Shown here: positions 1 to 64,000 of the stretch, one piece after another
How the letters are laid out: every line of letters starts with the position of its first letter
Numbering within the stretch: the first letter of the stretch is position 1
Source of the DNA: Natronogracilivirga saccharolytica
Lineage (GTDB): Bacteria; Bacteroidota; Rhodothermia; Balneolales; Natronogracilivirgulaceae
Length of the DNA stretch: 64,000 nt
Reading direction: 5' to 3'
Assembly (NCBI RefSeq): GCF_017921895.1
Contig: NZ_JAFIDN010000004.1
Location: 1-64,000 of the forward strand
The notes under the pieces: model-generated
Told to the model about the DNA's origin: nothing
Databases searched by the model: none
Seen by the model: the letters and a program-made list of their open reading frames with translations, nothing else
Made by a program: the position numbers and the translations under genes

Positions 1-460
1 TGATGAACTCACGTATCGTTTTGTGCTTTCTGCGGCGTTTGGGCTTCTTCCTTGCTGTTCTCAGATGTTTGTAAAGGTCTCCTCCGTGTTTGGCATCACA
101 ATAAATATGGCGGTATATGGTCATATGAGAGATGTTCATATGCTCGCCATGTTCCATCGTGAGTCTGGGGCCAATGCCGGCCGGTTCCAGACCGGTAGTG
201 GCGAGCAGTTGCAGCGCCTTCTGCTTCAAAATACCTTTAAAGCGGTAGGGATGGCGTTTTTGCGTTCGTTTTTTCTTATAACGCTTATGAGCATGATCCG
301 GATCATAGTTGCTATAACCGCCGCCTCTGGCAATTTCGCGCCGAATGGTTTGCGGATCCCGCTTCAAGGTTCTGGCAATATTGGCAGGCCGGTAATCAAA
401 TTGAATTGCGCTGCGGATGTGGTATCTTACCCACAGTGCGAGGTGTTTGTATGGCTTCAT
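1..460 (-). CDS. IS30-family transposase, N-terminal part (runs off window)
   Basis: Reading leftwards from the ATG at 460, the frame is open to the window edge (about 153 codons) and has no stop. The protein begins MKPYKHLALWVRYHIRSAI. It has a helix-turn-helix with PANIARTLKRDPQTIRREIA, then a second helical block with MNISHMTIYRHIY, followed by a very basic KHLRTARKKPKRRRKHK stretch. This is the usual N-terminal layout of IS30 transposases: HTH, then IYR.I and a K/R-rich linker ahead of the DDE domain. The DDE catalytic part lies outside the window. The enzyme would cut and rejoin the ends of its own element. A palindrome with a T-run lies between the element end and this gene. Confidence 0.88.
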   Translation of the reverse strand, partial: MKPYKHLALWVRYHIRSAIQFDYRPANIARTLKRDPQTIRREIARGGGYSNYDPDHAHKRYKKKRTQKRHPYRFKGILKQKALQLLATTGLEPAGIGPRLTMEHGEHMNISHMTIYRHIYCDAKHGGDLYKHLRTARKKPKRRRKHKTIREFI

Positions 461-509
461 GTGCTCGACTCTTTGGTAGGAGAAAAGACGGAAGCTACAA
501 AACTTCGCG

Positions 510-539
510 AAAAATCCGGGGGGCTAGCCCCCCGGATTT
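510..539 (-). terminator. Perfect 28-bp palindrome plus T-run in the IS leader
   Basis: Positions 512-539 are a perfect palindrome with a CCGGGGGGCTAGCCCCCCGG core. Read on the minus strand it is followed by five T (514-510). It sits between the IS end and the transposase ATG at 460. It could therefore stop outside transcription from entering the transposase gene, or it could cover the translation start. IS10 and IS30 relatives are known to protect themselves from read-through; that role here is inferred. Confidence 0.6.
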
Positions 540-569
540 AAACTTTTCCCCCAGAATCGGGCACTTCAA

Positions 570-1163
570 TTGTTAATTAGCCTTGTTCCACCTTGGAATA
601 GATACGATTTCAATACAATAAGGGCTCTTGAGGAGCTTGGTTTTCTAACACTTTCGGCGAGTGTCAAGAAAGGCGAAGCAAAAAAAGACTCTAAGCTTAA
701 TTTTCTGCCAGCGACTTGCGATCTTTCACAGCTTCGTGAAGCGGTGATATCAGCAAAATCCTCATCTGACACCCAACCAGTCATTGTTGTTTTGCTTCAT
801 GCATATGATTTTAAAAAAAAGAAGCATAACAGTTACAATTACCATGAGTTTTTAAAACTCTTACATTGGCTTAAATCTCAAAATGATGTTCGTTTAATTT
901 CAATCAGCGAAGCTGCAGAATTAATAAATGATTTGAGGTCTAAACGTTTTTTGCTTAATAGGGGAAAATATGCGCTTTCTACGGTTCTTCCATCATCATT
1001 ACAAAATAAAAATTCTATAACACAGTATCAGGAATATCGAGGAACACTTTTAATTCCAAAAATTATTGAGTCCCGAGGTTTCTATTTGCTCATTGCTATT
1101 CTCAGAAAACTAATTTTAAAGGTGCAAAAGATTATAGGATATGGTGTGAAGTCTAAAATTTAA
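570..1163 (+). pseudogene. Polysaccharide deacetylase-like gene, 5' part cut off by the IS
   Basis: The frame codes for about 197 residues and opens directly with LVPPWNRYDFNTIRALEELGF. In catalytic (NodB-fold) polysaccharide deacetylase relatives this motif lies in the second half of the domain. It continues with VIVVLLHAYDF and a RLISISEAAEL block like the family's C-terminal strands and helices. The N-terminal half, with the metal-binding Asp and His residues, is missing because the IS30 end abuts this point. The TTG at 570 is just the first in-frame start and probably not a real one. The gene is most likely inactivated. The lower GC content compared with the downstream glycan genes suggests an acquired surface-polysaccharide segment. 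Confidence 0.7.
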
Positions 1164-1466
1164 GTTATTCATACCCAAAATTTCAGTAGTTCTAGATTTG
1201 GTATTGACTTAATTGTAATTATTAGGTAATTATTAGAAGATTCTAAGCCTGACATAGTAAATGGTTTATATATAAGAATTTTATAATAATTCTATAAGGC
1301 TTAAGTGACTCAATATTAATTAACTATAACTTGACTTGCTGTCGTTTTAGTTGGTATTGTTACACACAGGATGTATGTGATCATCAATGTTAATCTGTTA
1401 TTGATACTGATGAGAAATTGAGCAGACAATCCGACAATCATAAAAATCGAGAACTAAAAAAGTGCG
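1164..1466. other. AT-rich intergenic stretch upstream of the curlin gene
   Basis: There is no open frame of note. The DNA is markedly AT-rich and must hold the promoter of the curlin-repeat gene at 1467. A TTGACTTG around 1332-1339 could be part of it, but I cannot fix a promoter. Confidence 0.4.
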
Positions 1467-2210
1467 ATGAAAAGAATAATAACAATACCAATATTGATTG
1501 CGGCCTCTTACGGATTGGTAGTTGCCCAGGATAACTCGGCCAGCATTCAGCAGATTGGTAACGGACATGAAGCTGCCACTGAACAGGCAGGCGCATTGAA
1601 TGTTGCCACTGTTGAACAGCAAGCCGCTAATCCTGACAGAAACGAAGCCTTTGTAACCCAGGAAGGAGACGGCAACTTCGCTGCACTGAATCAATCAAGA
1701 GGCGGAAGCATTCGCTCTCTGATGGAGGTTGATCAGATAGGTGACAACAACGAGGCCTATCAGACCATGCGTTTTATGGGTTCCTCAAGGGCCAGTTTGA
1801 AAATTAATCAGGTCGGAGATGACAACTTCGCCAATCAGGAGCAGTATGACGGCAGAAGCGGTCAGTATGCTCAAGTCGATCAATACGGTGACAATAACCA
1901 CGCCGAGCAGGTTCAGGATAATTTCGGTACCGGACAACGATTCTACGCCGATATTTATCAGGAAGGCGACGGCAATCAGGCATTCCAGACCCAGGATGGA
2001 AACGGCGGTGACCTTAATGCCTTGATTGATCAGGAAGGCGACGGCAATTTCGCTTCCCAGACCCAGAATTCGGATGCCTCACATGAAAGCAATGTATGGC
2101 AAACAGGAAATGACAATACAGCTATCATTGATCAGTATGGATCCGGACATCTGAACAACACTTGGCAGACAGGCAACGGCAACAGCGCTGTTGTAAATCA
2201 GAGCAACTGA
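1467..2210 (+). CDS. Curlin-repeat secreted protein (amyloid fibre subunit-like)
   Basis: 247 residues. A signal peptide (about residues 1-21, MKRIITIPILIAASYGLVVAQ) is followed by a run of imperfect 20-30-residue repeats of the curlin type, QxGxxNxAxxxQ. Examples are QIGNGHEAATEQ, QEGDGNFAALNQ, QYGDNNHAEQVQ and QTGNGNSAVVNQ. This spacing of Gln, Gly and Asn is typical of CsgA/CsgB, which stack as a beta-solenoid and form functional amyloid in the biofilm matrix. The gene stands alone: no csgC, E, F or G-like gene is visible nearby. A strong terminator follows at 2277-2320. Whether it polymerises or acts as a nucleator cannot be told from sequence. Confidence 0.85.
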   Translation: MKRIITIPILIAASYGLVVAQDNSASIQQIGNGHEAATEQAGALNVATVEQQAANPDRNEAFVTQEGDGNFAALNQSRGGSIRSLMEVDQIGDNNEAYQTMRFMGSSRASLKINQVGDDNFANQEQYDGRSGQYAQVDQYGDNNHAEQVQDNFGTGQRFYADIYQEGDGNQAFQTQDGNGGDLNALIDQEGDGNFASQTQNSDASHESNVWQTGNDNTAIIDQYGSGHLNNTWQTGNGNSAVVNQSN

Positions 2211-2276
2211 TTTGCATCCGGGGCAGGGTGATCATCTCACGGATTGCCTCCTTGCACATCAGATGACTTTTTTCAG

Positions 2277-2320
2277 AAGACAGTGAGGTCAGGGTCAAAT
2301 CCAGACCTCACTGTCTTTCT
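2277..2320 (+). terminator. Rho-independent terminator after the curlin gene
   Basis: The arms are 2277-2290 and 2304-2317, a perfect 14-bp inverted repeat (AAGACAGTGAGGTC) with a 13-nt loop and a T-rich tail. The arms begin AAGA and end TCTT, so the hairpin could work in both directions. Confidence 0.85.
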
Positions 2321-2481
2321 CTCTTCTTACACCGGAGATGCAACTTTCTACCATAAGCAGCATCTGTTTCATCATCAGGTTCTAATAATTAGTATTACCA
2401 TCGGATTTTCAGCAGCCAGTCATCACATTATTTCCGTGCTCCCGCACCTTAACTGACTTTTTCCGATAACGGAGGCCGCCA

Positions 2482-3591
2482 ATGCGTCGCATTCTATTTA
2501 TTATCAATTCATTCAGAGTAGGCGGAGCCGAGACACAGCTGATCAGCCTGATCCAGGAACTCCGGAAGCACAATACCGATGCCGCCGTAATTTCGCTGTA
2601 CCGGCACGAACCGCTGGCCGATCAGCTCTCCGAATCCGGCATTGATGTTCATTTTCTGAATGTGCACTCTCTCGCCGGTTTACCGTCCGGCATTCTTAAA
2701 GCCCGCCGGATTATCAGGCAATTCCGTCCCGACCTGATCCACAGTCACATGTATCACTCCAACCTTTTCGCTCGGTTGCTGAAAGTCTTCATGCCATCGG
2801 TCCGGGTTATAAATACGGCACATAATACAGTTGAAGGTGGATCCCTGCGTTATGTTCTGTACAGGATCACCTCGGGGCTGGCCGAAAACGTCTCCATCAT
2901 AAGCAGGGACGGCGAGCAGGCACATCTGAGCCGCAAAGCTACACCGCGGAAAAAGCTGATATACATGCCTAATGGCATTGATGTGGAACGCTTTCAGCCA
3001 CAGTCGGATAAGCGCATGGAAAAGCGCAGGGAACTCGGTGCCGATGACTCATTTGTCTTTCTGTCCGTAGGCGCCCTTTCCGAACAGAAAAACTTCCCGA
3101 ACGCACTGAATGCCATCAGAAAATTGAAAGACAACGGCTATTCCGGATTTCGCGTCTTTATTGCCGGAAAGGCACCCCAGGGCACGGACAACGACAAAAA
3201 ACTGCTTCAGCTGTCTGAGGAGCTTGAAGTTAAGGACATCGTGCGGTTTCTCGGCCTGCGAAATGACATACAGGATCTGATGAGAGCGGCGGACGGTTAC
3301 TTGTCTTCTTCATCCTGGGAAGGCATGCCCATTGTGCTGCTTGAAGCCACCGCATCGGGACTTCCTGTCGTTGCGACCGATGTGGGAGACACGAGGGAAA
3401 TCGTCAGGGAAGGGAAAAACGGGTTTCTCGTGCCGCCCAAAGACTCTGAGTCGCTGGCCGGGGCAATGATGAACCTGCTGGATGCTGACGATGAAACCAG
3501 ACAGCGCATGGGCAAAGAATCCCGGAAACACGCCATGGACAAATTCTCCATAGAAAGTGTGGCAAAGCAGTGGCTGGAAGTCTATGGCTGA
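2482..3591 (+). CDS. Glycosyltransferase family 4
   Basis: 369 residues, GT-B fold. The N-terminal acceptor side carries the GGAETQL motif (residues 14-20) typical of GT4 enzymes. MPNGIDVERF (162-171) starts the C-terminal nucleotide-sugar domain, and the EX7E motif is E280/E288 in SSWEGMPIVLLEATASG. It would transfer a sugar from a nucleotide donor to a lipid-linked glycan on the cytoplasmic side of the inner membrane; donor and acceptor cannot be read from sequence. It is the first gene of a run of collinear glycan genes, and its stop overlaps the next start by 8 bp. Confidence 0.9.
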   Translation: MRRILFIINSFRVGGAETQLISLIQELRKHNTDAAVISLYRHEPLADQLSESGIDVHFLNVHSLAGLPSGILKARRIIRQFRPDLIHSHMYHSNLFARLLKVFMPSVRVINTAHNTVEGGSLRYVLYRITSGLAENVSIISRDGEQAHLSRKATPRKKLIYMPNGIDVERFQPQSDKRMEKRRELGADDSFVFLSVGALSEQKNFPNALNAIRKLKDNGYSGFRVFIAGKAPQGTDNDKKLLQLSEELEVKDIVRFLGLRNDIQDLMRAADGYLSSSSWEGMPIVLLEATASGLPVVATDVGDTREIVREGKNGFLVPPKDSESLAGAMMNLLDADDETRQRMGKESRKHAMDKFSIESVAKQWLEVYG

Positions 3592-4732
3592 CATTTTGTT
3601 TATCGCAGGTAACACCCGCTCGCTTATCGCAAACAGGGGGGATTTGATCAGGCAGATGAAACAGGCCGGACATCATGTCAGTGCACTTGTCCCGGAATAC
3701 GACTTCATGCCGGAGATCGAAACCCTGGATATTCCGTACCGGACAATCAACCTGAACCGTTCAAGCATCAATCCGCTCGCAGCCTGCCATAGCCGCAATG
3801 AACTCGCCCGGATGATCCGTCATTTCAATCCGGACAAAGTGTTCGCCTACACCATCAAACCGGTGGTGCTCGGAGTTCCGGCAGCACAAAAAGCAGGTGT
3901 CGGCGAAATATATTCCATGATCACCGGAATGGGCTATCTTTTTACCGGGGAAAGCCTGAAGCAGCAGATCTTGCGCCGCGTGGCATGCCGGATGTACCGC
4001 AAGGCACTCTCAGGCTGCAAAAGGATTTTTTTCCAGAACCCTGATGATGTCTCGCTGTTCCGGGAAATGCAAATCATAAACGGAAACAGTCCGGTCACCA
4101 TGACCAACGGATCCGGGGTAAATATGGATCAGTTCACCAGACATCCCCTGCCCGACGAAGAACAGCCGGTGACATTTCTGATGATTGCCCGCCTGCTCAA
4201 TGACAAGGGCATCATTGAATTTGTCGAGGCGGCGGAAAAACTTAAACGGGTCTATGGCGACAGCATCAGGTTCCAGGTCATCGGTCCGTACGACCCGAAT
4301 CTTCCCCACGCCGTGTCAAGACACCGTTATGAGCAGTGGCAGCAAAATGACGCGGTGACGTTTATCGGACACAAAGCCGACGTAAGGCCCTGGCTCAAAC
4401 AGTGCCATGTCTATGTCCTGCCTTCCTACCGGGAGGGAACTCCGCGGTCGGTGCTTGAAGCCATGGCGACCGGACGTGCTGTTATTACCACAGACGCCCC
4501 GGGATGCCGCGAAACGGTTGCAGATGGCGAAAACGGCTTTCTGGTCCCGCCAGGACAAAGCGCCCCGCTTGCCGAAGCAATGGAAAAGTTTATGAAAAAT
4601 CCGGAGCTGATTGGCCGGATGAGTAAAAAAAGCTATCGGCGGGCGCTGGATAAATACGATGTAGGGAAGGTGAATAAAGTCATTATGGAAGCAATGAATC
4701 TTCAGACATCAAGCGATCATGACAGCAACTGA
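3584..4732 (+). CDS. Glycosyltransferase family 4 (capsule/O-antigen type)
   Basis: 382 residues from the ATG at 3584; an upstream in-frame start at 3557 lies deep in the previous gene and is unlikely. It opens with MADILFIAGNTRSL, has the MTNGSGVN (173-180) linker motif and an EX7E pair at E284/E292 in YREGTPRSVLEAMATG. The long HFNPDKVFAYTIKPVVLG segment resembles the PglA/WbpX-like GT4 group that adds a HexNAc or similar sugar to a lipid-linked sugar. The 8-bp overlap with the preceding GT4 implies coupled translation. The next gene encodes a phosphoglycosyl transferase that would start the same glycan. Confidence 0.9.
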   Translation: MADILFIAGNTRSLIANRGDLIRQMKQAGHHVSALVPEYDFMPEIETLDIPYRTINLNRSSINPLAACHSRNELARMIRHFNPDKVFAYTIKPVVLGVPAAQKAGVGEIYSMITGMGYLFTGESLKQQILRRVACRMYRKALSGCKRIFFQNPDDVSLFREMQIINGNSPVTMTNGSGVNMDQFTRHPLPDEEQPVTFLMIARLLNDKGIIEFVEAAEKLKRVYGDSIRFQVIGPYDPNLPHAVSRHRYEQWQQNDAVTFIGHKADVRPWLKQCHVYVLPSYREGTPRSVLEAMATGRAVITTDAPGCRETVADGENGFLVPPGQSAPLAEAMEKFMKNPELIGRMSKKSYRRALDKYDVGKVNKVIMEAMNLQTSSDHDSN

Positions 4733-4753
4733 CAACCATAAACCGGGATAATC

Positions 4754-5410
4754 ATGATCAAACGAACAATTGACGTGCTTTCGGCTTCTGCCGGACTCCT
4801 GATACTTTCGCCGCTGTTTCTGGTGCTGGCGTTGTGGATCAAAACGGACTCCTCCGGACCGGTTTTTTTCAGGCAAAAACGTATCGGCCGGAATAAAAAG
4901 CCATTTCACGTCTACAAATTTCGCTCCATGACGCACCGTGATCCGGCATCCATCAACCAGAAACAGGAAAAGGTGGTAAGCTCCTCGGATGATGACCGCA
5001 TTACCACAAGCGGCCGCTTTTTACGGGCTCTGAGCCTTGACGAACTGCCGCAGCTGATAAACGTGGTGAAAGGGGATATGAGCCTTGTCGGCCCGCGCCC
5101 CGTGATTCCCGAACAGCTTGAGGTGGTGCCATACTGGTTCGAGTCCCGGTTTGATGTCCGCCCGGGTATTACCGGACTGGCCCAGGTCATGGGCCGGCGC
5201 AGCCTGAGCTGGGAAGAGCAGCTCGGCTACGACATGGAATATGTGCAAACCTTCTCAGTCTGGAATGACATCCGGATTCTGATTCTCACATTTTGGGTCG
5301 TTCTGACACGAAAAGGTATTTATGGTGACGAATCCGGAAACTGGCGGTCCTATCGCAAAGAGTGGAAGCAATATTCGAAAGGATTGCCTGAAGATACGCG
5401 AGCCACGTAA
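4754..5410 (+). CDS. Phosphoglycosyl transferase (PglC/WcaJ-type bacterial sugar transferase)
   Basis: 218 residues, the size of the short monotopic PglC class. It has an N-terminal re-entrant membrane helix (about 8-30), then [10 protein letters not shown] and YKFRSM (54-59), the catalytic D96-E97 in SLDELPQL, and LVGPRP (111-116). The enzyme moves a sugar-1-phosphate from a nucleotide sugar to undecaprenyl phosphate, the committing step of O-antigen or capsule repeat assembly. The large N-terminal membrane region of WcaJ/WbaP is absent. Gene order (two GT4 then PGT) fits one operon. The 3' end runs into a short tandem repeat. Confidence 0.92.
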
Positions 5411-5434
5411 TCACAACGAGCCACATAATCACAA
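5399..5434 (+). repeat. 18-bp tandem repeat plus degenerate repeats between glycan genes
   Basis: CGAGCCACGTAATCACAA at 5399-5416 is repeated at 5417-5434 with one mismatch, overlapping the last codons of the sugar transferase. The rest of the 151-bp gap to the next gene (to about 5538) is made of loose copies of a CAGxCTGAAATGATxTC unit. The repeats may reflect slippage or mark an old insertion point. Confidence 0.7.
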
Positions 5435-5561
5435 ATGGAATCATCAGCAGGCTGAAATGATTTCGTCAGACTGAAATGATCTCATTTCTCTAAAATAATC
5501 TTGCTAATCATAAATGATCTTATCAGGCTGAATCGATCATGTTACCAACCGGAATCCGCAA

Positions 5562-6386
5562 TTGATCTATAAATTCATCACAAATAATCCGGAGCTGGCC
5601 CGGTACGCAGTTTCGTGCGGAGTTCAGCGGATTTTTGTCGACATGGAATACCTGGGCAAGGAGGAGCGTCAGGGCCATATCGACTCCCATAAAGCGCGCC
5701 ATACACTGACGGATCTCGGGAATGTCCGCAAAGCAGTACCGGATGCTGAACTGATGGTGCGTATCAATCCGGTGCACGAACGAACGCCTGCCGAAGTTGC
5801 TGATGTGCTGAAAGCCGGGGTTGATGTTGTCATGCTGCCCATGTTCACATCCGCGGAAGAGGTGGCAAAGGCGGGAGCCCTGATCTCCGGATCCGCCAGA
5901 TTTTCGCTGCTGCTGGAGACCCCCCAGGCGTTAACCAGACTGGATGAAATTCTGGAACTTCATGACATGATCGATGAGGTGCATGTCGGACTTAATGACC
6001 TGCACCTTGGCCTCGGGCTTGATTTCATGTTTGAGGTGCTGTCGGGCGGTTTGGTGGATGTGATCGCCGGAAAGGTACACAAAGCCGGGATCCGGTTCGG
6101 ATTCGGAGGTGTGGCACGCACAGGAGAGGGAGCTGTTCCCGCCGAACTTGTTTTGGGAGAGCACGTCAGACTGGGTTCTGAAATGGTCATCCTCTCACGT
6201 ACCTTCCATCAGAATGCCCGAAGTGTTGAAGAATTAAAAAGCAAAATCGACCTCGGGAAGGAAATAGAAAAACTCGACGCCTGTCTGAACGGGTTCAAAA
6301 ACGGGGACAAATCCCTTCTTGAAGATAACAGGCAGAATCTTATTGCAGCGGTCAGATCCGTGGTCAGGGAAAAAGCCATAGCCTAA
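5562..6386 (+). CDS. HpcH/HpaI-family aldolase
   Basis: 274 residues, a TIM-barrel class II aldolase of the HpcH/HpaI/CitE superfamily. Visible landmarks are RIFVDME near residue 23, R67 in LMVRINP, the metal-binding E119 in LLLETPQAL and D146 in VGLNDLHLG. The start is TTG (5562): the frame is closed upstream by a TGA at 5529 and no ATG is available, and MIYKFITNNPELARY aligns with the usual family N-terminus. Such enzymes cleave or form 2-oxo-acid aldols using a divalent metal. Its place between a sugar transferase and a 2-hydroxyacid dehydrogenase suggests a role in making an unusual acid or pyruvate-derived glycan component; the substrate is unknown. Confidence 0.85.
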   Translation: MIYKFITNNPELARYAVSCGVQRIFVDMEYLGKEERQGHIDSHKARHTLTDLGNVRKAVPDAELMVRINPVHERTPAEVADVLKAGVDVVMLPMFTSAEEVAKAGALISGSARFSLLLETPQALTRLDEILELHDMIDEVHVGLNDLHLGLGLDFMFEVLSGGLVDVIAGKVHKAGIRFGFGGVARTGEGAVPAELVLGEHVRLGSEMVILSRTFHQNARSVEELKSKIDLGKEIEKLDACLNGFKNGDKSLLEDNRQNLIAAVRSVVREKAIA

Positions 6387-6402
6387 TCTATAACAAGCAC
6401 AG

Positions 6403-7320
6403 ATGCAAAAAAAAGCACTTTTTCTCCAGAAGAAGCACATCCTTGAAGACCAGCAGGCTGAGCTGACAGCACTATTCCGGGAATACCTGCCCGGTTACCA
6501 ACCCTTTTTTGCTTCGTCTGCCGGGGATGTTTCACCCGGGGATTTCTACCACCTTGTGATTACATCCTTCCATGATTTTTTCCCTGAGGTGATGAAGAAA
6601 ATAAGCAAGCCGGAGCATCTGCATTTCACCGGATCCGGCACCGACAAGCTGGATGATATGTCTCAGGAACTGGACCTGGACGGTGTTACCATCACAAATT
6701 CGGCCGGGGTGAACGCCGTAACAATAGCGGAACATGTCATTGCAGGCATCCTCACATTTGCCAAAAACCTGCACTTGTATCGTGATCAGCAAAACAACAA
6801 GGTCTGGAAACGGCGCTGGCACACCGAAATCAGCGGACAGTCGGTTACCATCGTCGGACTGGGGAGTATCGGGATGGAGGTGGCCCGCAGATGCAGGGCT
6901 CTTGGCCTGCAGGTAACAGGCTGTGTGCGAACCATGCGAATCTATACCGGTATCGACTCTCTTTGCACTCTGGACGAATTGCCGGAGGTTGCATCACAAT
7001 CAGATTACGTCGTCCTCTGCGTTCCGCTGACCCGGCAAACGAAGGGACTGATTGACCGGCATATTCTCGGCCGGTTTAAAAAAACTGCCGTTCTGGTTAA
7101 TGTTTCGAGGGGCGAGGTGGTTGATGAACAGGCGCTGACTGATGCCCTTCAGCATTATCGTATAAAAGGTGCTGTGCTGGATGTGTTTCATCAGGAGCCG
7201 CTCCCTGAGGATCATCCGTTCTGGCAGCTGGATAATGTGCTGCTGACCCCTCATGTTGCCGGTACGACACAGCACTATATGCGGAATCTCTTTCGCATTT
7301 TGCATGAGAAACTTCAGTAA
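6403..7320 (+). CDS. D-isomer-specific 2-hydroxyacid dehydrogenase
   Basis: 305 residues. The Rossmann domain is clear with VGLGSIG (151-157); the family's catalytic Arg (R236 in VNVSRGEVVDE), Glu (E265 in VFHQEPLP) and His (H284 in LLTPHVAG) are all present. NAD(P)-linked interconversion of a 2-oxoacid and a D-2-hydroxyacid is the expected reaction. The N-terminal domain is short and divergent compared with SerA or LdhA, so the substrate is not predictable. It lies 16 bp after the aldolase and is presumably cotranscribed; the pair could act in sequence on a glycan precursor or substituent. Confidence 0.9.
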   Translation: MQKKALFLQKKHILEDQQAELTALFREYLPGYQPFFASSAGDVSPGDFYHLVITSFHDFFPEVMKKISKPEHLHFTGSGTDKLDDMSQELDLDGVTITNSAGVNAVTIAEHVIAGILTFAKNLHLYRDQQNNKVWKRRWHTEISGQSVTIVGLGSIGMEVARRCRALGLQVTGCVRTMRIYTGIDSLCTLDELPEVASQSDYVVLCVPLTRQTKGLIDRHILGRFKKTAVLVNVSRGEVVDEQALTDALQHYRIKGAVLDVFHQEPLPEDHPFWQLDNVLLTPHVAGTTQHYMRNLFRILHEKLQ

Positions 7321-7351
7321 CGGATTTGTGCGTAACGTGTCTGATTGGCCG

Positions 7352-8875
7352 ATGGACGGTTACGGCTCCGCTCAGCGCTGTATCGCCTGCTGTTTAGGAA
7401 TTTTGCTCATTTCCTCTCTTATCCCGCAAAAAGCAAACGGATCAGATCATACCGCACGCATAGGTCTTTCGCAAAATCTTTCCACCACTGAAACCCCTTT
7501 CTGGCTCCATGCCAATCGCGACGGCCGCATCCCGCCGAATTCCGCCAGAAATTTCGGCCTTTACGGACGGTATGACCGTCCTCTTTTTCAAAACTCCGAG
7601 GTCATTGATGGCGGTGCAGGTTTCCGCCTGGACCTTCTGGCATCAGATCTTGAGACCCGCCTCCGCTTTACCGAACTCTATGCTCATTTAGCCATTGCCG
7701 GCTGGCAGTTACATATCGGCCGGTTTTATGATACGATCGGATTGAATCCTGACCACCTTACGACCGGATCGATGATGATGAGCCGCAATGCCATGCAGCC
7801 ATTCAAGATTCGCTTGTCGACAACCGGATTCCGTCCAGTACCCCTGACCGGAGAGCGGCTTGCATTCAGGGCCCGCTGGTCGGAGGGAATTTTAACAGAC
7901 ACCCGCTTTGTGGAAAACACACGGGTGCACCAGAAGTATCTTTATCTGAGGCTGGAACTGGTTGAGAATGTATTTATAACCGGAGGTGTGGCCCACAACC
8001 TGATGTGGGGCGGCAGGCATCCGGAGCTCGGACACGTTCACCGCTCCTTCAGGGATTGGCTCAGCGACGTTCTGGCACAGCCGGACCGCAGGGTTTTTGA
8101 CAATGTAAGCCCGGTAGGCAACGGGCTCGGTGCATATGAGGCAGGTCTGGAGTATCGCTTGCCCGGCAGTTGGCGGATTGGTGCGCACCGGATGTTTTTT
8201 ATTGATGATAAAGAATCACTGAATCTCAGAAGTCCCCGGGACGGAATGTGGACAGTCTATTTTGACCGGCGCGGTGACGACACATCACGGTTGATTGAAT
8301 ACATCATCTATGAGCATATCAATACCAAAAATCAGGATGCCGGAACAGGGGATGCATACGGTCGGGCCCGGTATTATTCGCACTATGTCTACAGGGACGG
8401 ATGGGTTCATCATGGACAGATTCTCGGAACCCCTTTTTTCACGATCGATCCTGAAAAAATCGGAACTGATGAGCGCATTCTGGTTAATAACATCGTCCTG
8501 GCGCATCATCTCGGATTTTCCGGTTCTATTGACAGCAGTTTGTCATATGAGTTGGTCATGACGTATTCCCGAAATTACGGCATCTGTAATGATCAGACTT
8601 CAGGAGGAGGTTGCCGCGGTTCTGCTGAAGATCCGGTGCAGCAAAGGGATGATTATGTTCCTTTCCATGAACTGCGCCGGGATCGTTATTCAACCATGGT
8701 CACGCTCCGTTTTCCGGTTGACCGGATTCCGGGTCTCGGACCGGCTTCCATTATACTCAGCGGGAAAGAGGGCAGGAGCGGATCGGTGCACCTTTCCGCA
8801 TCCGTTGATGCCGGTGATTTTTATGAACAGGTAAGGCTGGGATTTGAAGTTGGTTTAAGTATGCCACTGAACTAA
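7352..8875 (+). CDS. Wzi-family outer-membrane protein (capsule assembly-like)
   Basis: About 507 residues from the ATG at 7352, which gives a sensible signal peptide (about 1-30, hydrophobic LGILLISSLIP). An ATG at 7304 overlapping the dehydrogenase is an alternative start. The body is beta-barrel-like with amphipathic aromatic strands. The Wzi-like hallmarks are LHIGRFYDTIG and HNLMWGGRHPELG, the second nearly matching a motif in the protein at 16396-18147. Escherichia coli Wzi is an outer-membrane lectin that helps hold capsule; a comparable role for the glycan made by the preceding genes is likely but inferred. Its stop overlaps the converging barrel gene by 4 bp. Confidence 0.78.
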   Translation: MDGYGSAQRCIACCLGILLISSLIPQKANGSDHTARIGLSQNLSTTETPFWLHANRDGRIPPNSARNFGLYGRYDRPLFQNSEVIDGGAGFRLDLLASDLETRLRFTELYAHLAIAGWQLHIGRFYDTIGLNPDHLTTGSMMMSRNAMQPFKIRLSTTGFRPVPLTGERLAFRARWSEGILTDTRFVENTRVHQKYLYLRLELVENVFITGGVAHNLMWGGRHPELGHVHRSFRDWLSDVLAQPDRRVFDNVSPVGNGLGAYEAGLEYRLPGSWRIGAHRMFFIDDKESLNLRSPRDGMWTVYFDRRGDDTSRLIEYIIYEHINTKNQDAGTGDAYGRARYYSHYVYRDGWVHHGQILGTPFFTIDPEKIGTDERILVNNIVLAHHLGFSGSIDSSLSYELVMTYSRNYGICNDQTSGGGCRGSAEDPVQQRDDYVPFHELRRDRYSTMVTLRFPVDRIPGLGPASIILSGKEGRSGSVHLSASVDAGDFYEQVRLGFEVGLSMPLN

Positions 8876-9609
8876 AAAATGACACCCAGACCGAGTGATA
8901 GCGTACTGAATCGCATGTCTTCGCGGAACTCCGGATCAGAACCAATATCCATAATGCTTATCTTGTATCGGATGTCGGCTGTTAACCGGGTATGTCTGCC
9001 GTACTCCACACCTGCACCAGCGATAAAATTGATGTCCGTTTCATTGAACTGGTCCCTGACATCACTTGAGAAGGCCTCATCAAAATCCACACCGAACACA
9101 TTGCCGCTCAGATCACCTGAAAAGCGGGACCGCGTATTGTAGGCGATGGAAGCGCCGGAATAGATATTGAATGAATATCCCGGCCTGGTATATCTTGGTG
9201 GTTCCGGAATGGGATCCCTGTTGCTCAGACGAAGCAATATGGGCAGTTCAACATGCGTCATGGTCAGCCTGCCGTCAACACGCATATCCTGACCACGAAT
9301 AATAACATCTTCGTTGAAACTGGTACTGCGTGTGATATAGTTGACCTCCGGTTGAATCGAAAACACCCGTGACAGATTGAACCGGATATAGGCGCTGGCA
9401 TCGTAATTCCAGGAAAAATCCGAATCCATTGTCACGGCAATATCCTCTTCGGCATTGGTATAGCTGCCATGCAGGTATGAGACATTTCTGCCAAGTGCGA
9501 ATCCGTATTCTACATTCCGGGAAAGCGTTTCTGCCGGAAGCAAGAAGACCGGCAAAATGAGCAAGAACAACAATCTTGTTATATAATTTTTCTTCATAAT
9601 GCTTTTCAT
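8872..9609 (-). CDS. Outer-membrane beta-barrel protein (PorT/OMP_b-brl family)
   Basis: About 245 residues. The start is the ATG at 9609, with AGGA just upstream; the TTG at 9612 is less likely. A signal peptide (to about residue 27) is followed by alternating beta strands such as YGFALGRNVSYL, FSIQPEVNYITR, VELPILLRL and a final strand ending in a hydrophobic LGLGVIF. This matches the small 8-stranded barrels (PF13568) common in this phylum. Such barrels are mostly of unknown function. Monocistronic; it converges on the Wzi-like gene with a 4-bp overlap. Confidence 0.8.
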   Translation of the reverse strand: MKSIMKKNYITRLLFLLILPVFLLPAETLSRNVEYGFALGRNVSYLHGSYTNAEEDIAVTMDSDFSWNYDASAYIRFNLSRVFSIQPEVNYITRSTSFNEDVIIRGQDMRVDGRLTMTHVELPILLRLSNRDPIPEPPRYTRPGYSFNIYSGASIAYNTRSRFSGDLSGNVFGVDFDEAFSSDVRDQFNETDINFIAGAGVEYGRHTRLTADIRYKISIMDIGSDPEFREDMRFSTLSLGLGVIF

Positions 9610-9674
9610 CAAATCCTGAAGATGTAATGTAATAATATTCAGAAGTTCTGCTGTTTTTTAAAAAATTAAGCTTA

Positions 9675-9711
9675 AAAAAAGGGAAGGTAATCAGATTACC
9701 TTCCCTTTTTT
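9675..9711 (-). terminator. Bidirectional terminator
   Basis: The arms are 9675-9690 and 9696-9711 (AAAAAAGGGAAGGTAA and its complement) with a 5-nt loop. The A- and T-runs on both sides let it act in either direction. It lies downstream of the lipoprotein gene at 9768-10979. Confidence 0.85.
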
Positions 9712-9767
9712 GTTTCTACTCTTATATCACTTGAGTGACAGTAACGTACATATAATTCAGTTACGTT

Positions 9768-10979
9768 TCATTGTTCTTTCGTATCACCATGAATCAGAAT
9801 GTAGAGTGGCGGTACGGGAAGATCACCCGATTCCGGCGGGAAATCATCGGAAGTTGGCTCGCCAAACGGTCCGGTCATGTCAAATTCATCTTCAAGATCA
9901 ATTGTGAAAGTGACATCGAATCCAAACGGATCACCGGAGTCATAAAAGGATTCCTTTTTATATGGAAACTGACCAATGCCCAGGCCAGAAGGCAGGTCCC
10001 GGCCAACATAGACCGAAAACTTGTTTGCAGGATAATCAAACTCATTTTCCTTGTTGAAGATGTTGATGTACAATTTGTCGTCATTGTCATGCCACATTTT
10101 TACATCTGCAACCTGCGGACAATCCGTGATTTCGGATGGTTCCGGATTCTGAAGATTGCCGAATCCGCAGTCGGCATATAAACCTGCCATAAGCGGATTG
10201 TTTTCTCCAAACTCATCACCAACGTCACCGTTTTCCTCAATATCATAAAACCAGTAGTAGGTGACCCAGCCCCATCGCTGGCCAAGATCGTGTACTCTGA
10301 ATGAATTTGAGTTCAAATTGTGAGGAGCAGCCCAGGACCATGCTGTACCTTCAATGATTACTGTCTGGGTAGACTTGTCATTGGTTTCATGTACCGATGC
10401 ATCGGCAAAAATGGCATGAATGCTGCCGGGGGTATGACGGAAATCGTCGCCGTTCTTTTTGACGTCTTCAAGGACAGCATCGAATGCGCTTCGGTTGAGT
10501 TCGTCAAATATCTGATTTTCATCGATATCAAACTCTTTGTAATCGATAAGCGTCCAGATAACGGCCTGAATTTCCTTGTAGCTGACACCATCAATGGTCC
10601 GGAAGTATTCCGACCGTTTGTTCAGAACGTAGTTGAGCTTGTTCCAGTTTTTGTCATTGTAAGTGGAATAAAGCGAAAGGTCATCGTATTCCCGCCCCCT
10701 GGTGTCAATGGGTGCGCTCCAGTGGGCACACCAGCCAAGGTAGTCACCGTCCAGAATGGTGTTGTTGGCCCTGACACCGGAAAGGTTTACGTTAAAATAC
10801 CCCCTGTCGTTATTGCGGTCCACCCGCAGGGTCACATTTTCCGCGCCTTCGATCACGGAAAAGTTGGGTACCTTGTCTGCTTTCTCATGAAAAGAGCCAA
10901 CGGTGCTTTCATCACAGCTTGAAAGAAACAGTGCCATCATAAGAAAAGGCGCGATTATATAGCAGTTACGTTTCTTCAT
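9768..10979 (-). CDS. Lipoprotein with thioester-domain-like Cys and Gln motifs
   Basis: 403 residues. A lipobox (LSSC, C22) indicates membrane anchoring; AGGAG precedes the ATG. The first half contains LGWCAHWSAPID (C84), then NWNKLNYVLN and YKEIQAVIWTLID (Q138, W142). The combination of an aromatic-Cys motif and a QxxxW (Q-A-V-I-W) motif some 50 residues later, plus the intervening lone-helix sequence, resembles the thioester domains (TED) of Gram-positive adhesins, in which a Cys-Gln internal thioester captures host amines. The second half is acidic and beta-rich, with no recognised domain. It is followed by a terminator. The thioester assignment is a hypothesis from short motifs; function unknown. 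Confidence 0.6.
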   Translation of the reverse strand: MKKRNCYIIAPFLMMALFLSSCDESTVGSFHEKADKVPNFSVIEGAENVTLRVDRNNDRGYFNVNLSGVRANNTILDGDYLGWCAHWSAPIDTRGREYDDLSLYSTYNDKNWNKLNYVLNKRSEYFRTIDGVSYKEIQAVIWTLIDYKEFDIDENQIFDELNRSAFDAVLEDVKKNGDDFRHTPGSIHAIFADASVHETNDKSTQTVIIEGTAWSWAAPHNLNSNSFRVHDLGQRWGWVTYYWFYDIEENGDVGDEFGENNPLMAGLYADCGFGNLQNPEPSEITDCPQVADVKMWHDNDDKLYINIFNKENEFDYPANKFSVYVGRDLPSGLGIGQFPYKKESFYDSGDPFGFDVTFTIDLEDEFDMTGPFGEPTSDDFPPESGDLPVPPLYILIHGDTKEQ

Positions 10980-11695
10980 GGTTATACGCTCCTGATTAAG
11001 ATGCTTCGTGAAGTGTTATATAGTCATTGCACTGATGAACTGCAGTACAACAATTGCTTTAAAACGGATACTATCAGTTGCTTTAAAACGGATACTATCA
11101 GTCAAATAGTAATCATAGTTTCAAATGGAAAAAAATTAAATTATTTCAATAATTCCATGTACTTATAAATAAGTGTCATTTGAGCCGTTCTGCAGGCAAG
11201 GGGTTGGCAAATATTTAAATATTCTAATGATAGCCTTAAAAAATCACACCATGAAATCAGGATAACTAAGATAAAAAATGGGATAACGTTCAGCCTGTAA
11301 GCCATAATTTTAAAAATCAACAACAAGACAGAATTACAGCTTTCTGATATCTTGGCTCAAGGAGAGCAGACTATTATAAAATCCTAACAGGAACGGAGGG
11401 GTATATTACGATAATTTAATTACTTATGCATACGTGATGTTGTATATTCCCTTTGCAATCAATGGATATGTCAGATTATTCATCACATTCTGACACACAG
11501 CGGTAACATCATGATTGCCGGTTTAAAGGACTTTTTAGTCAGGTTGAAACATCAGGTTCAGGTATCACACAATCCCACGTATGCTAATGTAAAAACGACC
11601 GGGTTTGTTCCACTGATTGACACTAAAGAATAAAACTGAAGATTCATCGCAGCGTATCTGCTGCCCTTTGCAAAAGGAGTTTAACGAAGACAGTT
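10980..11695. other. 716-bp intergenic region
   Basis: No convincing gene. It holds a perfect 24-bp tandem duplication (separate entry) just upstream of the lipoprotein gene, and presumably divergent promoters for that gene and for the dehydratase at 11696. The only open frames are short and lack coding character. Confidence 0.5.
11054..11101. repeat. Perfect 24-bp tandem duplication
   Basis: TTGCTTTAAAACGGATACTATCAG occurs twice without a gap (11054-11077 and 11078-11101). It sits 75-122 bp upstream of the lipoprotein start (minus strand), within its probable promoter region. Two copies only, so it is not a CRISPR. Confidence 0.9.
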
Positions 11696-13555
11696 ATGAG
11701 CAAACAGACAAAGAAATTCATCATTGATCTAACGGTTTGGTCACTTGCCCTGCCGGTTGCATATATCCTGCGGCTGGAAGGTGACATCGGTGCTCACATT
11801 TCAAGCATCCTCCTCATAACCGCTCTGGTTGTTCCCATCAAGGCTGTCATTTTATACGGACTGGGATTGCATCTGCAGAACTGGCCCAAAATAAGTGTGC
11901 TGGATCTCTTTCACATTATAGAGTCTGTCGGAATTGTCTCTTTTTGTGTATTTCTGTCTACTTTCTTCGTACAGTCATGGCTTTTCATTCCCCAGAGTGT
12001 TCCGATTATCGAAGCGTTTATCGCCATCATCATGCTGAGCTCGGTCCGTCTCGGCGCCCGGCTGCTGCATGAAAACAGCATGAATATTGAGGTGCGGCAA
12101 TCCAGGAAGCCGGTTAAACGCGTACTTATCGCCGGAGCAGGGGAAGCAGGAACCCAGCTTGCACGCACCATACTCCGCCACCCTGAATCCCATCTCAAAG
12201 TGGTCGGATTTCTGGATGATCTGTCTTCCAAACAAAAAGAGTGGTTCATGGGGCTTCCTGTATTCGGCGGCCTTGCCGATCTGAAAAAAGTCGTCAGGGA
12301 ACAATCCGTTGACAAGCTGATTATTGCACTGCCCACCGTTTCGGGTCATGTCATCCGGTCTGTTGTCGAACACGCCCAGGAAGCGGAAGTCGAATACAAA
12401 ATCATCCCGAGTATGTTCGATCTGCTCGGGGATAAATTTGAAATTTCACAGCTTCGGGACGTCAATCTCGAGGATTTGCTGAGAAGAAAACCTGTTACCC
12501 TGGATATTGAGCCGATCTCAGAATACCTCAACGGAAGGACTGTCATGGTAACCGGCGCCGGCGGATCCATCGGAAGCGAAATCATCCGCCAGGTAACCCG
12601 GTTTGACCCGGATCATATTGTGCTTCTTGGACGGGGTGAAAACAGCATTTTTGAATTTGAAAGAGAGTGCCGAAAAGAGTATCCGCACCTGCAATTTACA
12701 TCTCTGATCGCAGATGTCAGGGACTACAATACTCTGGAATCCCACTTCAAAAACTTCAGACCTGATGTCATCTTTCATGCAGCTGCCCATAAACATGTGC
12801 CGCTGATGGAAGCCAATCCCGACCAGGCTATCTTCAACAATGTCATCGGCACCCGGAACCTGACGGAACTGGCCCTTGAATATGGTGTCAAGCGATTTGT
12901 CAACATTTCGTCTGACAAATCTGTAAACCCGACTTCCATAATGGGATGCTCAAAGCGGGTCGCCGAGTTTGTCGTTGAATGGGCGTCTCTGCGTGCAAAG
13001 GAAAACCAGTCATTCGTCTCAGTCCGGTTCGGAAATGTGCTCGGAAGCAGGGGCAGCGTGGTGCCGCTGTTCAAACAGCAAATTCAGAACGGCGGACCGG
13101 TAACCATCACGCATGAGAATATGACGCGTTATTTTATGACTATTCCGGAAGCTTCACAGCTGGTGCTTCAGGCCGGTGGTCTGGGGCAGAACGGATCTGT
13201 CTATGTGCTGGATATGGGGCAGCCCGTCAGGATAATCGATCTGGCATGTGATCTTATCCGCCTTTCCGGACTCGAACCATACGAGGATATCCGGATCGTT
13301 TCAACAGGCATTCGTCCGGGTGAGAAACTTTATGAGGAGCTGCTCACGGCAGAGGAGGGAACTACAGCTACTCACCACTCCAAAATATTCACCGCCAGGT
13401 GCAATGGTCTTCCGGAAGAAGGATTCATGGAATTGCTCGACGAACTTCTTACAAAAGCCATGGAAAGAGACCATCAGGGAATACGGATTCAGTTGAAGAA
13501 AATGATTCCAACGTATGCCCTCGAAACAACGAATGTGCAGACAAAGTCAGCATAG
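11696..13555 (+). CDS. Nucleotide-sugar 4,6-dehydratase/epimerase, CapD/WbpM/FlaA1 type
   Basis: 619 residues, the full-length membrane form. Hydrophobic N-terminal helices (about 8-25, 36-56, 76-94, 101-116) are followed by a Rossmann-like domain with AGAGEAG (146-152) and a second SDR domain with VTGAGGSIGSE (285-295), AAAHKHVPLME and the SSDKSVNPTSIMGCSKR segment. Met replaces the usual catalytic Tyr in the MGxSKR motif, as in WbpM-type UDP-GlcNAc 4,6-dehydratases. The enzyme would supply a 4-keto-6-deoxy sugar for the surface glycan, likely for the cluster at 2482-8875. GGAG lies 20 bp upstream of the ATG. It stands alone rather than in an operon. Confidence 0.92.
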   Translation: MSKQTKKFIIDLTVWSLALPVAYILRLEGDIGAHISSILLITALVVPIKAVILYGLGLHLQNWPKISVLDLFHIIESVGIVSFCVFLSTFFVQSWLFIPQSVPIIEAFIAIIMLSSVRLGARLLHENSMNIEVRQSRKPVKRVLIAGAGEAGTQLARTILRHPESHLKVVGFLDDLSSKQKEWFMGLPVFGGLADLKKVVREQSVDKLIIALPTVSGHVIRSVVEHAQEAEVEYKIIPSMFDLLGDKFEISQLRDVNLEDLLRRKPVTLDIEPISEYLNGRTVMVTGAGGSIGSEIIRQVTRFDPDHIVLLGRGENSIFEFERECRKEYPHLQFTSLIADVRDYNTLESHFKNFRPDVIFHAAAHKHVPLMEANPDQAIFNNVIGTRNLTELALEYGVKRFVNISSDKSVNPTSIMGCSKRVAEFVVEWASLRAKENQSFVSVRFGNVLGSRGSVVPLFKQQIQNGGPVTITHENMTRYFMTIPEASQLVLQAGGLGQNGSVYVLDMGQPVRIIDLACDLIRLSGLEPYEDIRIVSTGIRPGEKLYEELLTAEEGTTATHHSKIFTARCNGLPEEGFMELLDELLTKAMERDHQGIRIQLKKMIPTYALETTNVQTKSA

Positions 13556-14009
13556 CTTTGAGTTGCTGTAAACAAAACGTCATGGCAGAGGATACATAGA
13601 AGAGTTAAAGAAACCACATCCGAATTAAATCAGTTATCATTAAAGAGAGTCACTTCCTGTTAAAATAATGCGGTTATTGTTTTAAGCATTTCGTGTTCAG
13701 AAACTATTCCAAATCCTGGTTTCCTGAAGTCACGCAAGCGCTGAATTTATTCTGTTACAGCCATTGTCAGTTGGATTTAATTCGTCGCTGCTTTCCGGGA
13801 AATATCAGTCAAATTAAGAGATGTTTTCATGAACAACCACCATTTCATAGAAGTATCTTTTTCAAATTGTTTTTGCTTTTTTTGTTTCTGTCAAACTATT
13901 TATTACATTTTATGTGATATCTTAGTTGGGCACTCTTCAATTTAAAATCTTGAGAAAAAGAGCATACCGCTTTTTATACTTACCGCTATTTGAAATAAAA
14001 AAGACAGCC
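13556..14009. other. Intergenic, nothing recognised
   Basis: 454 bp between the dehydratase and the barrel/SPOR gene. It is AT-rich towards its right end, where the promoter of the next gene should lie. The open frames here (for example 13693-13917) have no coding character. Confidence 0.4.
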
Positions 14010-15266
14010 ATGAATATATCTTACCGTATTTCATTTCTGCTTTCAACTGCTTTGCTTGCTATAGTATTTCTGTCAGCTCCGCAATCTGTTGATGCTCAGG
14101 AAAATGAATCTTCTTCTCCCGACCTGAGAAAGTGGAGCATTAACCTTTACGGGGGCTCTTTTCTCGCCCGGACAGATATGAATGCCACCCCGTTTACCGG
14201 TTATGCCGGAACCCGTACACGCCATCTCAATCCTTCTTTCGGAGCAGATATTGAATATATGGCAGCACCCGGATTCGGACTGCGTCTGCGGTACGACTAT
14301 TCGATGATCGAAAATGATGAGGACTTTGATTCCTTTGAACTCACCATGCAGGCCGTAACAGCCGGGGTCAGTTTTTATCCTCTGAATGCCCTGCGCTCCG
14401 GCGAACGCAGCCCCTGGCTCAATCCGTATATCTCGGCGCATATCGGTCAGGCTTTCAGCGACTGGTCCGGAATTGATGGAGTTGAAGATGATGATTCCAG
14501 AGACGCAACATATGGATTCGGAATCGGCGCCAAAATTCGTCTGGGCAGCCGTATTGACTGGATTCTTGATTATCAGTACCGGTACTTCAATCCCGGTTAC
14601 GAAATTGATGGCGGAGCGGGAACAGGTGACACCTTCGAAAATGACCGGCTCGCCGGATTTTCAACCGGTTTTTCTCTCAAGTTCGGCAGCTCTGAGCGTA
14701 ATCACGCCCGCTGGTATTCTCCTTCATATGAATCCAGGCAGTGGCAAGCCGGCATGGAATCCCGTATGAGCGAGCAGGAAGCAGAGCAGGAGGATGTCAT
14801 CAGCATGGTGGATCAGCAAAATGCAACCATAGAAAGTATCGTCAGCGATCTGGAAGGAAAGGCCGACCAAAATCAGCTTGAGCGTCTGCTCAATGATCTT
14901 GCCGATCTTCAGGACGATCTTGATGACCTTGGTGCCACACTTGACCATGAACTCAGCCGCATCGATGATATCCACAATGCAGCGGGAATGGCTTATCTGA
15001 CTACCGAAATGCCGGAAGGTTATTATTATGTCCAGGTATATGCCGCCTGGAACAAGCGGCTTGTTCAGCGCGCACTGTTGCAGACGCGTGACACACTGGC
15101 TGAGGAGGGAATCAACGTGAATGAGCTTCAGTTCTACGTTTATCAGGTTCCCAGCGGACTGTTTACAGCTCAAATCGGACGGTTCGATGATGAGCCTGCA
15201 GCCAACGGTGTGCTCGAAGCCGCCCTGAACCTGTTTGACGATTCGTTTGTCCGCACACCGCAATAA
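14010..15266 (+). CDS. Outer-membrane barrel protein with coiled coil and C-terminal SPOR-like domain
   Basis: 418 residues from the ATG at 14010; a TTG 84 bp earlier would put 28 extra residues before the signal peptide. A signal peptide ends near DAQ. An eight-stranded OmpA-like barrel follows (about 35-235), then a long heptad-rich stretch (about 250-330) with QNQLERLLNDLADLQDDLDD. The C-terminus, YYYVQVYAAWNKRLV to the end, looks like a SPOR domain, which binds denuded peptidoglycan. The architecture suggests an outer-membrane-to-wall tether that uses SPOR where OmpA uses its own wall-binding domain. A paralogue with the same layout is at 62786-63991. A terminator follows. Confidence 0.75.
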   Translation: MNISYRISFLLSTALLAIVFLSAPQSVDAQENESSSPDLRKWSINLYGGSFLARTDMNATPFTGYAGTRTRHLNPSFGADIEYMAAPGFGLRLRYDYSMIENDEDFDSFELTMQAVTAGVSFYPLNALRSGERSPWLNPYISAHIGQAFSDWSGIDGVEDDDSRDATYGFGIGAKIRLGSRIDWILDYQYRYFNPGYEIDGGAGTGDTFENDRLAGFSTGFSLKFGSSERNHARWYSPSYESRQWQAGMESRMSEQEAEQEDVISMVDQQNATIESIVSDLEGKADQNQLERLLNDLADLQDDLDDLGATLDHELSRIDDIHNAAGMAYLTTEMPEGYYYVQVYAAWNKRLVQRALLQTRDTLAEEGINVNELQFYVYQVPSGLFTAQIGRFDDEPAANGVLEAALNLFDDSFVRTPQ

Positions 15267-15283
15267 TAATCAGTAAAAGTGGC

Positions 15284-15374
15284 AATGTTCCGCCGGAACA
15301 TTACGAATTTATCATAGATCAGAGAGTTTTATTTATTTAAACCCCGGTTTCTTTCGTGACGCCGGGGTTTTTTA
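15284..15374 (+). terminator. Tandem hairpins, the second a typical terminator
   Basis: The first hairpin is AATGTTCC (15284-15291) paired with GGAACATT (15295-15302), with a 3-nt loop. The second has arms AAACCCCGG (15339-15347) and CCGGGGTTT (15362-15370) and a T-run after it. Together they end transcription of the barrel/SPOR gene. Confidence 0.85.
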
Positions 15375-15587
15375 TTGGCGCGCCCGGCAGGGTTGAATGC
15401 ACAAACTGCATGACAAAAACCATATCTAAGGAAATAAAAAATAATAACATGCACATGTTTGCAAGTTGCCGATTTTGATGTACATTACGGCTATACCTGC
15501 ATCCGCTTCTCTGCAGGCCGGGCAGTTTGCATTACCATCCGGCAGGTCCTCCTGCTTCCATCCCCACCTAATCAAGCTTCTCTGGTC

Positions 15588-16310
15588 ATGATCACATTAC
15601 ATAAATCCCTCTATTTGCACCGGAATGTGCGCTGTGGGCGAGTTGTCATCTGCACCAAAAGCACGTTGGCCGGATTGTCACTGGCAGTTATAATTTTGTT
15701 TGTCACTAATCCGGCAGTATCCCGTGAACTATCCCGCGATTCAACCACGGCAGGGCATTCAACGGAAACACGAAACGCCGTGGTAAATTATCAGGACGCG
15801 CAAATGCATAATGATTCAGATCCCGGATATGAAAGTGCGGATTATCCCGGCCTGCAGGAAGCCGTGGAACAGCCCGCTGCTGAGCAGATCGGCCCGACAT
15901 CCCGGAATGAATTTCGATACGGAGTCGGTTTCCAGGGCTCTTTTCCGGCATGGGGGCTCAGCGGCATGATGACGCTCAACGAAACCATCTCCGTCCAGGC
16001 CATACTGGGCCTGCTTGGTAATCTTAATACCGTTGCCGGCCGGGGCTTGTATACCTTCCGAGAGGAACAGCACTGGGATGCCTACGGGTACGGCATGGTC
16101 GGATATTGGAGTTACCGTACTTCAGGAATCAGCAGCGACAATGCCCTGGGATTCGGGGCCGGGGCCGGCATTCAGTACGACTGGCGTGCTTTTGATGAAA
16201 ATCTGCCGCCCATTTACTGGAATATTGAACTCGGCTTCGGTGTTGTGAATCTGGATAACTACAATTTCAGTACGATTATGTTCGGGACTGGAGTGCATTA
16301 CCGGTTTTAG
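15588..16310 (+). CDS. Putative outer-membrane beta-barrel protein
   Basis: About 240 residues if started at the ATG at 15588; an earlier in-frame start at 15459 adds 43 residues with no family support. A hydrophobic helix (LAGLSLAVIILFVTNPAVS, about residues 28-46) acts as a signal sequence. A polar, low-complexity linker comes next, then glycine- and aromatic-rich strands ending IMFGTGVHYRF, which has the C-terminal aromatic of a barrel. I do not recognise the family beyond the general barrel pattern. It is convergent with the Wzi-like gene at 16396. Confidence 0.6.
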   Translation: MITLHKSLYLHRNVRCGRVVICTKSTLAGLSLAVIILFVTNPAVSRELSRDSTTAGHSTETRNAVVNYQDAQMHNDSDPGYESADYPGLQEAVEQPAAEQIGPTSRNEFRYGVGFQGSFPAWGLSGMMTLNETISVQAILGLLGNLNTVAGRGLYTFREEQHWDAYGYGMVGYWSYRTSGISSDNALGFGAGAGIQYDWRAFDENLPPIYWNIELGFGVVNLDNYNFSTIMFGTGVHYRF

Positions 16311-16395
16311 CTGCCATAACCGACGCTGACACCGGCAGGGCCCGGACCGGAAAGTGACTGCCGGTCTCAGCGTCAGCAGCATCAGAACCCGAACA

Positions 16396-18147
16396 TCAAA
16401 AACCGACAGCGTCGCCAAAACGGATTCCCAGCAGGAATCCGGCCTGATCCGTCATGTCTCCGGTATCCAGACTTACAGAGCCCGTCCAGCTCAGGCCATC
16501 AACCCACGGAAGACTTCCCGACAACTCCACCATCATGTGGTACTGCACCGGATTCTCTTCAAACGGAGCCATCGGGCTTCCGTTTTCCGGTTCAAATTGA
16601 TTGTCCGGCAGCCCGATTTCGTAGGTTCCGCGATGAGAGGCTCTGGTGAACAAAAGCCGATATCTGTGAATGATATCTGACATCATTTCGGGCAAAATCG
16701 TGTCAAACATTGCGGGTCCGCCAATATTTCCCTCAAAGCCCATATGTAATGCGCGCACACGGTTATTCACAAAACGGGCTTCATCGAACGGAATATCAGG
16801 ATAGAACATAAGTGACCTGTCCCCGCGGAGAATCATGGAGGTCCCCATGGCATGGTCCCGGTAGGCCCAACCGGATGTATACCCGGCGTGATCGTAGTAA
16901 TCTTCACTCAACCTCAGATATTCTATCAAAATGGCACGAACCCAGGGGTTGTCGCGGGGCTGGACGCGGACACCCTGCAAACCGTCACTGCCGGTGAAAA
17001 ACCGGAACGGATCCCCGCCCGTGAAAAACGACTGACGGTAGAAATCCCAGTCGACACTTCCGTAACTCAGCGCCAGGCCGCCTTCCATAACACCAATGTG
17101 TTTTGCAACCGATCCGGAAGGAAATGTGCTGCGTCCGTCAGCCGGATCATCGGTATATCCGCCACGGCCAAGGACAACCCTGAGATAATCCTTGAAGTCC
17201 CGGGGAGCAGAACCCAGCTCGGGATGCTCACCGCCCCACATGGCCAAATGGGTGAAACCACCCCGCAACTCAACAGGCCAGTCACTCCGGGAGCGCACAT
17301 AAAGGGATTTTTCGTGCAGCCGGGGAGTGTCCATGAACCGGTCATCGGTGAACCACCCATGAGTGTACTGCCCCCTGAATTCGAAAAACCCGAAAGTAAA
17401 GGGTACCGGAATGTATTCGGGGATGCCCAGTGTCAGGCGCGGCATTGGCGCAAAATTGGAACTTACGGCCAGTGATCCGGTAGAAAGGCGGTCATCCTGG
17501 AAGCCGATGGTATAGGATTTCCGTCCTCCGGTAAATTCAAAAGGACCGTAGCGCAGCTGGGCAAATATTTCATACACTTTTGATTCGCCGGTCGCCGATT
17601 TGCCCAGAAACTCCATACCGACACGGTAATCGGGTCGCCATGTGTACCAGGGCTCGTAATCGCGTTCTACAGGAAAGGAGCCGTCTTCGTGCTGATGAAC
17701 TTCCGGCCTGATATATCTGCCTTCAGCATCATACCAATCGGGATGGACGGGGTCATAGGTACGCAAGGGCATGTGTCCGCCTTCTGCGACAGGACCTCCG
17801 CCGGGATGGGAAGGTGCCCCGAGCGTGTAAGGCGGGTTTGTCCGGACCCGATTGTTTTCCGGGATGGTCCAGTCGGTGTCAATCCGGCCGATAAACCAGC
17901 CGTCGGTCTGACGGGGACCGAACCGGCCTCCCCGGTTGAATGTGTGCCAGTGCGGAAGCTGGTCCGCCGTCGAAGCGCTGAAGGCAAACTCGGCATGCCA
18001 GTTGAATTCCGATATCATGGAAGGAGGTGAGCCGGCACGCTCCGATGCAACAGCCGGATATGTTCCGGCCAGCACCAGAATAGTCAGTATGGCCGGCATC
18101 ATAATTAACACTCGCACAGTTGATGATTTCATAGCATTCATAAACAT
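16396..18147 (-). CDS. Second Wzi-family outer-membrane protein
   Basis: 583 residues. A signal peptide with a long hydrophobic core (VLIMMPAILTILVLAG) ends near residue 35; ATG codons at 18147, 18141 and 18132 are all possible starts. The mature part is beta-rich. GRKSYTIGFQDDRLSTGSL and HLAMWGGEHPELG followed by FKDYLRVVLG parallel the Wzi-like protein at 7352-8875 (HNLMWGGRHPELG, FRDWLSDVLA), so the two are paralogues. An extra N-terminal segment (about 60-150) distinguishes it. No capsule genes adjoin it. Expected location: outer membrane, role in glycan attachment or export. Confidence 0.75.
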   Translation of the reverse strand: MFMNAMKSSTVRVLIMMPAILTILVLAGTYPAVASERAGSPPSMISEFNWHAEFAFSASTADQLPHWHTFNRGGRFGPRQTDGWFIGRIDTDWTIPENNRVRTNPPYTLGAPSHPGGGPVAEGGHMPLRTYDPVHPDWYDAEGRYIRPEVHQHEDGSFPVERDYEPWYTWRPDYRVGMEFLGKSATGESKVYEIFAQLRYGPFEFTGGRKSYTIGFQDDRLSTGSLAVSSNFAPMPRLTLGIPEYIPVPFTFGFFEFRGQYTHGWFTDDRFMDTPRLHEKSLYVRSRSDWPVELRGGFTHLAMWGGEHPELGSAPRDFKDYLRVVLGRGGYTDDPADGRSTFPSGSVAKHIGVMEGGLALSYGSVDWDFYRQSFFTGGDPFRFFTGSDGLQGVRVQPRDNPWVRAILIEYLRLSEDYYDHAGYTSGWAYRDHAMGTSMILRGDRSLMFYPDIPFDEARFVNNRVRALHMGFEGNIGGPAMFDTILPEMMSDIIHRYRLLFTRASHRGTYEIGLPDNQFEPENGSPMAPFEENPVQYHMMVELSGSLPWVDGLSWTGSVSLDTGDMTDQAGFLLGIRFGDAVGF

Positions 18148-18502
18148 ATCTCAGTTAACCTACAAGCTAATAATTATACCGGCGATGAGAACATTAGAAT
18201 ATTGAAACATTTCCTGTAATGATGGCAAAATTATGTAATGTTATTTATGTAAAATCGCAATACAAAATCGCAGGTGTCAAGAACGCAGCCGCAGCCTGAG
18301 TTGGTTGTTAATGAAGACGGAAGGTTTGTATTGTCATAATATGAATAATGCAGATCCGCCATTTTAAATGAGTTTAATCGGTCTTTCGCCGGGCTGCACA
18401 GGTTTATGATTAAATACGGTCATGGATTTATATTTTGCCATATAAAAATCGTGTTGAATGAATATCGCTCCTGAAGCATATCTGACCGCAACCACCGGAA
18501 AA
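18148..18502. promoter_or_regulatory. Divergent intergenic region
   Basis: 355 bp between the divergent Wzi-like and phosphatase genes, AT-rich, so it should contain both promoters. I see no recognisable operator or RNA element. Confidence 0.35.
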
Positions 18503-19765
18503 ATGAAAAAAGAAATAACGAATCTCAATCACCTGCGCGTTTACCTTTTTTTTGCCTTGCTGATGATATCCGGATGCCTCCATTCGGAATCATTCGAAAT
18601 GGAAACAGAGTCGTTCATGCTCTCCTGGCAGCAGGATCCCACATCCACAATGACTATCGACTGGTACTCCGAACCGGGCTCCCGTTCACAGCTGGAATAC
18701 CGTCCTAAAGGCACTGATGAGTGGACGACCAAAACCGGTCATACGGTGCGCATACCGGAATCCGACCGCACTTTCCAGCGCCACGAACTCACCGGACTGC
18801 AGCCCGGTGCCCGCTATGAGTTCCGCTTCACCGGATCGGAGCCGACGTATTACTTCCGTACCATGCCGGAAGAGCTTGACCGCCCGCTGCGTTTTATTGC
18901 AACGGGGGACATGCTGCATACCGTGGAGTGGCTGCGCAATACAGCCATAAGCGCAATGAGCATTGACGAAGGTGATTATGATTTTGTCGTGGTCGGGGGT
19001 GATCTGGCATATTCCGATGGCGAGGAGCGCAAGCTGTGGCGGTGGTTAGAGTATTTCAAGGTCTGGTCTGAAGTAATGGTCACCGAAAACGGCCGCGCCA
19101 TACCCCATCTGGCTGCCATCGGAAATCACGAAGTCAAGCGGGGTTTCGTTCATCAATACCCCGTGTCCGAAACCCGCTCTCCGGGGTTTGTGGAAAGAGA
19201 AGCGCCCTATTTCTCAACTTTTATCCCGTTTCCCGGACCCGATGCCTACGGGGTGCTCGATTTCGGAGAATATCTGAGCCTGTTCCTTCTGGATTCCAAC
19301 CACGCGACCTGTGTGGCAGGGGAGCAAACCGACTGGCTGCGTCAGCAAATGCATCAAAGACAGCATGTGCGCCATCTGATTCCCGTTTACCACGTTCCGG
19401 CCTGGCCCTCGGCGCGGGACTTTAATGAAAAAAACGTCCGTGCCGTTCGTGAAAACTGGGTTCCTGTATTTGAAGAGTACGGCGTACGGGTGGCTTTTGA
19501 GCATCACGATCATACCTACAAGCGTACATATCCCATTCGCGAGGGCAGGCATGACGAAACCGGCGTATATTACATCGGCGACGGCGCCTGGGGTGTGCGA
19601 ACCCGCGAAATACGTACCGATGAGGACGAAAACCGGCCCTGGTACCTTGCCGAAGCCCGGGAAATCCGTCACTTTATCGTGGTTGAGATGGATGACGACG
19701 GATACCAGCTGGATGTGTTTGACGAGGAAGCCCGTCATATCGATGAGGTATACATACCGAGATAA
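18503..19765 (+). CDS. Purple-acid-phosphatase-like lipoprotein (calcineurin-type metallophosphoesterase)
   Basis: About 420 residues from the ATG at 18503. A lipobox (ISGC, C25) follows a short hydrophobic helix. An FN3-like N-terminal domain (about 35-125, with TSTMTIDWYS and LTGLQPGARYEFRF) precedes the phosphoesterase domain: FIATGDM, GGDLAYSDG, AIGNHE, PVYHVPAW and EHHDHTYKR supply the metal-binding Asp, Asn and His series. This layout is that of plant-type purple acid phosphatases. It would hydrolyse phosphomonoesters (perhaps diesters) at the cell surface or in the periplasm. A second protein of this type sits inside the glucan operon (35614-37365). Confidence 0.85.
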   Translation: MKKEITNLNHLRVYLFFALLMISGCLHSESFEMETESFMLSWQQDPTSTMTIDWYSEPGSRSQLEYRPKGTDEWTTKTGHTVRIPESDRTFQRHELTGLQPGARYEFRFTGSEPTYYFRTMPEELDRPLRFIATGDMLHTVEWLRNTAISAMSIDEGDYDFVVVGGDLAYSDGEERKLWRWLEYFKVWSEVMVTENGRAIPHLAAIGNHEVKRGFVHQYPVSETRSPGFVEREAPYFSTFIPFPGPDAYGVLDFGEYLSLFLLDSNHATCVAGEQTDWLRQQMHQRQHVRHLIPVYHVPAWPSARDFNEKNVRAVRENWVPVFEEYGVRVAFEHHDHTYKRTYPIREGRHDETGVYYIGDGAWGVRTREIRTDEDENRPWYLAEAREIRHFIVVEMDDDGYQLDVFDEEARHIDEVYIPR

Positions 19766-19771
19766 TCCGGA

Positions 19772-20947
19772 TCAGTCGCCAAGATAGCGCCGCTGCAGCT
19801 GCTGCCACTGCTCATCAGCTATGAACTCAAGCATCACGCGGTTGATGTCACTGCGAAGCGTACTTCCAAGCGGAATGGCGATGCCGTAGTACTGCTCATT
19901 GAAAATATTGGGCAGGACGCGCACCTCGCCGTAATAATCCCTGTTGCTGTAATACCTGATGATCGGCTCATCGTGGACAAATGCGTCCAGCTCCCCGTCC
20001 GAAACCGCCCGGAGCCCGTCTGAAATCGATGCATATGTGCGGTGCCTGATGCGCTGCTCGTCGAGGTAGGCAATAGTGGCGGATTGCTCCAGTGCGCCCA
20101 CACGGACATGAGGCAAATCCTGCGGACCCGAAACACGGGTATCCAGCTGTGAAACGGTCAGGCTGGATGCAATCGATGCGGTGAAAAACGAGATCAGGAT
20201 GATACCGGCGAACATCCAGACAAATCCGATCAGCCGGCCCGGTACAGATTTCGGAGCTTTGTCGCCATAGCCAACGGTTGTCATTGTGACAGCCGCCCAC
20301 CAGAATCCGCTTCCGATACCCTCGGCGGGTGAACCGCCAAATTCATCCTGGTTGACTCGTCGTTCGGACAACCAGACGAGTACGCCCCAGAACAACAGCA
20401 GCAGAATCAGCAGCAGTACTATCCAAAGAAATTCTGCTGAAAAAATGGACACCACGGCCTGCCAGAGTCCGGCCGGCTGATGGGGGACGGCAATCCCCAG
20501 GCCGCTTACGAAGAACGGATGGGTAAAATCGACCTGCTCTTCACGTTCCGCTGTAATGGTAAGTGCCGATGCTGCGGCGAAAAGGGGAGTGGTATCGTCA
20601 CCGGGATCCGCTGCAACGCCATCCAGCAGACCCGCTATATCACGCTCGACATATTCAAATTCAATATCCAGCTCTCCGGCAATGTGCTCCCAGAGTGCGA
20701 TGGTCAGTCCGCTGTACGTGCCGTCCTCTTCGGCAATCACAAACGGAGGAACGACGCGGATGCCCACCATTACAGGCTCATCGGCGGATTGATGGTTCTG
20801 TAACGTATTTCCGCCTGATGCCACACCGTGCATTTCGCCCCATGCCAGTTGCCGGATGTGATCATCACGGTCATTTTGTGCAGTTGCGGGAGCAGCAAGG
20901 AACATTCCGGACAGAACAATCATACCCGCTGTCAACAGGAATAACAT
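19772..20947 (-). CDS. GluR0-like ligand-gated potassium channel (bacterial ionotropic glutamate receptor type)
   Basis: 391 residues from the ATG at 20947; the frame extends to 21112, but the extra 55 residues are encoded by degenerate repeats and lie before the signal peptide. Order: signal peptide (1-24), first lobe of a SBP_bac_3 ligand-binding domain (about 58-155), membrane helix (172-193), pore helix with the K+ selectivity filter TVGYGD (224-229), second helix (about 238-262), second ligand-binding lobe (about 275-391). This split-lobe layout and length match Synechocystis GluR0. It would open a K+ path when a small ligand, probably an amino acid, binds in the periplasm. Convergent with the phosphatase, 6 bp apart. 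Confidence 0.88.
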   Translation of the reverse strand: MLFLLTAGMIVLSGMFLAAPATAQNDRDDHIRQLAWGEMHGVASGGNTLQNHQSADEPVMVGIRVVPPFVIAEEDGTYSGLTIALWEHIAGELDIEFEYVERDIAGLLDGVAADPGDDTTPLFAAASALTITAEREEQVDFTHPFFVSGLGIAVPHQPAGLWQAVVSIFSAEFLWIVLLLILLLLFWGVLVWLSERRVNQDEFGGSPAEGIGSGFWWAAVTMTTVGYGDKAPKSVPGRLIGFVWMFAGIILISFFTASIASSLTVSQLDTRVSGPQDLPHVRVGALEQSATIAYLDEQRIRHRTYASISDGLRAVSDGELDAFVHDEPIIRYYSNRDYYGEVRVLPNIFNEQYYGIAIPLGSTLRSDINRVMLEFIADEQWQQLQRRYLGD

Positions 20948-20974
20948 GGTGTGTGTACCGGGAAGGCGATTCTG

Positions 20975-21210
20975 AAGAACCCGCGATTTTCCACGAATAC
21001 ACAACGTGCTGTGAAACCCGGGTTTCCCATGATTACACAAGGCGCAGTGAACCACCGGTTTTTCAACAATGTACGATGTTCCATTAACGGAGGAAGATTT
21101 ACAATTTATCATGGCAGCGCGGTTTTCTGATAAAGCAGACGGTTATCGGGTTTCTCATGACAGCCTTATTTTCAGTTAATGGGTACGGTTGTCCGCTTTT
21201 CGTGACAAGC
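20975..21210. repeat. Degenerate ~36-bp repeats upstream of the channel gene
   Basis: Successive units resemble ACCCGGGTTTCCCATGATTA followed by CACAAGGCGCAGTGAA. The clearest copies start near 20980, 21016 and 21053, with weaker ones to about 21210. They make the frame upstream of 20947 look open without being coding. No function is evident. Confidence 0.5.
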
Positions 21211-21228
21211 CAAATGATTGCATTGCGG

Positions 21229-23364
21229 TTAATGATTCTCCAGCAGTCCGCGCATAACCCGGCGGTTGCGTTCGTGCGTGATCTTTTTCGCCTCAGGCAT
21301 GTAAAGATACTGGATCAGGTCTTCATAGTGGTCGGTAATCTTGCCGCGCACGATCTTCATCGTACTGTTCATCATTTTGTTCTCCTCGGTGAACCCCTCA
21401 GGCAGAACCCCAACCGCGCTGGGCAGCCACCGGTCGGGAAAATAATCGGCAAATTCGCCGCCTTCGCGGAACCGGTCGATCTCCTTCTGGATCAGCGCAA
21501 GGGCCTCATCGGTTTCATTTACGGCTGCACCACGCGCTTCCGGTGCATCGGACTCATTTTCAGCCTTTCCGCCCCCGCTGTCTTTACCCTTGCTGTCCCG
21601 CTTACTGTTTTCTCCCAGCCGGCGCCTGATCGCCTCGATGTTCGGATACACCAATCCGACCGTATAGGGATCCTGATTATTATGCAGCATCACCTGTTCG
21701 ATCAGCGACGATTTTTGCGTCAGGGTTTCTTCAATTGATTCCGGACTGTATTTCTCGCCGTCATGGCCGATCAGCAGGCTTTTGTATCTCCCGAGCACAT
21801 ACAGAAAACCGTCCTCATCCATATAACCCATATCACCGGTGTGCAGCCAGCCGTCCCGGATGGTCTCCCGCGTGGCGGACGGATTTTTCCAGTAGCCTTT
21901 CATCACGTTTTCGCCCTTTACGACAATCTCGCCATTCTGTCCGACCGGCTGCTCATTGCCTTCCTCATCCAGAATTTTCAGCTCCAGCGGCTTGACCAGA
22001 TAACCGGACGACCCCAGTTTGTGCTTGTCCAGAGAATTGGACGAGATGATGGGGGTGGCCTCCGAAAGCCCGTATCCCTGCATCATCGGCATCCCGATGG
22101 CATAAAAAAACCGCTGCAGCTCGATGTCGAGCAGCGCACCGCCTCCGATAAAGAATTTCAGCCTGCCGCCGAACTGCTCCCTGATTTTACGGAACAGGAT
22201 CTTGTCGTAAACAAAAAGCTTGGCGCGGCTGAGGATATCTTTTTTGTTCTTGTTGTAGCCTTCACGGTTGTAGGCGTAAGCCGTTTTCATGGCATCATCG
22301 AACAGTTTCTGGATGAACGGGCCCTTTGAGCGGATTCCCGCTTCTATGTTCTTCCGGAAACTTTTGGCCAGCGCCGGAACACTCAGCAGCAGGTCGGGCT
22401 GCAGCTCCCTGATATTTTTCGGGATGTTGCGCAGGGTCTCCATCGGCGTTCGGCCCGACTCTACCATCCCGATGCTGGCCCCCTTGGCCATAAAGGAGTA
22501 GATTCCGGCGGTGTGCGCAAAGGAATGGTCCAGCGGCAGAATCAGCAGCGTCCGATAGGAAGGAGGGATGTGCATCAGCGTAAGTGCCTGCTCCACATTG
22601 GCCGTATAGTTGCGGTGCGTCAGGATGATCCCCTTGGGATCGGCGGTTGTTCCGGATGTGTAGGAGATATTTGCGGCATCATCCCATCTGACGGCATCCT
22701 TCCTCTTGATAAACTCCTCGCGGCGCCGGTCCAGCAGCTTTCGGCCCATCTCGGTAACTTTCTTTTTGCTGATTTCGTCCTCCTGATAGTTCTCGCTGCC
22801 GTCCAACAGGATAATACGCTGCAGGTCAGGAAGATTCTCGCGGATGTCGGCAATTTTGTGGCGCTGTCCCTCCGAAATGATCAGTACCGAAGCATCGGAA
22901 TGGAACAGGCGGAACTGAAGCTCTACCGGAGATAGCTTGACCGAAAGCGGAACATTGATCGCCCCGTTGAAAAGAATAGCCATCTCGCTGATCACCCAGT
23001 CATTGCGGCCTTCCGAGAGCAGAGCTACCCGCTCACCGGGTTCAACGCCAAGCGCCATGAGTCCGGCACCGAGCTCGTACACCTGGTCCAGGGTTTCGCG
23101 ATAGGTGGTGGGCTGATAGCCGCCGCCGGGCCAGTCCCTTCCATCCGAAATCTTCTTCCGGGCTCCACCGGCAGGACCGGAATCAGCATCTTTGTCCGAA
23201 CCTCTGTTCAAACCTTTGTGCGGACCTCCGGCCGGGGCTCCGCCGGAACCTGTTGCCCTCTGTGAACTGCTGCCGGCTGCTTTGTTGCCGGGCTTTTCCC
23301 ACATGTAGGGGTTATCGGCAAACTCCGCGCAATAATGTTCGATGAACTGAATAAGTGTTTTCAT
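21229..23364 (-). CDS. Long-chain acyl-CoA synthetase (AMP-forming, FadD-like)
   Basis: 711 residues from the ATG at 23364 (MKTLIQFIEHYCAEF); a longer frame to 23439 is less likely. Motifs of the ANL superfamily are clear: SYTSGTTADPKGIILTHRN (P-loop), MQGYGLSEATPI, and WLHTGDMGYMDEDGFLYVLGR with YSPESIEE near the C-terminal hinge. It activates fatty acids to acyl-AMP and then acyl-CoA at the inner membrane. Two low-complexity insertions stand out: a Gly/Ala/Ser/Lys-rich stretch of about 45 residues near residue 30, and a charged one near residue 600 (KRDSKGKDSGGGKAENESD). They are not typical of the family. Probably monocistronic. Confidence 0.9.
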   Translation of the reverse strand: MKTLIQFIEHYCAEFADNPYMWEKPGNKAAGSSSQRATGSGGAPAGGPHKGLNRGSDKDADSGPAGGARKKISDGRDWPGGGYQPTTYRETLDQVYELGAGLMALGVEPGERVALLSEGRNDWVISEMAILFNGAINVPLSVKLSPVELQFRLFHSDASVLIISEGQRHKIADIRENLPDLQRIILLDGSENYQEDEISKKKVTEMGRKLLDRRREEFIKRKDAVRWDDAANISYTSGTTADPKGIILTHRNYTANVEQALTLMHIPPSYRTLLILPLDHSFAHTAGIYSFMAKGASIGMVESGRTPMETLRNIPKNIRELQPDLLLSVPALAKSFRKNIEAGIRSKGPFIQKLFDDAMKTAYAYNREGYNKNKKDILSRAKLFVYDKILFRKIREQFGGRLKFFIGGGALLDIELQRFFYAIGMPMMQGYGLSEATPIISSNSLDKHKLGSSGYLVKPLELKILDEEGNEQPVGQNGEIVVKGENVMKGYWKNPSATRETIRDGWLHTGDMGYMDEDGFLYVLGRYKSLLIGHDGEKYSPESIEETLTQKSSLIEQVMLHNNQDPYTVGLVYPNIEAIRRRLGENSKRDSKGKDSGGGKAENESDAPEARGAAVNETDEALALIQKEIDRFREGGEFADYFPDRWLPSAVGVLPEGFTEENKMMNSTMKIVRGKITDHYEDLIQYLYMPEAKKITHERNRRVMRGLLENH

Positions 23365-23521
23365 ACCAAAACGATTTGCAATACGTATTCTGAGCGCATC
23401 GACCGTAATAGAAACATACTGCGGTTTCGATGCAAGCAAGACGGAATTATTCTGGTTAAAAATAGTTTACACGGCAATATAGTAGGATGCGGCCCATATT
23501 GAAAACAAAATCAGCGTGTAA

Positions 23522-23986
23522 TCAGGGCCGGATGCGACGGATGGCTATGGTTGCAGGCTCTCCCCGGTACGCGGCTTCGATCCGCTCTTTGAGCTTTTGT
23601 TCTTCCTCGGTACGGGCGGCTCTGAGTTCGGTTTCCGCTTCCCCGTCAATGCGCATGCTGACGGCAAAGGGATCACCGGAGGTATGTTTCGCAGGAGGTG
23701 ATCCGGATGTGTCTGAGGAGGGCGGGGTTTCTGCGGATGCAGCGGTCTCTGAGGATGCAGCGGTCTCTGAGGATTCCGGGGATTCTGCGGGTCCGTCAGC
23801 TCCCATCCGGGAGTCATCGTAATTGCTGAAAATGCAGTACACACTGCACTTTACCCGCTGTTCGGACCGGTCAATGTCCCGGAGCATGGCTACATAGGAT
23901 GCCATTTCGCTGCGGTCAACTGCGGCACGTATCTGATAAAATCGCGGTGGTGATGGTCGCATTGGATGATGTCTGTTACCGGGCAT
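23522..23986 (-). CDS. Hypothetical protein with Ser/Glu/Ala repeat linker
   Basis: About 154 residues, no family recognised. An N-terminal block (FYQIRAAVDRSEMASYVAML, then a CSVYCIFSNYDD stretch) looks like folded sequence. It is followed by a low-complexity SSETAASSETAASAETPPSS linker encoded by an 18-bp DNA repeat (about 23721-23775) and a charged C-terminal helix. No good ribosome-binding site is seen, and later in-frame ATG codons are possible. It could be real, as its codon choice matches neighbours, but confidence is limited. Confidence 0.45.
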   Translation of the reverse strand: MPGNRHHPMRPSPPRFYQIRAAVDRSEMASYVAMLRDIDRSEQRVKCSVYCIFSNYDDSRMGADGPAESPESSETAASSETAASAETPPSSDTSGSPPAKHTSGDPFAVSMRIDGEAETELRAARTEEEQKLKERIEAAYRGEPATIAIRRIRP

Positions 23987-24050
23987 ATTTTGTGCATCTG
24001 CGTACGGAACATAATGACTTTTCCGGAACAGGTGAAGCGTAAATATCGGC

Positions 24051-24492
24051 TCAGAACAAAAGTGACTGCACTTTCGGGTGCAGCCGGTCGCGATGGGACC
24101 CTTTCCAGTATAATTTCCCGCAACCCGTACATTGTGAAAAGGTGTCGTAGTGCCGTTTAGTCAGCGGCTTCAGGCGGCCGCTCCTGTAGTCTGGTGGAAC
24201 CGGATATGTCCAGCGACTCGAATACGGGATAGATGCTGACCCGGTCGCCGTCTTCGATCAAATGATCAAAAGTGACCGGTTCGCCGTTGACCAGGATAAG
24301 ATCGACTTCGGTATGGGGGACCCGGCATCCTTCAATCAGGTCCTTTGTTGTGGTAGGCTCGGGAAGGTCGCGTTCAAATTCGGTCTTGCGGCGGTGAGGA
24401 GGCAGAAAGTCGTTCAGTTCTTCATAAAACCGGAGCCGGACCCGTGTCCGGCTCCGTTGGCGATTCTTTTTGGACTTATCCAAAGAAGCCAT
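24051..24492 (-). pseudogene. Mut7-C gene with the nuclease core deleted and a frameshift
   Basis: The first 111 codons (24492 to 24157) encode a Ub-Mut7C ubiquitin-like domain: VRLRFYEELNDFLPPHRR, LIEGCRVPHTEVDLILVNG and VSIYPVFESLDISG. The frame then stops. In another frame, 24173 to 24051 encodes LKPLTKRHYDTFSQCTGCGK, ending with LYWKGSHRDRL, which is exactly the C-terminal zinc-ribbon end of Mut7-C proteins. The roughly 110-residue PIN-like RNase core that normally separates these two parts is absent. The gene is therefore broken by an internal deletion with a frameshift; only a small ubiquitin-fold protein could still be made. Confidence 0.8.
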
Positions 24493-24501
24493 GGTACAAA
24501 A

Positions 24502-27192
24502 TTATTTGACCAGCATAAGTTTGCGTGTCTGCACGAAATCGCCTGCCTGCATGCGGTACAGATAGACACCGCTGGCCAGACGCGTTCCGTCAAAGGTCAC
24601 CTCATGATAACCCGCATCCATGTGATCATCAACCAGTGTGGTAATCCGCCGGCCGGTGACATCATAGACCTCAAGAGTGACCCGGTTGTTTTCCGGAACC
24701 TGGAAGGCAATGCTGGTTGCCGGATTGAACGGATTCGGATAGTTCTGTTCGAGTGCGAACTCGGAAGGAATATCGGCGCCGCCATCAGCACTGGTGATAT
24801 CCGGCTCGTCTCCAAGGCGGATGTTGGCAAAGTAGAGGACAATATCCTCGTCCAGGTCCACAGGGTCGGCAAAATCCGGCATAAAGGCGATGACATTCCA
24901 CTCACCGTCTTTTTCCGAAAAATCAAACACGATGGTTTCCCATTGTTCGGTTTTGGTTTGCGGAACCATGCTTTCTATCTCAAGATCCGGAGTGTCGCCA
25001 TCTTCAACCTTGAAACGGAGCGGACTGATCCGGGGCTTCCATACATCTACATAGATGAACTTTTTGTCACTTAAGTCAAGCGGCACAGGCAGAAACGCAA
25101 AAAAGCCGCCCCAGGGCACACCGTGCTGACTTCTGTCAAAGCGCACAACTTCTTCGCTGTCATTGATCTCATCCGGGTCCGGATTCGGGACACGGCTGAA
25201 TTCACTGTCATCATCCGACCCGCCGCGCATGAGATTGAGATCGATGTATCGTTCTATATGCGAGGCAGGGTCAAATACTTGTCCGGACAAGGGGATCTGC
25301 TCATCACGAATATTCAGGCTGGCCATCATATCACCTCCCTGATCGGGAGCGAATCTGACGGAAACAAAGGCAGAATCGTTACTGGCAAGCTGTGCAGTTT
25401 CGCTGATATTATTCAGATTGAACTGACCGGGATGCTCGCCTGTGAGCCGGATGTCATCCGGGGCAATCTCAAGTATTCCGCCTCCGATGTTGGTCAAGGT
25501 AACGACCACGGAATCAGACTGGTCACCTTCCTCAAGCAAACCGAAGTCAATTTCTTCCGGAGTCACTACCAGCGTCGGTTCGGCACCAACCTCGGCATCA
25601 TCAATAGCCCATCGTATGATATTGTCGGAGGGACCATCGAAAACCCAGGCAAGGCGGAGCTGATCATGGCCGACGCCATGTTCATCGCGGTACAGTCGCA
25701 CCGATATCTCCTCGTCCGGTATGCTTTCAGGATCACTCCACTCCCTGACCAGAAACTCGTCATCCCCCGCAATACTCACCAGTTGCAGATCATACACTCC
25801 GGGATCCCCGAAATTGTCTACCTGGTGCCGGAACTGAACGGTGAGGCTGTCCAGCCCGGTCGTCTGCATGGGCGGTGTGTTCACATAAAAGCGACCTTCC
25901 TGCTGCGGCTCCCACCAGAACACCAGTTCCGGAATTTCTCCGCCGGCATAGTCAGAGTTGAATACGTACCAGTTCTCTGCATTGGTTGTCCATCCTAAAG
26001 GCAGATCTAATTCATCGGTATCACTGAAATCCTCATTCCATGGAAACGAGGTAATGGAAGCATCAATTCCTTCTCCGCTGAGCGGCACCTCCTCGCCGGC
26101 GACCTTCAGCAGTGCTTCTTTATGTCCTATGGTCATCGGCTCAAATGTAACATCCACTGTGACCTGATCGTCCGGCTGCAGTTCGACAGACTCAGGGATG
26201 TTATGCAGCCCGAAACTACCAATATCCCAGCTGACATCGAAAGTGGCCAGTACTCCGAAATGATCGGATGGGTAGACATCATTTTCATCCGGTTCATCAA
26301 GTACAATTTCTGCTGAAACAGGTGTCAGAAAATCACTGCTCTTTTCTTCAAAAAACACATAGTCAATCCGTCGCTGTGAGTGCCCGAGGTGATAGTTCAG
26401 CGTGCTGTGTTCCGGATCCAGGTGATTCTCATGGAAAAGGGGATAAATATCGATAAAACGTTCATACATTACTTCCATCTCTTCCCAATCGGGATTGGCA
26501 TTGAAGTCACCTGTGACAAAAACAAGGTCGGACGTGCTTGTTTCATCGATAAAATCAAGCATGTCTTGTATCTGGGTCTTTCTGGTTTCGGTCGCATCAC
26601 CGGGGTTGTGAAGGTGTGTGTTGTATACGTCCAGTTCGTTACCATCAACCGAAATACGTGTATGCACCGCCTTGCGGTATGCATCGAGCGGTTCAAGGGC
26701 ACGGAAATTGCTTTCTTCTATCGGGTAGCGGGAAACGATGGCATTTCCGAAACGGGTACTCCTCCCTTCATCATCGACAGAGTCAAAATAGTAGTAATAT
26801 CCCAGTGAGTCGGCAATCTGCATGGCCTGATTGTCGAGGTCTTCACGTTGGATCACTTCCTGCAATCCAATGATATCGGGGTCCAATTCCCGAATTTGAT
26901 CGAGTATCAGTTCGAAACGTGCAGGCCAATCCTCATTATCAAACCAGATATTGAGACTGAGAAACGAAAGAGATACTGTTTGACCGGCAGGTGCAGCAAT
27001 GGTAATGTCTTCCGGAGCCAGGGTGGCGGCCTCCGTGCCTTCATTTGTTATAACGAATTCCTGTGTCTCGGAAGTCAGGTTAATTTGTTGTGAATCAAAT
27101 TCATGTGATGGCGGCGATATTGAAAACTGACTCCAGGCTGCCATTGGCATCAGAAGCAATATCACTGCGCCAAGCAGTATATTGTTTTTCAT
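24502..27192 (-). CDS. Secreted T9SS EEP-family phosphodiesterase/nuclease with carbohydrate-binding-like module
   Basis: 896 residues. Signal peptide 1-21. The first half of an Ig-like ASH domain (about 23-68) is interrupted by an endonuclease/exonuclease/phosphatase (EEP) domain (about 74-320: LQEV with E112, THLH 192-195, GDFNANPD 228-235, RRIDYVFF 274-281, SDH 309-311), and the ASH domain resumes at GSFGLHNIPESVELQP (325-340). A jelly-roll-like module (about 383-537), an intact ASH domain (541-640), a VDVWKPRISPLRFKVE module (about 645-797) and a T9SS type A sorting domain (about 817-896) follow. EEP enzymes cut DNA, RNA or phospholipid-type diesters with Mg2+; the substrate here is unknown. 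It is 69 bp after its paralogue at 27262-29991. Confidence 0.85.
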   Translation of the reverse strand: MKNNILLGAVILLLMPMAAWSQFSISPPSHEFDSQQINLTSETQEFVITNEGTEAATLAPEDITIAAPAGQTVSLSFLSLNIWFDNEDWPARFELILDQIRELDPDIIGLQEVIQREDLDNQAMQIADSLGYYYYFDSVDDEGRSTRFGNAIVSRYPIEESNFRALEPLDAYRKAVHTRISVDGNELDVYNTHLHNPGDATETRKTQIQDMLDFIDETSTSDLVFVTGDFNANPDWEEMEVMYERFIDIYPLFHENHLDPEHSTLNYHLGHSQRRIDYVFFEEKSSDFLTPVSAEIVLDEPDENDVYPSDHFGVLATFDVSWDIGSFGLHNIPESVELQPDDQVTVDVTFEPMTIGHKEALLKVAGEEVPLSGEGIDASITSFPWNEDFSDTDELDLPLGWTTNAENWYVFNSDYAGGEIPELVFWWEPQQEGRFYVNTPPMQTTGLDSLTVQFRHQVDNFGDPGVYDLQLVSIAGDDEFLVREWSDPESIPDEEISVRLYRDEHGVGHDQLRLAWVFDGPSDNIIRWAIDDAEVGAEPTLVVTPEEIDFGLLEEGDQSDSVVVTLTNIGGGILEIAPDDIRLTGEHPGQFNLNNISETAQLASNDSAFVSVRFAPDQGGDMMASLNIRDEQIPLSGQVFDPASHIERYIDLNLMRGGSDDDSEFSRVPNPDPDEINDSEEVVRFDRSQHGVPWGGFFAFLPVPLDLSDKKFIYVDVWKPRISPLRFKVEDGDTPDLEIESMVPQTKTEQWETIVFDFSEKDGEWNVIAFMPDFADPVDLDEDIVLYFANIRLGDEPDITSADGGADIPSEFALEQNYPNPFNPATSIAFQVPENNRVTLEVYDVTGRRITTLVDDHMDAGYHEVTFDGTRLASGVYLYRMQAGDFVQTRKLMLVK

Positions 27193-27261
27193 ATTATGAT
27201 CCTTTTTGGGGTGATAAGGCGGCTGAAGTAATCTCAGCCGCCATTGTTGTTAGGGTTCGGG

Positions 27262-29991
27262 TTATTTCACCAGCATAAACTTGCGTGTCTGCACGAAATC
27301 GCCGGCCTGCATGCGGTAGAGGTATACCCCGCTGGCCAGACGCGTTCCATCAAAGGTTACCTCGTGATAGCCCGCATCCAGCTGGTCATCAACCAGCGTG
27401 GTGATCCTGCGGCCCGTCACATCGTAGACCTCCAGTGTGACCCGGCTGTTTTCCGGAACCTGAAAGGCGATGTTTGTGGCCGGATTGAACGGGTTCGGAT
27501 AGTTTTGGCCAAGCGCGAATTCGGATGGAATATCGGCATCGGCAGTGGAACGGGTTTCAATCGGTTCATCCGCCAGCCGGATGTCATCAATGTCCCATGA
27601 TGTCATGTTGTTGGTGGTGCCGTCAAACACCCATGCAAGACGGAAACTTTCGCTGCCAAGGCCATGATCGTCACGTGTGATCACACCACTGAATTCGGTG
27701 GCATTGATGAAGGGGGGATCAACCCACTCTTCGATGACGTGCTCATCGCCGTCGGCAATGGCTATCACACTGAGCGTATACTCGCCCGGATCTTCGAAAT
27801 TACGCACGCGATATTTATAGGAAAGTGTCAGGCTGTCCCGTCCGGCAAGATCAAATTCCGGAGTTTTGAGATAGAACCGGCCTTCTTTTTCCGGTTGCCA
27901 CCAGAATACCATTTCCGGAGGTTCGCCGCCGGCATTGTTCAGATTGAATGTCTCCCAGTTTCGCGTATCACTTTCCCATCCTTCCGGAATACCGCCCTGT
28001 ACCTGCTTCGAAAAATCTTCTTCCCAGGGCAACTCAGTAATCGTAGGATCAAAACTTTCTCCGGTAAGCATTGCAAACGTATTGCCGGCGTATAACATAG
28101 CCTCAAGCTGTCCTTCTTCTTCAGGCACAAAGGCAACCCGGACATCAATGGATTCACCGGATGCAAGCGCAACGGCTTCTGACGGACCCTCAAGCATGAA
28201 ACTGCCGGCATCGTCACCATCAATGCGGATATCCTCCGGTTCCAGTTCAATTACACCGCCGCCTATGTTTTCCATAGTGACTGTAATCGTGTCGGAGGAG
28301 GTATGGATTTGCTGCCGCTCAAAGTCGTAGCCATCGGGTGACATGGCCAGTGCAGGAAAGGCACCCAGGACAATATCATCAATGCTCCACCTCACAATGT
28401 TATCAGAAGCACCGTCAAACACCCAGGCAAGAAACAGCCTGTCGGCTCCGACGCCATGATCCGTGCGGTTGAGCTCAAATGAGAGCTCCTCTGCGGAGAT
28501 ATTATCAGGATCTGCCCATTCGGCTATCAGATGCTCTTCACCATCGGCAATACTGACCAGCTGAAGATCATAAATGCCCGGATCTTCGAAATTGTCCACC
28601 TGATGCCGGAACGTCAGTTCGAGGCTGTCAAGTCCGGTGGTCCGGAACGGCGGGGTGCGCAGATGAAAACGCCCTTCGCTGACAGGTTCCCACCAGAAGA
28701 GCACCTCAGGCGCTTCACCTCCGGCATGGCTTGAATTGAACACATACCAGTTTTCAGCATTGGAGTTCCATCCAAAGGGAACCTCAAACTCATCGGCACC
28801 GGAAAAATCCTCCGACCAGGGCAGATCGGTGACGGTGGCATCAAAAGCTTCGCCGCTGACAGGAATATCGTGCTCCTGAATTGTCAAAATAATCTCTTTG
28901 ACACCTTCGGTTTGAGGGAGGAAAGAAAGCTCGACCGTCGTTTGCTCTTCGGGTTGCAGCTCAACGGACTCCTCAAGATTATGCAGGACGAAGTCGGTGT
29001 CATCCGACAGCAACTCAAAACGTGCAAATACACCGAAATGGTCGGACTCCATGTCCGGATTTTCGTGCTCCTTGTCAAGTATGATTTCTGCAGACAGCGG
29101 GGCAAGCCGGTCAATGCTTTCACTGTTGAAAAAGACGTAATCGATTCGCCGTTGCTGATGCCCCAGCCGCGGGTTGAGTGTCCCGTGCTCGGGATCGAGG
29201 TGGTTTTCGTGGAACAGGGGGTAGACATCGGTGAAGTCATCATACATGAGCCTGGTTTCTTCCCAGTCCGGATTGGCATTGAAGTCACCGGTCACAAAAA
29301 TGTACCCGCCGCTGTTGGTTTCATCTATGAAATCCAGAAAATCTGTTATCTGGGTCTTCCGGATGTCATGATCCAGTCCGACATGGTGCAGGTGGGTGGT
29401 GTATACGTCTACGGTATTGCCTTCGACATCCAGGCGGGCATGCAGGCCCTTGCGGTACTGATTGAGTGGTTCAAGGGCCCGGAAGTTTGTTTCTTCAATG
29501 GGATAGCGCGATACAATCGCATTTCCGAACCGGTGGTCGCGGCCTTCATCATCCACCGAGTCAAAGTAATAGTAGAAGCCCAGCGAATCGGCCATTTGCA
29601 TAGCCTGGTTGTCAAGATCGGCCCGCTGTATCACCTCCTGAAGTCCGATAACATCGACATCCAGCTCCCTGACTTCTTCGAGGATATAGGCAAACCGCGC
29701 CGGCCAGTCTCCGTCGTCGGTTTCAATGTTATAGGAAAGTACAGAGAGTTCGGTACTCAGGGCATCTTTTCCTCTGATGCCGATCTGGCCCGGATGCAGG
29801 GTGAACGGCTCATCATTTTCGTTGGTGACCGTAAACTCCTGAATCTCAGAGCTGATACCAATTTGCTGGGGCGGAAATTCGAACTCATCAGGAGTTACGG
29901 CAAACTGGGCGGCAGCCTGAGAAAAGAAGAGCAAACCTGTAATGAACACAAAGAAGATGGCGGACGGGTGGCAAAGTAAGCGGTGTTTCAT
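27262..29991 (-). CDS. Secreted T9SS EEP-family phosphodiesterase/nuclease, paralogue
   Basis: 909 residues. Signal peptide 1-29. The same split ASH domain (about 30-73 and 332-384) encloses an EEP domain (82-326: LQEV with E119, TTH 198-200, GDFNANPD 235-242, RRIDYVFF 281-288, SDH 316-318). There are two jelly-roll-like modules (about 392-543 and 655-807), each opening with an EDFS/GW..NW motif and ending in RWSIDDI or SWDIDDI, separated by an intact ASH domain (547-648). The T9SS type A domain (about 828-909) is almost identical to that of the next gene. It probably shares a transcript with the paralogue downstream. Surface-attached or released; substrate unknown. Confidence 0.85.
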   Translation of the reverse strand: MKHRLLCHPSAIFFVFITGLLFFSQAAAQFAVTPDEFEFPPQQIGISSEIQEFTVTNENDEPFTLHPGQIGIRGKDALSTELSVLSYNIETDDGDWPARFAYILEEVRELDVDVIGLQEVIQRADLDNQAMQMADSLGFYYYFDSVDDEGRDHRFGNAIVSRYPIEETNFRALEPLNQYRKGLHARLDVEGNTVDVYTTHLHHVGLDHDIRKTQITDFLDFIDETNSGGYIFVTGDFNANPDWEETRLMYDDFTDVYPLFHENHLDPEHGTLNPRLGHQQRRIDYVFFNSESIDRLAPLSAEIILDKEHENPDMESDHFGVFARFELLSDDTDFVLHNLEESVELQPEEQTTVELSFLPQTEGVKEIILTIQEHDIPVSGEAFDATVTDLPWSEDFSGADEFEVPFGWNSNAENWYVFNSSHAGGEAPEVLFWWEPVSEGRFHLRTPPFRTTGLDSLELTFRHQVDNFEDPGIYDLQLVSIADGEEHLIAEWADPDNISAEELSFELNRTDHGVGADRLFLAWVFDGASDNIVRWSIDDIVLGAFPALAMSPDGYDFERQQIHTSSDTITVTMENIGGGVIELEPEDIRIDGDDAGSFMLEGPSEAVALASGESIDVRVAFVPEEEGQLEAMLYAGNTFAMLTGESFDPTITELPWEEDFSKQVQGGIPEGWESDTRNWETFNLNNAGGEPPEMVFWWQPEKEGRFYLKTPEFDLAGRDSLTLSYKYRVRNFEDPGEYTLSVIAIADGDEHVIEEWVDPPFINATEFSGVITRDDHGLGSESFRLAWVFDGTTNNMTSWDIDDIRLADEPIETRSTADADIPSEFALGQNYPNPFNPATNIAFQVPENSRVTLEVYDVTGRRITTLVDDQLDAGYHEVTFDGTRLASGVYLYRMQAGDFVQTRKFMLVK

Positions 29992-30203
29992 GGAAATAAT
30001 GGATTAGAAGATTTCGGTTTTGTATCCGGAAATGAGGACAGGCAGCGGATACAAAAAGGTCAGGGAAGAGGCTTCCTGATTTTTACTCGGAGTGCGATGA
30101 GTGGGTTTGCCGTGTCATCGCAGAAGTCAAGGAACGAGGCACGGATCCACCCCGGTCACACAGGAGCCGGGGCGGTCGTGGTATAGGGCTGATGGTGCCG
30201 GGA

Positions 30204-31079
30204 TTACTTGACCAGGGTCATGGCACGAGTGATGGAACGCTCGGATGTTTCGAGGCGATAGAAATATTTTCCGCTCGGGAGTCCTTCGGCGTTGAAATGG
30301 ACTTCATGTTCGCCCGGGTTGCGGAATTCATTATTGATCAGCGTTGTAATGCGCTGGCCCTGAATATCGTACACGTTCAGTGTTACGTGATCCGAACTGT
30401 TCAGTTCAAACCGGATGTTCGTAGTCGGGTTGAACGGGTTGGGATAGTTCTGCTTGAGCGCCAGGTGAACGGGAAGCTCGTTCTGCTCGGCAGCAGTGGC
30501 AATCGGATCATCCGGTGAATCACTGAGGATGATGTTGTCCAGATAGATAACAATATTTTCATCCAGATCTACGGGATCGGCAAAATCCGGCATGACAGCG
30601 ATAACCGGGTATTCACCTGCGGCATCGGGGTAGTGGAACGTCATGGTCTCCCAACCTTCGGTTACGGTCTGCTCTTCCATGGATTCAAACTCGAAGTCTT
30701 CCGTTTCTTCACTGCCTTCTACCTTGAATACTACCGGACTGATACGGGGTTTCCAGACCTGATAATGGGTGTATTTCATTTCATCCATATCAAGCGGTTC
30801 CCAAACCTCACTCCAGAAACCGCCCCAGGGCACACCGTCATGAGCTCTGGTGTACTGCAGGACCTGGTCGGAGGGATTGACATCGCTCGGATCCGGGTTT
30901 TCTACAACCTCGTAAACATCATCTTCTTCAACCGCTTCACCGCCGGTCATGTCATTCAGCGGAATCGTAACACCATCCGGATCTTCAAAATCCTCTATAA
31001 CAATGTAATTCTGAGCCGCAGCCTGCTGCATTCCGAAAAAAGCCGCAACGAACAGACACAACAGTAATTTGATCTTCAT
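30204..31079 (-). CDS. Small T9SS-secreted protein with carbohydrate-binding-like module
   Basis: 291 residues from the ATG at 31079, with GGAG at ideal spacing; an open frame upstream to 31235 is not part of the gene. Signal peptide ends AAAQ (about 22). A single beta-rich module follows, with DGVPWGGFW, YQVWKPRISPVVFKVEG and AVMPDFADPVDLDENIVIYL, closely matching residues 645-797 of the EEP protein at 24502. The rest is a T9SS type A sorting domain (NPFNPTTNIRFEL to AMTLVK). The absence of any enzyme domain and the gene's position suggest a surface glycan-binding protein. A 212-bp gap separates it from the EEP genes; no terminator is obvious there. Confidence 0.75.
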   Translation of the reverse strand: MKIKLLLCLFVAAFFGMQQAAAQNYIVIEDFEDPDGVTIPLNDMTGGEAVEEDDVYEVVENPDPSDVNPSDQVLQYTRAHDGVPWGGFWSEVWEPLDMDEMKYTHYQVWKPRISPVVFKVEGSEETEDFEFESMEEQTVTEGWETMTFHYPDAAGEYPVIAVMPDFADPVDLDENIVIYLDNIILSDSPDDPIATAAEQNELPVHLALKQNYPNPFNPTTNIRFELNSSDHVTLNVYDIQGQRITTLINNEFRNPGEHEVHFNAEGLPSGKYFYRLETSERSITRAMTLVK

Positions 31080-31457
31080 AGTCACTCCATTTTTTTCTTT
31101 TCTGATATAATTGCATGATTGTCTGGGATCTCCAGTGGTGATGTGCAAATAGCATGCAAATAAAATTTGCAAAATTACCTGCAAACACTTCTTTAGTGTA
31201 GTGAAAAGAAGACATTCATGCAAGCAAAAAAACATAGTTTATATCCACCTGATAAGCTTGTACATGATAAACCATTTTATACGAACAGAAAATTATCGCA
31301 AAAGACACAGGAACTGATTGGCGCAGATAATCCAATGCAGGCCATAATATATTTATGCAACAATGCTGCTTGAAAGTAAATTTGCATTTATGTATTCTGA
31401 GTAATATTACCTGTTACTATTATTTTAATATTTATAACAATCCGAAATCCTGCTTTA
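31080..31457. promoter_or_regulatory. Divergent control region with many TGCA half-sites
   Basis: This 378-bp region separates the T9SS genes from the endoglucanase. By my count TGCA occurs nine times, mostly inside ATGCAA or TTGCAT (for example GCATGCAAATA near 31153, ATTTATGCAAC at 31351-31361, ATTTGCATTTATG near 31380). The same pattern occurs before susC and before lacI, and ATATTTATGCAAC at 31349-31361 recurs exactly at 46937-46949. A LacI-type operator is a reasonable guess. Confidence 0.45.
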
Positions 31458-32813
31458 ATGCGAAATTTTACTTTTTTCTCCGCAGCAGCACTGGCCGCTG
31501 CTTTTTTTCTGACACCTGGATGCAACCATGCCGATACGGATTCCAGCGTGAATACAGACCGGCTTTCCGACGAGGCCTTGCTCGATACCGTGCAATACTA
31601 TACGTTCCAGTATTTCTGGGACGGGGCAGAACCGCAGTCCGGAATGGCAAGGGAGCGTTACTGGCTGGACGAAGAGTATCCGCACGATAATGGTAATACC
31701 GTCACCAGCGGCGGATCCGGCTTCGGGCTCAAGGCCATCATTACCGGTATTGAACGCGGATTCATCACAAGAGAAGAAGGCGTCGACCGGTTTGAACGGA
31801 TTGTAGGCTTTCTTGAGGAAGCCGAACGATTCAACGGATTGTGGGCACACTGGATGGACGGCACTACCGGTGAGGCACTTGCTTTCAGTCCCGAAGACGA
31901 CGGAGCTGATATTGTAGAAACTTCCTTTTTGATTCAGGGGCTGCTGACCGTACGGCAGTATCTGCGCGACGGAACCGAACGGGAACAGCAGATCGCCGAA
32001 CGCATCGATACCATGTGGCGTGAGGTGAACTGGAACTGGCATACACGGGAAGGGGAGGAAAACATACTCTACTGGCACTGGTCGCCAAACCATGGCTGGG
32101 CAATGGATCATCCGATTGCCGGATATGATGAATGTCTTGTTACCTATATTCTGGCCGCTTCTTCCCCTACATATCCGATCGATCCGGAAGTATATCATGA
32201 AGGATGGGCCCGTGGCGGTGATATCGTCGCCGAAGGCCTGGAAGCCTACGGATATTCGCTTCCACTGCAGCATAATCGCGGCGAACAGTATGGCGGACCC
32301 CTTTTCTGGGCACATTACTCCTACCTTGGTCTTGACCCCAGAAATCTGGAAGACCGTTATGCAAACTACTGGGACAACAACCGCTATCACAGCCTGATCC
32401 AGTATGAGTATGCGAAAGACAACCCGTTTGACTTCAAAGGATACGGAGAAGATCTGTGGGGGCTGACATCCAGTTACAACCCGGACGGATATGTCGCCCA
32501 CACCCCTCATTATGACGACCACGGCGTCATCACACCCACCGCGGCTCTGTCATCCATTCCGTATACGCCGGAAGAGTCCATGAAGGTGATGCGCAATCTT
32601 TATGAAAACTTTTATGATGAAACCTTCGGTCCGTACGGATTCTATGATGCCCTCAGTCTTGAGCACGACTGGTTTCCCCAGCGTTATCTGGCAATCGACC
32701 AGGGACCGATTGTCGTGATGATCGAAAACCACAGAAGCGGCCTTCTTTGGGATCTGTTCATGAGCAGTGAGGAGGTGCAGGAGGGACTTGAGAGGCTTGA
32801 ATTCAGCTATTGA
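31458..32813 (+). CDS. GH144-like glucanase lipoprotein (PF10091), probable beta-1,2-glucan hydrolase
   Basis: 451 residues. Lipobox LTPGC (C22). The (alpha/alpha)6-type catalytic domain is recognised from TFQYFWDGAEPQSGMARER, GSGFGLKAIITGIERG, FSPEDDGADIVETSFLIQGLL, WSPNHGWAMDHPIAGYDE, YGEDLWGLTSS and YLAIDQGPIVVMIEN. The acidic series D147-xxx-D151-xx-E154 has the spacing I recall for residues tested as catalytic in the GH144 endo-beta-1,2-glucanase of Chitinophaga. The family cuts beta-1,2-glucan to sophoro-oligosaccharides. Lipid anchoring suggests action at the cell surface or in the periplasm, feeding the SusCD importer. It is divergent from the T9SS genes and convergent with the GH3 operon. 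Confidence 0.85.
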   Translation: MRNFTFFSAAALAAAFFLTPGCNHADTDSSVNTDRLSDEALLDTVQYYTFQYFWDGAEPQSGMARERYWLDEEYPHDNGNTVTSGGSGFGLKAIITGIERGFITREEGVDRFERIVGFLEEAERFNGLWAHWMDGTTGEALAFSPEDDGADIVETSFLIQGLLTVRQYLRDGTEREQQIAERIDTMWREVNWNWHTREGEENILYWHWSPNHGWAMDHPIAGYDECLVTYILAASSPTYPIDPEVYHEGWARGGDIVAEGLEAYGYSLPLQHNRGEQYGGPLFWAHYSYLGLDPRNLEDRYANYWDNNRYHSLIQYEYAKDNPFDFKGYGEDLWGLTSSYNPDGYVAHTPHYDDHGVITPTAALSSIPYTPEESMKVMRNLYENFYDETFGPYGFYDALSLEHDWFPQRYLAIDQGPIVVMIENHRSGLLWDLFMSSEEVQEGLERLEFSY

Positions 32814-33044
32814 TGCGATGATTCCGGGATAATTGTTGTTCCGCACTGCTTCTGCTTTCTATTACCATGCAATTTGCCCGCAAGGCGCCGGAAAACAGCA
32901 CAAAATGGCTGCTTTCCGGCCTGTAAGGATGTTGAATGATCCTTATCCATCATACAGACATGTAAAGGATAAGGGATACATGCTTCTTGATGAACCGGGG
33001 TAATCGTCTTTGACCGGGCGGTTATCTCTTACAACGGCAAAACG

Positions 33045-33091
33045 AAAAGAGCCGCTCCGGATATGACCTGTATCATCCGAAGCGGCTCTTT
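33045..33091 (+). terminator. Terminator after the GH144-like gene
   Basis: The arms AAGAGCCGCTCCGGAT (33047-33062) and ATCCGAAGCGGCTCTT (33075-33090) pair with one mismatch, followed by TCTTTAT. It is 230 bp after the stop; the stretch between (32814-33044) holds nothing recognised. Confidence 0.75.
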
Positions 33092-33131
33092 CTTTATCTG
33101 TTCTATAATTTGCTGTCCGTAATCCCGGGCC

Positions 33132-33180
33132 GGAAAAAATACCCGGCTGAAAATGGCATGCTGAAAAATTTCAGCCGGGT
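33132..33180 (-). terminator. Terminator of the susCD/GH3 operon
   Basis: The arms ACCCGGCTGAAA (33141-33152) and TTTCAGCCGGGT (33169-33180) are perfect complements. On the minus strand the stem is followed by ATTTTTTCC. It lies 31 bp after the GH3 stop and closes the six-gene operon. Confidence 0.85.
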
Positions 33181-33211
33181 TATCGGATCAGGAAGCTGTT
33201 AATTAACGGTT

Positions 33212-35560
33212 TCAGCGTACCTCAAATTCAGCCTCAAGGGTCTCTTCAACATTGGGGCCTACAAAGACCCTGACGGTTCCGGGCTCCAGCACCGGATCAA
33301 GCTGCTGGTCGAGGTAGTAAAGCTGCTCGGCCTGCAGATCAAACGTCACCGTCTGCGTTTCACCCGGCTCCAGGGATATTTTTTCAAAGTCGCGAAGCTG
33401 ACGTATCGGCTGTGTCACACTGGCCACCATTTTGCGTGTATACAGCTGAACGACCTCGTCTCCGGCAACATCACCGGTATTGGTCACATCCACAGTTACG
33501 GTCAGACTTCCCTGATCGTCAATCTCATCCGTACTGAGCTGAAGATTGTCATAGTCATAGTCAGTGTAGCTGATTCCGTATCCAAACGGATAGAGCGGCG
33601 CATTGGGCGCGTCAATATACTTGGAGGTATAGCGTTCATCCGGATCCTTCGGACGTCCCGTATTCTTTGCATAATAGTAATTCGGGATTTGTCCGACCGA
33701 ATGGGGCCAGCTGAAAGTAAGCTTTCCGCCGGGATTGTGATCTCCGAAGAGAACAGAAGCAATCGCATCGCCTGAGCGCGTTCCGAGGTACCAGGCATTG
33801 ACAATAGACGGGATGTGCTCATCGGCCCAACGGATATCAAGCGGCCGGCCCGCCATCAAAACCATCACAACCGGAGTGCCGGTCGCATGAATCTCTTCAA
33901 GCAGCTCCTGCTGCATTCCCGGAAGGTCCATGGAAGTGCGTGATGCCGCCTCGCCGCTCATGTGACGCCCCTCACCGAGAGCCATGATCACCACATCAGC
34001 TTTGCGCGCCAGCTCCAGCGCCTCATCAAAACCATCTCTGGAGTCACCTTCAAGATCGAGTTCCGCTCCTTCGGCAAAGCTGACCCTTGTGTTTTCGGAA
34101 ACCATGTCTTCAATGCCTTTAAGCAGCGTCACATTGTCCGGATATTCACCGGCTGCCGACCATGAGCCAAGCAGGTCATACTGATTGTCCCCGAGCGGAC
34201 CGATCACAGCGACATGGTCATGATCTTTTGCAAGCGGCAGCAGATCATCATCATTTTTCAGCAGTACAATCGACTTTTGCGCCACTTCCAGGGCAAGCTC
34301 AAGAAAATCATCGCGCATGATGGTCTCGGCCTCCCGGTCGTAGTCGGAATAGCGGTAGGGATCATCAAAAAGACCAAGCTCGAATTTCATATCCAGAATA
34401 CGGGCTACGGCCATGTCCACCTGCTCTTCATGGACCACGCCTTCTTCTACAAGTCCCGGCAGTTCGTTCAGAAATATCTGGCTCATCATGTCCATATCGA
34501 CATTGGCATTGATGGACAACTCTGCGGCATGCGCTTCATCACGGGCATAGCCATGAGGCATCATCTCCATGATAGCAGTGTAGTCGGTCACCACAAAGCC
34601 GTCGAAACCCCACTCATCCCGGAGGATCTGATTGAACAGGAAATCGCTGCCCGTCGCCGGAACACCGTCGTATTCGTTGAACGCGGTCATAAATGTGCGG
34701 ATGTCCGCCTCAACGGCCGCCTTGAAGGGGGGGAGGTGGACTTCGCGAAGCCTGCGCTCGGAGATATCCACGGTGTGATAATCACGGCCGGCATTGGGTT
34801 CGCCATATGCCGCGAAATGCTTGGCCGTGGCCATGATGGTGTGAACATCCGACAGGTCATCACCCTGAAAACCTTCGATGCGCGCAACGCCAAACAGCTT
34901 GTTCAGCAGGGGATCTTCGCCCTGGCTTTCTACAATCCGGCCCCATCGCGGATCAGGGGAGACATCGATCATGGGGGTGAAGGTCCAGTGCAGGCCGGCC
35001 GCGGAGGCTTCCTTCGCCGCAACACGGGACGCCTTTTTGATCAGCTCCGGATCCCATGTGGCCGACTCGCCAAGCGGAACCGGAAAAATGGTCCGGTGTC
35101 CGTGAATTACGTCAAAAGCAAAAAGCAGCGGGATGCCCAGCCGGGTTTCTTCCACGGCAATACGCTGCAGCTCGCGGGTGTGCTCCACTGTGTGCGCATT
35201 GAAAACGCCACCCAGTTTGGATTCGTAGATCATGTCGCGGTATTCATCACTCAGCACCGGTCCGGTTTCTGCAAACCCACTGCTCAGCAGATTCAGCTGA
35301 CCCACTTTCTCTTCCATCGTCATCAGCGAAAGCACAGAGTCCACTTTTTCGGGATGACGCAGCTCGGTGAAACGAACCGGTGAATCGCTGCTTCTTCCGG
35401 GCCGCGCTTCTTCGCCGGAATCCGTCACGGTTTCGTTTTGCTGAGTCTCATCCTGAGCCTGCAGCTGATCGGTGTCGGTCGTACCGCACGCTGCAATCAG
35501 CAGGGCCAGCGACAGCAGTAATACTGATAATGGCGGAGTTAGTATATTTTTTTCTTTCAT
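33212..35560 (-). CDS. GH3 beta-glucosidase lipoprotein (BglX-like)
   Basis: 782 residues. Lipobox LIAAC (C25). The GH3 N-terminal barrel has FAFDVIHGHRTIFPVPLG, TFTPMIDVSPDPRWGR, ATAKHFAAYG (K247-H248) and the nucleophile D326 in GFDGFVVTDYT. The C-terminal alpha/beta sandwich includes KSIVLLKND and ALGEGRHMSGEAASR, and an FN3-like domain (VTVDVTNTGDVAGDEVVQLY) ends the protein. This three-domain layout is that of periplasmic BglX. In this setting it likely splits sophorose and short beta-1,2-oligosaccharides to glucose; specificity is inferred from neighbours. It is the last gene of the operon, 53 bp after the metallophosphoesterase. Confidence 0.93.
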   Translation of the reverse strand: MKEKNILTPPLSVLLLSLALLIAACGTTDTDQLQAQDETQQNETVTDSGEEARPGRSSDSPVRFTELRHPEKVDSVLSLMTMEEKVGQLNLLSSGFAETGPVLSDEYRDMIYESKLGGVFNAHTVEHTRELQRIAVEETRLGIPLLFAFDVIHGHRTIFPVPLGESATWDPELIKKASRVAAKEASAAGLHWTFTPMIDVSPDPRWGRIVESQGEDPLLNKLFGVARIEGFQGDDLSDVHTIMATAKHFAAYGEPNAGRDYHTVDISERRLREVHLPPFKAAVEADIRTFMTAFNEYDGVPATGSDFLFNQILRDEWGFDGFVVTDYTAIMEMMPHGYARDEAHAAELSINANVDMDMMSQIFLNELPGLVEEGVVHEEQVDMAVARILDMKFELGLFDDPYRYSDYDREAETIMRDDFLELALEVAQKSIVLLKNDDDLLPLAKDHDHVAVIGPLGDNQYDLLGSWSAAGEYPDNVTLLKGIEDMVSENTRVSFAEGAELDLEGDSRDGFDEALELARKADVVIMALGEGRHMSGEAASRTSMDLPGMQQELLEEIHATGTPVVMVLMAGRPLDIRWADEHIPSIVNAWYLGTRSGDAIASVLFGDHNPGGKLTFSWPHSVGQIPNYYYAKNTGRPKDPDERYTSKYIDAPNAPLYPFGYGISYTDYDYDNLQLSTDEIDDQGSLTVTVDVTNTGDVAGDEVVQLYTRKMVASVTQPIRQLRDFEKISLEPGETQTVTFDLQAEQLYYLDQQLDPVLEPGTVRVFVGPNVEETLEAEFEVR

Positions 35561-35613
35561 CTTGGTAGTATGTTAGGTTCAGCGGTCACGGAATCACACC
35601 GCACCGCGTTTGT

Positions 35614-37365
35614 TCAGTTTTCCAATTTGTTTCGGCGTTCCAGGCTGAATGAAGCACCGCGGACAGCCTCCCCGTCAATCCATTTGACCGGATGTCCGGT
35701 CAGGTTGTTCCAACCTTCATCCAGAGAGATCTTCCAGAAGTGATGATCCGAGCCCTTGTCGGCCACAAACCACATGTCATCGGGCTCGCCCATGTGCGTG
35801 CCCCATCCGCCTTCGCCGATGTAGACCACACCGTCTTCATTAATTTCGCCGTCCTTCACCGGGTGCGTCCGCTTCAGCCGGTGCCCGTGCCCTTCATGGA
35901 TCAGATCTACCTCGTACTCTTCGAACAGCGGCACCCAGTGCTCATGCATCAGCCGCCGCCCGTAACGGGGCTTTTCCCAGTAATGAGGCGATGTGGCAAA
36001 GGCATTGATGTGATACTGTCCCAGCAGCCACGGACGGTCCTGGTATCTGTCAAGTGTCTCCCGGAGCCACTGTTTCTGCTTTCCGTCATGGGAATCACGG
36101 ACACGATGCGGCCCGTGCCCCGCCTCGTAACTGCCGCTGTCGACAAACCAGTCCAGTTCCTCGTTGAAGGCCGAAGTGTGGCCCGAATCAAGCGTAAACA
36201 GAACCAGCCCCTCGCCGAACTCGACGACATAATACCGCTCAGGGTCGGGTAGGTGGAACCGGTTGGCATAAAAGGCAGCATCGGTCTGAAAATCACCCGC
36301 AACCCAGCCTCTGACATCGTGATTTCCCAATGCCGGAAGCACCGGCACGCGCCGGGCCTCATCGGTTACCATCAGCTCATGCCATTCGTCAAACCAGGCA
36401 TCCCATTCGGATTCGGCCATGCCATTCATAACCAGGTCGCCCGCGATGGCGACAAATTCGGGATCCAGGCCGGCCGCCAGCTCTGTCATCTCTTTACGCT
36501 CCCGGGTTTCACTTTGCGTGTCGGCACCCATGATAAACGTTACGGAATCTTTGTGAGCAGGTGCTGTCCGGAAGTGGAACGGCTCCGCAAGCGCATATTT
36601 CGAAGTTTCATCCGCGTCGTTCTTCCGTCGTATCAGGACACGGTAGTTTTGCCCGGGCTCAAGGTCACGGATCGTCACTTTGTGCAGCCAGGCGCTGGTT
36701 TCAGGAAAGGTATAGGTTTCGGCTTCCGCTGAGCGGATGTGTTCGGCGTATCCGTCAGTCTGATCTGAACGAAACGGCTCTGTCTGCTCAAATGCGGATA
36801 TTTCGGACGAGTAGAGCAGGTGATTGTCGCCGACACCGTCGAAAACCCGGTTCCATTCGTCACGGTCGGGCATCAGTTCTGCTTCCAGGCCGATTTCTTC
36901 AGAATAGGTGTACCAGTTTTCAACCAGAAACCGGTATGCAAATCCGGAGCCGCGTCCGCTGTGGTTCATCACACCTATGCAAAGATCAATGAAGGCATCC
37001 TCGGGACTTTCGTATCCGGCATCGCGCCATCCGTTGTCCGCCAGCAACTTCCTTTTTTCAGCAAAATCGATTTCCGTCCCCGCATTTTCCATGGCATTTT
37101 CGATGCGTTTCATGCCGACCGTACGGGCATACGGCTCGTCGGCCCGCCATGAAATGGTCATGGTCGTGCGGGTGTCATCTTTCCATGTGAGGACAATCTG
37201 ACGCGGTTTTTCCGTGCCGAATGACGTTATATGGCCGGACGCATCACTTTCGGACAAACCGGTTCCGGCGGATGTGCCGGTGCCGTCAGCTCCGGCTTTG
37301 GCGGCACTGGCTGTAAACGCGGCCGGAGCAAGTATCAGTAACAGAGTGAGAATAAGTGTAATCAT
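35614..37365 (-). CDS. Secreted purple-acid-phosphatase-like metallophosphoesterase
   Basis: 583 residues. Signal peptide about 1-22. An FN3-like domain (from IVLTWKDDTRTTMTISW) carries a long insertion (about 90-200) before resuming at VTIRDLEPGQNYRV. The calcineurin-type catalytic domain has FIMGADTQ, IAGDLVMNG, ALGNHDVRG, GQYHINAF and HEGHGHRLKR, so all metal-binding positions look intact. It would cut phosphoester bonds outside the cytoplasm. Being the fifth gene of a susC-led operon is unusual: polysaccharide loci rarely carry a phosphatase. It may remove phosphate groups from a substituted glucan. It lies 12 bp after the lipoprotein gene. Confidence 0.85.
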   Translation of the reverse strand: MITLILTLLLILAPAAFTASAAKAGADGTGTSAGTGLSESDASGHITSFGTEKPRQIVLTWKDDTRTTMTISWRADEPYARTVGMKRIENAMENAGTEIDFAEKRKLLADNGWRDAGYESPEDAFIDLCIGVMNHSGRGSGFAYRFLVENWYTYSEEIGLEAELMPDRDEWNRVFDGVGDNHLLYSSEISAFEQTEPFRSDQTDGYAEHIRSAEAETYTFPETSAWLHKVTIRDLEPGQNYRVLIRRKNDADETSKYALAEPFHFRTAPAHKDSVTFIMGADTQSETRERKEMTELAAGLDPEFVAIAGDLVMNGMAESEWDAWFDEWHELMVTDEARRVPVLPALGNHDVRGWVAGDFQTDAAFYANRFHLPDPERYYVVEFGEGLVLFTLDSGHTSAFNEELDWFVDSGSYEAGHGPHRVRDSHDGKQKQWLRETLDRYQDRPWLLGQYHINAFATSPHYWEKPRYGRRLMHEHWVPLFEEYEVDLIHEGHGHRLKRTHPVKDGEINEDGVVYIGEGGWGTHMGEPDDMWFVADKGSDHHFWKISLDEGWNNLTGHPVKWIDGEAVRGASFSLERRNKLEN

Positions 37366-37377
37366 AGGTTGGAATTC

Positions 37378-38007
37378 TTACAGCATGTGAATGCTGTCAA
37401 TGAAAAACGGCTCGTACAGGGGCAGGGGAATGTCGTCTTCGCGCGGTGGCATATGAGTGATGAAAAAGAAAAAGATCGTGTATTCACCCTCGGCGGATAT
37501 CTGCTTCATTTCATCGGGAAGGGTAAACCTGATTTTGTTCCAGCCTTCGGAAAGCTTGTCTTCATCCCAGAATGTACCCTCGACCCAGCTCCAGTCACCT
37601 CCGGTTTCATCGGACATCCCCAGAAAAAAATGGTCCGGGTTGAGCCGGTTGTCTTCGGGCCGATAGACATGGATTGCCGCGCCATCGTGTCCCAGCCATT
37701 GCTGCACACGGCTGCCTTCAAGCGGCAGTGCAAGTTTGGTTTCATCAGCCGAACCGGACGGGGTCACTTTTACGCTTTTTCCTCCGACCCTGTAGACCTC
37801 CCCGGAGAGATCGAAACGCGCTCCGGTTCCGTCATTGTCGTATGCCGACACTTCCTCATCCGAATCCATGGTAAACAGATAATCGGGACCTTCCGCATCC
37901 GGTCCCCGGCTATCCGTCCCGGAACCGTCACAGCCCGGCAACGTAAGTGCAAAAATGAAAATAACGGGGTACAGAAATGGCAATTTAATGTTAAGCAATG
38001 TCTTCAT
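37378..38007 (-). CDS. Lipoprotein with beta-sandwich-like module, possible glycan-binding protein
   Basis: About 209 residues from the ATG at 38007 (MKTLLNIKLPFLYP); longer frames to 38061 exist. A lipobox (LPGC) follows the signal sequence. The mature part is a single module (DYLFTMDSDEEVSAYDN, YRVGGKSVKVTPSG, AAIHVYRPEDNRL, GWNKIRFTLPDEM) that reads like a jelly-roll of the carbohydrate-binding or laminin-G-like type. I cannot name a family. Its position directly after susCD and a hydrolase is where surface glycan-binding proteins usually lie in such loci. Confidence 0.65.
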   Translation of the reverse strand: MKTLLNIKLPFLYPVIFIFALTLPGCDGSGTDSRGPDAEGPDYLFTMDSDEEVSAYDNDGTGARFDLSGEVYRVGGKSVKVTPSGSADETKLALPLEGSRVQQWLGHDGAAIHVYRPEDNRLNPDHFFLGMSDETGGDWSWVEGTFWDEDKLSEGWNKIRFTLPDEMKQISAEGEYTIFFFFITHMPPREDDIPLPLYEPFFIDSIHML

Positions 38008-38079
38008 AAAGAACATGTGATAATAATTCAAGGTTATGTGCTGCACCTTTTGAGCAGACAACCAGACAGTTCCGGTTGT

Positions 38080-39507
38080 TCAGTCATCCAGCCAACCGCC
38101 GGTAAATCCGGCCCGTTCAAGACCCCGCCGGATATGCTCGTTTTCCCGCATGATTTCCCAGATCAACCCGCTGCGGAAGTTCTCAATCTGGATCAGGATA
38201 GGCCCCTGGTCGATGCCGAGATATTGACTGTTGACCCATCCGTCGGGCAGCTGACTGGGCCTGAAAGTCAAATTGAACGAATCCCGGAAACCCTGGTCGC
38301 GGTAGATCCGCTCTCCGTGCTCTTTATACATGTGATGCAGGGAAGTAATGGTTTCTTCCGGAGCAAAAGGTACCGATCCGCCGATGGCAGTAGGGGCAAT
38401 GGTACCGTCGTCAACAACATACAGCGCGCTGGCACCGCGCGCCCGGTAACCAAAGAGCTCCCTTTGATCACCGTCGACCGATATGGTAAACTCCCCCGGA
38501 CCATCGCAGGCAGTGAGCCCCCATATATGCTCATCATAACCGATCCATTCATTGGGATTGTCAATGGCGTACTCACGCTGCGACAATGTGGCCCTTCGGG
38601 AGTTTTCAAAATAATCGATGCCGCGGTGCCTCATGTAACTGTCCTGAATGTCGCGAAAATCAACGAACATGTGCGAGTACTGGTGCAGAAACAGGGGACT
38701 GGCGTTGACATGCTCATAACCGTAATAATCGATCCAGCTGTAGGTCTCGGTATATGCATCCCAGGCTTCGGGCTCAACCGAACTGTCCGGCTTGCCCAGT
38801 GCCAGGATATACAGAATCATCGCCTCATCATATCCCGTCCAGTCATGGGGGATCATCCCTTCTTCCGGAAACCAGCCGTGGCCGATCAGCGGCGGACTGC
38901 TGCGTGACTCCATCCATTCCCAGTCAACCCTGGTGTAGACCGAATCAACCAGCTCGCGGATCTCATTCTCGACCGGAGTGTCCTGGTCGAAATAGGATTG
39001 CGAGGTAAGCATGCCGGCCAGCAGAAGCGCGGTGTCGATGGTCGACAATTCGTTCTGCCCGGCCCGCAAACCGTCATCCATATTCAGGAAGTGATAAAAG
39101 AAACCCCGGTGCCCTGCAGTGCCGCCTGGTTCTTCTCCCTGCGGTGCCTCCCAGAAGAAGCGGACAGTGTTCAGGGTCCGTTCGGCAGCTGCCTGGCGCG
39201 ACACATAGCCGCGTTCCACGCCGACAATGTAGGTGGTCAGGCCGAAACCGACTGCGGCAATACTGGCGGCCGAATTGCCGGGAGCACGGTCCGGAATCAT
39301 TCCGTTGTCCGGATTGGCGCGCTCCCAGAAATAGGCGAAGGTATCCTCCTGGAGCATGTCGAGGAAGGCTTCCTGCTCTTCATCAGGCTGCCAGGGGGGA
39401 TCTTCGTCATTGGGAACCTCCATCAGCGGACGTCCGTTGTCGTCGCACCCGGCAAAAGCAACCAGCAATGCCAGTCCCAGTACAGGCAACAATGTTTTTA
39501 TATTCAT
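38080..39507 (-). CDS. PF10091-family glycoside hydrolase lipoprotein, divergent from GH144
   Basis: About 475 residues from the ATG at 39507. Lipobox AFAGC (C21). The fold markers are shared with the protein at 31458: DTFAYFWERANPDNGMIPDR, AVGFGLTTYIVGVERGY, GHGWFPEEGMIPHDWTGYDE, HIWGLTACDG, YLGIDQGPILIQIENFRSG. The active-site strand differs: QNELSTIDTALLLAGML replaces DDGADIVETSFLIQGLL, so D147, D151 and E154 of the GH144-like protein become Q151, S155 and D158. It belongs to the wider glucoamylase-like family and probably has another cleavage mode or linkage preference. Third gene of the operon. Confidence 0.82.
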   Translation of the reverse strand: MNIKTLLPVLGLALLVAFAGCDDNGRPLMEVPNDEDPPWQPDEEQEAFLDMLQEDTFAYFWERANPDNGMIPDRAPGNSAASIAAVGFGLTTYIVGVERGYVSRQAAAERTLNTVRFFWEAPQGEEPGGTAGHRGFFYHFLNMDDGLRAGQNELSTIDTALLLAGMLTSQSYFDQDTPVENEIRELVDSVYTRVDWEWMESRSSPPLIGHGWFPEEGMIPHDWTGYDEAMILYILALGKPDSSVEPEAWDAYTETYSWIDYYGYEHVNASPLFLHQYSHMFVDFRDIQDSYMRHRGIDYFENSRRATLSQREYAIDNPNEWIGYDEHIWGLTACDGPGEFTISVDGDQRELFGYRARGASALYVVDDGTIAPTAIGGSVPFAPEETITSLHHMYKEHGERIYRDQGFRDSFNLTFRPSQLPDGWVNSQYLGIDQGPILIQIENFRSGLIWEIMRENEHIRRGLERAGFTGGWLDD

Positions 39508-39547
39508 ATTCAGAAATAAGTCAGCGAACCGCTGTGAATTAATCCTG

Positions 39548-41395
39548 TTACCAGTTGGGATTTTGGTCAAGCGCTCCTGCGCTGAGATCTATCTCGTTCT
39601 GCGGGATGGGGAAGAGTTCATGCTTGCCCGCCTCGAAGGGTTTGTCAAGCGCCTGCATCACATCGGCGGCGCGGCCCTGGCGTATGAGATCAAACCAGCG
39701 CTTTTGTTCCATTGACAGCTCAACCCGGCGCTCATGCCAGATGGCCTGAAGCAGATCATCGCCGGAAGCGGTGACATCCGGTAGCAGTTCTGCGATTGCT
39801 ACATCCACTGTCAGTTCTTCAGGGTCTTCACCGTGACGGATGCGGTGGATTTCCACCGGCACCGTTTCACCGGCACTTTGCTGCTCAACGGCATCCAGAA
39901 ATGACTGCCGGTCGGTGATGGAAATACCATTTACCGATACGATGAAATCAACCAGATCGGCACGAACACGTCCGCGGTCCAGTCCGTGATCAAATGGTTC
40001 AATGCCTGCCTGATCGGCCGGACTATCGGCATGTACCAGCCGGGCAAATACACGGGTATCGAGATCATCAAGATCAAGGTTGTTTTCCATGCTGGGCGAA
40101 GCATTTTCAGGCAGGATACCAATGGTCAGCGACTGTCCGACCCGTGCACGCTCGCGGACCTGATTCAGGAAATTGCGGGCATCACCATCGCTGCCGTTCT
40201 GATAGGCTGCTTCAGCGGCAATGAGCAGTAGGTCCGAATAACGGAAACGGCGGATGTTGACCGGGCTGTTGCCCCGTCCGCCGGGATGATCCGAAGGGGC
40301 GAAGGCTTTTTTGTTATACCGTTCATCTTCCATACTTCCGTTTTCGATGACTGTTTGACCGGATCCGTCGGGAAGTTCCTCCCACGGGAAGAGAATGGTG
40401 GCCTGGTGGCGCAGATCTCCGTGCTCAAAGGCAGCATCAAGGTTACGTGAGGGCCGGTTGAATCCCCAGCCCAGGTTCGGTGTGCCGCGAACGCCCTGAA
40501 CCTGACCGAACTGACTTCCACCGGCATCTTCCTCGGTTGCGGTGGCCTGGACTTCAAAAATGGATTCGGATGAGTTTTCACCGTCATCCGTAAAAATGGT
40601 GAAGTAGTCCGAGAGCAGCTCATATTCCCCGGAATTGATGACATCACGGGCATAGGATTCCGCATTGGGATAGTCTTCAAGATAAAGATAGACCCGGGCA
40701 AGCATGGATTCCGCCGCTCCGCGTGTGGCGCGGCCGAGGTCATCGGAGGCATATTCCGATTTCAGCGGGAGGTTTTCTGCCGCAAATTCCAGGTCATCGA
40801 TGATCTGCTCGTAGATCTGCTCCGATGGCACGCGCTCCTGTTCATAATCTTCCGGAGTCAGAGGCTCGGTGATCAGCGGAACATCCCCGTAGCCGCGGAC
40901 CAGATTGAAGTAGAAATAGGCCCGAAGGAACCGGTTTTCACCCAACAGCCGGTCGCGGAGTTCAGGATTCATGTCCACATCCGGCAGATTCCGGATGTTG
41001 ACGTTGGCGCGGTATATGCCCTCGTAATTGCCGTTCCACCAGCCATTGAATGACTGATGCCCGGCATCATAGGTGAAATTTTCAAGTTCCAGCAGATGCG
41101 CGGCATCTGTCGGTGTGCTTCCCTTCGTGGCATCATCGGAGATCATATCCGTAAGACCCAGATAGTCGAACACGTGGATATTCCAGTCACGCAGCTTGTT
41201 GTAAGTGGCGTTGGTGCCCTGAATGGCTTCCTCTTCATTCAGGAAGAAGTTCTCGCTGGTCTGTTCTCCGAGAGGCTTGCGGTCGATGAAGCTGTCACAA
41301 GCGGCAACAGTCAGTACCAGTAATGCCGCAGCCGCCATCAGTGGCAGACGCATCAGCCGGTGCGGTTGTATGGTAGCATTCAATAGAGTTTTCAT
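39548..41395 (-). CDS. SusD/RagB-family lipoprotein with an inserted PDZ-like domain
   Basis: 615 residues. Lipobox TVAAC (C33). SusD landmarks: the FIDRKP start of the mature chain, helical TPR-like repeats (about 130-260), RYSDLLLIAAEAAYQNG (385-401), FLNQVRERARVG (409-420), LLQAIWHERRVELSMEQKRWFDLIRQG (548-574) and NEIDLSAGALDQNPNW at the end. Between residues about 422 and 536 (DNA 39788-40135) lies extra sequence with PDZ features: TRVFARLVHADSPADQAGI, DLVDFIVSVNGISITDRQSF and VPVEIHRI. SusD lids the SusC transporter and binds oligosaccharides; the PDZ insert is not typical. It is 50 bp after susC. Confidence 0.9.
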   Translation of the reverse strand: MKTLLNATIQPHRLMRLPLMAAAALLVLTVAACDSFIDRKPLGEQTSENFFLNEEEAIQGTNATYNKLRDWNIHVFDYLGLTDMISDDATKGSTPTDAAHLLELENFTYDAGHQSFNGWWNGNYEGIYRANVNIRNLPDVDMNPELRDRLLGENRFLRAYFYFNLVRGYGDVPLITEPLTPEDYEQERVPSEQIYEQIIDDLEFAAENLPLKSEYASDDLGRATRGAAESMLARVYLYLEDYPNAESYARDVINSGEYELLSDYFTIFTDDGENSSESIFEVQATATEEDAGGSQFGQVQGVRGTPNLGWGFNRPSRNLDAAFEHGDLRHQATILFPWEELPDGSGQTVIENGSMEDERYNKKAFAPSDHPGGRGNSPVNIRRFRYSDLLLIAAEAAYQNGSDGDARNFLNQVRERARVGQSLTIGILPENASPSMENNLDLDDLDTRVFARLVHADSPADQAGIEPFDHGLDRGRVRADLVDFIVSVNGISITDRQSFLDAVEQQSAGETVPVEIHRIRHGEDPEELTVDVAIAELLPDVTASGDDLLQAIWHERRVELSMEQKRWFDLIRQGRAADVMQALDKPFEAGKHELFPIPQNEIDLSAGALDQNPNW

Positions 41396-41445
41396 AGTAA
41401 GTGACGTTTAGGTCGAATAAAATGGGTTTCGGCGATATGTTCTGA

Positions 41446-44400
41446 TCAGAATGTGGCGTTTACACCTACGTTGAACGTGCGTGCAAACGGATAGAAAGCA
41501 TCATCGATGCCGCTGGCAATTACGCTCTGGCTGGCCACCTCAGGTGTATACCCGTCGTAGCCGGTAAGCGTAAGCAGGTTTGAGCCGCTTACATAGACGC
41601 GCAGCGTGTTCAGGCCGATCTGCTCGGTGATGTCCGTGCCCAGTGAGTATCCCAGCGTAAGATTCTGAAGTTTCAGGAAGTCACCATCTTCTATAAAGAA
41701 GTCGGAAACCTGGTAGTTGTGCCCGCCGTCGGTAATCCGCGGGTAGGTGTCGCTGGTATTCTCGCCGGTCCACCGGTCAAGCGCGGACTCTTCAAAATTC
41801 GGAGTACCAAAGCGCGCCTGTTTCTTTGCATTGTATATCTGATTTCCGGTCTGGCCGGTAAAGGAGGCACTCAGGTCAAATCCGCGCCATCCCAGCTCCA
41901 CGTTGAAGGAGAATATGAAATCAGGATAGGGCGAACCGAGGAAGACACGGTCATCGGTAGTGATCTCACCGTCACCCGTGACATCGAGATACCGGATATC
42001 ACCGGGCTCCTCGCCGCCGCGCAGGGGACCGGCTTCAATTTCCTCTTCGTTCTGGAAAATGCCGTCGGTTTTGTATCCGAAGAAGGAACCGATCGGTTCA
42101 CCGACAACGGTTTTTGTGGCAAGCATGCCGCCGACTCCAACACCGCCGCCGAAGATTTCTTCGTTGCCCCGTCCGAGGGAAAGTACTTCGTTTTTAACCG
42201 TGGTGGCATTAGCACCGATGCTGTAGAAGAACCCGGCACGGCTGTCCTGCCAGTTGATGTCCAGCTCAAAGCCGCTGTTGCTTACTTTTGCAGCATTTTC
42301 AAACGGGTCTCCAACCACTCCGATGTATCCGGGAATCGGCACCTGCACCAGAATATCATCGGTGACACGATCGTAGTAGTCCGCATCTATGGTCAGCCGT
42401 TCGCCAATAAAGGAGGATTCAATTCCGATGTTCCACTGCGTTGTCTCTTCCCATCGCAGAAGCGGATTGGCGAGACTGGTCTGCAGAGCTCCGAACCGGA
42501 TCCGCTCGTCCGGACCAAATACCGCATTCAGGTTGCCGGTAATGGTCGCGGTAGCAGGGTACAAACCGATCTGGTCGTTTCCGGTCCGACCCCAGCTTCC
42601 GCGGAAGCGGAACTGATCGAGCCAGGCAGGTTCCGGAAAGAAAGGCTCATCACTGATGACCCAGCCCAGCGCAAAGGAAGGGAACCATCCGTAACGGTTG
42701 TCCCGGCCAAAGCGCGAAGAACCATCGACCCGGTTGGTCACGGTTGCCGTATACCGGTCGAGATAAGTGTAGTTTATCCGGCCGATAAAGGATGCCATTG
42801 CCCAGTCTCCGGCCGAATTGAAGTTGGTCATACCTTCACTGTCATCGGCTGCATTCAGATACCAGAGGGATTCATCGTCGCCAAGCACGTTGATGCGCCC
42901 GCCGCCCAGGCTTTCGCTCTTGTACTCCTCAATGGTAACACCGCCGAGCACATCCAGCCTGTGGTCACCAATGGTCTGCTGATACTGCACCGTGTTTTCC
43001 CACAGGATGTTGTACATGAAGTTGTTGTTTACATTTATAGATGTCTCTTCGCTCTGCTGAATGGCGGATACAAAGAAGATCGGAGAGTAGCTGCGCCCCT
43101 CGGTCCGGTCGACATCTATCCCGAGGTTGGAACGGAAACGGAAGTGATCCAGAAATGAATAATGCATATAGGCGTTCCCGGACAATCGAAAGCGGCTGTT
43201 GGCATTGTTACTGTTGTAATCAAGGTCGGCCACCGGATTGCCTACAGAAGCACGTTCGTCTGTCGGCGAGTAATCTCCGTCTTCGGTAAATACCGGAATG
43301 GTGGGATCGCCGCGATAGGCACTGCCCACTACTCCCGGCGCATCCTGATAATCCTCGTAGACAAGGGCGATGTTGTGCCCGAAATCAAGGTTGTCGGTCA
43401 GGTAATAGTCATTGTTCAGGCGGAAAGAGAACCTGTCGAGATAGTTTTCATAAATGATCCCTTCCTGACCGGAATAGGAGGCGCTGATATTATATGCGGT
43501 GCGCTCGGTTCCGCCGGAAACACGCAGGTGCAGATTCTGAATGGGAGCAACACGGAAGATCTCATTCTGCCAGTCCGTTCCCTCTCCAAACTCGGACGGA
43601 TCATCAAAAGGCAGCGAGCGTCCCTCGTTTTCGGCTGCTTCATTTGCCAGAATGGCATATTCGCGGGCGTTGGTTACGGGCACGGTCCGGGCAACTTCCT
43701 GCCAACCGTAATAGTAATTAAGATCAAATTCGGTGGGGCGGTCTACCTGGCCGCTTTTCGTGGTGATCAGAATAACACCGTTGGCTCCCCGGGCTCCATA
43801 GATGGCCGTGGCCGATGCATCCTTGAGTACGTCCACCGATTCGATGTCGTTGGGGTTAAGGAAGTTGATGTTATCCATAATCATTCCGTCAACTACGAAC
43901 AGGGGAGATGCCTCGTTCAGCGTGCCGATACCACGGATCCGGATAACGGAACTGGCCCCCGGAGCACCGGAAGAGGCTGTCACCTGCAGTCCTGATGCCA
44001 CACCCTGCAGCGCCTGATCCACCGACTGGGTGGGTATCCGGCTGAGGCGTTCTCCGTCGACGCGGGATATGGAGCCGGTAACGTCACGGCGGCGCTGTAC
44101 CCCGTATCCGACAACCACCATCTCTTCGCCGACTATTTCGACCGGAGTCAATGCTACATTTATTTCCTCACGGCCCTCTATAGGTACTTCCTTGGATTCA
44201 AAACCAAGATAGGAAAACTGAAGTGTGGCATCATCCTCAGGAGCCCTGAGCTCATACCGGCCTTCATCGTTGGTGGTGGTTCCGATTTGTGTTCCTGCCA
44301 CAATAATATTGACACCCTGAAGGGGTTCTTCGGTTTCTGCATCGGTCACCAACCCCCGTACATCGTGCTGGGCCATTGCCAGCGAAGTACTGAATATCAT

Positions 44401-44457
44401 AATAAGGGTGAGGCTGAGACTGCAGAACACGTTACGTGATAGTAGTCGATGGTTCAT
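41446..44457 (-). CDS. SusC/RagA-family TonB-dependent outer-membrane transporter
   Basis: 1003 residues, usual length. Signal peptide to about residue 29, then a carboxypeptidase-regulatory-like domain (VRGLVTDAETEEPLQGVNI). The SusC signature follows (MVVVGYGVQRRRDVTGSIS), as does the plug with IRGIGTLNEASPLFVVDGM and ESVDVLKDASATAIYGARG. The rest is a 22-stranded barrel with a final strand ending NVGVNATF. It imports oligosaccharides using TonB energy, with SusD as lid. It is the first gene of a six-gene operon; the co-encoded hydrolases point to glucan, probably beta-1,2-linked, as cargo. Confidence 0.95.
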   Translation of the reverse strand: MNHRLLSRNVFCSLSLTLIMIFSTSLAMAQHDVRGLVTDAETEEPLQGVNIIVAGTQIGTTTNDEGRYELRAPEDDATLQFSYLGFESKEVPIEGREEINVALTPVEIVGEEMVVVGYGVQRRRDVTGSISRVDGERLSRIPTQSVDQALQGVASGLQVTASSGAPGASSVIRIRGIGTLNEASPLFVVDGMIMDNINFLNPNDIESVDVLKDASATAIYGARGANGVILITTKSGQVDRPTEFDLNYYYGWQEVARTVPVTNAREYAILANEAAENEGRSLPFDDPSEFGEGTDWQNEIFRVAPIQNLHLRVSGGTERTAYNISASYSGQEGIIYENYLDRFSFRLNNDYYLTDNLDFGHNIALVYEDYQDAPGVVGSAYRGDPTIPVFTEDGDYSPTDERASVGNPVADLDYNSNNANSRFRLSGNAYMHYSFLDHFRFRSNLGIDVDRTEGRSYSPIFFVSAIQQSEETSINVNNNFMYNILWENTVQYQQTIGDHRLDVLGGVTIEEYKSESLGGGRINVLGDDESLWYLNAADDSEGMTNFNSAGDWAMASFIGRINYTYLDRYTATVTNRVDGSSRFGRDNRYGWFPSFALGWVISDEPFFPEPAWLDQFRFRGSWGRTGNDQIGLYPATATITGNLNAVFGPDERIRFGALQTSLANPLLRWEETTQWNIGIESSFIGERLTIDADYYDRVTDDILVQVPIPGYIGVVGDPFENAAKVSNSGFELDINWQDSRAGFFYSIGANATTVKNEVLSLGRGNEEIFGGGVGVGGMLATKTVVGEPIGSFFGYKTDGIFQNEEEIEAGPLRGGEEPGDIRYLDVTGDGEITTDDRVFLGSPYPDFIFSFNVELGWRGFDLSASFTGQTGNQIYNAKKQARFGTPNFEESALDRWTGENTSDTYPRITDGGHNYQVSDFFIEDGDFLKLQNLTLGYSLGTDITEQIGLNTLRVYVSGSNLLTLTGYDGYTPEVASQSVIASGIDDAFYPFARTFNVGVNATF

Positions 44458-44942
44458 AGTAGCTCTGGTTATGGTTCAGGTGAAGTTGCTGCATTTGCCG
44501 GCACATGATGGAACCAGCTGATTATATTAGTGCAAAAAACAATGCAAATAATAAATTATATATCAGACGAAAGCAGATATTTCTTCTGGTGTAATACCTC
44601 CCGGTGTTCCTTGTAATAATTGGTATATCTAAAGGCAGGCATCATATAATTCATTTATGCAGGAATAAAAAAGCGGTTTTGCTTATAAAGTCATCTCACA
44701 ATGTTAAATGCAGAGAAGATCTGTTGCCGGATTGCTCATGCAAAAGGTAACTTATCTGAACCGCCATGCAATGTCAAGAAGAAAATTCATGCAATAGTGT
44801 GTATTTTTTCATTAATTGCATAATAACTGCAGCTGTTCTGCAGCTGAAAAAACAACCGTCAGAAGGGCGACTCAGCTGTTCTTGAATAATTTGGATCTGA
44901 ACAGCCATCCGTCCGGTTAAACAAAAACCTGAAAAAGGAACC
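44458..44942. promoter_or_regulatory. Divergent control region of the susC operon, TGCA-rich
   Basis: This 485-bp region lies between susC and the EEP gene. I count eleven TGCA, many as ATGCAA (for example 44531, 44734, 44766, 44789) or TTGCATAA (44816). A CTGCAGCTG is repeated at 44827 and 44839. The density is far above the roughly two expected by chance and matches the regions at 31080 and 46893. It probably holds operators for the LacI-type regulator, but I cannot define one site exactly. Confidence 0.45.
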
Positions 44943-45884
44943 ATGCGCAACAACAAACTAACTGATCACCTGAATTTTGGTCTTTACTGCATACCGGCAT
45001 TTCTTTCAGCCGCAATTCTGCTTTCAGGTTTTCTGCTGCCGTCCGGAACGGCGCGGGATTTGCCTGACGATCATTCCGGCCGGGCACATTTCAATATGGC
45101 GACTTACAATATTTTCTATTATACACCGCCGGAGCATTCAGACAGCTGGGAACAGCGCCGGGAGCACGTGGCACGTATAATCCGGTTCCATAATATTGCA
45201 TTCTGGGGCTCTCAGGAAGGAGAGCACAATCAGCTCCGGGACCTGCGTGAGATGCTCGGTCATGAATATGTGGGAGACGGACGGGATGACGGTGACACAG
45301 AAGGGGAGCACAGCGCTATTTTTTATGACCCTGAAAAATTCCGGGCTCTTGAAGATGAAACCTTCTGGCTCTCTAAAACACCCGACCGGCCTTCAAAGGA
45401 CTGGGGAGTAAATTTCCACCGGATATGTACCTGGGGCAGGTTTCTGCATATTGATTCGGGAATCGAATTCTACGCTTATAATGTGCACTTCGATCACGAA
45501 AGCCAGGAAGCCAGGGAAAACAGCAGCCGCATGGTTCTCGAACATATTGATGAAAACGTGGAAGAAGGTACACCTGTGGTGTTTATGGGCGACCTGAACG
45601 CTGTTCCCGGTAACCGGGCTTATGAAAAGGTAACCGAACATGGTTTGCTGAAAGATGTGTACGATATCAGCAAATTGTCACCCCACGGCCCTGAAGGAAC
45701 ATTCAACGGTTTTGATATAAACAGGGAACCGGACCGGCGAATTGACTATCTGTTCGTCACCGGTCATTTCGATGTTCATCGGTACGGTGTGCTGACCGAT
45801 ACGTATCTGCTCGACGGCTTACGATTCCCCTCTGACCATTTCCCGGTGCTTGTGGAGGTCACTCTTGCGGATGAAGCCCGTTGA
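44943..45884 (+). CDS. EEP-family phosphodiesterase/nuclease, exported
   Basis: 313 residues, the single-domain form of the endonuclease/exonuclease/phosphatase family. An N-terminal hydrophobic helix (about 13-32) serves as a signal or anchor. Motifs are MATYNIFYY, GSQEGEHNQL (Glu), YNVHFDH, FMGDLNAVPGNRAY (Asp, Asn), RRIDYLFV and FPSDHFPV. Proteins of this shape in Bacteroidetes-type genomes often sit in glycan loci and are not proven nucleases. Divergent from susC; its 3' end overlaps the converging lacI-type gene by 66 bp. Confidence 0.85.
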   Translation: MRNNKLTDHLNFGLYCIPAFLSAAILLSGFLLPSGTARDLPDDHSGRAHFNMATYNIFYYTPPEHSDSWEQRREHVARIIRFHNIAFWGSQEGEHNQLRDLREMLGHEYVGDGRDDGDTEGEHSAIFYDPEKFRALEDETFWLSKTPDRPSKDWGVNFHRICTWGRFLHIDSGIEFYAYNVHFDHESQEARENSSRMVLEHIDENVEEGTPVVFMGDLNAVPGNRAYEKVTEHGLLKDVYDISKLSPHGPEGTFNGFDINREPDRRIDYLFVTGHFDVHRYGVLTDTYLLDGLRFPSDHFPVLVEVTLADEAR

Positions 45885-46892
45885 TGCGCGCTCAATCAAC
45901 TGTACCGGGACCAGGCTCAGTGTGCCGTGCTTGTAGCCCTGTTTGCGGATCTTGTTTTTGAGTGCCTTGATGGAAGAGATGCCCAGTTCGATGAAATCTG
46001 TATCGATGGAGGATAATTCCGGAGAACGGTGCAACACCGACGGGAGGTTGTCATAACCAAGAATGGCTATATCTCCCGGAATGTGCACACCTGACGACCT
46101 GGCCGACTCGAGAAAGCCAATTGCCATGGAATCATTGGTGGCAAAAATCGCATCAGCAGGAAAAACACGCTTTTCAAAATGTTGGTCAAACTCCCGGAAC
46201 GCTTTTACACCGGACTCAAAATCGTAATCCCCGCTGATACGCCAGCTGAGTTCCAGCCCGGGCTGCTGGTGTATATAGTCCAGAAAGCCATTAGAACGAA
46301 ACCTGCTCTCCGGCCTGTTTACAGGACCGTCAATGATGCCAAGACGCGTAAAGCCCTTCTCATGCAGATGGGAAGCGGCAAGGTGTCCGCCACTGTAACT
46401 GTCAAATGTTACCGTAGCAACATTCGGATTGTCAATCAGGGCATTGGAAACAATCGGATAACCTTTGGGAAGAACGTTGAGAATCTCTTCATAGTGATCA
46501 CGCTCCAGTGCAGGGAAGAAAAGAATAAAGCCGTCATAATTGTTTTCCCGGTGGACCTGCTGAATGAAACGGACACATTCTTCACGCTGGTCTTTTACAC
46601 TCAGCAATGATATCCGGACATCTTCCTTATAAGACGCATCCCGATATCCGCAAAAAAGTGATGCATAAAATTCACCAATACGAAAGTCTGAGAGCAATGC
46701 AAAATGAAGCTTCTTTTTCTTTTTGCGCTGAGGCTTTTTTTTGACTGCCGGACGATAACCCAGATCTGAAGCAGCCCGCTGTACATCTTCTCTTGTTTTC
46801 TTGCTGATACTTGGTGAATCAGCCAGTGATCGCGAAATGGTCGAAATCGAATAACCGGTCCGTTCCGCAATCTGCTTTAATGTTGGTTTCAT
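45819..46892 (-). CDS. LacI-family transcriptional regulator
   Basis: 357 residues. The N-terminal HTH is textbook (TLKQIAERTGYSISTISRSL) and is followed by a hinge with a very basic KKKPQRKKKKKLHF stretch. The periplasmic-binding-protein-like sensor domain includes DSYSGGHLAASHL, LGIIDGP, PADAIFATNDSMAIGFL and IAILGYDNLP. It is the only specific regulator inside the glucan locus and likely controls the susC operon and its divergent partners by sensing an oligosaccharide. The 66-bp overlap with the EEP gene at the 3' ends allows antisense interference. Confidence 0.93.
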   Translation of the reverse strand: MKPTLKQIAERTGYSISTISRSLADSPSISKKTREDVQRAASDLGYRPAVKKKPQRKKKKKLHFALLSDFRIGEFYASLFCGYRDASYKEDVRISLLSVKDQREECVRFIQQVHRENNYDGFILFFPALERDHYEEILNVLPKGYPIVSNALIDNPNVATVTFDSYSGGHLAASHLHEKGFTRLGIIDGPVNRPESRFRSNGFLDYIHQQPGLELSWRISGDYDFESGVKAFREFDQHFEKRVFPADAIFATNDSMAIGFLESARSSGVHIPGDIAILGYDNLPSVLHRSPELSSIDTDFIELGISSIKALKNKIRKQGYKHGTLSLVPVQLIERASTGFIRKSDLHKHREMVRGES

Positions 46893-47239
46893 GGCAACAA
46901 GTTACTCAAACTATTCAATGAATTAATGCAAAAATAATATTTATGCAACTGGATTCATAATTTGTTAAAAAATGCATGATTTCCGAAGCCCGAAGAAATT
47001 AACTGAATTTAATTTAATAAATCTGAAAATATGTCTTATATTTCAACAATAAGCAGTTCCTGGTACTTATTGCGTTGATTTTGGACATTGGAAAACCCGG
47101 GTAAAACCCGGTTTTAAAACCAAATCAGCACAAATAGCACATAAAAATACTTACGGGGAGCTGATATTCATTGAGTTAACCTATATTAAATCAATTTTTT
47201 TTAAAAAATACTTGCAATTAGTACAATCGATTCTTTACC
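46893..47239. promoter_or_regulatory. lacI upstream region
   Basis: AT-rich, about 350 bp. Within 100 bp of the lacI start are ATGCAAAAA (46925), ATATTTATGCAAC (46937-46949) and ATGCAT (46971), the same half-sites as in the other two control regions, suggesting autoregulation. A GAAAACCCGGGTAAAACCCGG stretch near 47091-47111 is a short inverted repeat of unknown role. Confidence 0.4.
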
Positions 47240-47360
47240 TTTAAACCAACTCAAATCACAAGTGTCTCTGCTTGTTTATTTGAAACTGTTTTAGATCATA
47301 ACAATTACATGTCCCTGTAATGTTCGCGAAGAGGCTGACCCCTCTTCGCGATTTTTTTTT
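47240..47360 (+). ncRNA. Candidate small RNA with three hairpins
   Basis: A strong terminator at 47324-47360 has no gene upstream on its strand; the nearest is on the other strand. Just upstream are two small hairpins, 47258-47275 (ACAAG/CTTGT) and 47304-47321 (ATTACA/TGTAAT with a TGTCCC loop). A TTGCAATT...TTTACCTTTA sequence at about 47213-47243 could be a promoter. A roughly 115-nt transcript is implied. It might instead be a leader attenuating the ROK gene 186 bp further on. There is no match to a known RNA family that I can name. Confidence 0.45.
47324..47360 (+). terminator. Strong intrinsic terminator without an upstream gene
   Basis: The arms TCGCGAAGAGG (47324-47334) and CCTCTTCGCGA (47341-47351) are perfect complements with a 6-nt loop and nine T (47352-47360). 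Confidence 0.9.
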
Positions 47361-47545
47361 CCGGGCAGCGCATTCATACCCTCCTCCCGCGTGATCAGCC
47401 GAATGCAGCAATTTGCACTTAAGGCGATTCCTGACCGAAGAAAGACGATTCATTAAGGATAAATGACAATTATTTCCTTACATTAGAAACTATTCTTTGC
47501 CGTTGTTTATGTTACCACATTATTATCAAACCGCCTGGTACCAAT

Positions 47546-48784
47546 ATGTTGTTCGGAACCAACCTGCAGTATGCCAATTCATACAATAACCGCATTGTTC
47601 TTGAAATGATCCGTCTTTACGGACCACTGTCGAGAATGGATATTGCACGAAAGACACATCTTACTGTTCAGACCGTCACCAATATCACAAAAAAACTGAT
47701 GTCTTCCGGCCTGGTGCTCGAAGATTCCAGGCATACAGGCGGACGCGGAGCACCGGCTCTTCTTCTGAAAATCAATGCAGACGCCGCCTATTCCATTGGC
47801 ATTGATTTTGACAAAGACCACCTTACTACCGTGATGCTCAACCTGAATGGCGAGATTATCTATGAGACATCAAGGGAACTGGATTTTCCTTCCCCGGAGG
47901 AAGCCATCGATTTGATGACCGATGCCGTTGACAAGGCCGTCTCTTATAAAAAAGTAAGCCGGAAAAAAGTCTGGGGTGTGGGAGTAGGGCTTCCCGGACC
48001 TCTGAACAGACCCACCGGCGACGGTGAATCTCAGGAACTTTTCAACCCTGATGCTCTGCCGGGATGGCATCATGCACCCGTATTTAAAAAGCTCAGGGAG
48101 CGGCTGAATATGCCCGTCATCATTGAAAACAACGCGTCTGCTGCTGCCATCGGAGAGCACTGGTACGGCAACGGACGCGGAATCAATTCCTTTTTTTATC
48201 TCTATTTCGGCGCGGGACTCGGCGGCGGGCTTGTCATCCGCGGGCAGCTCTACTCAGGACACACCGGAAATGCCGGCGAACTGGGCTATTTTCCGACTTC
48301 CCTTCAGACCGGTTCTGATGGCTCCCATGAACATGACCACCTGGGAGGATACTTCAACATGCCGAAGCTGAAGAAAAAACTTTCTGATGCCGGACATGAT
48401 GCCGCATCGCAGGAAGACCTGGCCGCCTTGTTCGATGAGGGAAATGCCATATTCATGGAATGGCTCGACACCGGGGCCGGACAACTCATCCCGCTTCTTG
48501 CAGCTGTTGAGTACCTGATCGATCCCGAAGTTATTTTTCTGGGAGGTAGACTTCCGGAAAACGTGCTTGGCTGGCTTAAAAAGCGAATAACGGATGCGCT
48601 TCCGCCTCACAAGATTCCCAGAAAGTTAACCAGGCCAGAGCTGAAAATTGCTTCTTCCGGCATTGATGCCGCTGCCCTTGGAGTAGCAACGCTGCCGCTT
48701 TACACATCGCTGGCACCCGTTCCCGAACTCCTCATGAAGCAGGAAACTCCGCATTCCGACTACTTCGGACCGAATCCTGCCTGA
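47546..48784 (+). CDS. ROK-family transcriptional regulator (NagC/XylR-like)
   Basis: 412 residues. An N-terminal winged helix (IRLYGPLSRMDIARKTHLTV, QTVTNITKKLMSSGLV) precedes the ROK sugar-kinase-like domain with GVGVGLPGPLN, VIIENNASAAAIGEHWYG, FGAGLGGGLVIRGQLY and SGHTGNAGELGYFP. The Cys-rich zinc motif (CxCGxxGCxE) usual in ROK proteins is replaced by a TGSDGSHEHDH stretch. The HTH and lost zinc site suggest a sugar-responsive regulator rather than a kinase. It is followed by phosphomannomutase, so mannose or fructose metabolism may be its target. The preceding 186 bp (47361-47545) carries its promoter. Confidence 0.85.
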   Translation: MLFGTNLQYANSYNNRIVLEMIRLYGPLSRMDIARKTHLTVQTVTNITKKLMSSGLVLEDSRHTGGRGAPALLLKINADAAYSIGIDFDKDHLTTVMLNLNGEIIYETSRELDFPSPEEAIDLMTDAVDKAVSYKKVSRKKVWGVGVGLPGPLNRPTGDGESQELFNPDALPGWHHAPVFKKLRERLNMPVIIENNASAAAIGEHWYGNGRGINSFFYLYFGAGLGGGLVIRGQLYSGHTGNAGELGYFPTSLQTGSDGSHEHDHLGGYFNMPKLKKKLSDAGHDAASQEDLAALFDEGNAIFMEWLDTGAGQLIPLLAAVEYLIDPEVIFLGGRLPENVLGWLKKRITDALPPHKIPRKLTRPELKIASSGIDAAALGVATLPLYTSLAPVPELLMKQETPHSDYFGPNPA

Positions 48785-48870
48785 CATACCAATCAGGAGG
48801 CCTGTCCGGGAGGCATAATCCCTGAATCTCAATCATAATTGAATCGCCATAACCCAGAAATCATCATTTT

Positions 48871-50283
48871 ATGACAAGAGACGTTTCTGCATTCAAAGCA
48901 TATGATATTCGGGGAATCGTGCCCGACTCTGTCAATGCGGATTTCATGCGTTCACTTGGAAAAGCATATGCCTCTGTCATCAAGCCAAAAACCGTCGTAA
49001 TCGGTCACGATGCGAGGCTTTCGAGCGAGGAGTTGTCAGCAGCACTTGCCGGAGGATTCCGCGAATCAGGTGTAAATGTGATGGACATTGGCCTGTGCGG
49101 CACAGAAATGGTCTATTTCGCCACCGGATATTACCGGACCGGAGGCGGAATTATGATCACGGCCAGTCATAATCCCAAAGAGTATAACGGATGCAAAATG
49201 GTGCTCGAGGATGCGGTCCCGCTTGGCGCTGATACCGGAATGAACGAAATCAAAAAACGGGTTGCTGGTGACGGACCTTACGAGCATGTGGAAGCTGAAA
49301 CACCAGAAAAAAAAGGCGATTATAACCGAACCGATATCACCAGAACATTTTTGTCCTATACTCTTGATCAGCTTTCCGTGCGGATCAACCAGAACCTGCA
49401 TGTTGCCGTAAATTCCGGAAACGGGGCTGCCGGACCAACCGTAAATGCCCTTTCCAAACAGTTGCCCTGCCGGCTTACACATCTTTTTTCAAACCCCGAT
49501 GGCAATTTTCCAAATGGTGTGCCCAATCCGCTTCTTCCCGACAGACGCGCCGATACCGCCGGCGCTGTAATATCACATAAAGCTGATATCGGTGTGGCTT
49601 TCGATGGCGATTTCGACCGGTGTTTCTTTTTCGATGAAAACGGCCGCTTTATTGAGGGATATTATATAGTCGGATTGCTGGCCGGACAGGTACTGAAAAA
49701 GAATCCGGGAGCCAAAATCATTCACGATCCACGGCTGACCTGGAACACCATCGATATAGTTAAACACCACGGCGGCAAACCTGTCGAAAGCAAGACCGGT
49801 CATGCGTTTATTAAAGAGCGGATGCGCCAGGAAAAAGCCGAATACGGGGGAGAAATGTCAGCACATCACTACTTCAGAAATTTCTGGTACTGCGACACCG
49901 GAATTCTGCCTTTCCTTCTTATTCTGGAACTGCTCAGTACATCCGGTAAAAAATTCTCGGAACTTGTTGATGAAGCCATCCGGCGGTATCCTGTAAGCGG
50001 TGAAATCAACTACACCATTGCAGAGCGGGCTGACCGTGTTCTCGGGGAAGTAGAGCGCTCGGTCCGGCAGGAAGAGGGGGCCGAAAGCAACAGCTCCGGC
50101 AGTCCGGCACCCGTCGTTTCCTATACAGACGGACTATCAATGGAATTTTCCGACTGGCGTTTTAATCTCAGAGCTTCCAACACCGAGCCCTTGCTCAGAC
50201 TCAATGTGGAATCCCGCGAAAACTTCGGATTAATGGAGAAAAAGCGGGATCAGATCGCAGCAATCATTAAACAATTCGAATAA
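48871..50283 (+). CDS. manB: Phosphomannomutase/phosphoglucomutase
   Basis: 470 residues, alpha-D-phosphohexomutase family (AlgC/ManB group). It has AFKAYDIRGIVPD at the N-terminus, the phosphoserine loop ITASHNPKEYNG (TASHNP), the metal loop AFDGDFDRCFFF (DGDFDR), the sugar loop GGEMSAHHYF and the phosphate-binding loop RASNTEPLLRLN. All four are intact. It interconverts mannose-6-phosphate and mannose-1-phosphate (and possibly the glucose forms) for GDP-mannose or UDP-glucose supply. It lies 86 bp after the ROK gene, followed by a cupin isomerase-like gene, forming a small sugar-phosphate unit. Confidence 0.93.
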   Translation: MTRDVSAFKAYDIRGIVPDSVNADFMRSLGKAYASVIKPKTVVIGHDARLSSEELSAALAGGFRESGVNVMDIGLCGTEMVYFATGYYRTGGGIMITASHNPKEYNGCKMVLEDAVPLGADTGMNEIKKRVAGDGPYEHVEAETPEKKGDYNRTDITRTFLSYTLDQLSVRINQNLHVAVNSGNGAAGPTVNALSKQLPCRLTHLFSNPDGNFPNGVPNPLLPDRRADTAGAVISHKADIGVAFDGDFDRCFFFDENGRFIEGYYIVGLLAGQVLKKNPGAKIIHDPRLTWNTIDIVKHHGGKPVESKTGHAFIKERMRQEKAEYGGEMSAHHYFRNFWYCDTGILPFLLILELLSTSGKKFSELVDEAIRRYPVSGEINYTIAERADRVLGEVERSVRQEEGAESNSSGSPAPVVSYTDGLSMEFSDWRFNLRASNTEPLLRLNVESRENFGLMEKKRDQIAAIIKQFE

Positions 50284-50391
50284 GTTCAGAAAGCAAACAG
50301 GAGGGGATATGGGACTCCCGTACAACGACTGCTTTTTTATATGAGGTGCCGGATTTTTGTAATTCCGCAATAATTTTAACCAGCTTATGAT

Positions 50392-50910
50392 ATGCAGAAA
50401 CTGAATTTCGACTTATATACATCCAGAAAAGAGGTATTTGAAGCCGTACGTAATTATGTGGACTCGTGTGGTTTTACCATCGCCGATGAAGATGACCAGC
50501 GTCCGTGGGGCGGATTTTTTGTAATTGAGGAGAGCCAGACATCCGAATTTATCAGCACGTTTTTCCCGCACCTGAGTCTTTCTGATTTCGAGGGATACCG
50601 GAAACTGAGTCCCAAATTTCTGATGGTAGCCCCGGGCCAGCGGCTCTCATGGCAATATCATCACCGCCGGTCTGAAATATGGAAAGTAATTGGCGGGGCC
50701 GCAGCTGTTGCAGTAAGTGACAATGATGATGAAACCGAACCCCGTCTTCTGCCGGAAGGAACGGTGGTTGAGCTCGAAAAAGGACAGCGTCACAGACTGA
50801 TAGGAGTGGATCAGTGGGGGATAGTTGCAGAGATCTGGCGTCACACCGACCCGTCACATCCTTCCGATGAAAATGACATAGTGCGCGTACAGGATGATTT
50901 CGGCCGGTAA
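50392..50910 (+). CDS. Cupin protein similar to type II mannose-6-phosphate isomerase
   Basis: 172 residues. A short N-terminal region with ADEDDQRPWGGFFVIEESQ is followed by a cupin: KFLMVAPGQRLSWQYHHRRS, EIWKVIGGAAAVAVS, EGTVVELEKGQRHRLIG and GIVAEIWRH. The metal-binding His, His and Glu (HHRRSE) and the later His are present. It resembles the cupin domain of type II phosphomannose isomerase without the guanylyltransferase part, so it probably interconverts fructose-6-phosphate and mannose-6-phosphate. Next to phosphomannomutase, this makes biochemical sense. Confidence 0.8.
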   Translation: MQKLNFDLYTSRKEVFEAVRNYVDSCGFTIADEDDQRPWGGFFVIEESQTSEFISTFFPHLSLSDFEGYRKLSPKFLMVAPGQRLSWQYHHRRSEIWKVIGGAAAVAVSDNDDETEPRLLPEGTVVELEKGQRHRLIGVDQWGIVAEIWRHTDPSHPSDENDIVRVQDDFGR

Positions 50911-50967
50911 TGCCCATCCGGCGGATGGTTGCATTTTCTTTTGATGGTAAAAGAAGTCGTATTATAT

Positions 50968-51008
50968 AAAAAAAAAAGCTGCACCAGTACGATCATACCG
51001 ATGCAGCT
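50968..51008 (-). terminator. Terminator of the fasciclin gene
   Basis: On the minus strand a 13-bp stem (51008-50996 with 50989-50977, two G-T pairs) has a 6-nt loop and is followed by a long T-run (50976-50968). Confidence 0.85.
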
Positions 51009-51079
51009 ATCATGATGTGGCGTCACTGTTGTCAGAAGGCCGGAAATTATTCCGCACAATCTATTTCAAATGATAATCT

Positions 51080-51976
51080 TTACGGCAGCAGCACTTCGTC
51101 TATGATATGAATCACACCATTCACACCTTCGATATCAACGGTTGAAATATTTGAACTGCCATTGATTGTCGCAGCTCCGTCAGCAACTTCTACGGTGATG
51201 GATTCACCGCTGAGAGTAGTCACTTCCTGGGTCGGCTGCAGGTCGGAAGAAAACACCTGTGCGTCAACTGCGTGATAGAGAAGAACTTCTGTCAACTCTT
51301 CCACCGAAAGCCCCGCAGCGACATCCTCGATTTCTGCAAATGCTTCATTGGTCGGAGCAAAGACGGTAAATGGTCCGTCCCCGGAAAGCGTTTCTGCAAG
51401 GTCTGCATCAATCACTGCCTCGACAAGTGATGACAGGAAGTAGCGCTTGACTGCGTTATCCACTATGGTTCCGTAGGCATCCGGCAGAATAACGTTGTCA
51501 ATCACATGAATGACACCGTTCCGCGCTTCAATATCAGCGCTGGTAACCGATGCGGTTCCATTGACTGTGACTCCTGATCCGCCGGCCACAATGAAGATGT
51601 CCTCTTCGGATAATGTTTCGACGGACTGTTCTGCATCCAGCTGGCCTGAGAACACTTCATTTCCCAGAACATGATACAGAAGAATTTCTTCCAGCTGGTC
51701 GGATGAAAGCGACTCAAGTGTACCTTCCGGAAGTGCTTCAAAAGCTTTATCGGTCGGTGCAAAAACAGTATAATCACCGTCTTCGTCCAGAACGCCATCA
51801 AGTCCGGTTGATTGAAGAGCATTCAGAAGAGTTGAGAATTCGTCATCATCCACCACAACATCTGCAATGGAAGGATCGCGGGTATCTGACTGGGTCGTTG
51901 AATCATCAGAGCAGGCTGCCGGAATCAGGGCCGCCGCCAGGAACAGTGCAAGTAAAGATATATTGCTCAATTTCAT
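51080..51976 (-). CDS. Fasciclin (FAS1) double-domain lipoprotein
   Basis: 298 residues from the ATG at 51976 (MKLSNISLLALFLAAALIPA); the frame continues to 52156 but that part lies before the signal peptide. Lipobox IPAAC. Two FAS1 domains follow (about 37-165 and 170-298), each with the conserved YTVFAPTDKAFEAL or FTVFAPTNEAFAEI and a YH motif (LLYHVLG, LLYHAVD), ending NGVIHVIDNVILP and NGVIHIIDEVLLP. FAS1 proteins mediate adhesion or protein contacts at the cell surface. Monocistronic, with its own terminator. Confidence 0.92.
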   Translation of the reverse strand: MKLSNISLLALFLAAALIPAACSDDSTTQSDTRDPSIADVVVDDDEFSTLLNALQSTGLDGVLDEDGDYTVFAPTDKAFEALPEGTLESLSSDQLEEILLYHVLGNEVFSGQLDAEQSVETLSEEDIFIVAGGSGVTVNGTASVTSADIEARNGVIHVIDNVILPDAYGTIVDNAVKRYFLSSLVEAVIDADLAETLSGDGPFTVFAPTNEAFAEIEDVAAGLSVEELTEVLLYHAVDAQVFSSDLQPTQEVTTLSGESITVEVADGAATINGSSNISTVDIEGVNGVIHIIDEVLLP

Positions 51977-52462
51977 AATTACAGGGGTTTGTTGTCTGTT
52001 AGAATTGCTAACGTATATGAACAGGACACAGAAGAGAAAAAATGTGTACATCGTTCCCCGGCAGATGTTTTTTTTTACTTTTCTGAGATCAGCGCAGCAG
52101 ACACAAAATTGGAAATGTGAATTTATCCTTATGTGATCCAGTGAGCTACAAGGCATCCTCGCAACATGAACAGAAAAAAAGGCCGGGTGTTATTGCGCAA
52201 GTTGTTGGGATAAGTTGTCTTTTCGCTCACACGTAAAGATGACATGCTGGGTGAATATTACCATCGAGAGCGCCAGGAGTTCATGCCCGGTCACCATTGC
52301 CAAAGGGTGATCATCATCCAGACAGAGTAACTTCGCCGGACAAGCACCTAATTATGAAATAAAACAGGGGAATCACCCTTTAACAGAGGTATGCCTGATA
52401 ATAAGATATTTTGCCGGATTCTTGATTCTTGGCTAAGAGTAACCGTCTGTTATGTGGCGATA
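51977..52462. other. Intergenic, left edge of an accessory patch
   Basis: 486 bp. The right end borders the first toxin gene. I see no gene, hairpin of note or mobile-element end. Confidence 0.4.
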
Positions 52463-52867
52463 TTAAGAGCCTAAGACATCTAAAGGTTTAGCAGATCGCT
52501 CAGGAAACAAACGAAGGATCTGCTTGTCCATGCTTATCAGTTTGATATCCAGCTCCTCTGCAAGACTGATGAATTCACAGTCGTAGGAAGAACAATCAGA
52601 TTTATCTGCCAGATCATAAACTTGAACTGAGTTTACGTGAAACTCCCGTTCTTTCATTTGATTTTCTGCTTTTTCAGTTATTTGTATTGCTTCCGGCAGA
52701 TCGATTAATTTCTTCCTCATGTAAAGAATGACAACATTCCTGAATTCACTTTTCCACAGAATAGGAGCAACCCATTCCGGATCCCACTGAAATAACTGTT
52801 CGCAAAGTTCCGTATGATCTGATGGCAACCAAAAATGGGCGAGGATGTTTGTGTCAACAACAATCAT
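52463..52867 (-). CDS. PIN-domain toxin (VapC-like)
   Basis: 134 residues. The first PIN Asp is in MIVVDTNILAHFW (D5), the conserved Glu is in LWKSEFRNVV, and the later acidic cluster is in SSYDCEFISLAEELDIKLIS with MDKQIL. This order of acidic residues is that of VapC RNases, which cut tRNA or rRNA when freed from the antitoxin. The start overlaps the end of the upstream ribbon-helix-helix gene by 4 bp, as in other such pairs. Confidence 0.88.
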   Translation of the reverse strand: MIVVDTNILAHFWLPSDHTELCEQLFQWDPEWVAPILWKSEFRNVVILYMRKKLIDLPEAIQITEKAENQMKEREFHVNSVQVYDLADKSDCSSYDCEFISLAEELDIKLISMDKQILRLFPERSAKPLDVLGS

Positions 52868-53103
52868 GGCCTGCCTTGATCAATGGCATCCTGGATCTCT
52901 TCAGCAGACAAACTTCCTCTAACTTTTTTCCTCATCATCCGGGCTTGACGAAGAATTTCATCGGGAGAAACACGCTTCGGCTCCACAGATCGCTCCAAAC
53001 AAGTGATAATTTCGCTATTCATGCTGCGATGTTGAGCTTCTGCCTGTTGCTTCAGTTTGTTGTAAATAGACTCGGGTATATTCTTGACGGTTATACTTGG
53101 CAT
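52864..53103 (-). CDS. Antitoxin, ribbon-helix-helix (FitA/Arc-like)
   Basis: 79 residues, beginning MPSITVKNIPESIYNKLKQQ, then AEAQHRSMNSEIITCLERSV. This is the FitA-type strand-helix-helix DNA-binding fold that also autorepresses the operon. The C-terminal part (RKKVRGSLSAEEIQDAIDQG) would bind the toxin. It is immediately upstream of and overlapping the PIN toxin gene. Confidence 0.88.
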   Translation of the reverse strand: MPSITVKNIPESIYNKLKQQAEAQHRSMNSEIITCLERSVEPKRVSPDEILRQARMMRKKVRGSLSAEEIQDAIDQGRP

Positions 53104-53174
53104 CGTCTTTAGGTTTCGCTATGGTGTAAATATGAAACTAAAAAAGAGGAGGAAATATTGCAAGGGGTGTAGCC

Positions 53175-53262
53175 ATATAACGGCAAACGCATAACCGGCG
53201 TGGGCAACCGGTTATCATGGGGCGAAAAAGCCCCACACGCCCGGTTGATGCGCATGTTGCAC
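53175..53262 (-). repeat. 88-bp imperfect palindrome resembling an integron attC site
   Basis: The outer arms CGCATAACCGGCGTGGGC (53188-53205) and GCCCCACACGCCCGGTTGATGCG (about 53230-53252) pair with bulges. Inside are ATAACCGG/CCGGTTAT (53191-53198 with 53208-53215) and TGGGGC/GCCCCA (53218-53223 with 53230-53235). The ends read ATATAAC (53175) and GTTGCAC (53256), loosely like the AAC/GTT core sites of attC, and the VCR element of Vibrio also starts TATAACxxAACGC-like. It lies directly after the second toxin gene, where a cassette attC would be. It could also be an ordinary palindromic repeat. Confidence 0.45.
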
Positions 53263-53274
53263 GCGTACTTATAA

Positions 53275-53688
53275 TTAAAGCTCAACAAGTTTAATTTCAT
53301 CAAAGATCTGGAAATCCTTGGAGTTAAAAGTCGCAAAATGACGGACTCCATTTGCCAGGCCGATACTTATGATTTCAAAGTCGTGAACTTTTAGCCCTGT
53401 TGGCCGATAACGGTACAAGAGCTCTTTGAAAAGATCCAAGGACTCTTGGTTCGGGAAGAGGATTTGCAAGTTATTGATGATTTCTCCAAGAATATCAGAG
53501 GCAACGTCACTGCTCAGGCCATATCCATTTGGTTTGGTGACAACGGCTAGGAACTCGGAAAGGTTTTTAGAAGTGGTAGTGAGGACAAATTCGGGATGAT
53601 CCAGTATTTTCCGGGCTTGATGAAAAAACCTGGAGTCCTGATCAATGGCGAAAATCAGGATATTGGTATCCACCAAAACCCTATTCAT
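53275..53688 (-). CDS. PIN-domain toxin (VapC-like), second pair
   Basis: 137 residues. The PIN motif VLVDTNILIFAID opens the protein, the Glu is in TTSKNLSEFLAVV, and LKVHDFEIISIGLANGVRHF with FNSKDFQIF supplies the later acidic residues. It is only distantly similar to the toxin at 52463. It overlaps its antitoxin by 8 bp. Expected to be an RNase held inactive by the partner. Confidence 0.87.
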   Translation of the reverse strand: MNRVLVDTNILIFAIDQDSRFFHQARKILDHPEFVLTTTSKNLSEFLAVVTKPNGYGLSSDVASDILGEIINNLQILFPNQESLDLFKELLYRYRPTGLKVHDFEIISIGLANGVRHFATFNSKDFQIFDEIKLVEL

Positions 53689-53860
53689 AAGCGGCAGAGC
53701 GAAGGTTGACCTGATCGAGTTTCCCTTTTAAATGAAGTGCACGAATATTGCGGTTATCCTTTTGTTGCTTTTTCAGTGTATCAAGATAAAGATACACTTT
53801 TTGCACATCGTGCTCAGAAAGCCGATCAATCTCTTTTTTTACTTTGTCTTTGGTAGTCAT
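53681..53860 (-). CDS. Antitoxin partner of the second PIN toxin
   Basis: 59 residues from the ATG at 53860 (MTTKDKVKKEIDRLSEHDVQ); the frame upstream to 53959 is probably not coding. It is helical and charged, ending LHLKGKLDQVNLRSAAYE, a C-terminal motif seen in small antitoxins paired with PIN proteins. No DNA-binding fold is obvious in the N-terminus. Overlap with the toxin start supports the pairing. Confidence 0.75.
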   Translation of the reverse strand: MTTKDKVKKEIDRLSEHDVQKVYLYLDTLKKQQKDNRNIRALHLKGKLDQVNLRSAAYE

Positions 53861-54390
53861 ATAGCAAATGAGTTGGTTTACTACTGCTAATTTAGCTAAC
53901 GGAAACGAAAAATCATAAGTATGATGACCAATCCCGACCAAAAAAGGCGGGAGAGGCAAACAGAGATAAAATGGGAGAGGAAGTGTATTTAGCCATTTAC
54001 AGGCAAAAAAGAAGGATCTAATGATGCAAGCTTGATATGAGCGTAAATGAATTGGGAGAAAAACGCGGTAAGAACGGAATACTCGATTTACAGAAGTTGA
54101 TCGAAAGGTTGTGAATATGCCAAGCGTCTAGCTGGTTATTACATGTCAAAAATATTCATATGGACTGCCTTATATTTCAGCCTCCTCACTTCACAATACT
54201 CATATTTTCTCTTTTTCACATAGCTGCTGACTTTAATCCGGGAGGTAAAGTCGCTACTTGATAGACCGCTCACAGAGCCGAAACCTTAACAATGCGATTT
54301 TGTGAATTTGTGAAAGAGTATTCAGAATTCACTGTTCTGATTTAAAATAACTTACATTATGTGAAAATAGTGCAGAGAGGGAGCCCAAGT
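53861..54390. other. Gene-poor stretch with possible gene debris
   Basis: 530 bp without a convincing gene. Short open pieces (for example a 25-codon frame near 54036-54113, MSVNELGEKRGKNG) may be remnants. Consistent with a decaying accessory region. Confidence 0.4.
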
Positions 54391-54913
54391 TACGTGTCCA
54401 TGCAGCTGTTCCGGTTCATATTATTTTAATCATATTGCTGGCTTTTTTATTCATCAGTTCATCATCCGAGTTTGAGATAAGAGGCACACTGGTTGATCAG
54501 GACCAATCCCCGAACTACCGTTCCTTTTCATGCCCCGGAGTATACGCAGGCTTCGATTGAAATCTACAATATTCTGAGTCAAAAAGTGCTGAGCAGACAG
54601 GCCGAAATTAGTGCAGGCAGTAATTGGATACAGGTTGCTCTTGGAGGTAATGTTTCACAGGGGCAATACATCGTTTGAGTGCAGGGAGTATGTACCAATG
54701 TAGCCGCCCCGGTCAAATTGCCCCTAACGGGCGTTCGCGGCTTCGTCAGTGGTACGATCTCCGACGGGTTCTATTCCCGACGGGCTCTACTGGTCAAGTG
54801 CCGTGCCGTCTGGTTCTGACACGTGGATCATGGACTTCGATAGCGGCTATGCCGGCATATCCGTCACCTATCGGGCAGACGGACCCTCTTTGTGCTGCAT
54901 CAAGGATGAATGA
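54391..54913 (+). pseudogene. Decayed FISUMP-domain lipoprotein gene
   Basis: Pieces of one gene lie in three frames. About 54435-54510 encodes ILLAFLFISSSSEFEIRGTL, a signal peptide and mature start. From about 54493 the frame reads VPFHAPEYTQASIEIYNILS and ISAGSNWIQVALGGNVSQGQ, like the beta-sandwich before FISUMP domains, until an in-frame TGA at 54676, after which the same frame continues VQGVCTNVAAPVK. From 54779 a third frame reads DGLYWSSAVPSGSDTWIMDF, DSGYAGISVTYRADGPS and CCIKDE to a stop at 54911, the classic C-terminus of the Fibrobacter succinogenes major paralogous domain. The centre of the domain is missing. Clearly inactive. Confidence 0.78.
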
Positions 54914-55064
54914 ATCAGTCCACTTAACTATACTCAGTAAATACTGTTTTGGAAAAGTCTAATGAGCGTCAGCTTTATATAATGAAATGCTTTTTTTGAA
55001 AACCCCCTTCAGGACGGAATAATCCTGAAAATGTTACACCATAGTTACACCAATATTAAAAACA

Positions 55065-55103
55065 AAAGCCGCAAAATGTTGATGATTAACACCATGCGGC
55101 TTT
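55065..55103 (-). terminator. Terminator of the tRNA-Leu gene
   Basis: The arms AAAGCCGCA (55065-55073) and TGCGGCTTT (55095-55103) are perfect complements. On the minus strand they are followed by TGTTTTTAAT. It begins 8 bp after the tRNA. Confidence 0.8.
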
Positions 55104-55110
55104 AATAGTG

Positions 55111-55192
55111 TACCAGAGGTGGGAGTCGAACCCACACGGCCGAAGCCACACGAGTTTGAGTCGTGCGCGTCTACCAATTCCGCCACTCTGGC
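55111..55192 (-). tRNA. tRNA-Leu (anticodon CAA)
   Basis: 82 nt on the minus strand. The acceptor stem is GCCAGAG with CTCTGGT, and the discriminator A is at 55111. The D region GGCGGAATTGGTAGACGC is typical of tRNA-Leu. The anticodon loop is CTCAAAC (55160-55154) with CAA at 55158-55156. A variable arm GGCTTCGGCC and the T-loop GGGTTCGACTCCC follow. CCA is not encoded. It reads UUG codons. Confidence 0.95.
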
Positions 55193-55470
55193 ATAGATTT
55201 TAAAATTACAAATTCCACAGAGTAAAAGTAAACCCTATTTTCCAATAATGAACGGAAACCTATCGTTGAATGAGAACGTTATATGTTTACGTAAATAAAG
55301 TATGATAAATTCAAATTTCCATACAGGCCTTGGTTTTGGCCAGGGTATTCTGACTTGTTCTCCATCTGTGAGAGGCGGAGCGCTGCATCAGATACTTTGC
55401 AATTCCGGTACTTTTTGAGGCCCATACTTTTTATCTTAGTCATTTTACCCCGTATCTAAAATCATAGTAC
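55193..55470. promoter_or_regulatory. Divergent region between tRNA-Leu and ftsH
   Basis: 278 bp containing the promoters of both genes. Nothing else recognised. Confidence 0.4.
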
Positions 55471-57657
55471 GTGTCAGAAAAGCAAAATAACAAACAGCAG
55501 TCTCAGGACAGGAACCAATCATCATCTCCGCGACAGACTCCCGGCACACCACCAGCCGGACCTTCACGGATTATGATTTTTTATTTCCTTATTGCCGCCA
55601 TACTCGGTATCTGGATCCTGTATTCCTATTATGGAGGACAACTCTCTCCTGACCAGATTCACTACAGCACATTCCGGGCCCAGCTTAAGGATAATAATGT
55701 AAAGGAAATTACCGTCCAGGGTGAACGCATCGAAGGAAAACTGAAAGAGGCAGCCGAGCGCAGGTCTGTTGAAGGGGATACTATCAGCTACACCGAATTT
55801 ATTACCTACATACCATCTTTCGGCGATGACGAACTTATGGCGCTGCTCGAACAGAGCGAAGTGGAAGTAACCACCGTGCCTGAAAGCGATAATACATGGC
55901 TTTACTTCCTCTTTATGACCATGCCATTCCTGCTGATTCTGATCATCGCCATTGCCTGGTACCGGCGTATGAACTCACAGGGGCAGGGAATGTTTTCGAT
56001 TGGCAAAAGCCAGGCGAAACTGCATAAACCAGGTGACGGAAAACAGACCACATTTGATGATGTCGCCGGCGGCGATGAAGCCAAACGCGAACTTCAGGAG
56101 ATCGTTTCCTACCTGAAAGACCCCGGAAAGTTTGAAAAACTCGGGGTTAAAGTGCCCAAAGGTGTTCTGCTATACGGTGCCCCGGGAACAGGTAAAACCC
56201 TGATGGCCAGAGCCGTGGCCGGTGAGGCAGGTGTTCCGTTTTACAGCATCACGGGTTCCGACTTCATGGAAATGCTGGTTGGTGTCGGCGCCAAACGCGT
56301 TCGGGAAATGTTCAAAAACGCAAAAGAAGCTGCTCCTGCTATTATATTTATAGACGAGCTTGACTCCATCGGACGCCGTCGCGGAGCCGGTCTCGGAGGT
56401 GGTCACGATGAACGTGAACAGACACTCAACCAGTTGCTTTCTGAAATGGACGGATTCGAGCCCAATGAGAGCGTAATAATCATGGCTGCAACCAACCGTC
56501 CGGACATTCTGGATAAAGCACTGCTGCGACCCGGCCGATTCAACCGGAGGGTTGAGGTCGGTCTCCCGTCCCAGGAAGACCGTGTCAAGATTCTGCAGAT
56601 TCATGCACGCAATAAACCGATGGCAGACGATGTCGATTTCGAAAATGTGTCAAGAGGTACTCCCGGGTTCAGCGGGGCTGACCTGGAGAACCTGCTAAAC
56701 GAAGCTGCCATGCTGACGGCCCGCGACAACCGGGATAAAATTACACAGCGTGATATCGACCTTGCACGGGATAAAATCATCATGGGCCTGGAGCGCAAAG
56801 GCGTTGTTCTCGAAGAAGAAGAGCGCAGAATGCTGGCCTATCACGAAGCCGGACATGCCATCGTGGCTGCCGTTCTGGATAATACCGACCCTGTCCACAA
56901 AGTTACCATCATTCCGCGCGGACAGGCAATGGGGGTCACACAACAGCTTCCGGAAAGAGATCAGTACCTGTACCGTAAGGAGCATCTTCTGGATCGCCTT
57001 GCCGTAATTATGGGAGGCCGGGCCGCCGAACGGATGATCTTCAACACCGCTACGAGCGGGGCAGAAAATGATCTCAAACAGGTCACCAAACTGGCACGGA
57101 AAATGGTACTTGACTGGGGTATGAGTGACCAGTTCCGGTATACGGCACTGGGCGGCCAGCGCGAAGAAGTATTTCTTGGTGAGCAAATGGGTTCTCAGAG
57201 AGAGTACAGTGATGAAACGGCACGTGAGGCTGACAAGGCAGTTAATGCGATTTTGGAAGAGGCTTATAACCGCGCTGAAGAATTGCTGAAAAAGCACAAA
57301 AAAGCCTTTGACACCCTGGCAGAAATGCTTCTGGACCGCGAAGAGGTCTACGGAGACGAAATACTCAAACTTGTAGGCAAAAAGCCGAAAGCACCTGCCA
57401 AAACAACGGTCGCCGGAAGCATCGGAGGACAAAACGGATCGGGAAGAGATAAAAAGGATGACCGTTCCGAAGAAACTTCCGTGACAAAATCTTCAGACCA
57501 GTCAGCCCGTGATGGGAAGACCGACGGACAGATCAAATCTGATGAAGATAACGCTGATAATGAAAGCGACGATGAATCTGAAAATAACGAAAATCAGTCT
57601 GAGGCCTCCTGGACATCTGAGAAAAACAGCGGAAGCAACAAGGACAATAAATCCTGA
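55471..57657 (+). CDS. ftsH: ATP-dependent zinc metalloprotease FtsH
   Basis: 728 residues with a GTG start (55471). Two membrane helices (about 34-54 and 143-163) frame a short periplasmic domain. The AAA+ domain has Walker A GAPGTGKT (236-243), Walker B IIFIDE (291-296) and second-region-of-homology [11 protein letters not shown]. The protease domain has HEAGH (458-462) with the third zinc ligand D534 in GAENDLKQ. It degrades membrane and short-lived cytoplasmic proteins. A Gln/Ser-rich N-terminal tail and an acidic, Asp/Glu/Ser/Asn-rich C-terminal tail of about 80 residues are longer than in most homologues. Confidence 0.97.
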
Positions 57658-57765
57658 GTGATTTATCTGATTACCGGTACTGCGTCAAAATTATTCAGTC
57701 GAAGATGACCAGTTCCGTTGAACATGCACTTAAGACAGACTCCTGCATATTTAAATGATGTTGTC

Positions 57766-59274
57766 ATGACAAAACGCATTCTGGTTCGTTCAGTTACAGG
57801 TATCCTGATCGTACTTATTGCCGTTGCTGCAATTGTATTTTACCGGGCAATGCAGCTGAGCCACGATATTCCGGAAGTCGATCAGGTTACATATGATGAC
57901 ATTGACCTGGACAGAGCAGTTGAACGTTTATCACAGGCATTGCAATTCAGGACAGTATCAACACAGGAGCTCACATTTTTGTACCGGCCGGAGTTCGACA
58001 GGTTCATTGATTTCCTCGAGGATGAATATCCGGAAGTGCACAACACCCTTGAGCGCGAACGGGTAAACGGCTACACGCTTCTCTTTAAATGGGAAGGTAC
58101 CGACCCGGACCTGCCCGCCGCCATGTTTCAGGGACATTATGATGTGGTTCCGGTGGAACCCGGGACGGAAGACGACTGGACCCATCCGCCCTTCAGCGGA
58201 AACATTTCTGACGGATTTGTCTGGGGACGCGGGGCCATTGACGACAAAAGCGGCATTTTTTCCTACCTCGAAGCGCTGGACTACCTGATAGCGAAGGGAT
58301 ATCAGCCCGGGCGGACCATGTACGTTGCCCTCAACCATGACGAGGAAATCGGTGGCCGCATGGGAGCAAGAAAAGTGGCTGACCTCATGCTCGAGCGCGA
58401 AACCGACATCGCATTTGTTGCCGATGAAGGAATGCCGGTTGCCCAGGAGATTATGGAAGGACTGGAACACCCAATAGCCATGATCGGTGTTGCCGAAAAA
58501 GGATATGTCAGTGTTGAGCTGAATATTCAAAAGGAAGGAGGTCACTCTTCCATGCCTCCCAGACTGACAACCATCGGCGTTTTGAGCTCGGCTATTAAAA
58601 ATCTCAAGGAAAATCCCATGACCGGGCGTTTTGCCGGACTGCTGCGGGAAACGTTTGAGCCTCTGGCACCGGATCTTCCGTTAGCCTACAGACTTGCCCT
58701 GGCTAATTTGTGGCTGTTCGGCGGGATGGTCGAGGAGAGGCTTGGTTATATCCCGCATACCAACGCCGCACTGCGAACCACAACGGCCCCGACCATGTTC
58801 CACGCGGGAGTCAAGGAAAATGTCCTTCCGCAGACAGCACGCGCTGTGGTTAATTTCCGGATTCATCCGGATGACAGCGTTCAGGATGTGCTGGATTACG
58901 TCAGGGAAACCATTGTCAATGATGATATTGAGATTCGGGTGATGGAAGGTGCCCGGGAGCCGTCTCCCATCACACCGACATCTTCGGAATCATTTCAGGC
59001 CATGAAACATACGATCCACGAGATTTTCCCCGGAATCCCTGTAGCGCCATCCATGTTCCTTGCAGCCACAGATGCACGGCACTTCCCGGAAGTGACTGAA
59101 AACCTGCTTCGTTTCCGCCCGATCCGTGCCCGTCCGGACGATGCGGGGCGCATTCACGGCACCGACGAGCGAATCGGCATCGAGAACTTTGGCGAAATGA
59201 TCGCATTCTACATACGGATGATGAAAAACACGACTTCCGGACAGGAGTTCAATACGGGTCAGTTTTCGGAGTGA
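57766..59274 (+). CDS. M20-family metallopeptidase (PM20D1/Gly-X carboxypeptidase-like)
   Basis: About 502 residues from the ATG at 57766; a TTG at 57718 and an ATG at 57724 are possible earlier starts. A single hydrophobic helix (about 9-27) anchors or exports the protein. Zinc-ligand motifs are QGHYDVVPV, WGRGAIDDKSG, NHDEEIGG, ADEGMP and a late HGTDERI. The dimerisation domain lies between (GYVSVELNIQKEGGHSSMPP). Length and motifs fit the PM20D1/CPS1 group that hydrolyses N-acyl or C-terminal peptide bonds outside the cytoplasm. Downstream of ftsH by 108 bp. Confidence 0.88.
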   Translation: MTKRILVRSVTGILIVLIAVAAIVFYRAMQLSHDIPEVDQVTYDDIDLDRAVERLSQALQFRTVSTQELTFLYRPEFDRFIDFLEDEYPEVHNTLERERVNGYTLLFKWEGTDPDLPAAMFQGHYDVVPVEPGTEDDWTHPPFSGNISDGFVWGRGAIDDKSGIFSYLEALDYLIAKGYQPGRTMYVALNHDEEIGGRMGARKVADLMLERETDIAFVADEGMPVAQEIMEGLEHPIAMIGVAEKGYVSVELNIQKEGGHSSMPPRLTTIGVLSSAIKNLKENPMTGRFAGLLRETFEPLAPDLPLAYRLALANLWLFGGMVEERLGYIPHTNAALRTTTAPTMFHAGVKENVLPQTARAVVNFRIHPDDSVQDVLDYVRETIVNDDIEIRVMEGAREPSPITPTSSESFQAMKHTIHEIFPGIPVAPSMFLAATDARHFPEVTENLLRFRPIRARPDDAGRIHGTDERIGIENFGEMIAFYIRMMKNTTSGQEFNTGQFSE

Positions 59275-59319
59275 TCCTTGCTGTCAGATGATGGGCGGCT
59301 GCTCATCACCGAACCGGCA

Positions 59320-59496
59320 TCAGAAACGGGTAATCAGCCAGATAATGATCAGAATGATAAATGCCCATGCCATGGCCATGGTTCCTTTCTGTTCAGGCGG
59401 AAACTCATAGTGGCAATAGCGGCACTCCTCCTCATCCCGTGAAACCTCCATTGCGCACGAGGGGCATTCTTTTGTTTTGTTTCTGCTGCCAAACAT
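59320..59496 (-). CDS. Small zinc-ribbon membrane protein
   Basis: 58 residues from the ATG at 59496 (MFGSRNKTKECPSCAMEVSR). CPSC and CRYC form a zinc ribbon (about 11-29), and one membrane helix (MAWAFIILIIIWLITRF) ends the protein. No function is known for this arrangement; similar short proteins are widespread. A 7-codon longer start at 59517 is possible. Confidence 0.72.
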   Translation of the reverse strand: MFGSRNKTKECPSCAMEVSRDEEECRYCHYEFPPEQKGTMAMAWAFIILIIIWLITRF

Positions 59497-59579
59497 ATCT
59501 CGAATGTACGCAGACACGGGATTATTCGCCAGTTTGAATTAAGATTACCCAGGACTGCCGGAAGCGGAAATTCGGGTTG

Positions 59580-60620
59580 TCAGGCAGGACGCACGTGTTT
59601 GACCGAACCATACCGGTCTAATACGTTTTCTGCAATTTCCCCGGTCAGATCAGGAAAGCGAATCCGCAAAGACAGTGCAGTTGACAACCAGTTTGAAAGC
59701 TGACGACAAAACCTGTCGCCGATATATTCTATTACGGGCACTCCCATTTTTTGCAGGGCTGCTGCATTGCACCATTGCTCGTATTGTCCGCGCATAGGTA
59801 TAACCAGCAATGGGATACCGAGATAGATCGCTTCTGATGGTGCTTCAAACCCGGCACCGCAAAGTACATATGATGCTGAACTTAAACTATTCAGATACCC
59901 ATCCTCTGAGACCGGATACACATGAATGTGCCCATACGTACCCGGTTGATCAGCGGTTTTCGAAAAAACGTGCCAGTCAATATCAGTGATATTTTTCAGG
60001 TATTTCATCAGAACAGATTCGTGATACGCCGGTAAATAAACCGTGGCATGCTCTCTTTCATACAATTTTTTTTGGGGTACAGAATGCAAGTTGAGTCGCA
60101 GATTGCGTATCTCTTCACGTATTACAGGAGGGTATATGAAATCTTCATAACTGAGGTAATGAAAACCTGCCGGGTAATCACACGGAGCATACCAGGAAAA
60201 AATGGCTTCTCCTGCAATGCTTCGCTTCTTTGGCCGGGGAGTCAGGTCTGATAAGAACGAGGCCTGATGGCTCAGACCAACACTCGGTATACCAGCCCGG
60301 CGTGCTGACCAGGCACTGATTGGTTCAAAATCACTTATCACCAAATCATATTTCTGGGTATCCAGCGAGTGTATGTCTTGCAGGAACCGCAACGGCCGCA
60401 ATCTGTAAATGCTTTTCAGAAAATCAATTCCTCCGTTTTTACCGAAAGCGTAACTCAGACCCTTCAGATTGTAATCAGGCTGTTCACCTGGAATACAATC
60501 ATACGAATGACCGCTGATCAGAATATCAACTTCCGCATGTTTTCTGAACTCCGGTAAAAAAGTGCGGGCTCTGCTGATATGGCCATTTCCCGTGCCCTGA
60601 ATTCCGTAAAGCAACTTCAT
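59580..60620 (-). CDS. MJ1255/VC2487-family glycosyltransferase
   Basis: 346 residues, GT-B type (GT28/GT1-like). It opens LLYGIQGTGNGHISRA, a glycine-rich acceptor loop typical of this group. It has LVISDFEPISAWSARRAGIP in the middle and YVLCGAGFEAPSEAIYLGIPLLVIPMRGQYEQ in the C-terminal donor domain (GAGFxxxSEA, then GQYEQ). The sugar and acceptor are unknown; a lipid or teichoic-like acceptor is possible. It overlaps the upstream LpxH-like gene by 4 bp, so the two are translationally coupled. Confidence 0.85.
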   Translation of the reverse strand: MKLLYGIQGTGNGHISRARTFLPEFRKHAEVDILISGHSYDCIPGEQPDYNLKGLSYAFGKNGGIDFLKSIYRLRPLRFLQDIHSLDTQKYDLVISDFEPISAWSARRAGIPSVGLSHQASFLSDLTPRPKKRSIAGEAIFSWYAPCDYPAGFHYLSYEDFIYPPVIREEIRNLRLNLHSVPQKKLYEREHATVYLPAYHESVLMKYLKNITDIDWHVFSKTADQPGTYGHIHVYPVSEDGYLNSLSSASYVLCGAGFEAPSEAIYLGIPLLVIPMRGQYEQWCNAAALQKMGVPVIEYIGDRFCRQLSNWLSTALSLRIRFPDLTGEIAENVLDRYGSVKHVRPA

Positions 60621-61480
60621 TGCAGCTCCTGATATACTTGCCCGTTGGAAGTATGCAGCGTTTCACTTACCAACGAATCATCAAAAATGCCAAAACTGTC
60701 CGGTATATCATCAAACACCACATCCGACATGTGCTGATAAACAGACCATTTACCATCTTTGTACTCAAGCGCACTCAAATGTTCAACCCAGTCTCCTGAG
60801 TTCATATAGATAACAGAGCCATTGCTGTTGGTTATTTTTTTGATGTTGGGTCTGTGGATATGGCCGCATATCACATAGTCGTAACCCTTTTCTATGGCCA
60901 GGTCAGAAGCAGTCATCTCAAAATTGCTTACAAATTTCACGGCCGATTTTACTCCGTTCTTGATACGGCGTGAGAATGACATGCGTTCGTGTCCCATTCG
61001 CATCCATACGGCATTGACCCACTTATTAAGTAAAATCAGAAAATTATAGCCCTTGCCTCCGAGTTTGGCTACGAATTTTGAATAGTGCATGGTCACATCA
61101 AAAACATCGCCGTGAAAAATCCAGGCTTTCTTACCGTCAATATTCAGCACCAGTTTGTCAAGCAGCTGAAAATTGCCCAGGCCGAAAGGTGAAAACTTCC
61201 TGAGCATTTCATCATGATTGCCGGTCAGATAATAAACCGATGTCCCGTTGCTCAGCATGCCCAGTATACACTTGAGAACCTCCATGTGAGTTTCCGGCCA
61301 GTAGTATTTCTTGAATTGCCAGATATCCAGCAGATCCCCGTTTAGTACCAGTGTTTTGGGTCGGACACTTTTCAGGTATTTTACCAGTTCTTCAGAATGG
61401 CATCCGTATGAACCAAGGTGAACATCAGATATGATAATCAGATCTGCTTCCCGTCGTTTCTTTTGATTATTCACTTTCAT
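60617..61480 (-). CDS. LpxH-like metallophosphoesterase (UDP-2,3-diacylglucosamine diphosphatase family)
   Basis: 287 residues. Calcineurin-type metal motifs in order: IISDVHLGSYGC, VLNGDLLDIW, LTGNHDEML, FHGDVFD and CGHIHRPN, followed by YMNSGDWVEHLSALEY, which is shared by this LpxH-related group. It is longer than classical LpxH, with a helical insertion (about 150-205). A role in lipid A synthesis is possible, but its coupling with a glycosyltransferase suggests a glycolipid pathway instead. Intact metal sites. Confidence 0.85.
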   Translation of the reverse strand: MKVNNQKKRREADLIIISDVHLGSYGCHSEELVKYLKSVRPKTLVLNGDLLDIWQFKKYYWPETHMEVLKCILGMLSNGTSVYYLTGNHDEMLRKFSPFGLGNFQLLDKLVLNIDGKKAWIFHGDVFDVTMHYSKFVAKLGGKGYNFLILLNKWVNAVWMRMGHERMSFSRRIKNGVKSAVKFVSNFEMTASDLAIEKGYDYVICGHIHRPNIKKITNSNGSVIYMNSGDWVEHLSALEYKDGKWSVYQHMSDVVFDDIPDSFGIFDDSLVSETLHTSNGQVYQELQ

Positions 61481-61639
61481 AATGTTTTTTCTGAAAGAAA
61501 CAATTCTAATATGATGCTACTGTTACAAAAAAATTATCTTTGTGTTGCTATCAGTGTAATTCAGCAGTTTGTTATCTTTACACATACCACATCTGCTGGA
61601 TATACTTGCCTTGCGTCACCCTGACCTTTGATCATTTTA

Positions 61640-62767
61640 ATGATTCACGACTGGACTTATATTTTTAATAACCATCAGACCGCCCCGGATGCCAATCTGG
61701 CTCTTGAGGAATACGCGCTTCGCAATCTGGCGGACAGGAACTACATGATGCTCTATTGCAACGAGGCCTCTGTCGTCCTGGGCAGAAATCAGAATCCGCT
61801 GGAAGAGATTAATCTTGGCTTCGCTTACCGAAATAATATCCCTGTGCTCAGAAGAATTTCCGGCGGAGGAACCGTATTTCACCATCCCGGCAATCTGAAC
61901 TTCAGCTTTATTACCGACTATAAAACGGATCGCCTCCATAACTTTCGTTTTTTCAACGAACCGGTTGTGCAGCTGCTCCGGCAGCTTGGAGTGCCGGCAG
62001 AAATGAACGACCGTAATGATATCCTCGCGGACGGACGTAAAATTTCCGGCAGTGCCCAGTTTTCTTCCAGGGGAAGAATGATCAGCCACGGCACCCTGCT
62101 TTTTGATGCCCCGCTTGATCAGCTGGATGAGCTGCTGACCGTGCAAAATAAAGATGTGCATTCCCGAAGTCATAAATCTGTGCGAAGCCGGGTAGCAAAT
62201 ATCAGCGGTTTTCTTGATCAGCAGATGGATATTTCTGAATTCCGTACTTATCTGACGGAAGGACTGACAGGCAGGTCCGGACTGCAAGACGCATGGACGC
62301 CGGGAGAAGCGGACAACAGGGAGGTGGAATCACTTCGCAGGAACCGTTACACCAGCTGGGAGTGGAATTATGGCAGATCACCCCGATTTTACATTGACCG
62401 GTCCGAAGAAATCAGCGGTTATACCGTTTCCATGCAGCTCTGTGCAGAAAAAGGCAGTATTTCAGAAACAGAATTCGCTGTTCATGACCTTAAAAAAAAC
62501 CTGAATGGTGAAACTGGCCAGCCGGAAATCAGCAGAAATCAGTTGCAACGCACTCTTGCCGGTATTTCATCACTTCTCGTAAATAAACGATATGAACCGG
62601 TAACTATAATGAATACCGTTCAGACATGTGTGAGTGAAACGCTTGCATCAACAGCACAAAACCCGGAGAAAGGGCGCTGCGCATCAGCTTCGCAAATTGC
62701 CCGACAGATTTCCGGTCTCATTTACCGTCTTGAGACAGATTTCACCGAAACGCCACGTCAAACCTGA
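61640..62767 (+). CDS. lplA: Lipoate-protein ligase A
   Basis: About 375 residues from the ATG at 61640; a TTG 12 bp earlier is the alternative. The LplA domain has ALEEYAL, VVLGRNQNPLEEIN, the lipoyl-AMP loop RRISGGGTVFHHPGNLNFSF and DGRKISGSAQFSSRGRMISHGTLLFD with the conserved Lys. The C-terminal part (SWEWNYGRSPRFYIDR) is the accessory domain. It attaches lipoate to E2 and GcvH proteins. It is divergent from the LpxH-like gene. Confidence 0.92.
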   Translation: MIHDWTYIFNNHQTAPDANLALEEYALRNLADRNYMMLYCNEASVVLGRNQNPLEEINLGFAYRNNIPVLRRISGGGTVFHHPGNLNFSFITDYKTDRLHNFRFFNEPVVQLLRQLGVPAEMNDRNDILADGRKISGSAQFSSRGRMISHGTLLFDAPLDQLDELLTVQNKDVHSRSHKSVRSRVANISGFLDQQMDISEFRTYLTEGLTGRSGLQDAWTPGEADNREVESLRRNRYTSWEWNYGRSPRFYIDRSEEISGYTVSMQLCAEKGSISETEFAVHDLKKNLNGETGQPEISRNQLQRTLAGISSLLVNKRYEPVTIMNTVQTCVSETLASTAQNPEKGRCASASQIARQISGLIYRLETDFTETPRQT

Positions 62768-62785
62768 CCAACCCGAATCAACCGG

Positions 62786-63991
62786 TCACTTCACATAAAT
62801 CCATGAATCCGGATTGACATTGCTTCGGATTCGGTTAAGCTCTTCATTCGCGCTGCTGCGCGTGGAATGCTGACTGTAAGTAACTACATTGAAATTGTTT
62901 ACCTGATCCTGAACAATCTGCGCATTTCCAAATCCCTCGGCACGCACATCTTCCAGAAGAAGCTCCGCGTTTTGCCGGCTTTCAAACACACCGGCCACAA
63001 TGAAAAATGTTGTTTCATCACCTGTATTGGCTTGCGCTTCAGGTATTTCATCTGACAAATCCTCAAGTTTTTCTTCCAGCACATTGATGCGGATTGCCAG
63101 GCTGTCGATCTGGTCGTACTGTCTCATGAACTGCTGGTTGTAAACGGTGTTCAACTGATTGGTGATGTCGTTAAGGGATGAACTCAGCGACAGCAGCCGC
63201 TCGTTTATGGTTTCCATGGCAACGTCAGCAAGCTCCTGTTCCTGCTCCAGCTGCTGAAGACGGTCATCCATGTCATAAGTCAAGTGCGTAGTCCGGTGAT
63301 CCTGTCGCTGCCATTCCGTATGCCGGACCGAGCTTCTGCCAAGTTTAAGTGAAATTCCGGCGCTTGTGTTTATATAGGAATCGCCGCCGCTCAGCAGGCC
63401 TGTAGATCCGCTGCCGGGAGCGCGCTCATACCCGTCAAGAAGGTCACTGTCGGAATGGTTAAGATCCACCTGCATAAAAACATCCACTCTGCGACTGATG
63501 CGGTATGTCAGCCCGCCTCCGAGACGGTAAAGCATGGCATTGCCTGAAAAGTTTCTGCCCGGGAAACCGGGGATGTCTGTGTCGGCCACATCGACACTGT
63601 TTCGGATCAGTCCCAATCCCGCCAGTCCGTACACACCAAACTGCTCTGTGACTCTGTTCACCCCGGTGACCATGCGCAGCAGATTGGCCCGGCCGCCCAG
63701 TCCGACGGTGTAGTAATTATTGGTGAAACCGGATTCATCCATAATTGCATCATCGGCCTTGAAACGTCCGATGCCGGCATGCCCATAGAGGGAAAACACA
63801 GGATTAACCGCATAACGGACGCCCAGTGCGCCCTGGGCAGTGACCCTGGAATCAAAGGTAAACTGACCAAATGTGGGACCTCCGGAAAGGTCGATACTCC
63901 AGTCGGTGAGGTTTTCTCCGATCTGCGCCTTACTTTGGCTGAATGGAACAAACAGTATCAAAACAATGGCAGCAGTAATCCATTTTTTCAT
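62786..63991 (-). CDS. Outer-membrane barrel protein with coiled coil and C-terminal SPOR-like domain, paralogue
   Basis: 401 residues, same plan as the protein at 14010-15266. A signal peptide ends SKAQ (about 22). An OmpA-like barrel (about 28-215) is followed by a heptad-rich segment (about 225-310: LQQLEQEQELADVAMETINE and LAIRINVLEEKLEDL). The SPOR-like end starts TTFFIVAGVFESRQNAELLL. The two proteins share HARWY or HTEWQ-type junctions after the barrel (GRSSVRHTEWQRQD, GSSERNHARWYSPS). SPOR domains bind septal peptidoglycan lacking stem peptides, so both may link the outer membrane to the wall. The gene sits 18 bp from lplA, convergent. Confidence 0.75.
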   Translation of the reverse strand: MKKWITAAIVLILFVPFSQSKAQIGENLTDWSIDLSGGPTFGQFTFDSRVTAQGALGVRYAVNPVFSLYGHAGIGRFKADDAIMDESGFTNNYYTVGLGGRANLLRMVTGVNRVTEQFGVYGLAGLGLIRNSVDVADTDIPGFPGRNFSGNAMLYRLGGGLTYRISRRVDVFMQVDLNHSDSDLLDGYERAPGSGSTGLLSGGDSYINTSAGISLKLGRSSVRHTEWQRQDHRTTHLTYDMDDRLQQLEQEQELADVAMETINERLLSLSSSLNDITNQLNTVYNQQFMRQYDQIDSLAIRINVLEEKLEDLSDEIPEAQANTGDETTFFIVAGVFESRQNAELLLEDVRAEGFGNAQIVQDQVNNFNVVTYSQHSTRSSANEELNRIRSNVNPDSWIYVK

Positions 63992-64000
63992 ATCGAACCT

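Follow-up and report, generated by a model that had tools for sequence, protein, structure and literature searches.

A predicted beta-1,2-glucan utilisation locus accompanied by phosphoesterase genes

Described systems closest to the locus

The GH144 loci described in Bacteroidota (CpSGL and BT3567 type) contain GH144, GH3 and SusCD. The locus analysed here lies in a 64-kb window (i.e., the whole stretch of DNA that was analysed) and shares all of these with its catalytic residues conserved, but differs in having extra EEP and metallophosphoesterase genes, T9SS-sorted EEPs with a domain of the locus, and a PDZ-bearing SusD. Two of its EEPs have recognisable counterparts elsewhere. The Bacteroides mannosyl-6-phosphatase (PDB 4c1r), which we take to be a phosphatase belonging to a glycan-utilisation locus, has the same EEP fold as the protein encoded at 44943 (EEP 44943), the latter being tied to a beta-1,2-glucan locus. 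TDP2 phosphodiesterases provide the closest fold to the protein encoded at 24502 (EEP a), which differs from them in its predicted secretion and T9SS sorting and in its fusion to a domain of the glucan locus.

Marine bacteria have been reported to possess GH144 loci supplemented with a sulfatase (PMC6499787); these likewise unite a beta-1,2-glucan locus with a decoration-removing enzyme, the difference being that phosphoesterases are present here, with no sulfatase among the identified locus genes; by analogy, the phosphoesterase-bearing locus would parallel them. The phosphate utilisation system (PUS) of Flavobacterium (PMC8115612) also combines SusCD with phosphomono- and diesterases, but it is induced by phosphate starvation and its clusters are distinct from those with carbohydrate enzymes, whereas GH144, GH3 and LacI are found here. 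One mark of a PUS is that SusCD clusters with phosphoesterases and not with carbohydrate enzymes, and in this respect the two GH144 genes and the GH3 gene set the locus apart. It is already known that glycan loci can contain EEPs and that phosphoesterases occur in SusCD loci; in the literature searched we found no published GH144 locus with phosphoesterases (i.e., no conserved combination of the two), nothing relevant on OPG catabolism or on EEPs in SusCD loci, and no report of an enzyme removing phospho-groups from beta-1,2-glucans.

Glucanases, glucosidase and transport genes

All ORFs named in an earlier note on this DNA are present at their positions (the gene called 18503 there being ORF 18458-19765 on the forward strand). 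That note took a GH144-like enzyme, a second PF10091 hydrolase, a GH3, SusC, SusD and a LacI regulator for a beta-1,2-glucan utilisation locus, a reading with which the two predicted GH144 enzymes and their catalytic residues agree. The SusC/SusD pair, CAZymes and regulator by which a PUL is recognised are all there (Pfam, NCBIfam). The regulator (P0011; 45819-46892, reverse strand) has NCBIfam LacI-family matches, and its orthologues adjoin SusC in relatives. The SusC-like TonB-dependent transporter (41446-44457, reverse) has the Pfam Plug, CarbopepD_reg_2 and beta-barrel domains, and the SusD-like lipoprotein (39548-41395, reverse; PF07980, PF14322 and PF13180) contains a PDZ domain inserted at residues about 441-532, an insertion also kept in relatives.

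PF10091 was found in both candidate glucanases (about 270 bits each, Pfam). The protein encoded at 31458-32813 (forward) matches CpSGL (5gzh/5gzk) with 577 bits, spanning its length, and retains counterparts of CpSGL D135, D139, E142, E211, F268 and Y330 (residues from PMC12102758) in the alignment, with E154 and E225 at the positions of E142 and E211, and with F268 and Y330 each matched by an identical residue. Its companion at 38080-39570 (reverse) matches XCC2207 (XcSGL, 8xul), a characterised beta-1,2-glucanase (PMC12102758), with 504 bits; at the two positions compared it has an acidic residue at the CpSGL E142 site and a Glu within GYDEAM. Because of these matches, which extend over the (alpha/alpha)6 domain, and the conserved residues, both PF10091 hydrolases are assigned to GH144 as predicted beta-1,2-glucanase homologues, one CpSGL-like and the other XcSGL-like. 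The GH3 beta-glucosidase (33212-35560, reverse) is BglX/BT3567-like, with 775 bits to NCBIfam BglX, 719 to 3u48, 699 to 9urf and 690 to 5xxl (BT3567), i.e., the metagenomic GH3 of 3u48 slightly outscores the BT3567 structure.

The phosphoesterases and their linkage to GH144

The earlier note had also pointed to three EEP-family genes, at 24502, 27262 and 44943, and Pfam confirms PF03372 in each; the EEP active-site residues (Asn, Glu, His, Asp-x-Asn, Asp-His) are conserved in all three proteins in the alignments. EEP 44943 (P0010; 44943-45884, forward) has a signal-peptide-like N-terminus and is a relative of PDB 4c1r (phmmer E 6.7e-57, 41% identity), deposited as mannosyl-6-phosphatase and presumably BT3783 of the yeast-mannan locus. 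EEP a (24502-27192, reverse) and EEP b (27262-29991, reverse; PF03372 and Por_Secre_tail) are tandem paralogues with EEP domains that are 68% identical, and both have T9SS C-terminal sorting domains. In the modelled EEP domain of EEP a (mean pLDDT 82) the nearest fold is TDP2 (Foldseek E 4e-18, about 22% identity). More specific labels fitted poorly: the analogy to sphingomyelinase C drawn in the earlier note fails, at 21.4 bits against a curated TIGR03395 cut-off of 248; for exodeoxyribonuclease III, EEP a reaches 26.7 bits and the other EEPs less, against a TIGR00633 cut-off of 99; and the MnuA score is far under its curated cut-off.

A 145-residue C-terminal domain of EEP a (24817-25245) is 52% identical to a domain (30525-31007) of the T9SS-sorted protein P0003 (30204-31235, reverse). 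Among the 196 genomes of relatives searched with each locus protein, the clade of this domain at >50% identity occurs only in P0003-type proteins of GH144 loci and in EEP a orthologues, two of its members being contig fragments without GH144 in view (G019:C59 and G006:C169), and the best match outside the clade is 41%. The domain is present in all four EEP a orthologues of the family. Strict adjacency of EEP a to GH144 was rejected, however, as only one of these four orthologues (in G019, where it adjoins P0003) is visibly next to a locus protein, neither GH144 nor P0003 adjoining on the contig in the other three. In a member of another family (L045), an EEP a-type ORF overlaps the GH144 ORF.

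The closest named relatives of EEP 44943 are from Balneolales and Balneolaceae metagenome genomes, and we accordingly assign the host, a salt-lake-type bacterium, to this group. For eight of the ten EEP 44943 homologues at >=60% identity, GH144 is no more than 6 kb away, compared with two of the 39 lower-identity homologues from genomes that encode GH144 (Fisher p = 4e-6, not corrected for phylogeny and with several loci from one genus). In the former clade, GH144 and EEP often form one operon, with overlapping ORFs in loci L079 and L082, and a ninth homologue (L087) adjoins LacI, GH43 and GH3, the last scoring 992 bits to the GH3 of our locus. The 3.75-Mb genome itself has four PF03372 genes in all, three of them within the 21-kb locus stretch; we estimate the chance of this at the order of 1e-4, with the tandem duplication of EEP a and b allowed for.

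Metallophosphoesterase P0006 (35614-37365, reverse; PF00149 and PF16656, with a PAP-like N domain) has the Asp, Asp, Asn, His, His, His ligand set of calcineurin-like metallophosphoesterases, and its ligands D282, D310, N348, H452, H493 and H495 are invariant. A phosphatase inside the locus, as read in the earlier note, is thus borne out as a metallophosphoesterase but not as a purple acid phosphatase, since the iron-binding Tyr of GDxxY is replaced by Met (GDLVM), which is invariant in five homologues. In 5/5 loci the 35614-type phosphatase is adjacent to a lipoprotein of the type encoded here at 37378-38061 (P0013, reverse), modelled with moderate confidence (pLDDT 74) as a CBM-like beta-sandwich with CBM27, CBM22 and CBM11 as best PDB matches. 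GH144 is present on the same contig in four of these loci, and a SusCD pair in the remaining one (L088), a distribution suggesting that phosphatase and lipoprotein enter GH144 loci together. The second phosphatase of the earlier note, ORF 18458-19765, is purple-acid-phosphatase-like by reading, but it sits outside the locus beside Wzi-like and ion-channel genes, and we do not count it as part of the system; weaker relatives of the 35614 protein (<=38% identity), taken to be of the 18458 kind, had no GH144 linkage by coordinates in the 196 relatives.

Relatives L017-L019 have the same SusCD-GH144-GH3 core without phosphoesterases, and a PF03372 survey of 61 GH144 genomes found no EEP near GH144 in most of them; for both reasons the phosphoesterases are best described as a predicted accessory module of GH144 loci. 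Related loci that lack phosphoesterases, which the earlier note held to speak against its proposal, do occur among near relatives (core alone), so that this objection applies in part. Their absence from many GH144 loci could also mean that the EEP and phosphatase genes are chance neighbours with no relation to the glucan locus; given the enrichment, the operon overlaps, the shared domain and a shared promoter motif, we consider this highly improbable. On genomic comparison, the evidence supports a link of the phosphoesterases with the putative glucan system rather than an accident.

Outside Balneolales, relatives of EEP 44943 mostly lack GH144 nearby and are often in SusCD operons or elsewhere. 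Winogradskyella L166 and L184 are exceptions, with consecutive genes for GH144, esterases, GH3, GH43-F5/8C, EEP and a sugar transporter. These loci, in which esterases and a GH43 with an F5/8C domain accompany GH144, GH3 and EEP, would suit a different substrate from OPG or cyclic glucan, such as an exopolysaccharide of marine or soda-lake origin, i.e., a heteropolysaccharide that bears phosphate and includes some glucose in beta-1,2 linkage. One Balneolales copy is also accompanied by GH43-F5/8C, marine GH144 loci include a sulfatase (PMC6499787), and a GH144-linked GH35 turned out to be a beta-1,2-galactosidase (PMC11739564). However, GH144 and GH3 are the only glycosidases of our window, enough for a pure beta-1,2-glucan, and no side-chain glycosidase was found within its 64 kb; we regard such a heteropolysaccharide as quite an unlikely substrate.

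Promoter motifs and proposed role

Within the 64-kb window there are three copies of the motif ATTTATGCA against 0.67 expected, and all of them (forward strand) are in promoter regions of the locus: at 31351-31359 (31458/30204), at 44653-44661 between susC and EEP 44943, and at 46939-46947 upstream of LacI. Across relatives, the density of TTATGCAA upstream of locus genes is about 20 times that in other places, and few 8-mers are as widespread in these regions; since upstream regions are AT-rich, part of this enrichment may reflect composition. A central-CG LacI palindrome was sought and no convincing one was seen, TTATGCAA being found instead, and L082 has the complete palindrome TTATGCAATTTTTGCATAA.

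The promoter region and motif common to EEP 44943 and susC, along with the LacI regulator, bear on the chief alternative reading, i.e., that the phosphoesterases serve phosphorus scavenging, mineralising organic phosphate from nucleic acids, sugar phosphates or the headgroups of phospholipids, with the glucan locus a mere neighbour. In Flavobacterium johnsoniae, phosphate depletion induces SusCD clusters that include phosphomono- and diesterases (PMC8115612), the nearest fold to EEP a is a nucleic-acid phosphodiesterase, and SusCD operons without GH144 frequently contain genes of the EEP 44943 type. Nevertheless, scavenging seems unlikely to us in view of this shared promoter architecture, the clade-specific GH144 linkage with ORFs overlapping GH144, the C-terminal domain that EEP a has in common with a glucan-locus protein, and the description of PusCD clusters as distinct from SusCD clusters with carbohydrate enzymes (PMC8115612).

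As relatives often keep glucan and phosphoesterase genes together, the beta-1,2-glucan eaten, a polymer produced by other bacteria, is suggested to be phosphate-decorated. We lean, with some reserve, towards a LacI-controlled beta-1,2-glucan PUL in which an accessory phosphoesterase module would render phosphate-substituted beta-1,2-glucan digestible. In such a scheme, the T9SS-exported EEP a and b, with their TDP2-like fold, would act outside the cell on phosphodiester substituents of the surface-bound glucan, after which GH144 lipoproteins, likewise at the surface, would cut the backbone and SusCD would import the oligosaccharides; EEP 44943 (sugar-6-phosphatase type) and the 35614 metallophosphoesterase would take off phosphomonoesters, either at the surface or in the periplasm, and GH3 would release glucose. 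Gene content, active-site residues, linkage, the shared domain and the promoter motif are observed; the phosphoesterase reactions and the identity of the phospho-group are what we infer, and the cell locations of the phosphoesterases are predicted from signal or sorting sequences. A diesterase-then-monoesterase order is plausible by analogy, because EEP 44943 resembles the Bacteroides mannosyl-6-phosphatase and EEP a folds like TDP2. Sequence comparison gave no preference among phosphoglycerol, phosphoethanolamine and phosphocholine for the group that would be removed.

Phosphoglycerol and phosphoethanolamine are known to decorate OPGs, at positions that a 2025 review describes as not identified (PMC11842490). 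We tentatively raise the possibility of a dedicated pathway for consuming anionic glucans, osmoregulated or cyclic, that other bacteria make, with carbon and phosphorus gained, where the surface EEP diesterases and the sugar-6-phosphatase-type EEP would strip phosphoglycerol-type groups and GH144 and GH3 would take the backbone. If true, the phosphoesterases could become tools to locate OPG substituents, and the locus would illustrate how bacteria recycle one another's periplasmic glucans; the gene sets in several genera are concrete enough to be tested.

Directly upstream of EEP a/b the gap holds no copy of a ATTTATGCA/TTATGCAA-type motif, and a terminator-like hairpin is present in the gap preceding the pair, which may be transcribed separately from the rest of the locus.

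SusD insertion and shared promoter motif

The SusD of the glucan locus (39548-41395) carries a PDZ domain inserted at residues about 426-545, and the same insertion is kept in GH144-linked SusDs of several genera (relatives' loci L015-L024, L079-L084, L091, L031 and L037); in the SusDs of 490-526 aa from other GH144 loci, it was not detected. A TTATGCAA/ATGCAAAA motif is common to the sites at 31351, 44653 and 46939 and to the relatives' upstream regions, and is probably the operator of the LacI regulator.

Gene orders in relatives

In Winogradskyella (L184, L166) the genes follow the order GH144-esterase-GH3-esterase-GH43/F5_8C-EEP-sugar transporter. The hosts are cultured species, and the idea that phosphoesterases in GH144 loci strip phospho-groups from beta-1,2-glucan is testable there. 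A SusC-SusD-EEP order lacking GH144 recurs in L115 and similar loci, among many relatives that belong to Spirosoma, Dyadobacter, Algoriphagus and Pontibacter. Two lineages far apart from each other have FGE-sulfatase-domain proteins beside EEP and GH144 (L079:8416-9278 and L045:11629-13709), and no sulfatase was found among the identified neighbours of these genes in either locus.

Genes at 18458-21112

A second PAP-like phosphatase (18458-19765), in which the GDxxY Tyr is present, adjoins a Wzi-like capsule protein and lies outside the glucan locus. The product of 19772-21112, combining SBP_bac_3 and ligand-gated ion channel domains, is by this domain content a prokaryotic glutamate-receptor-like channel.
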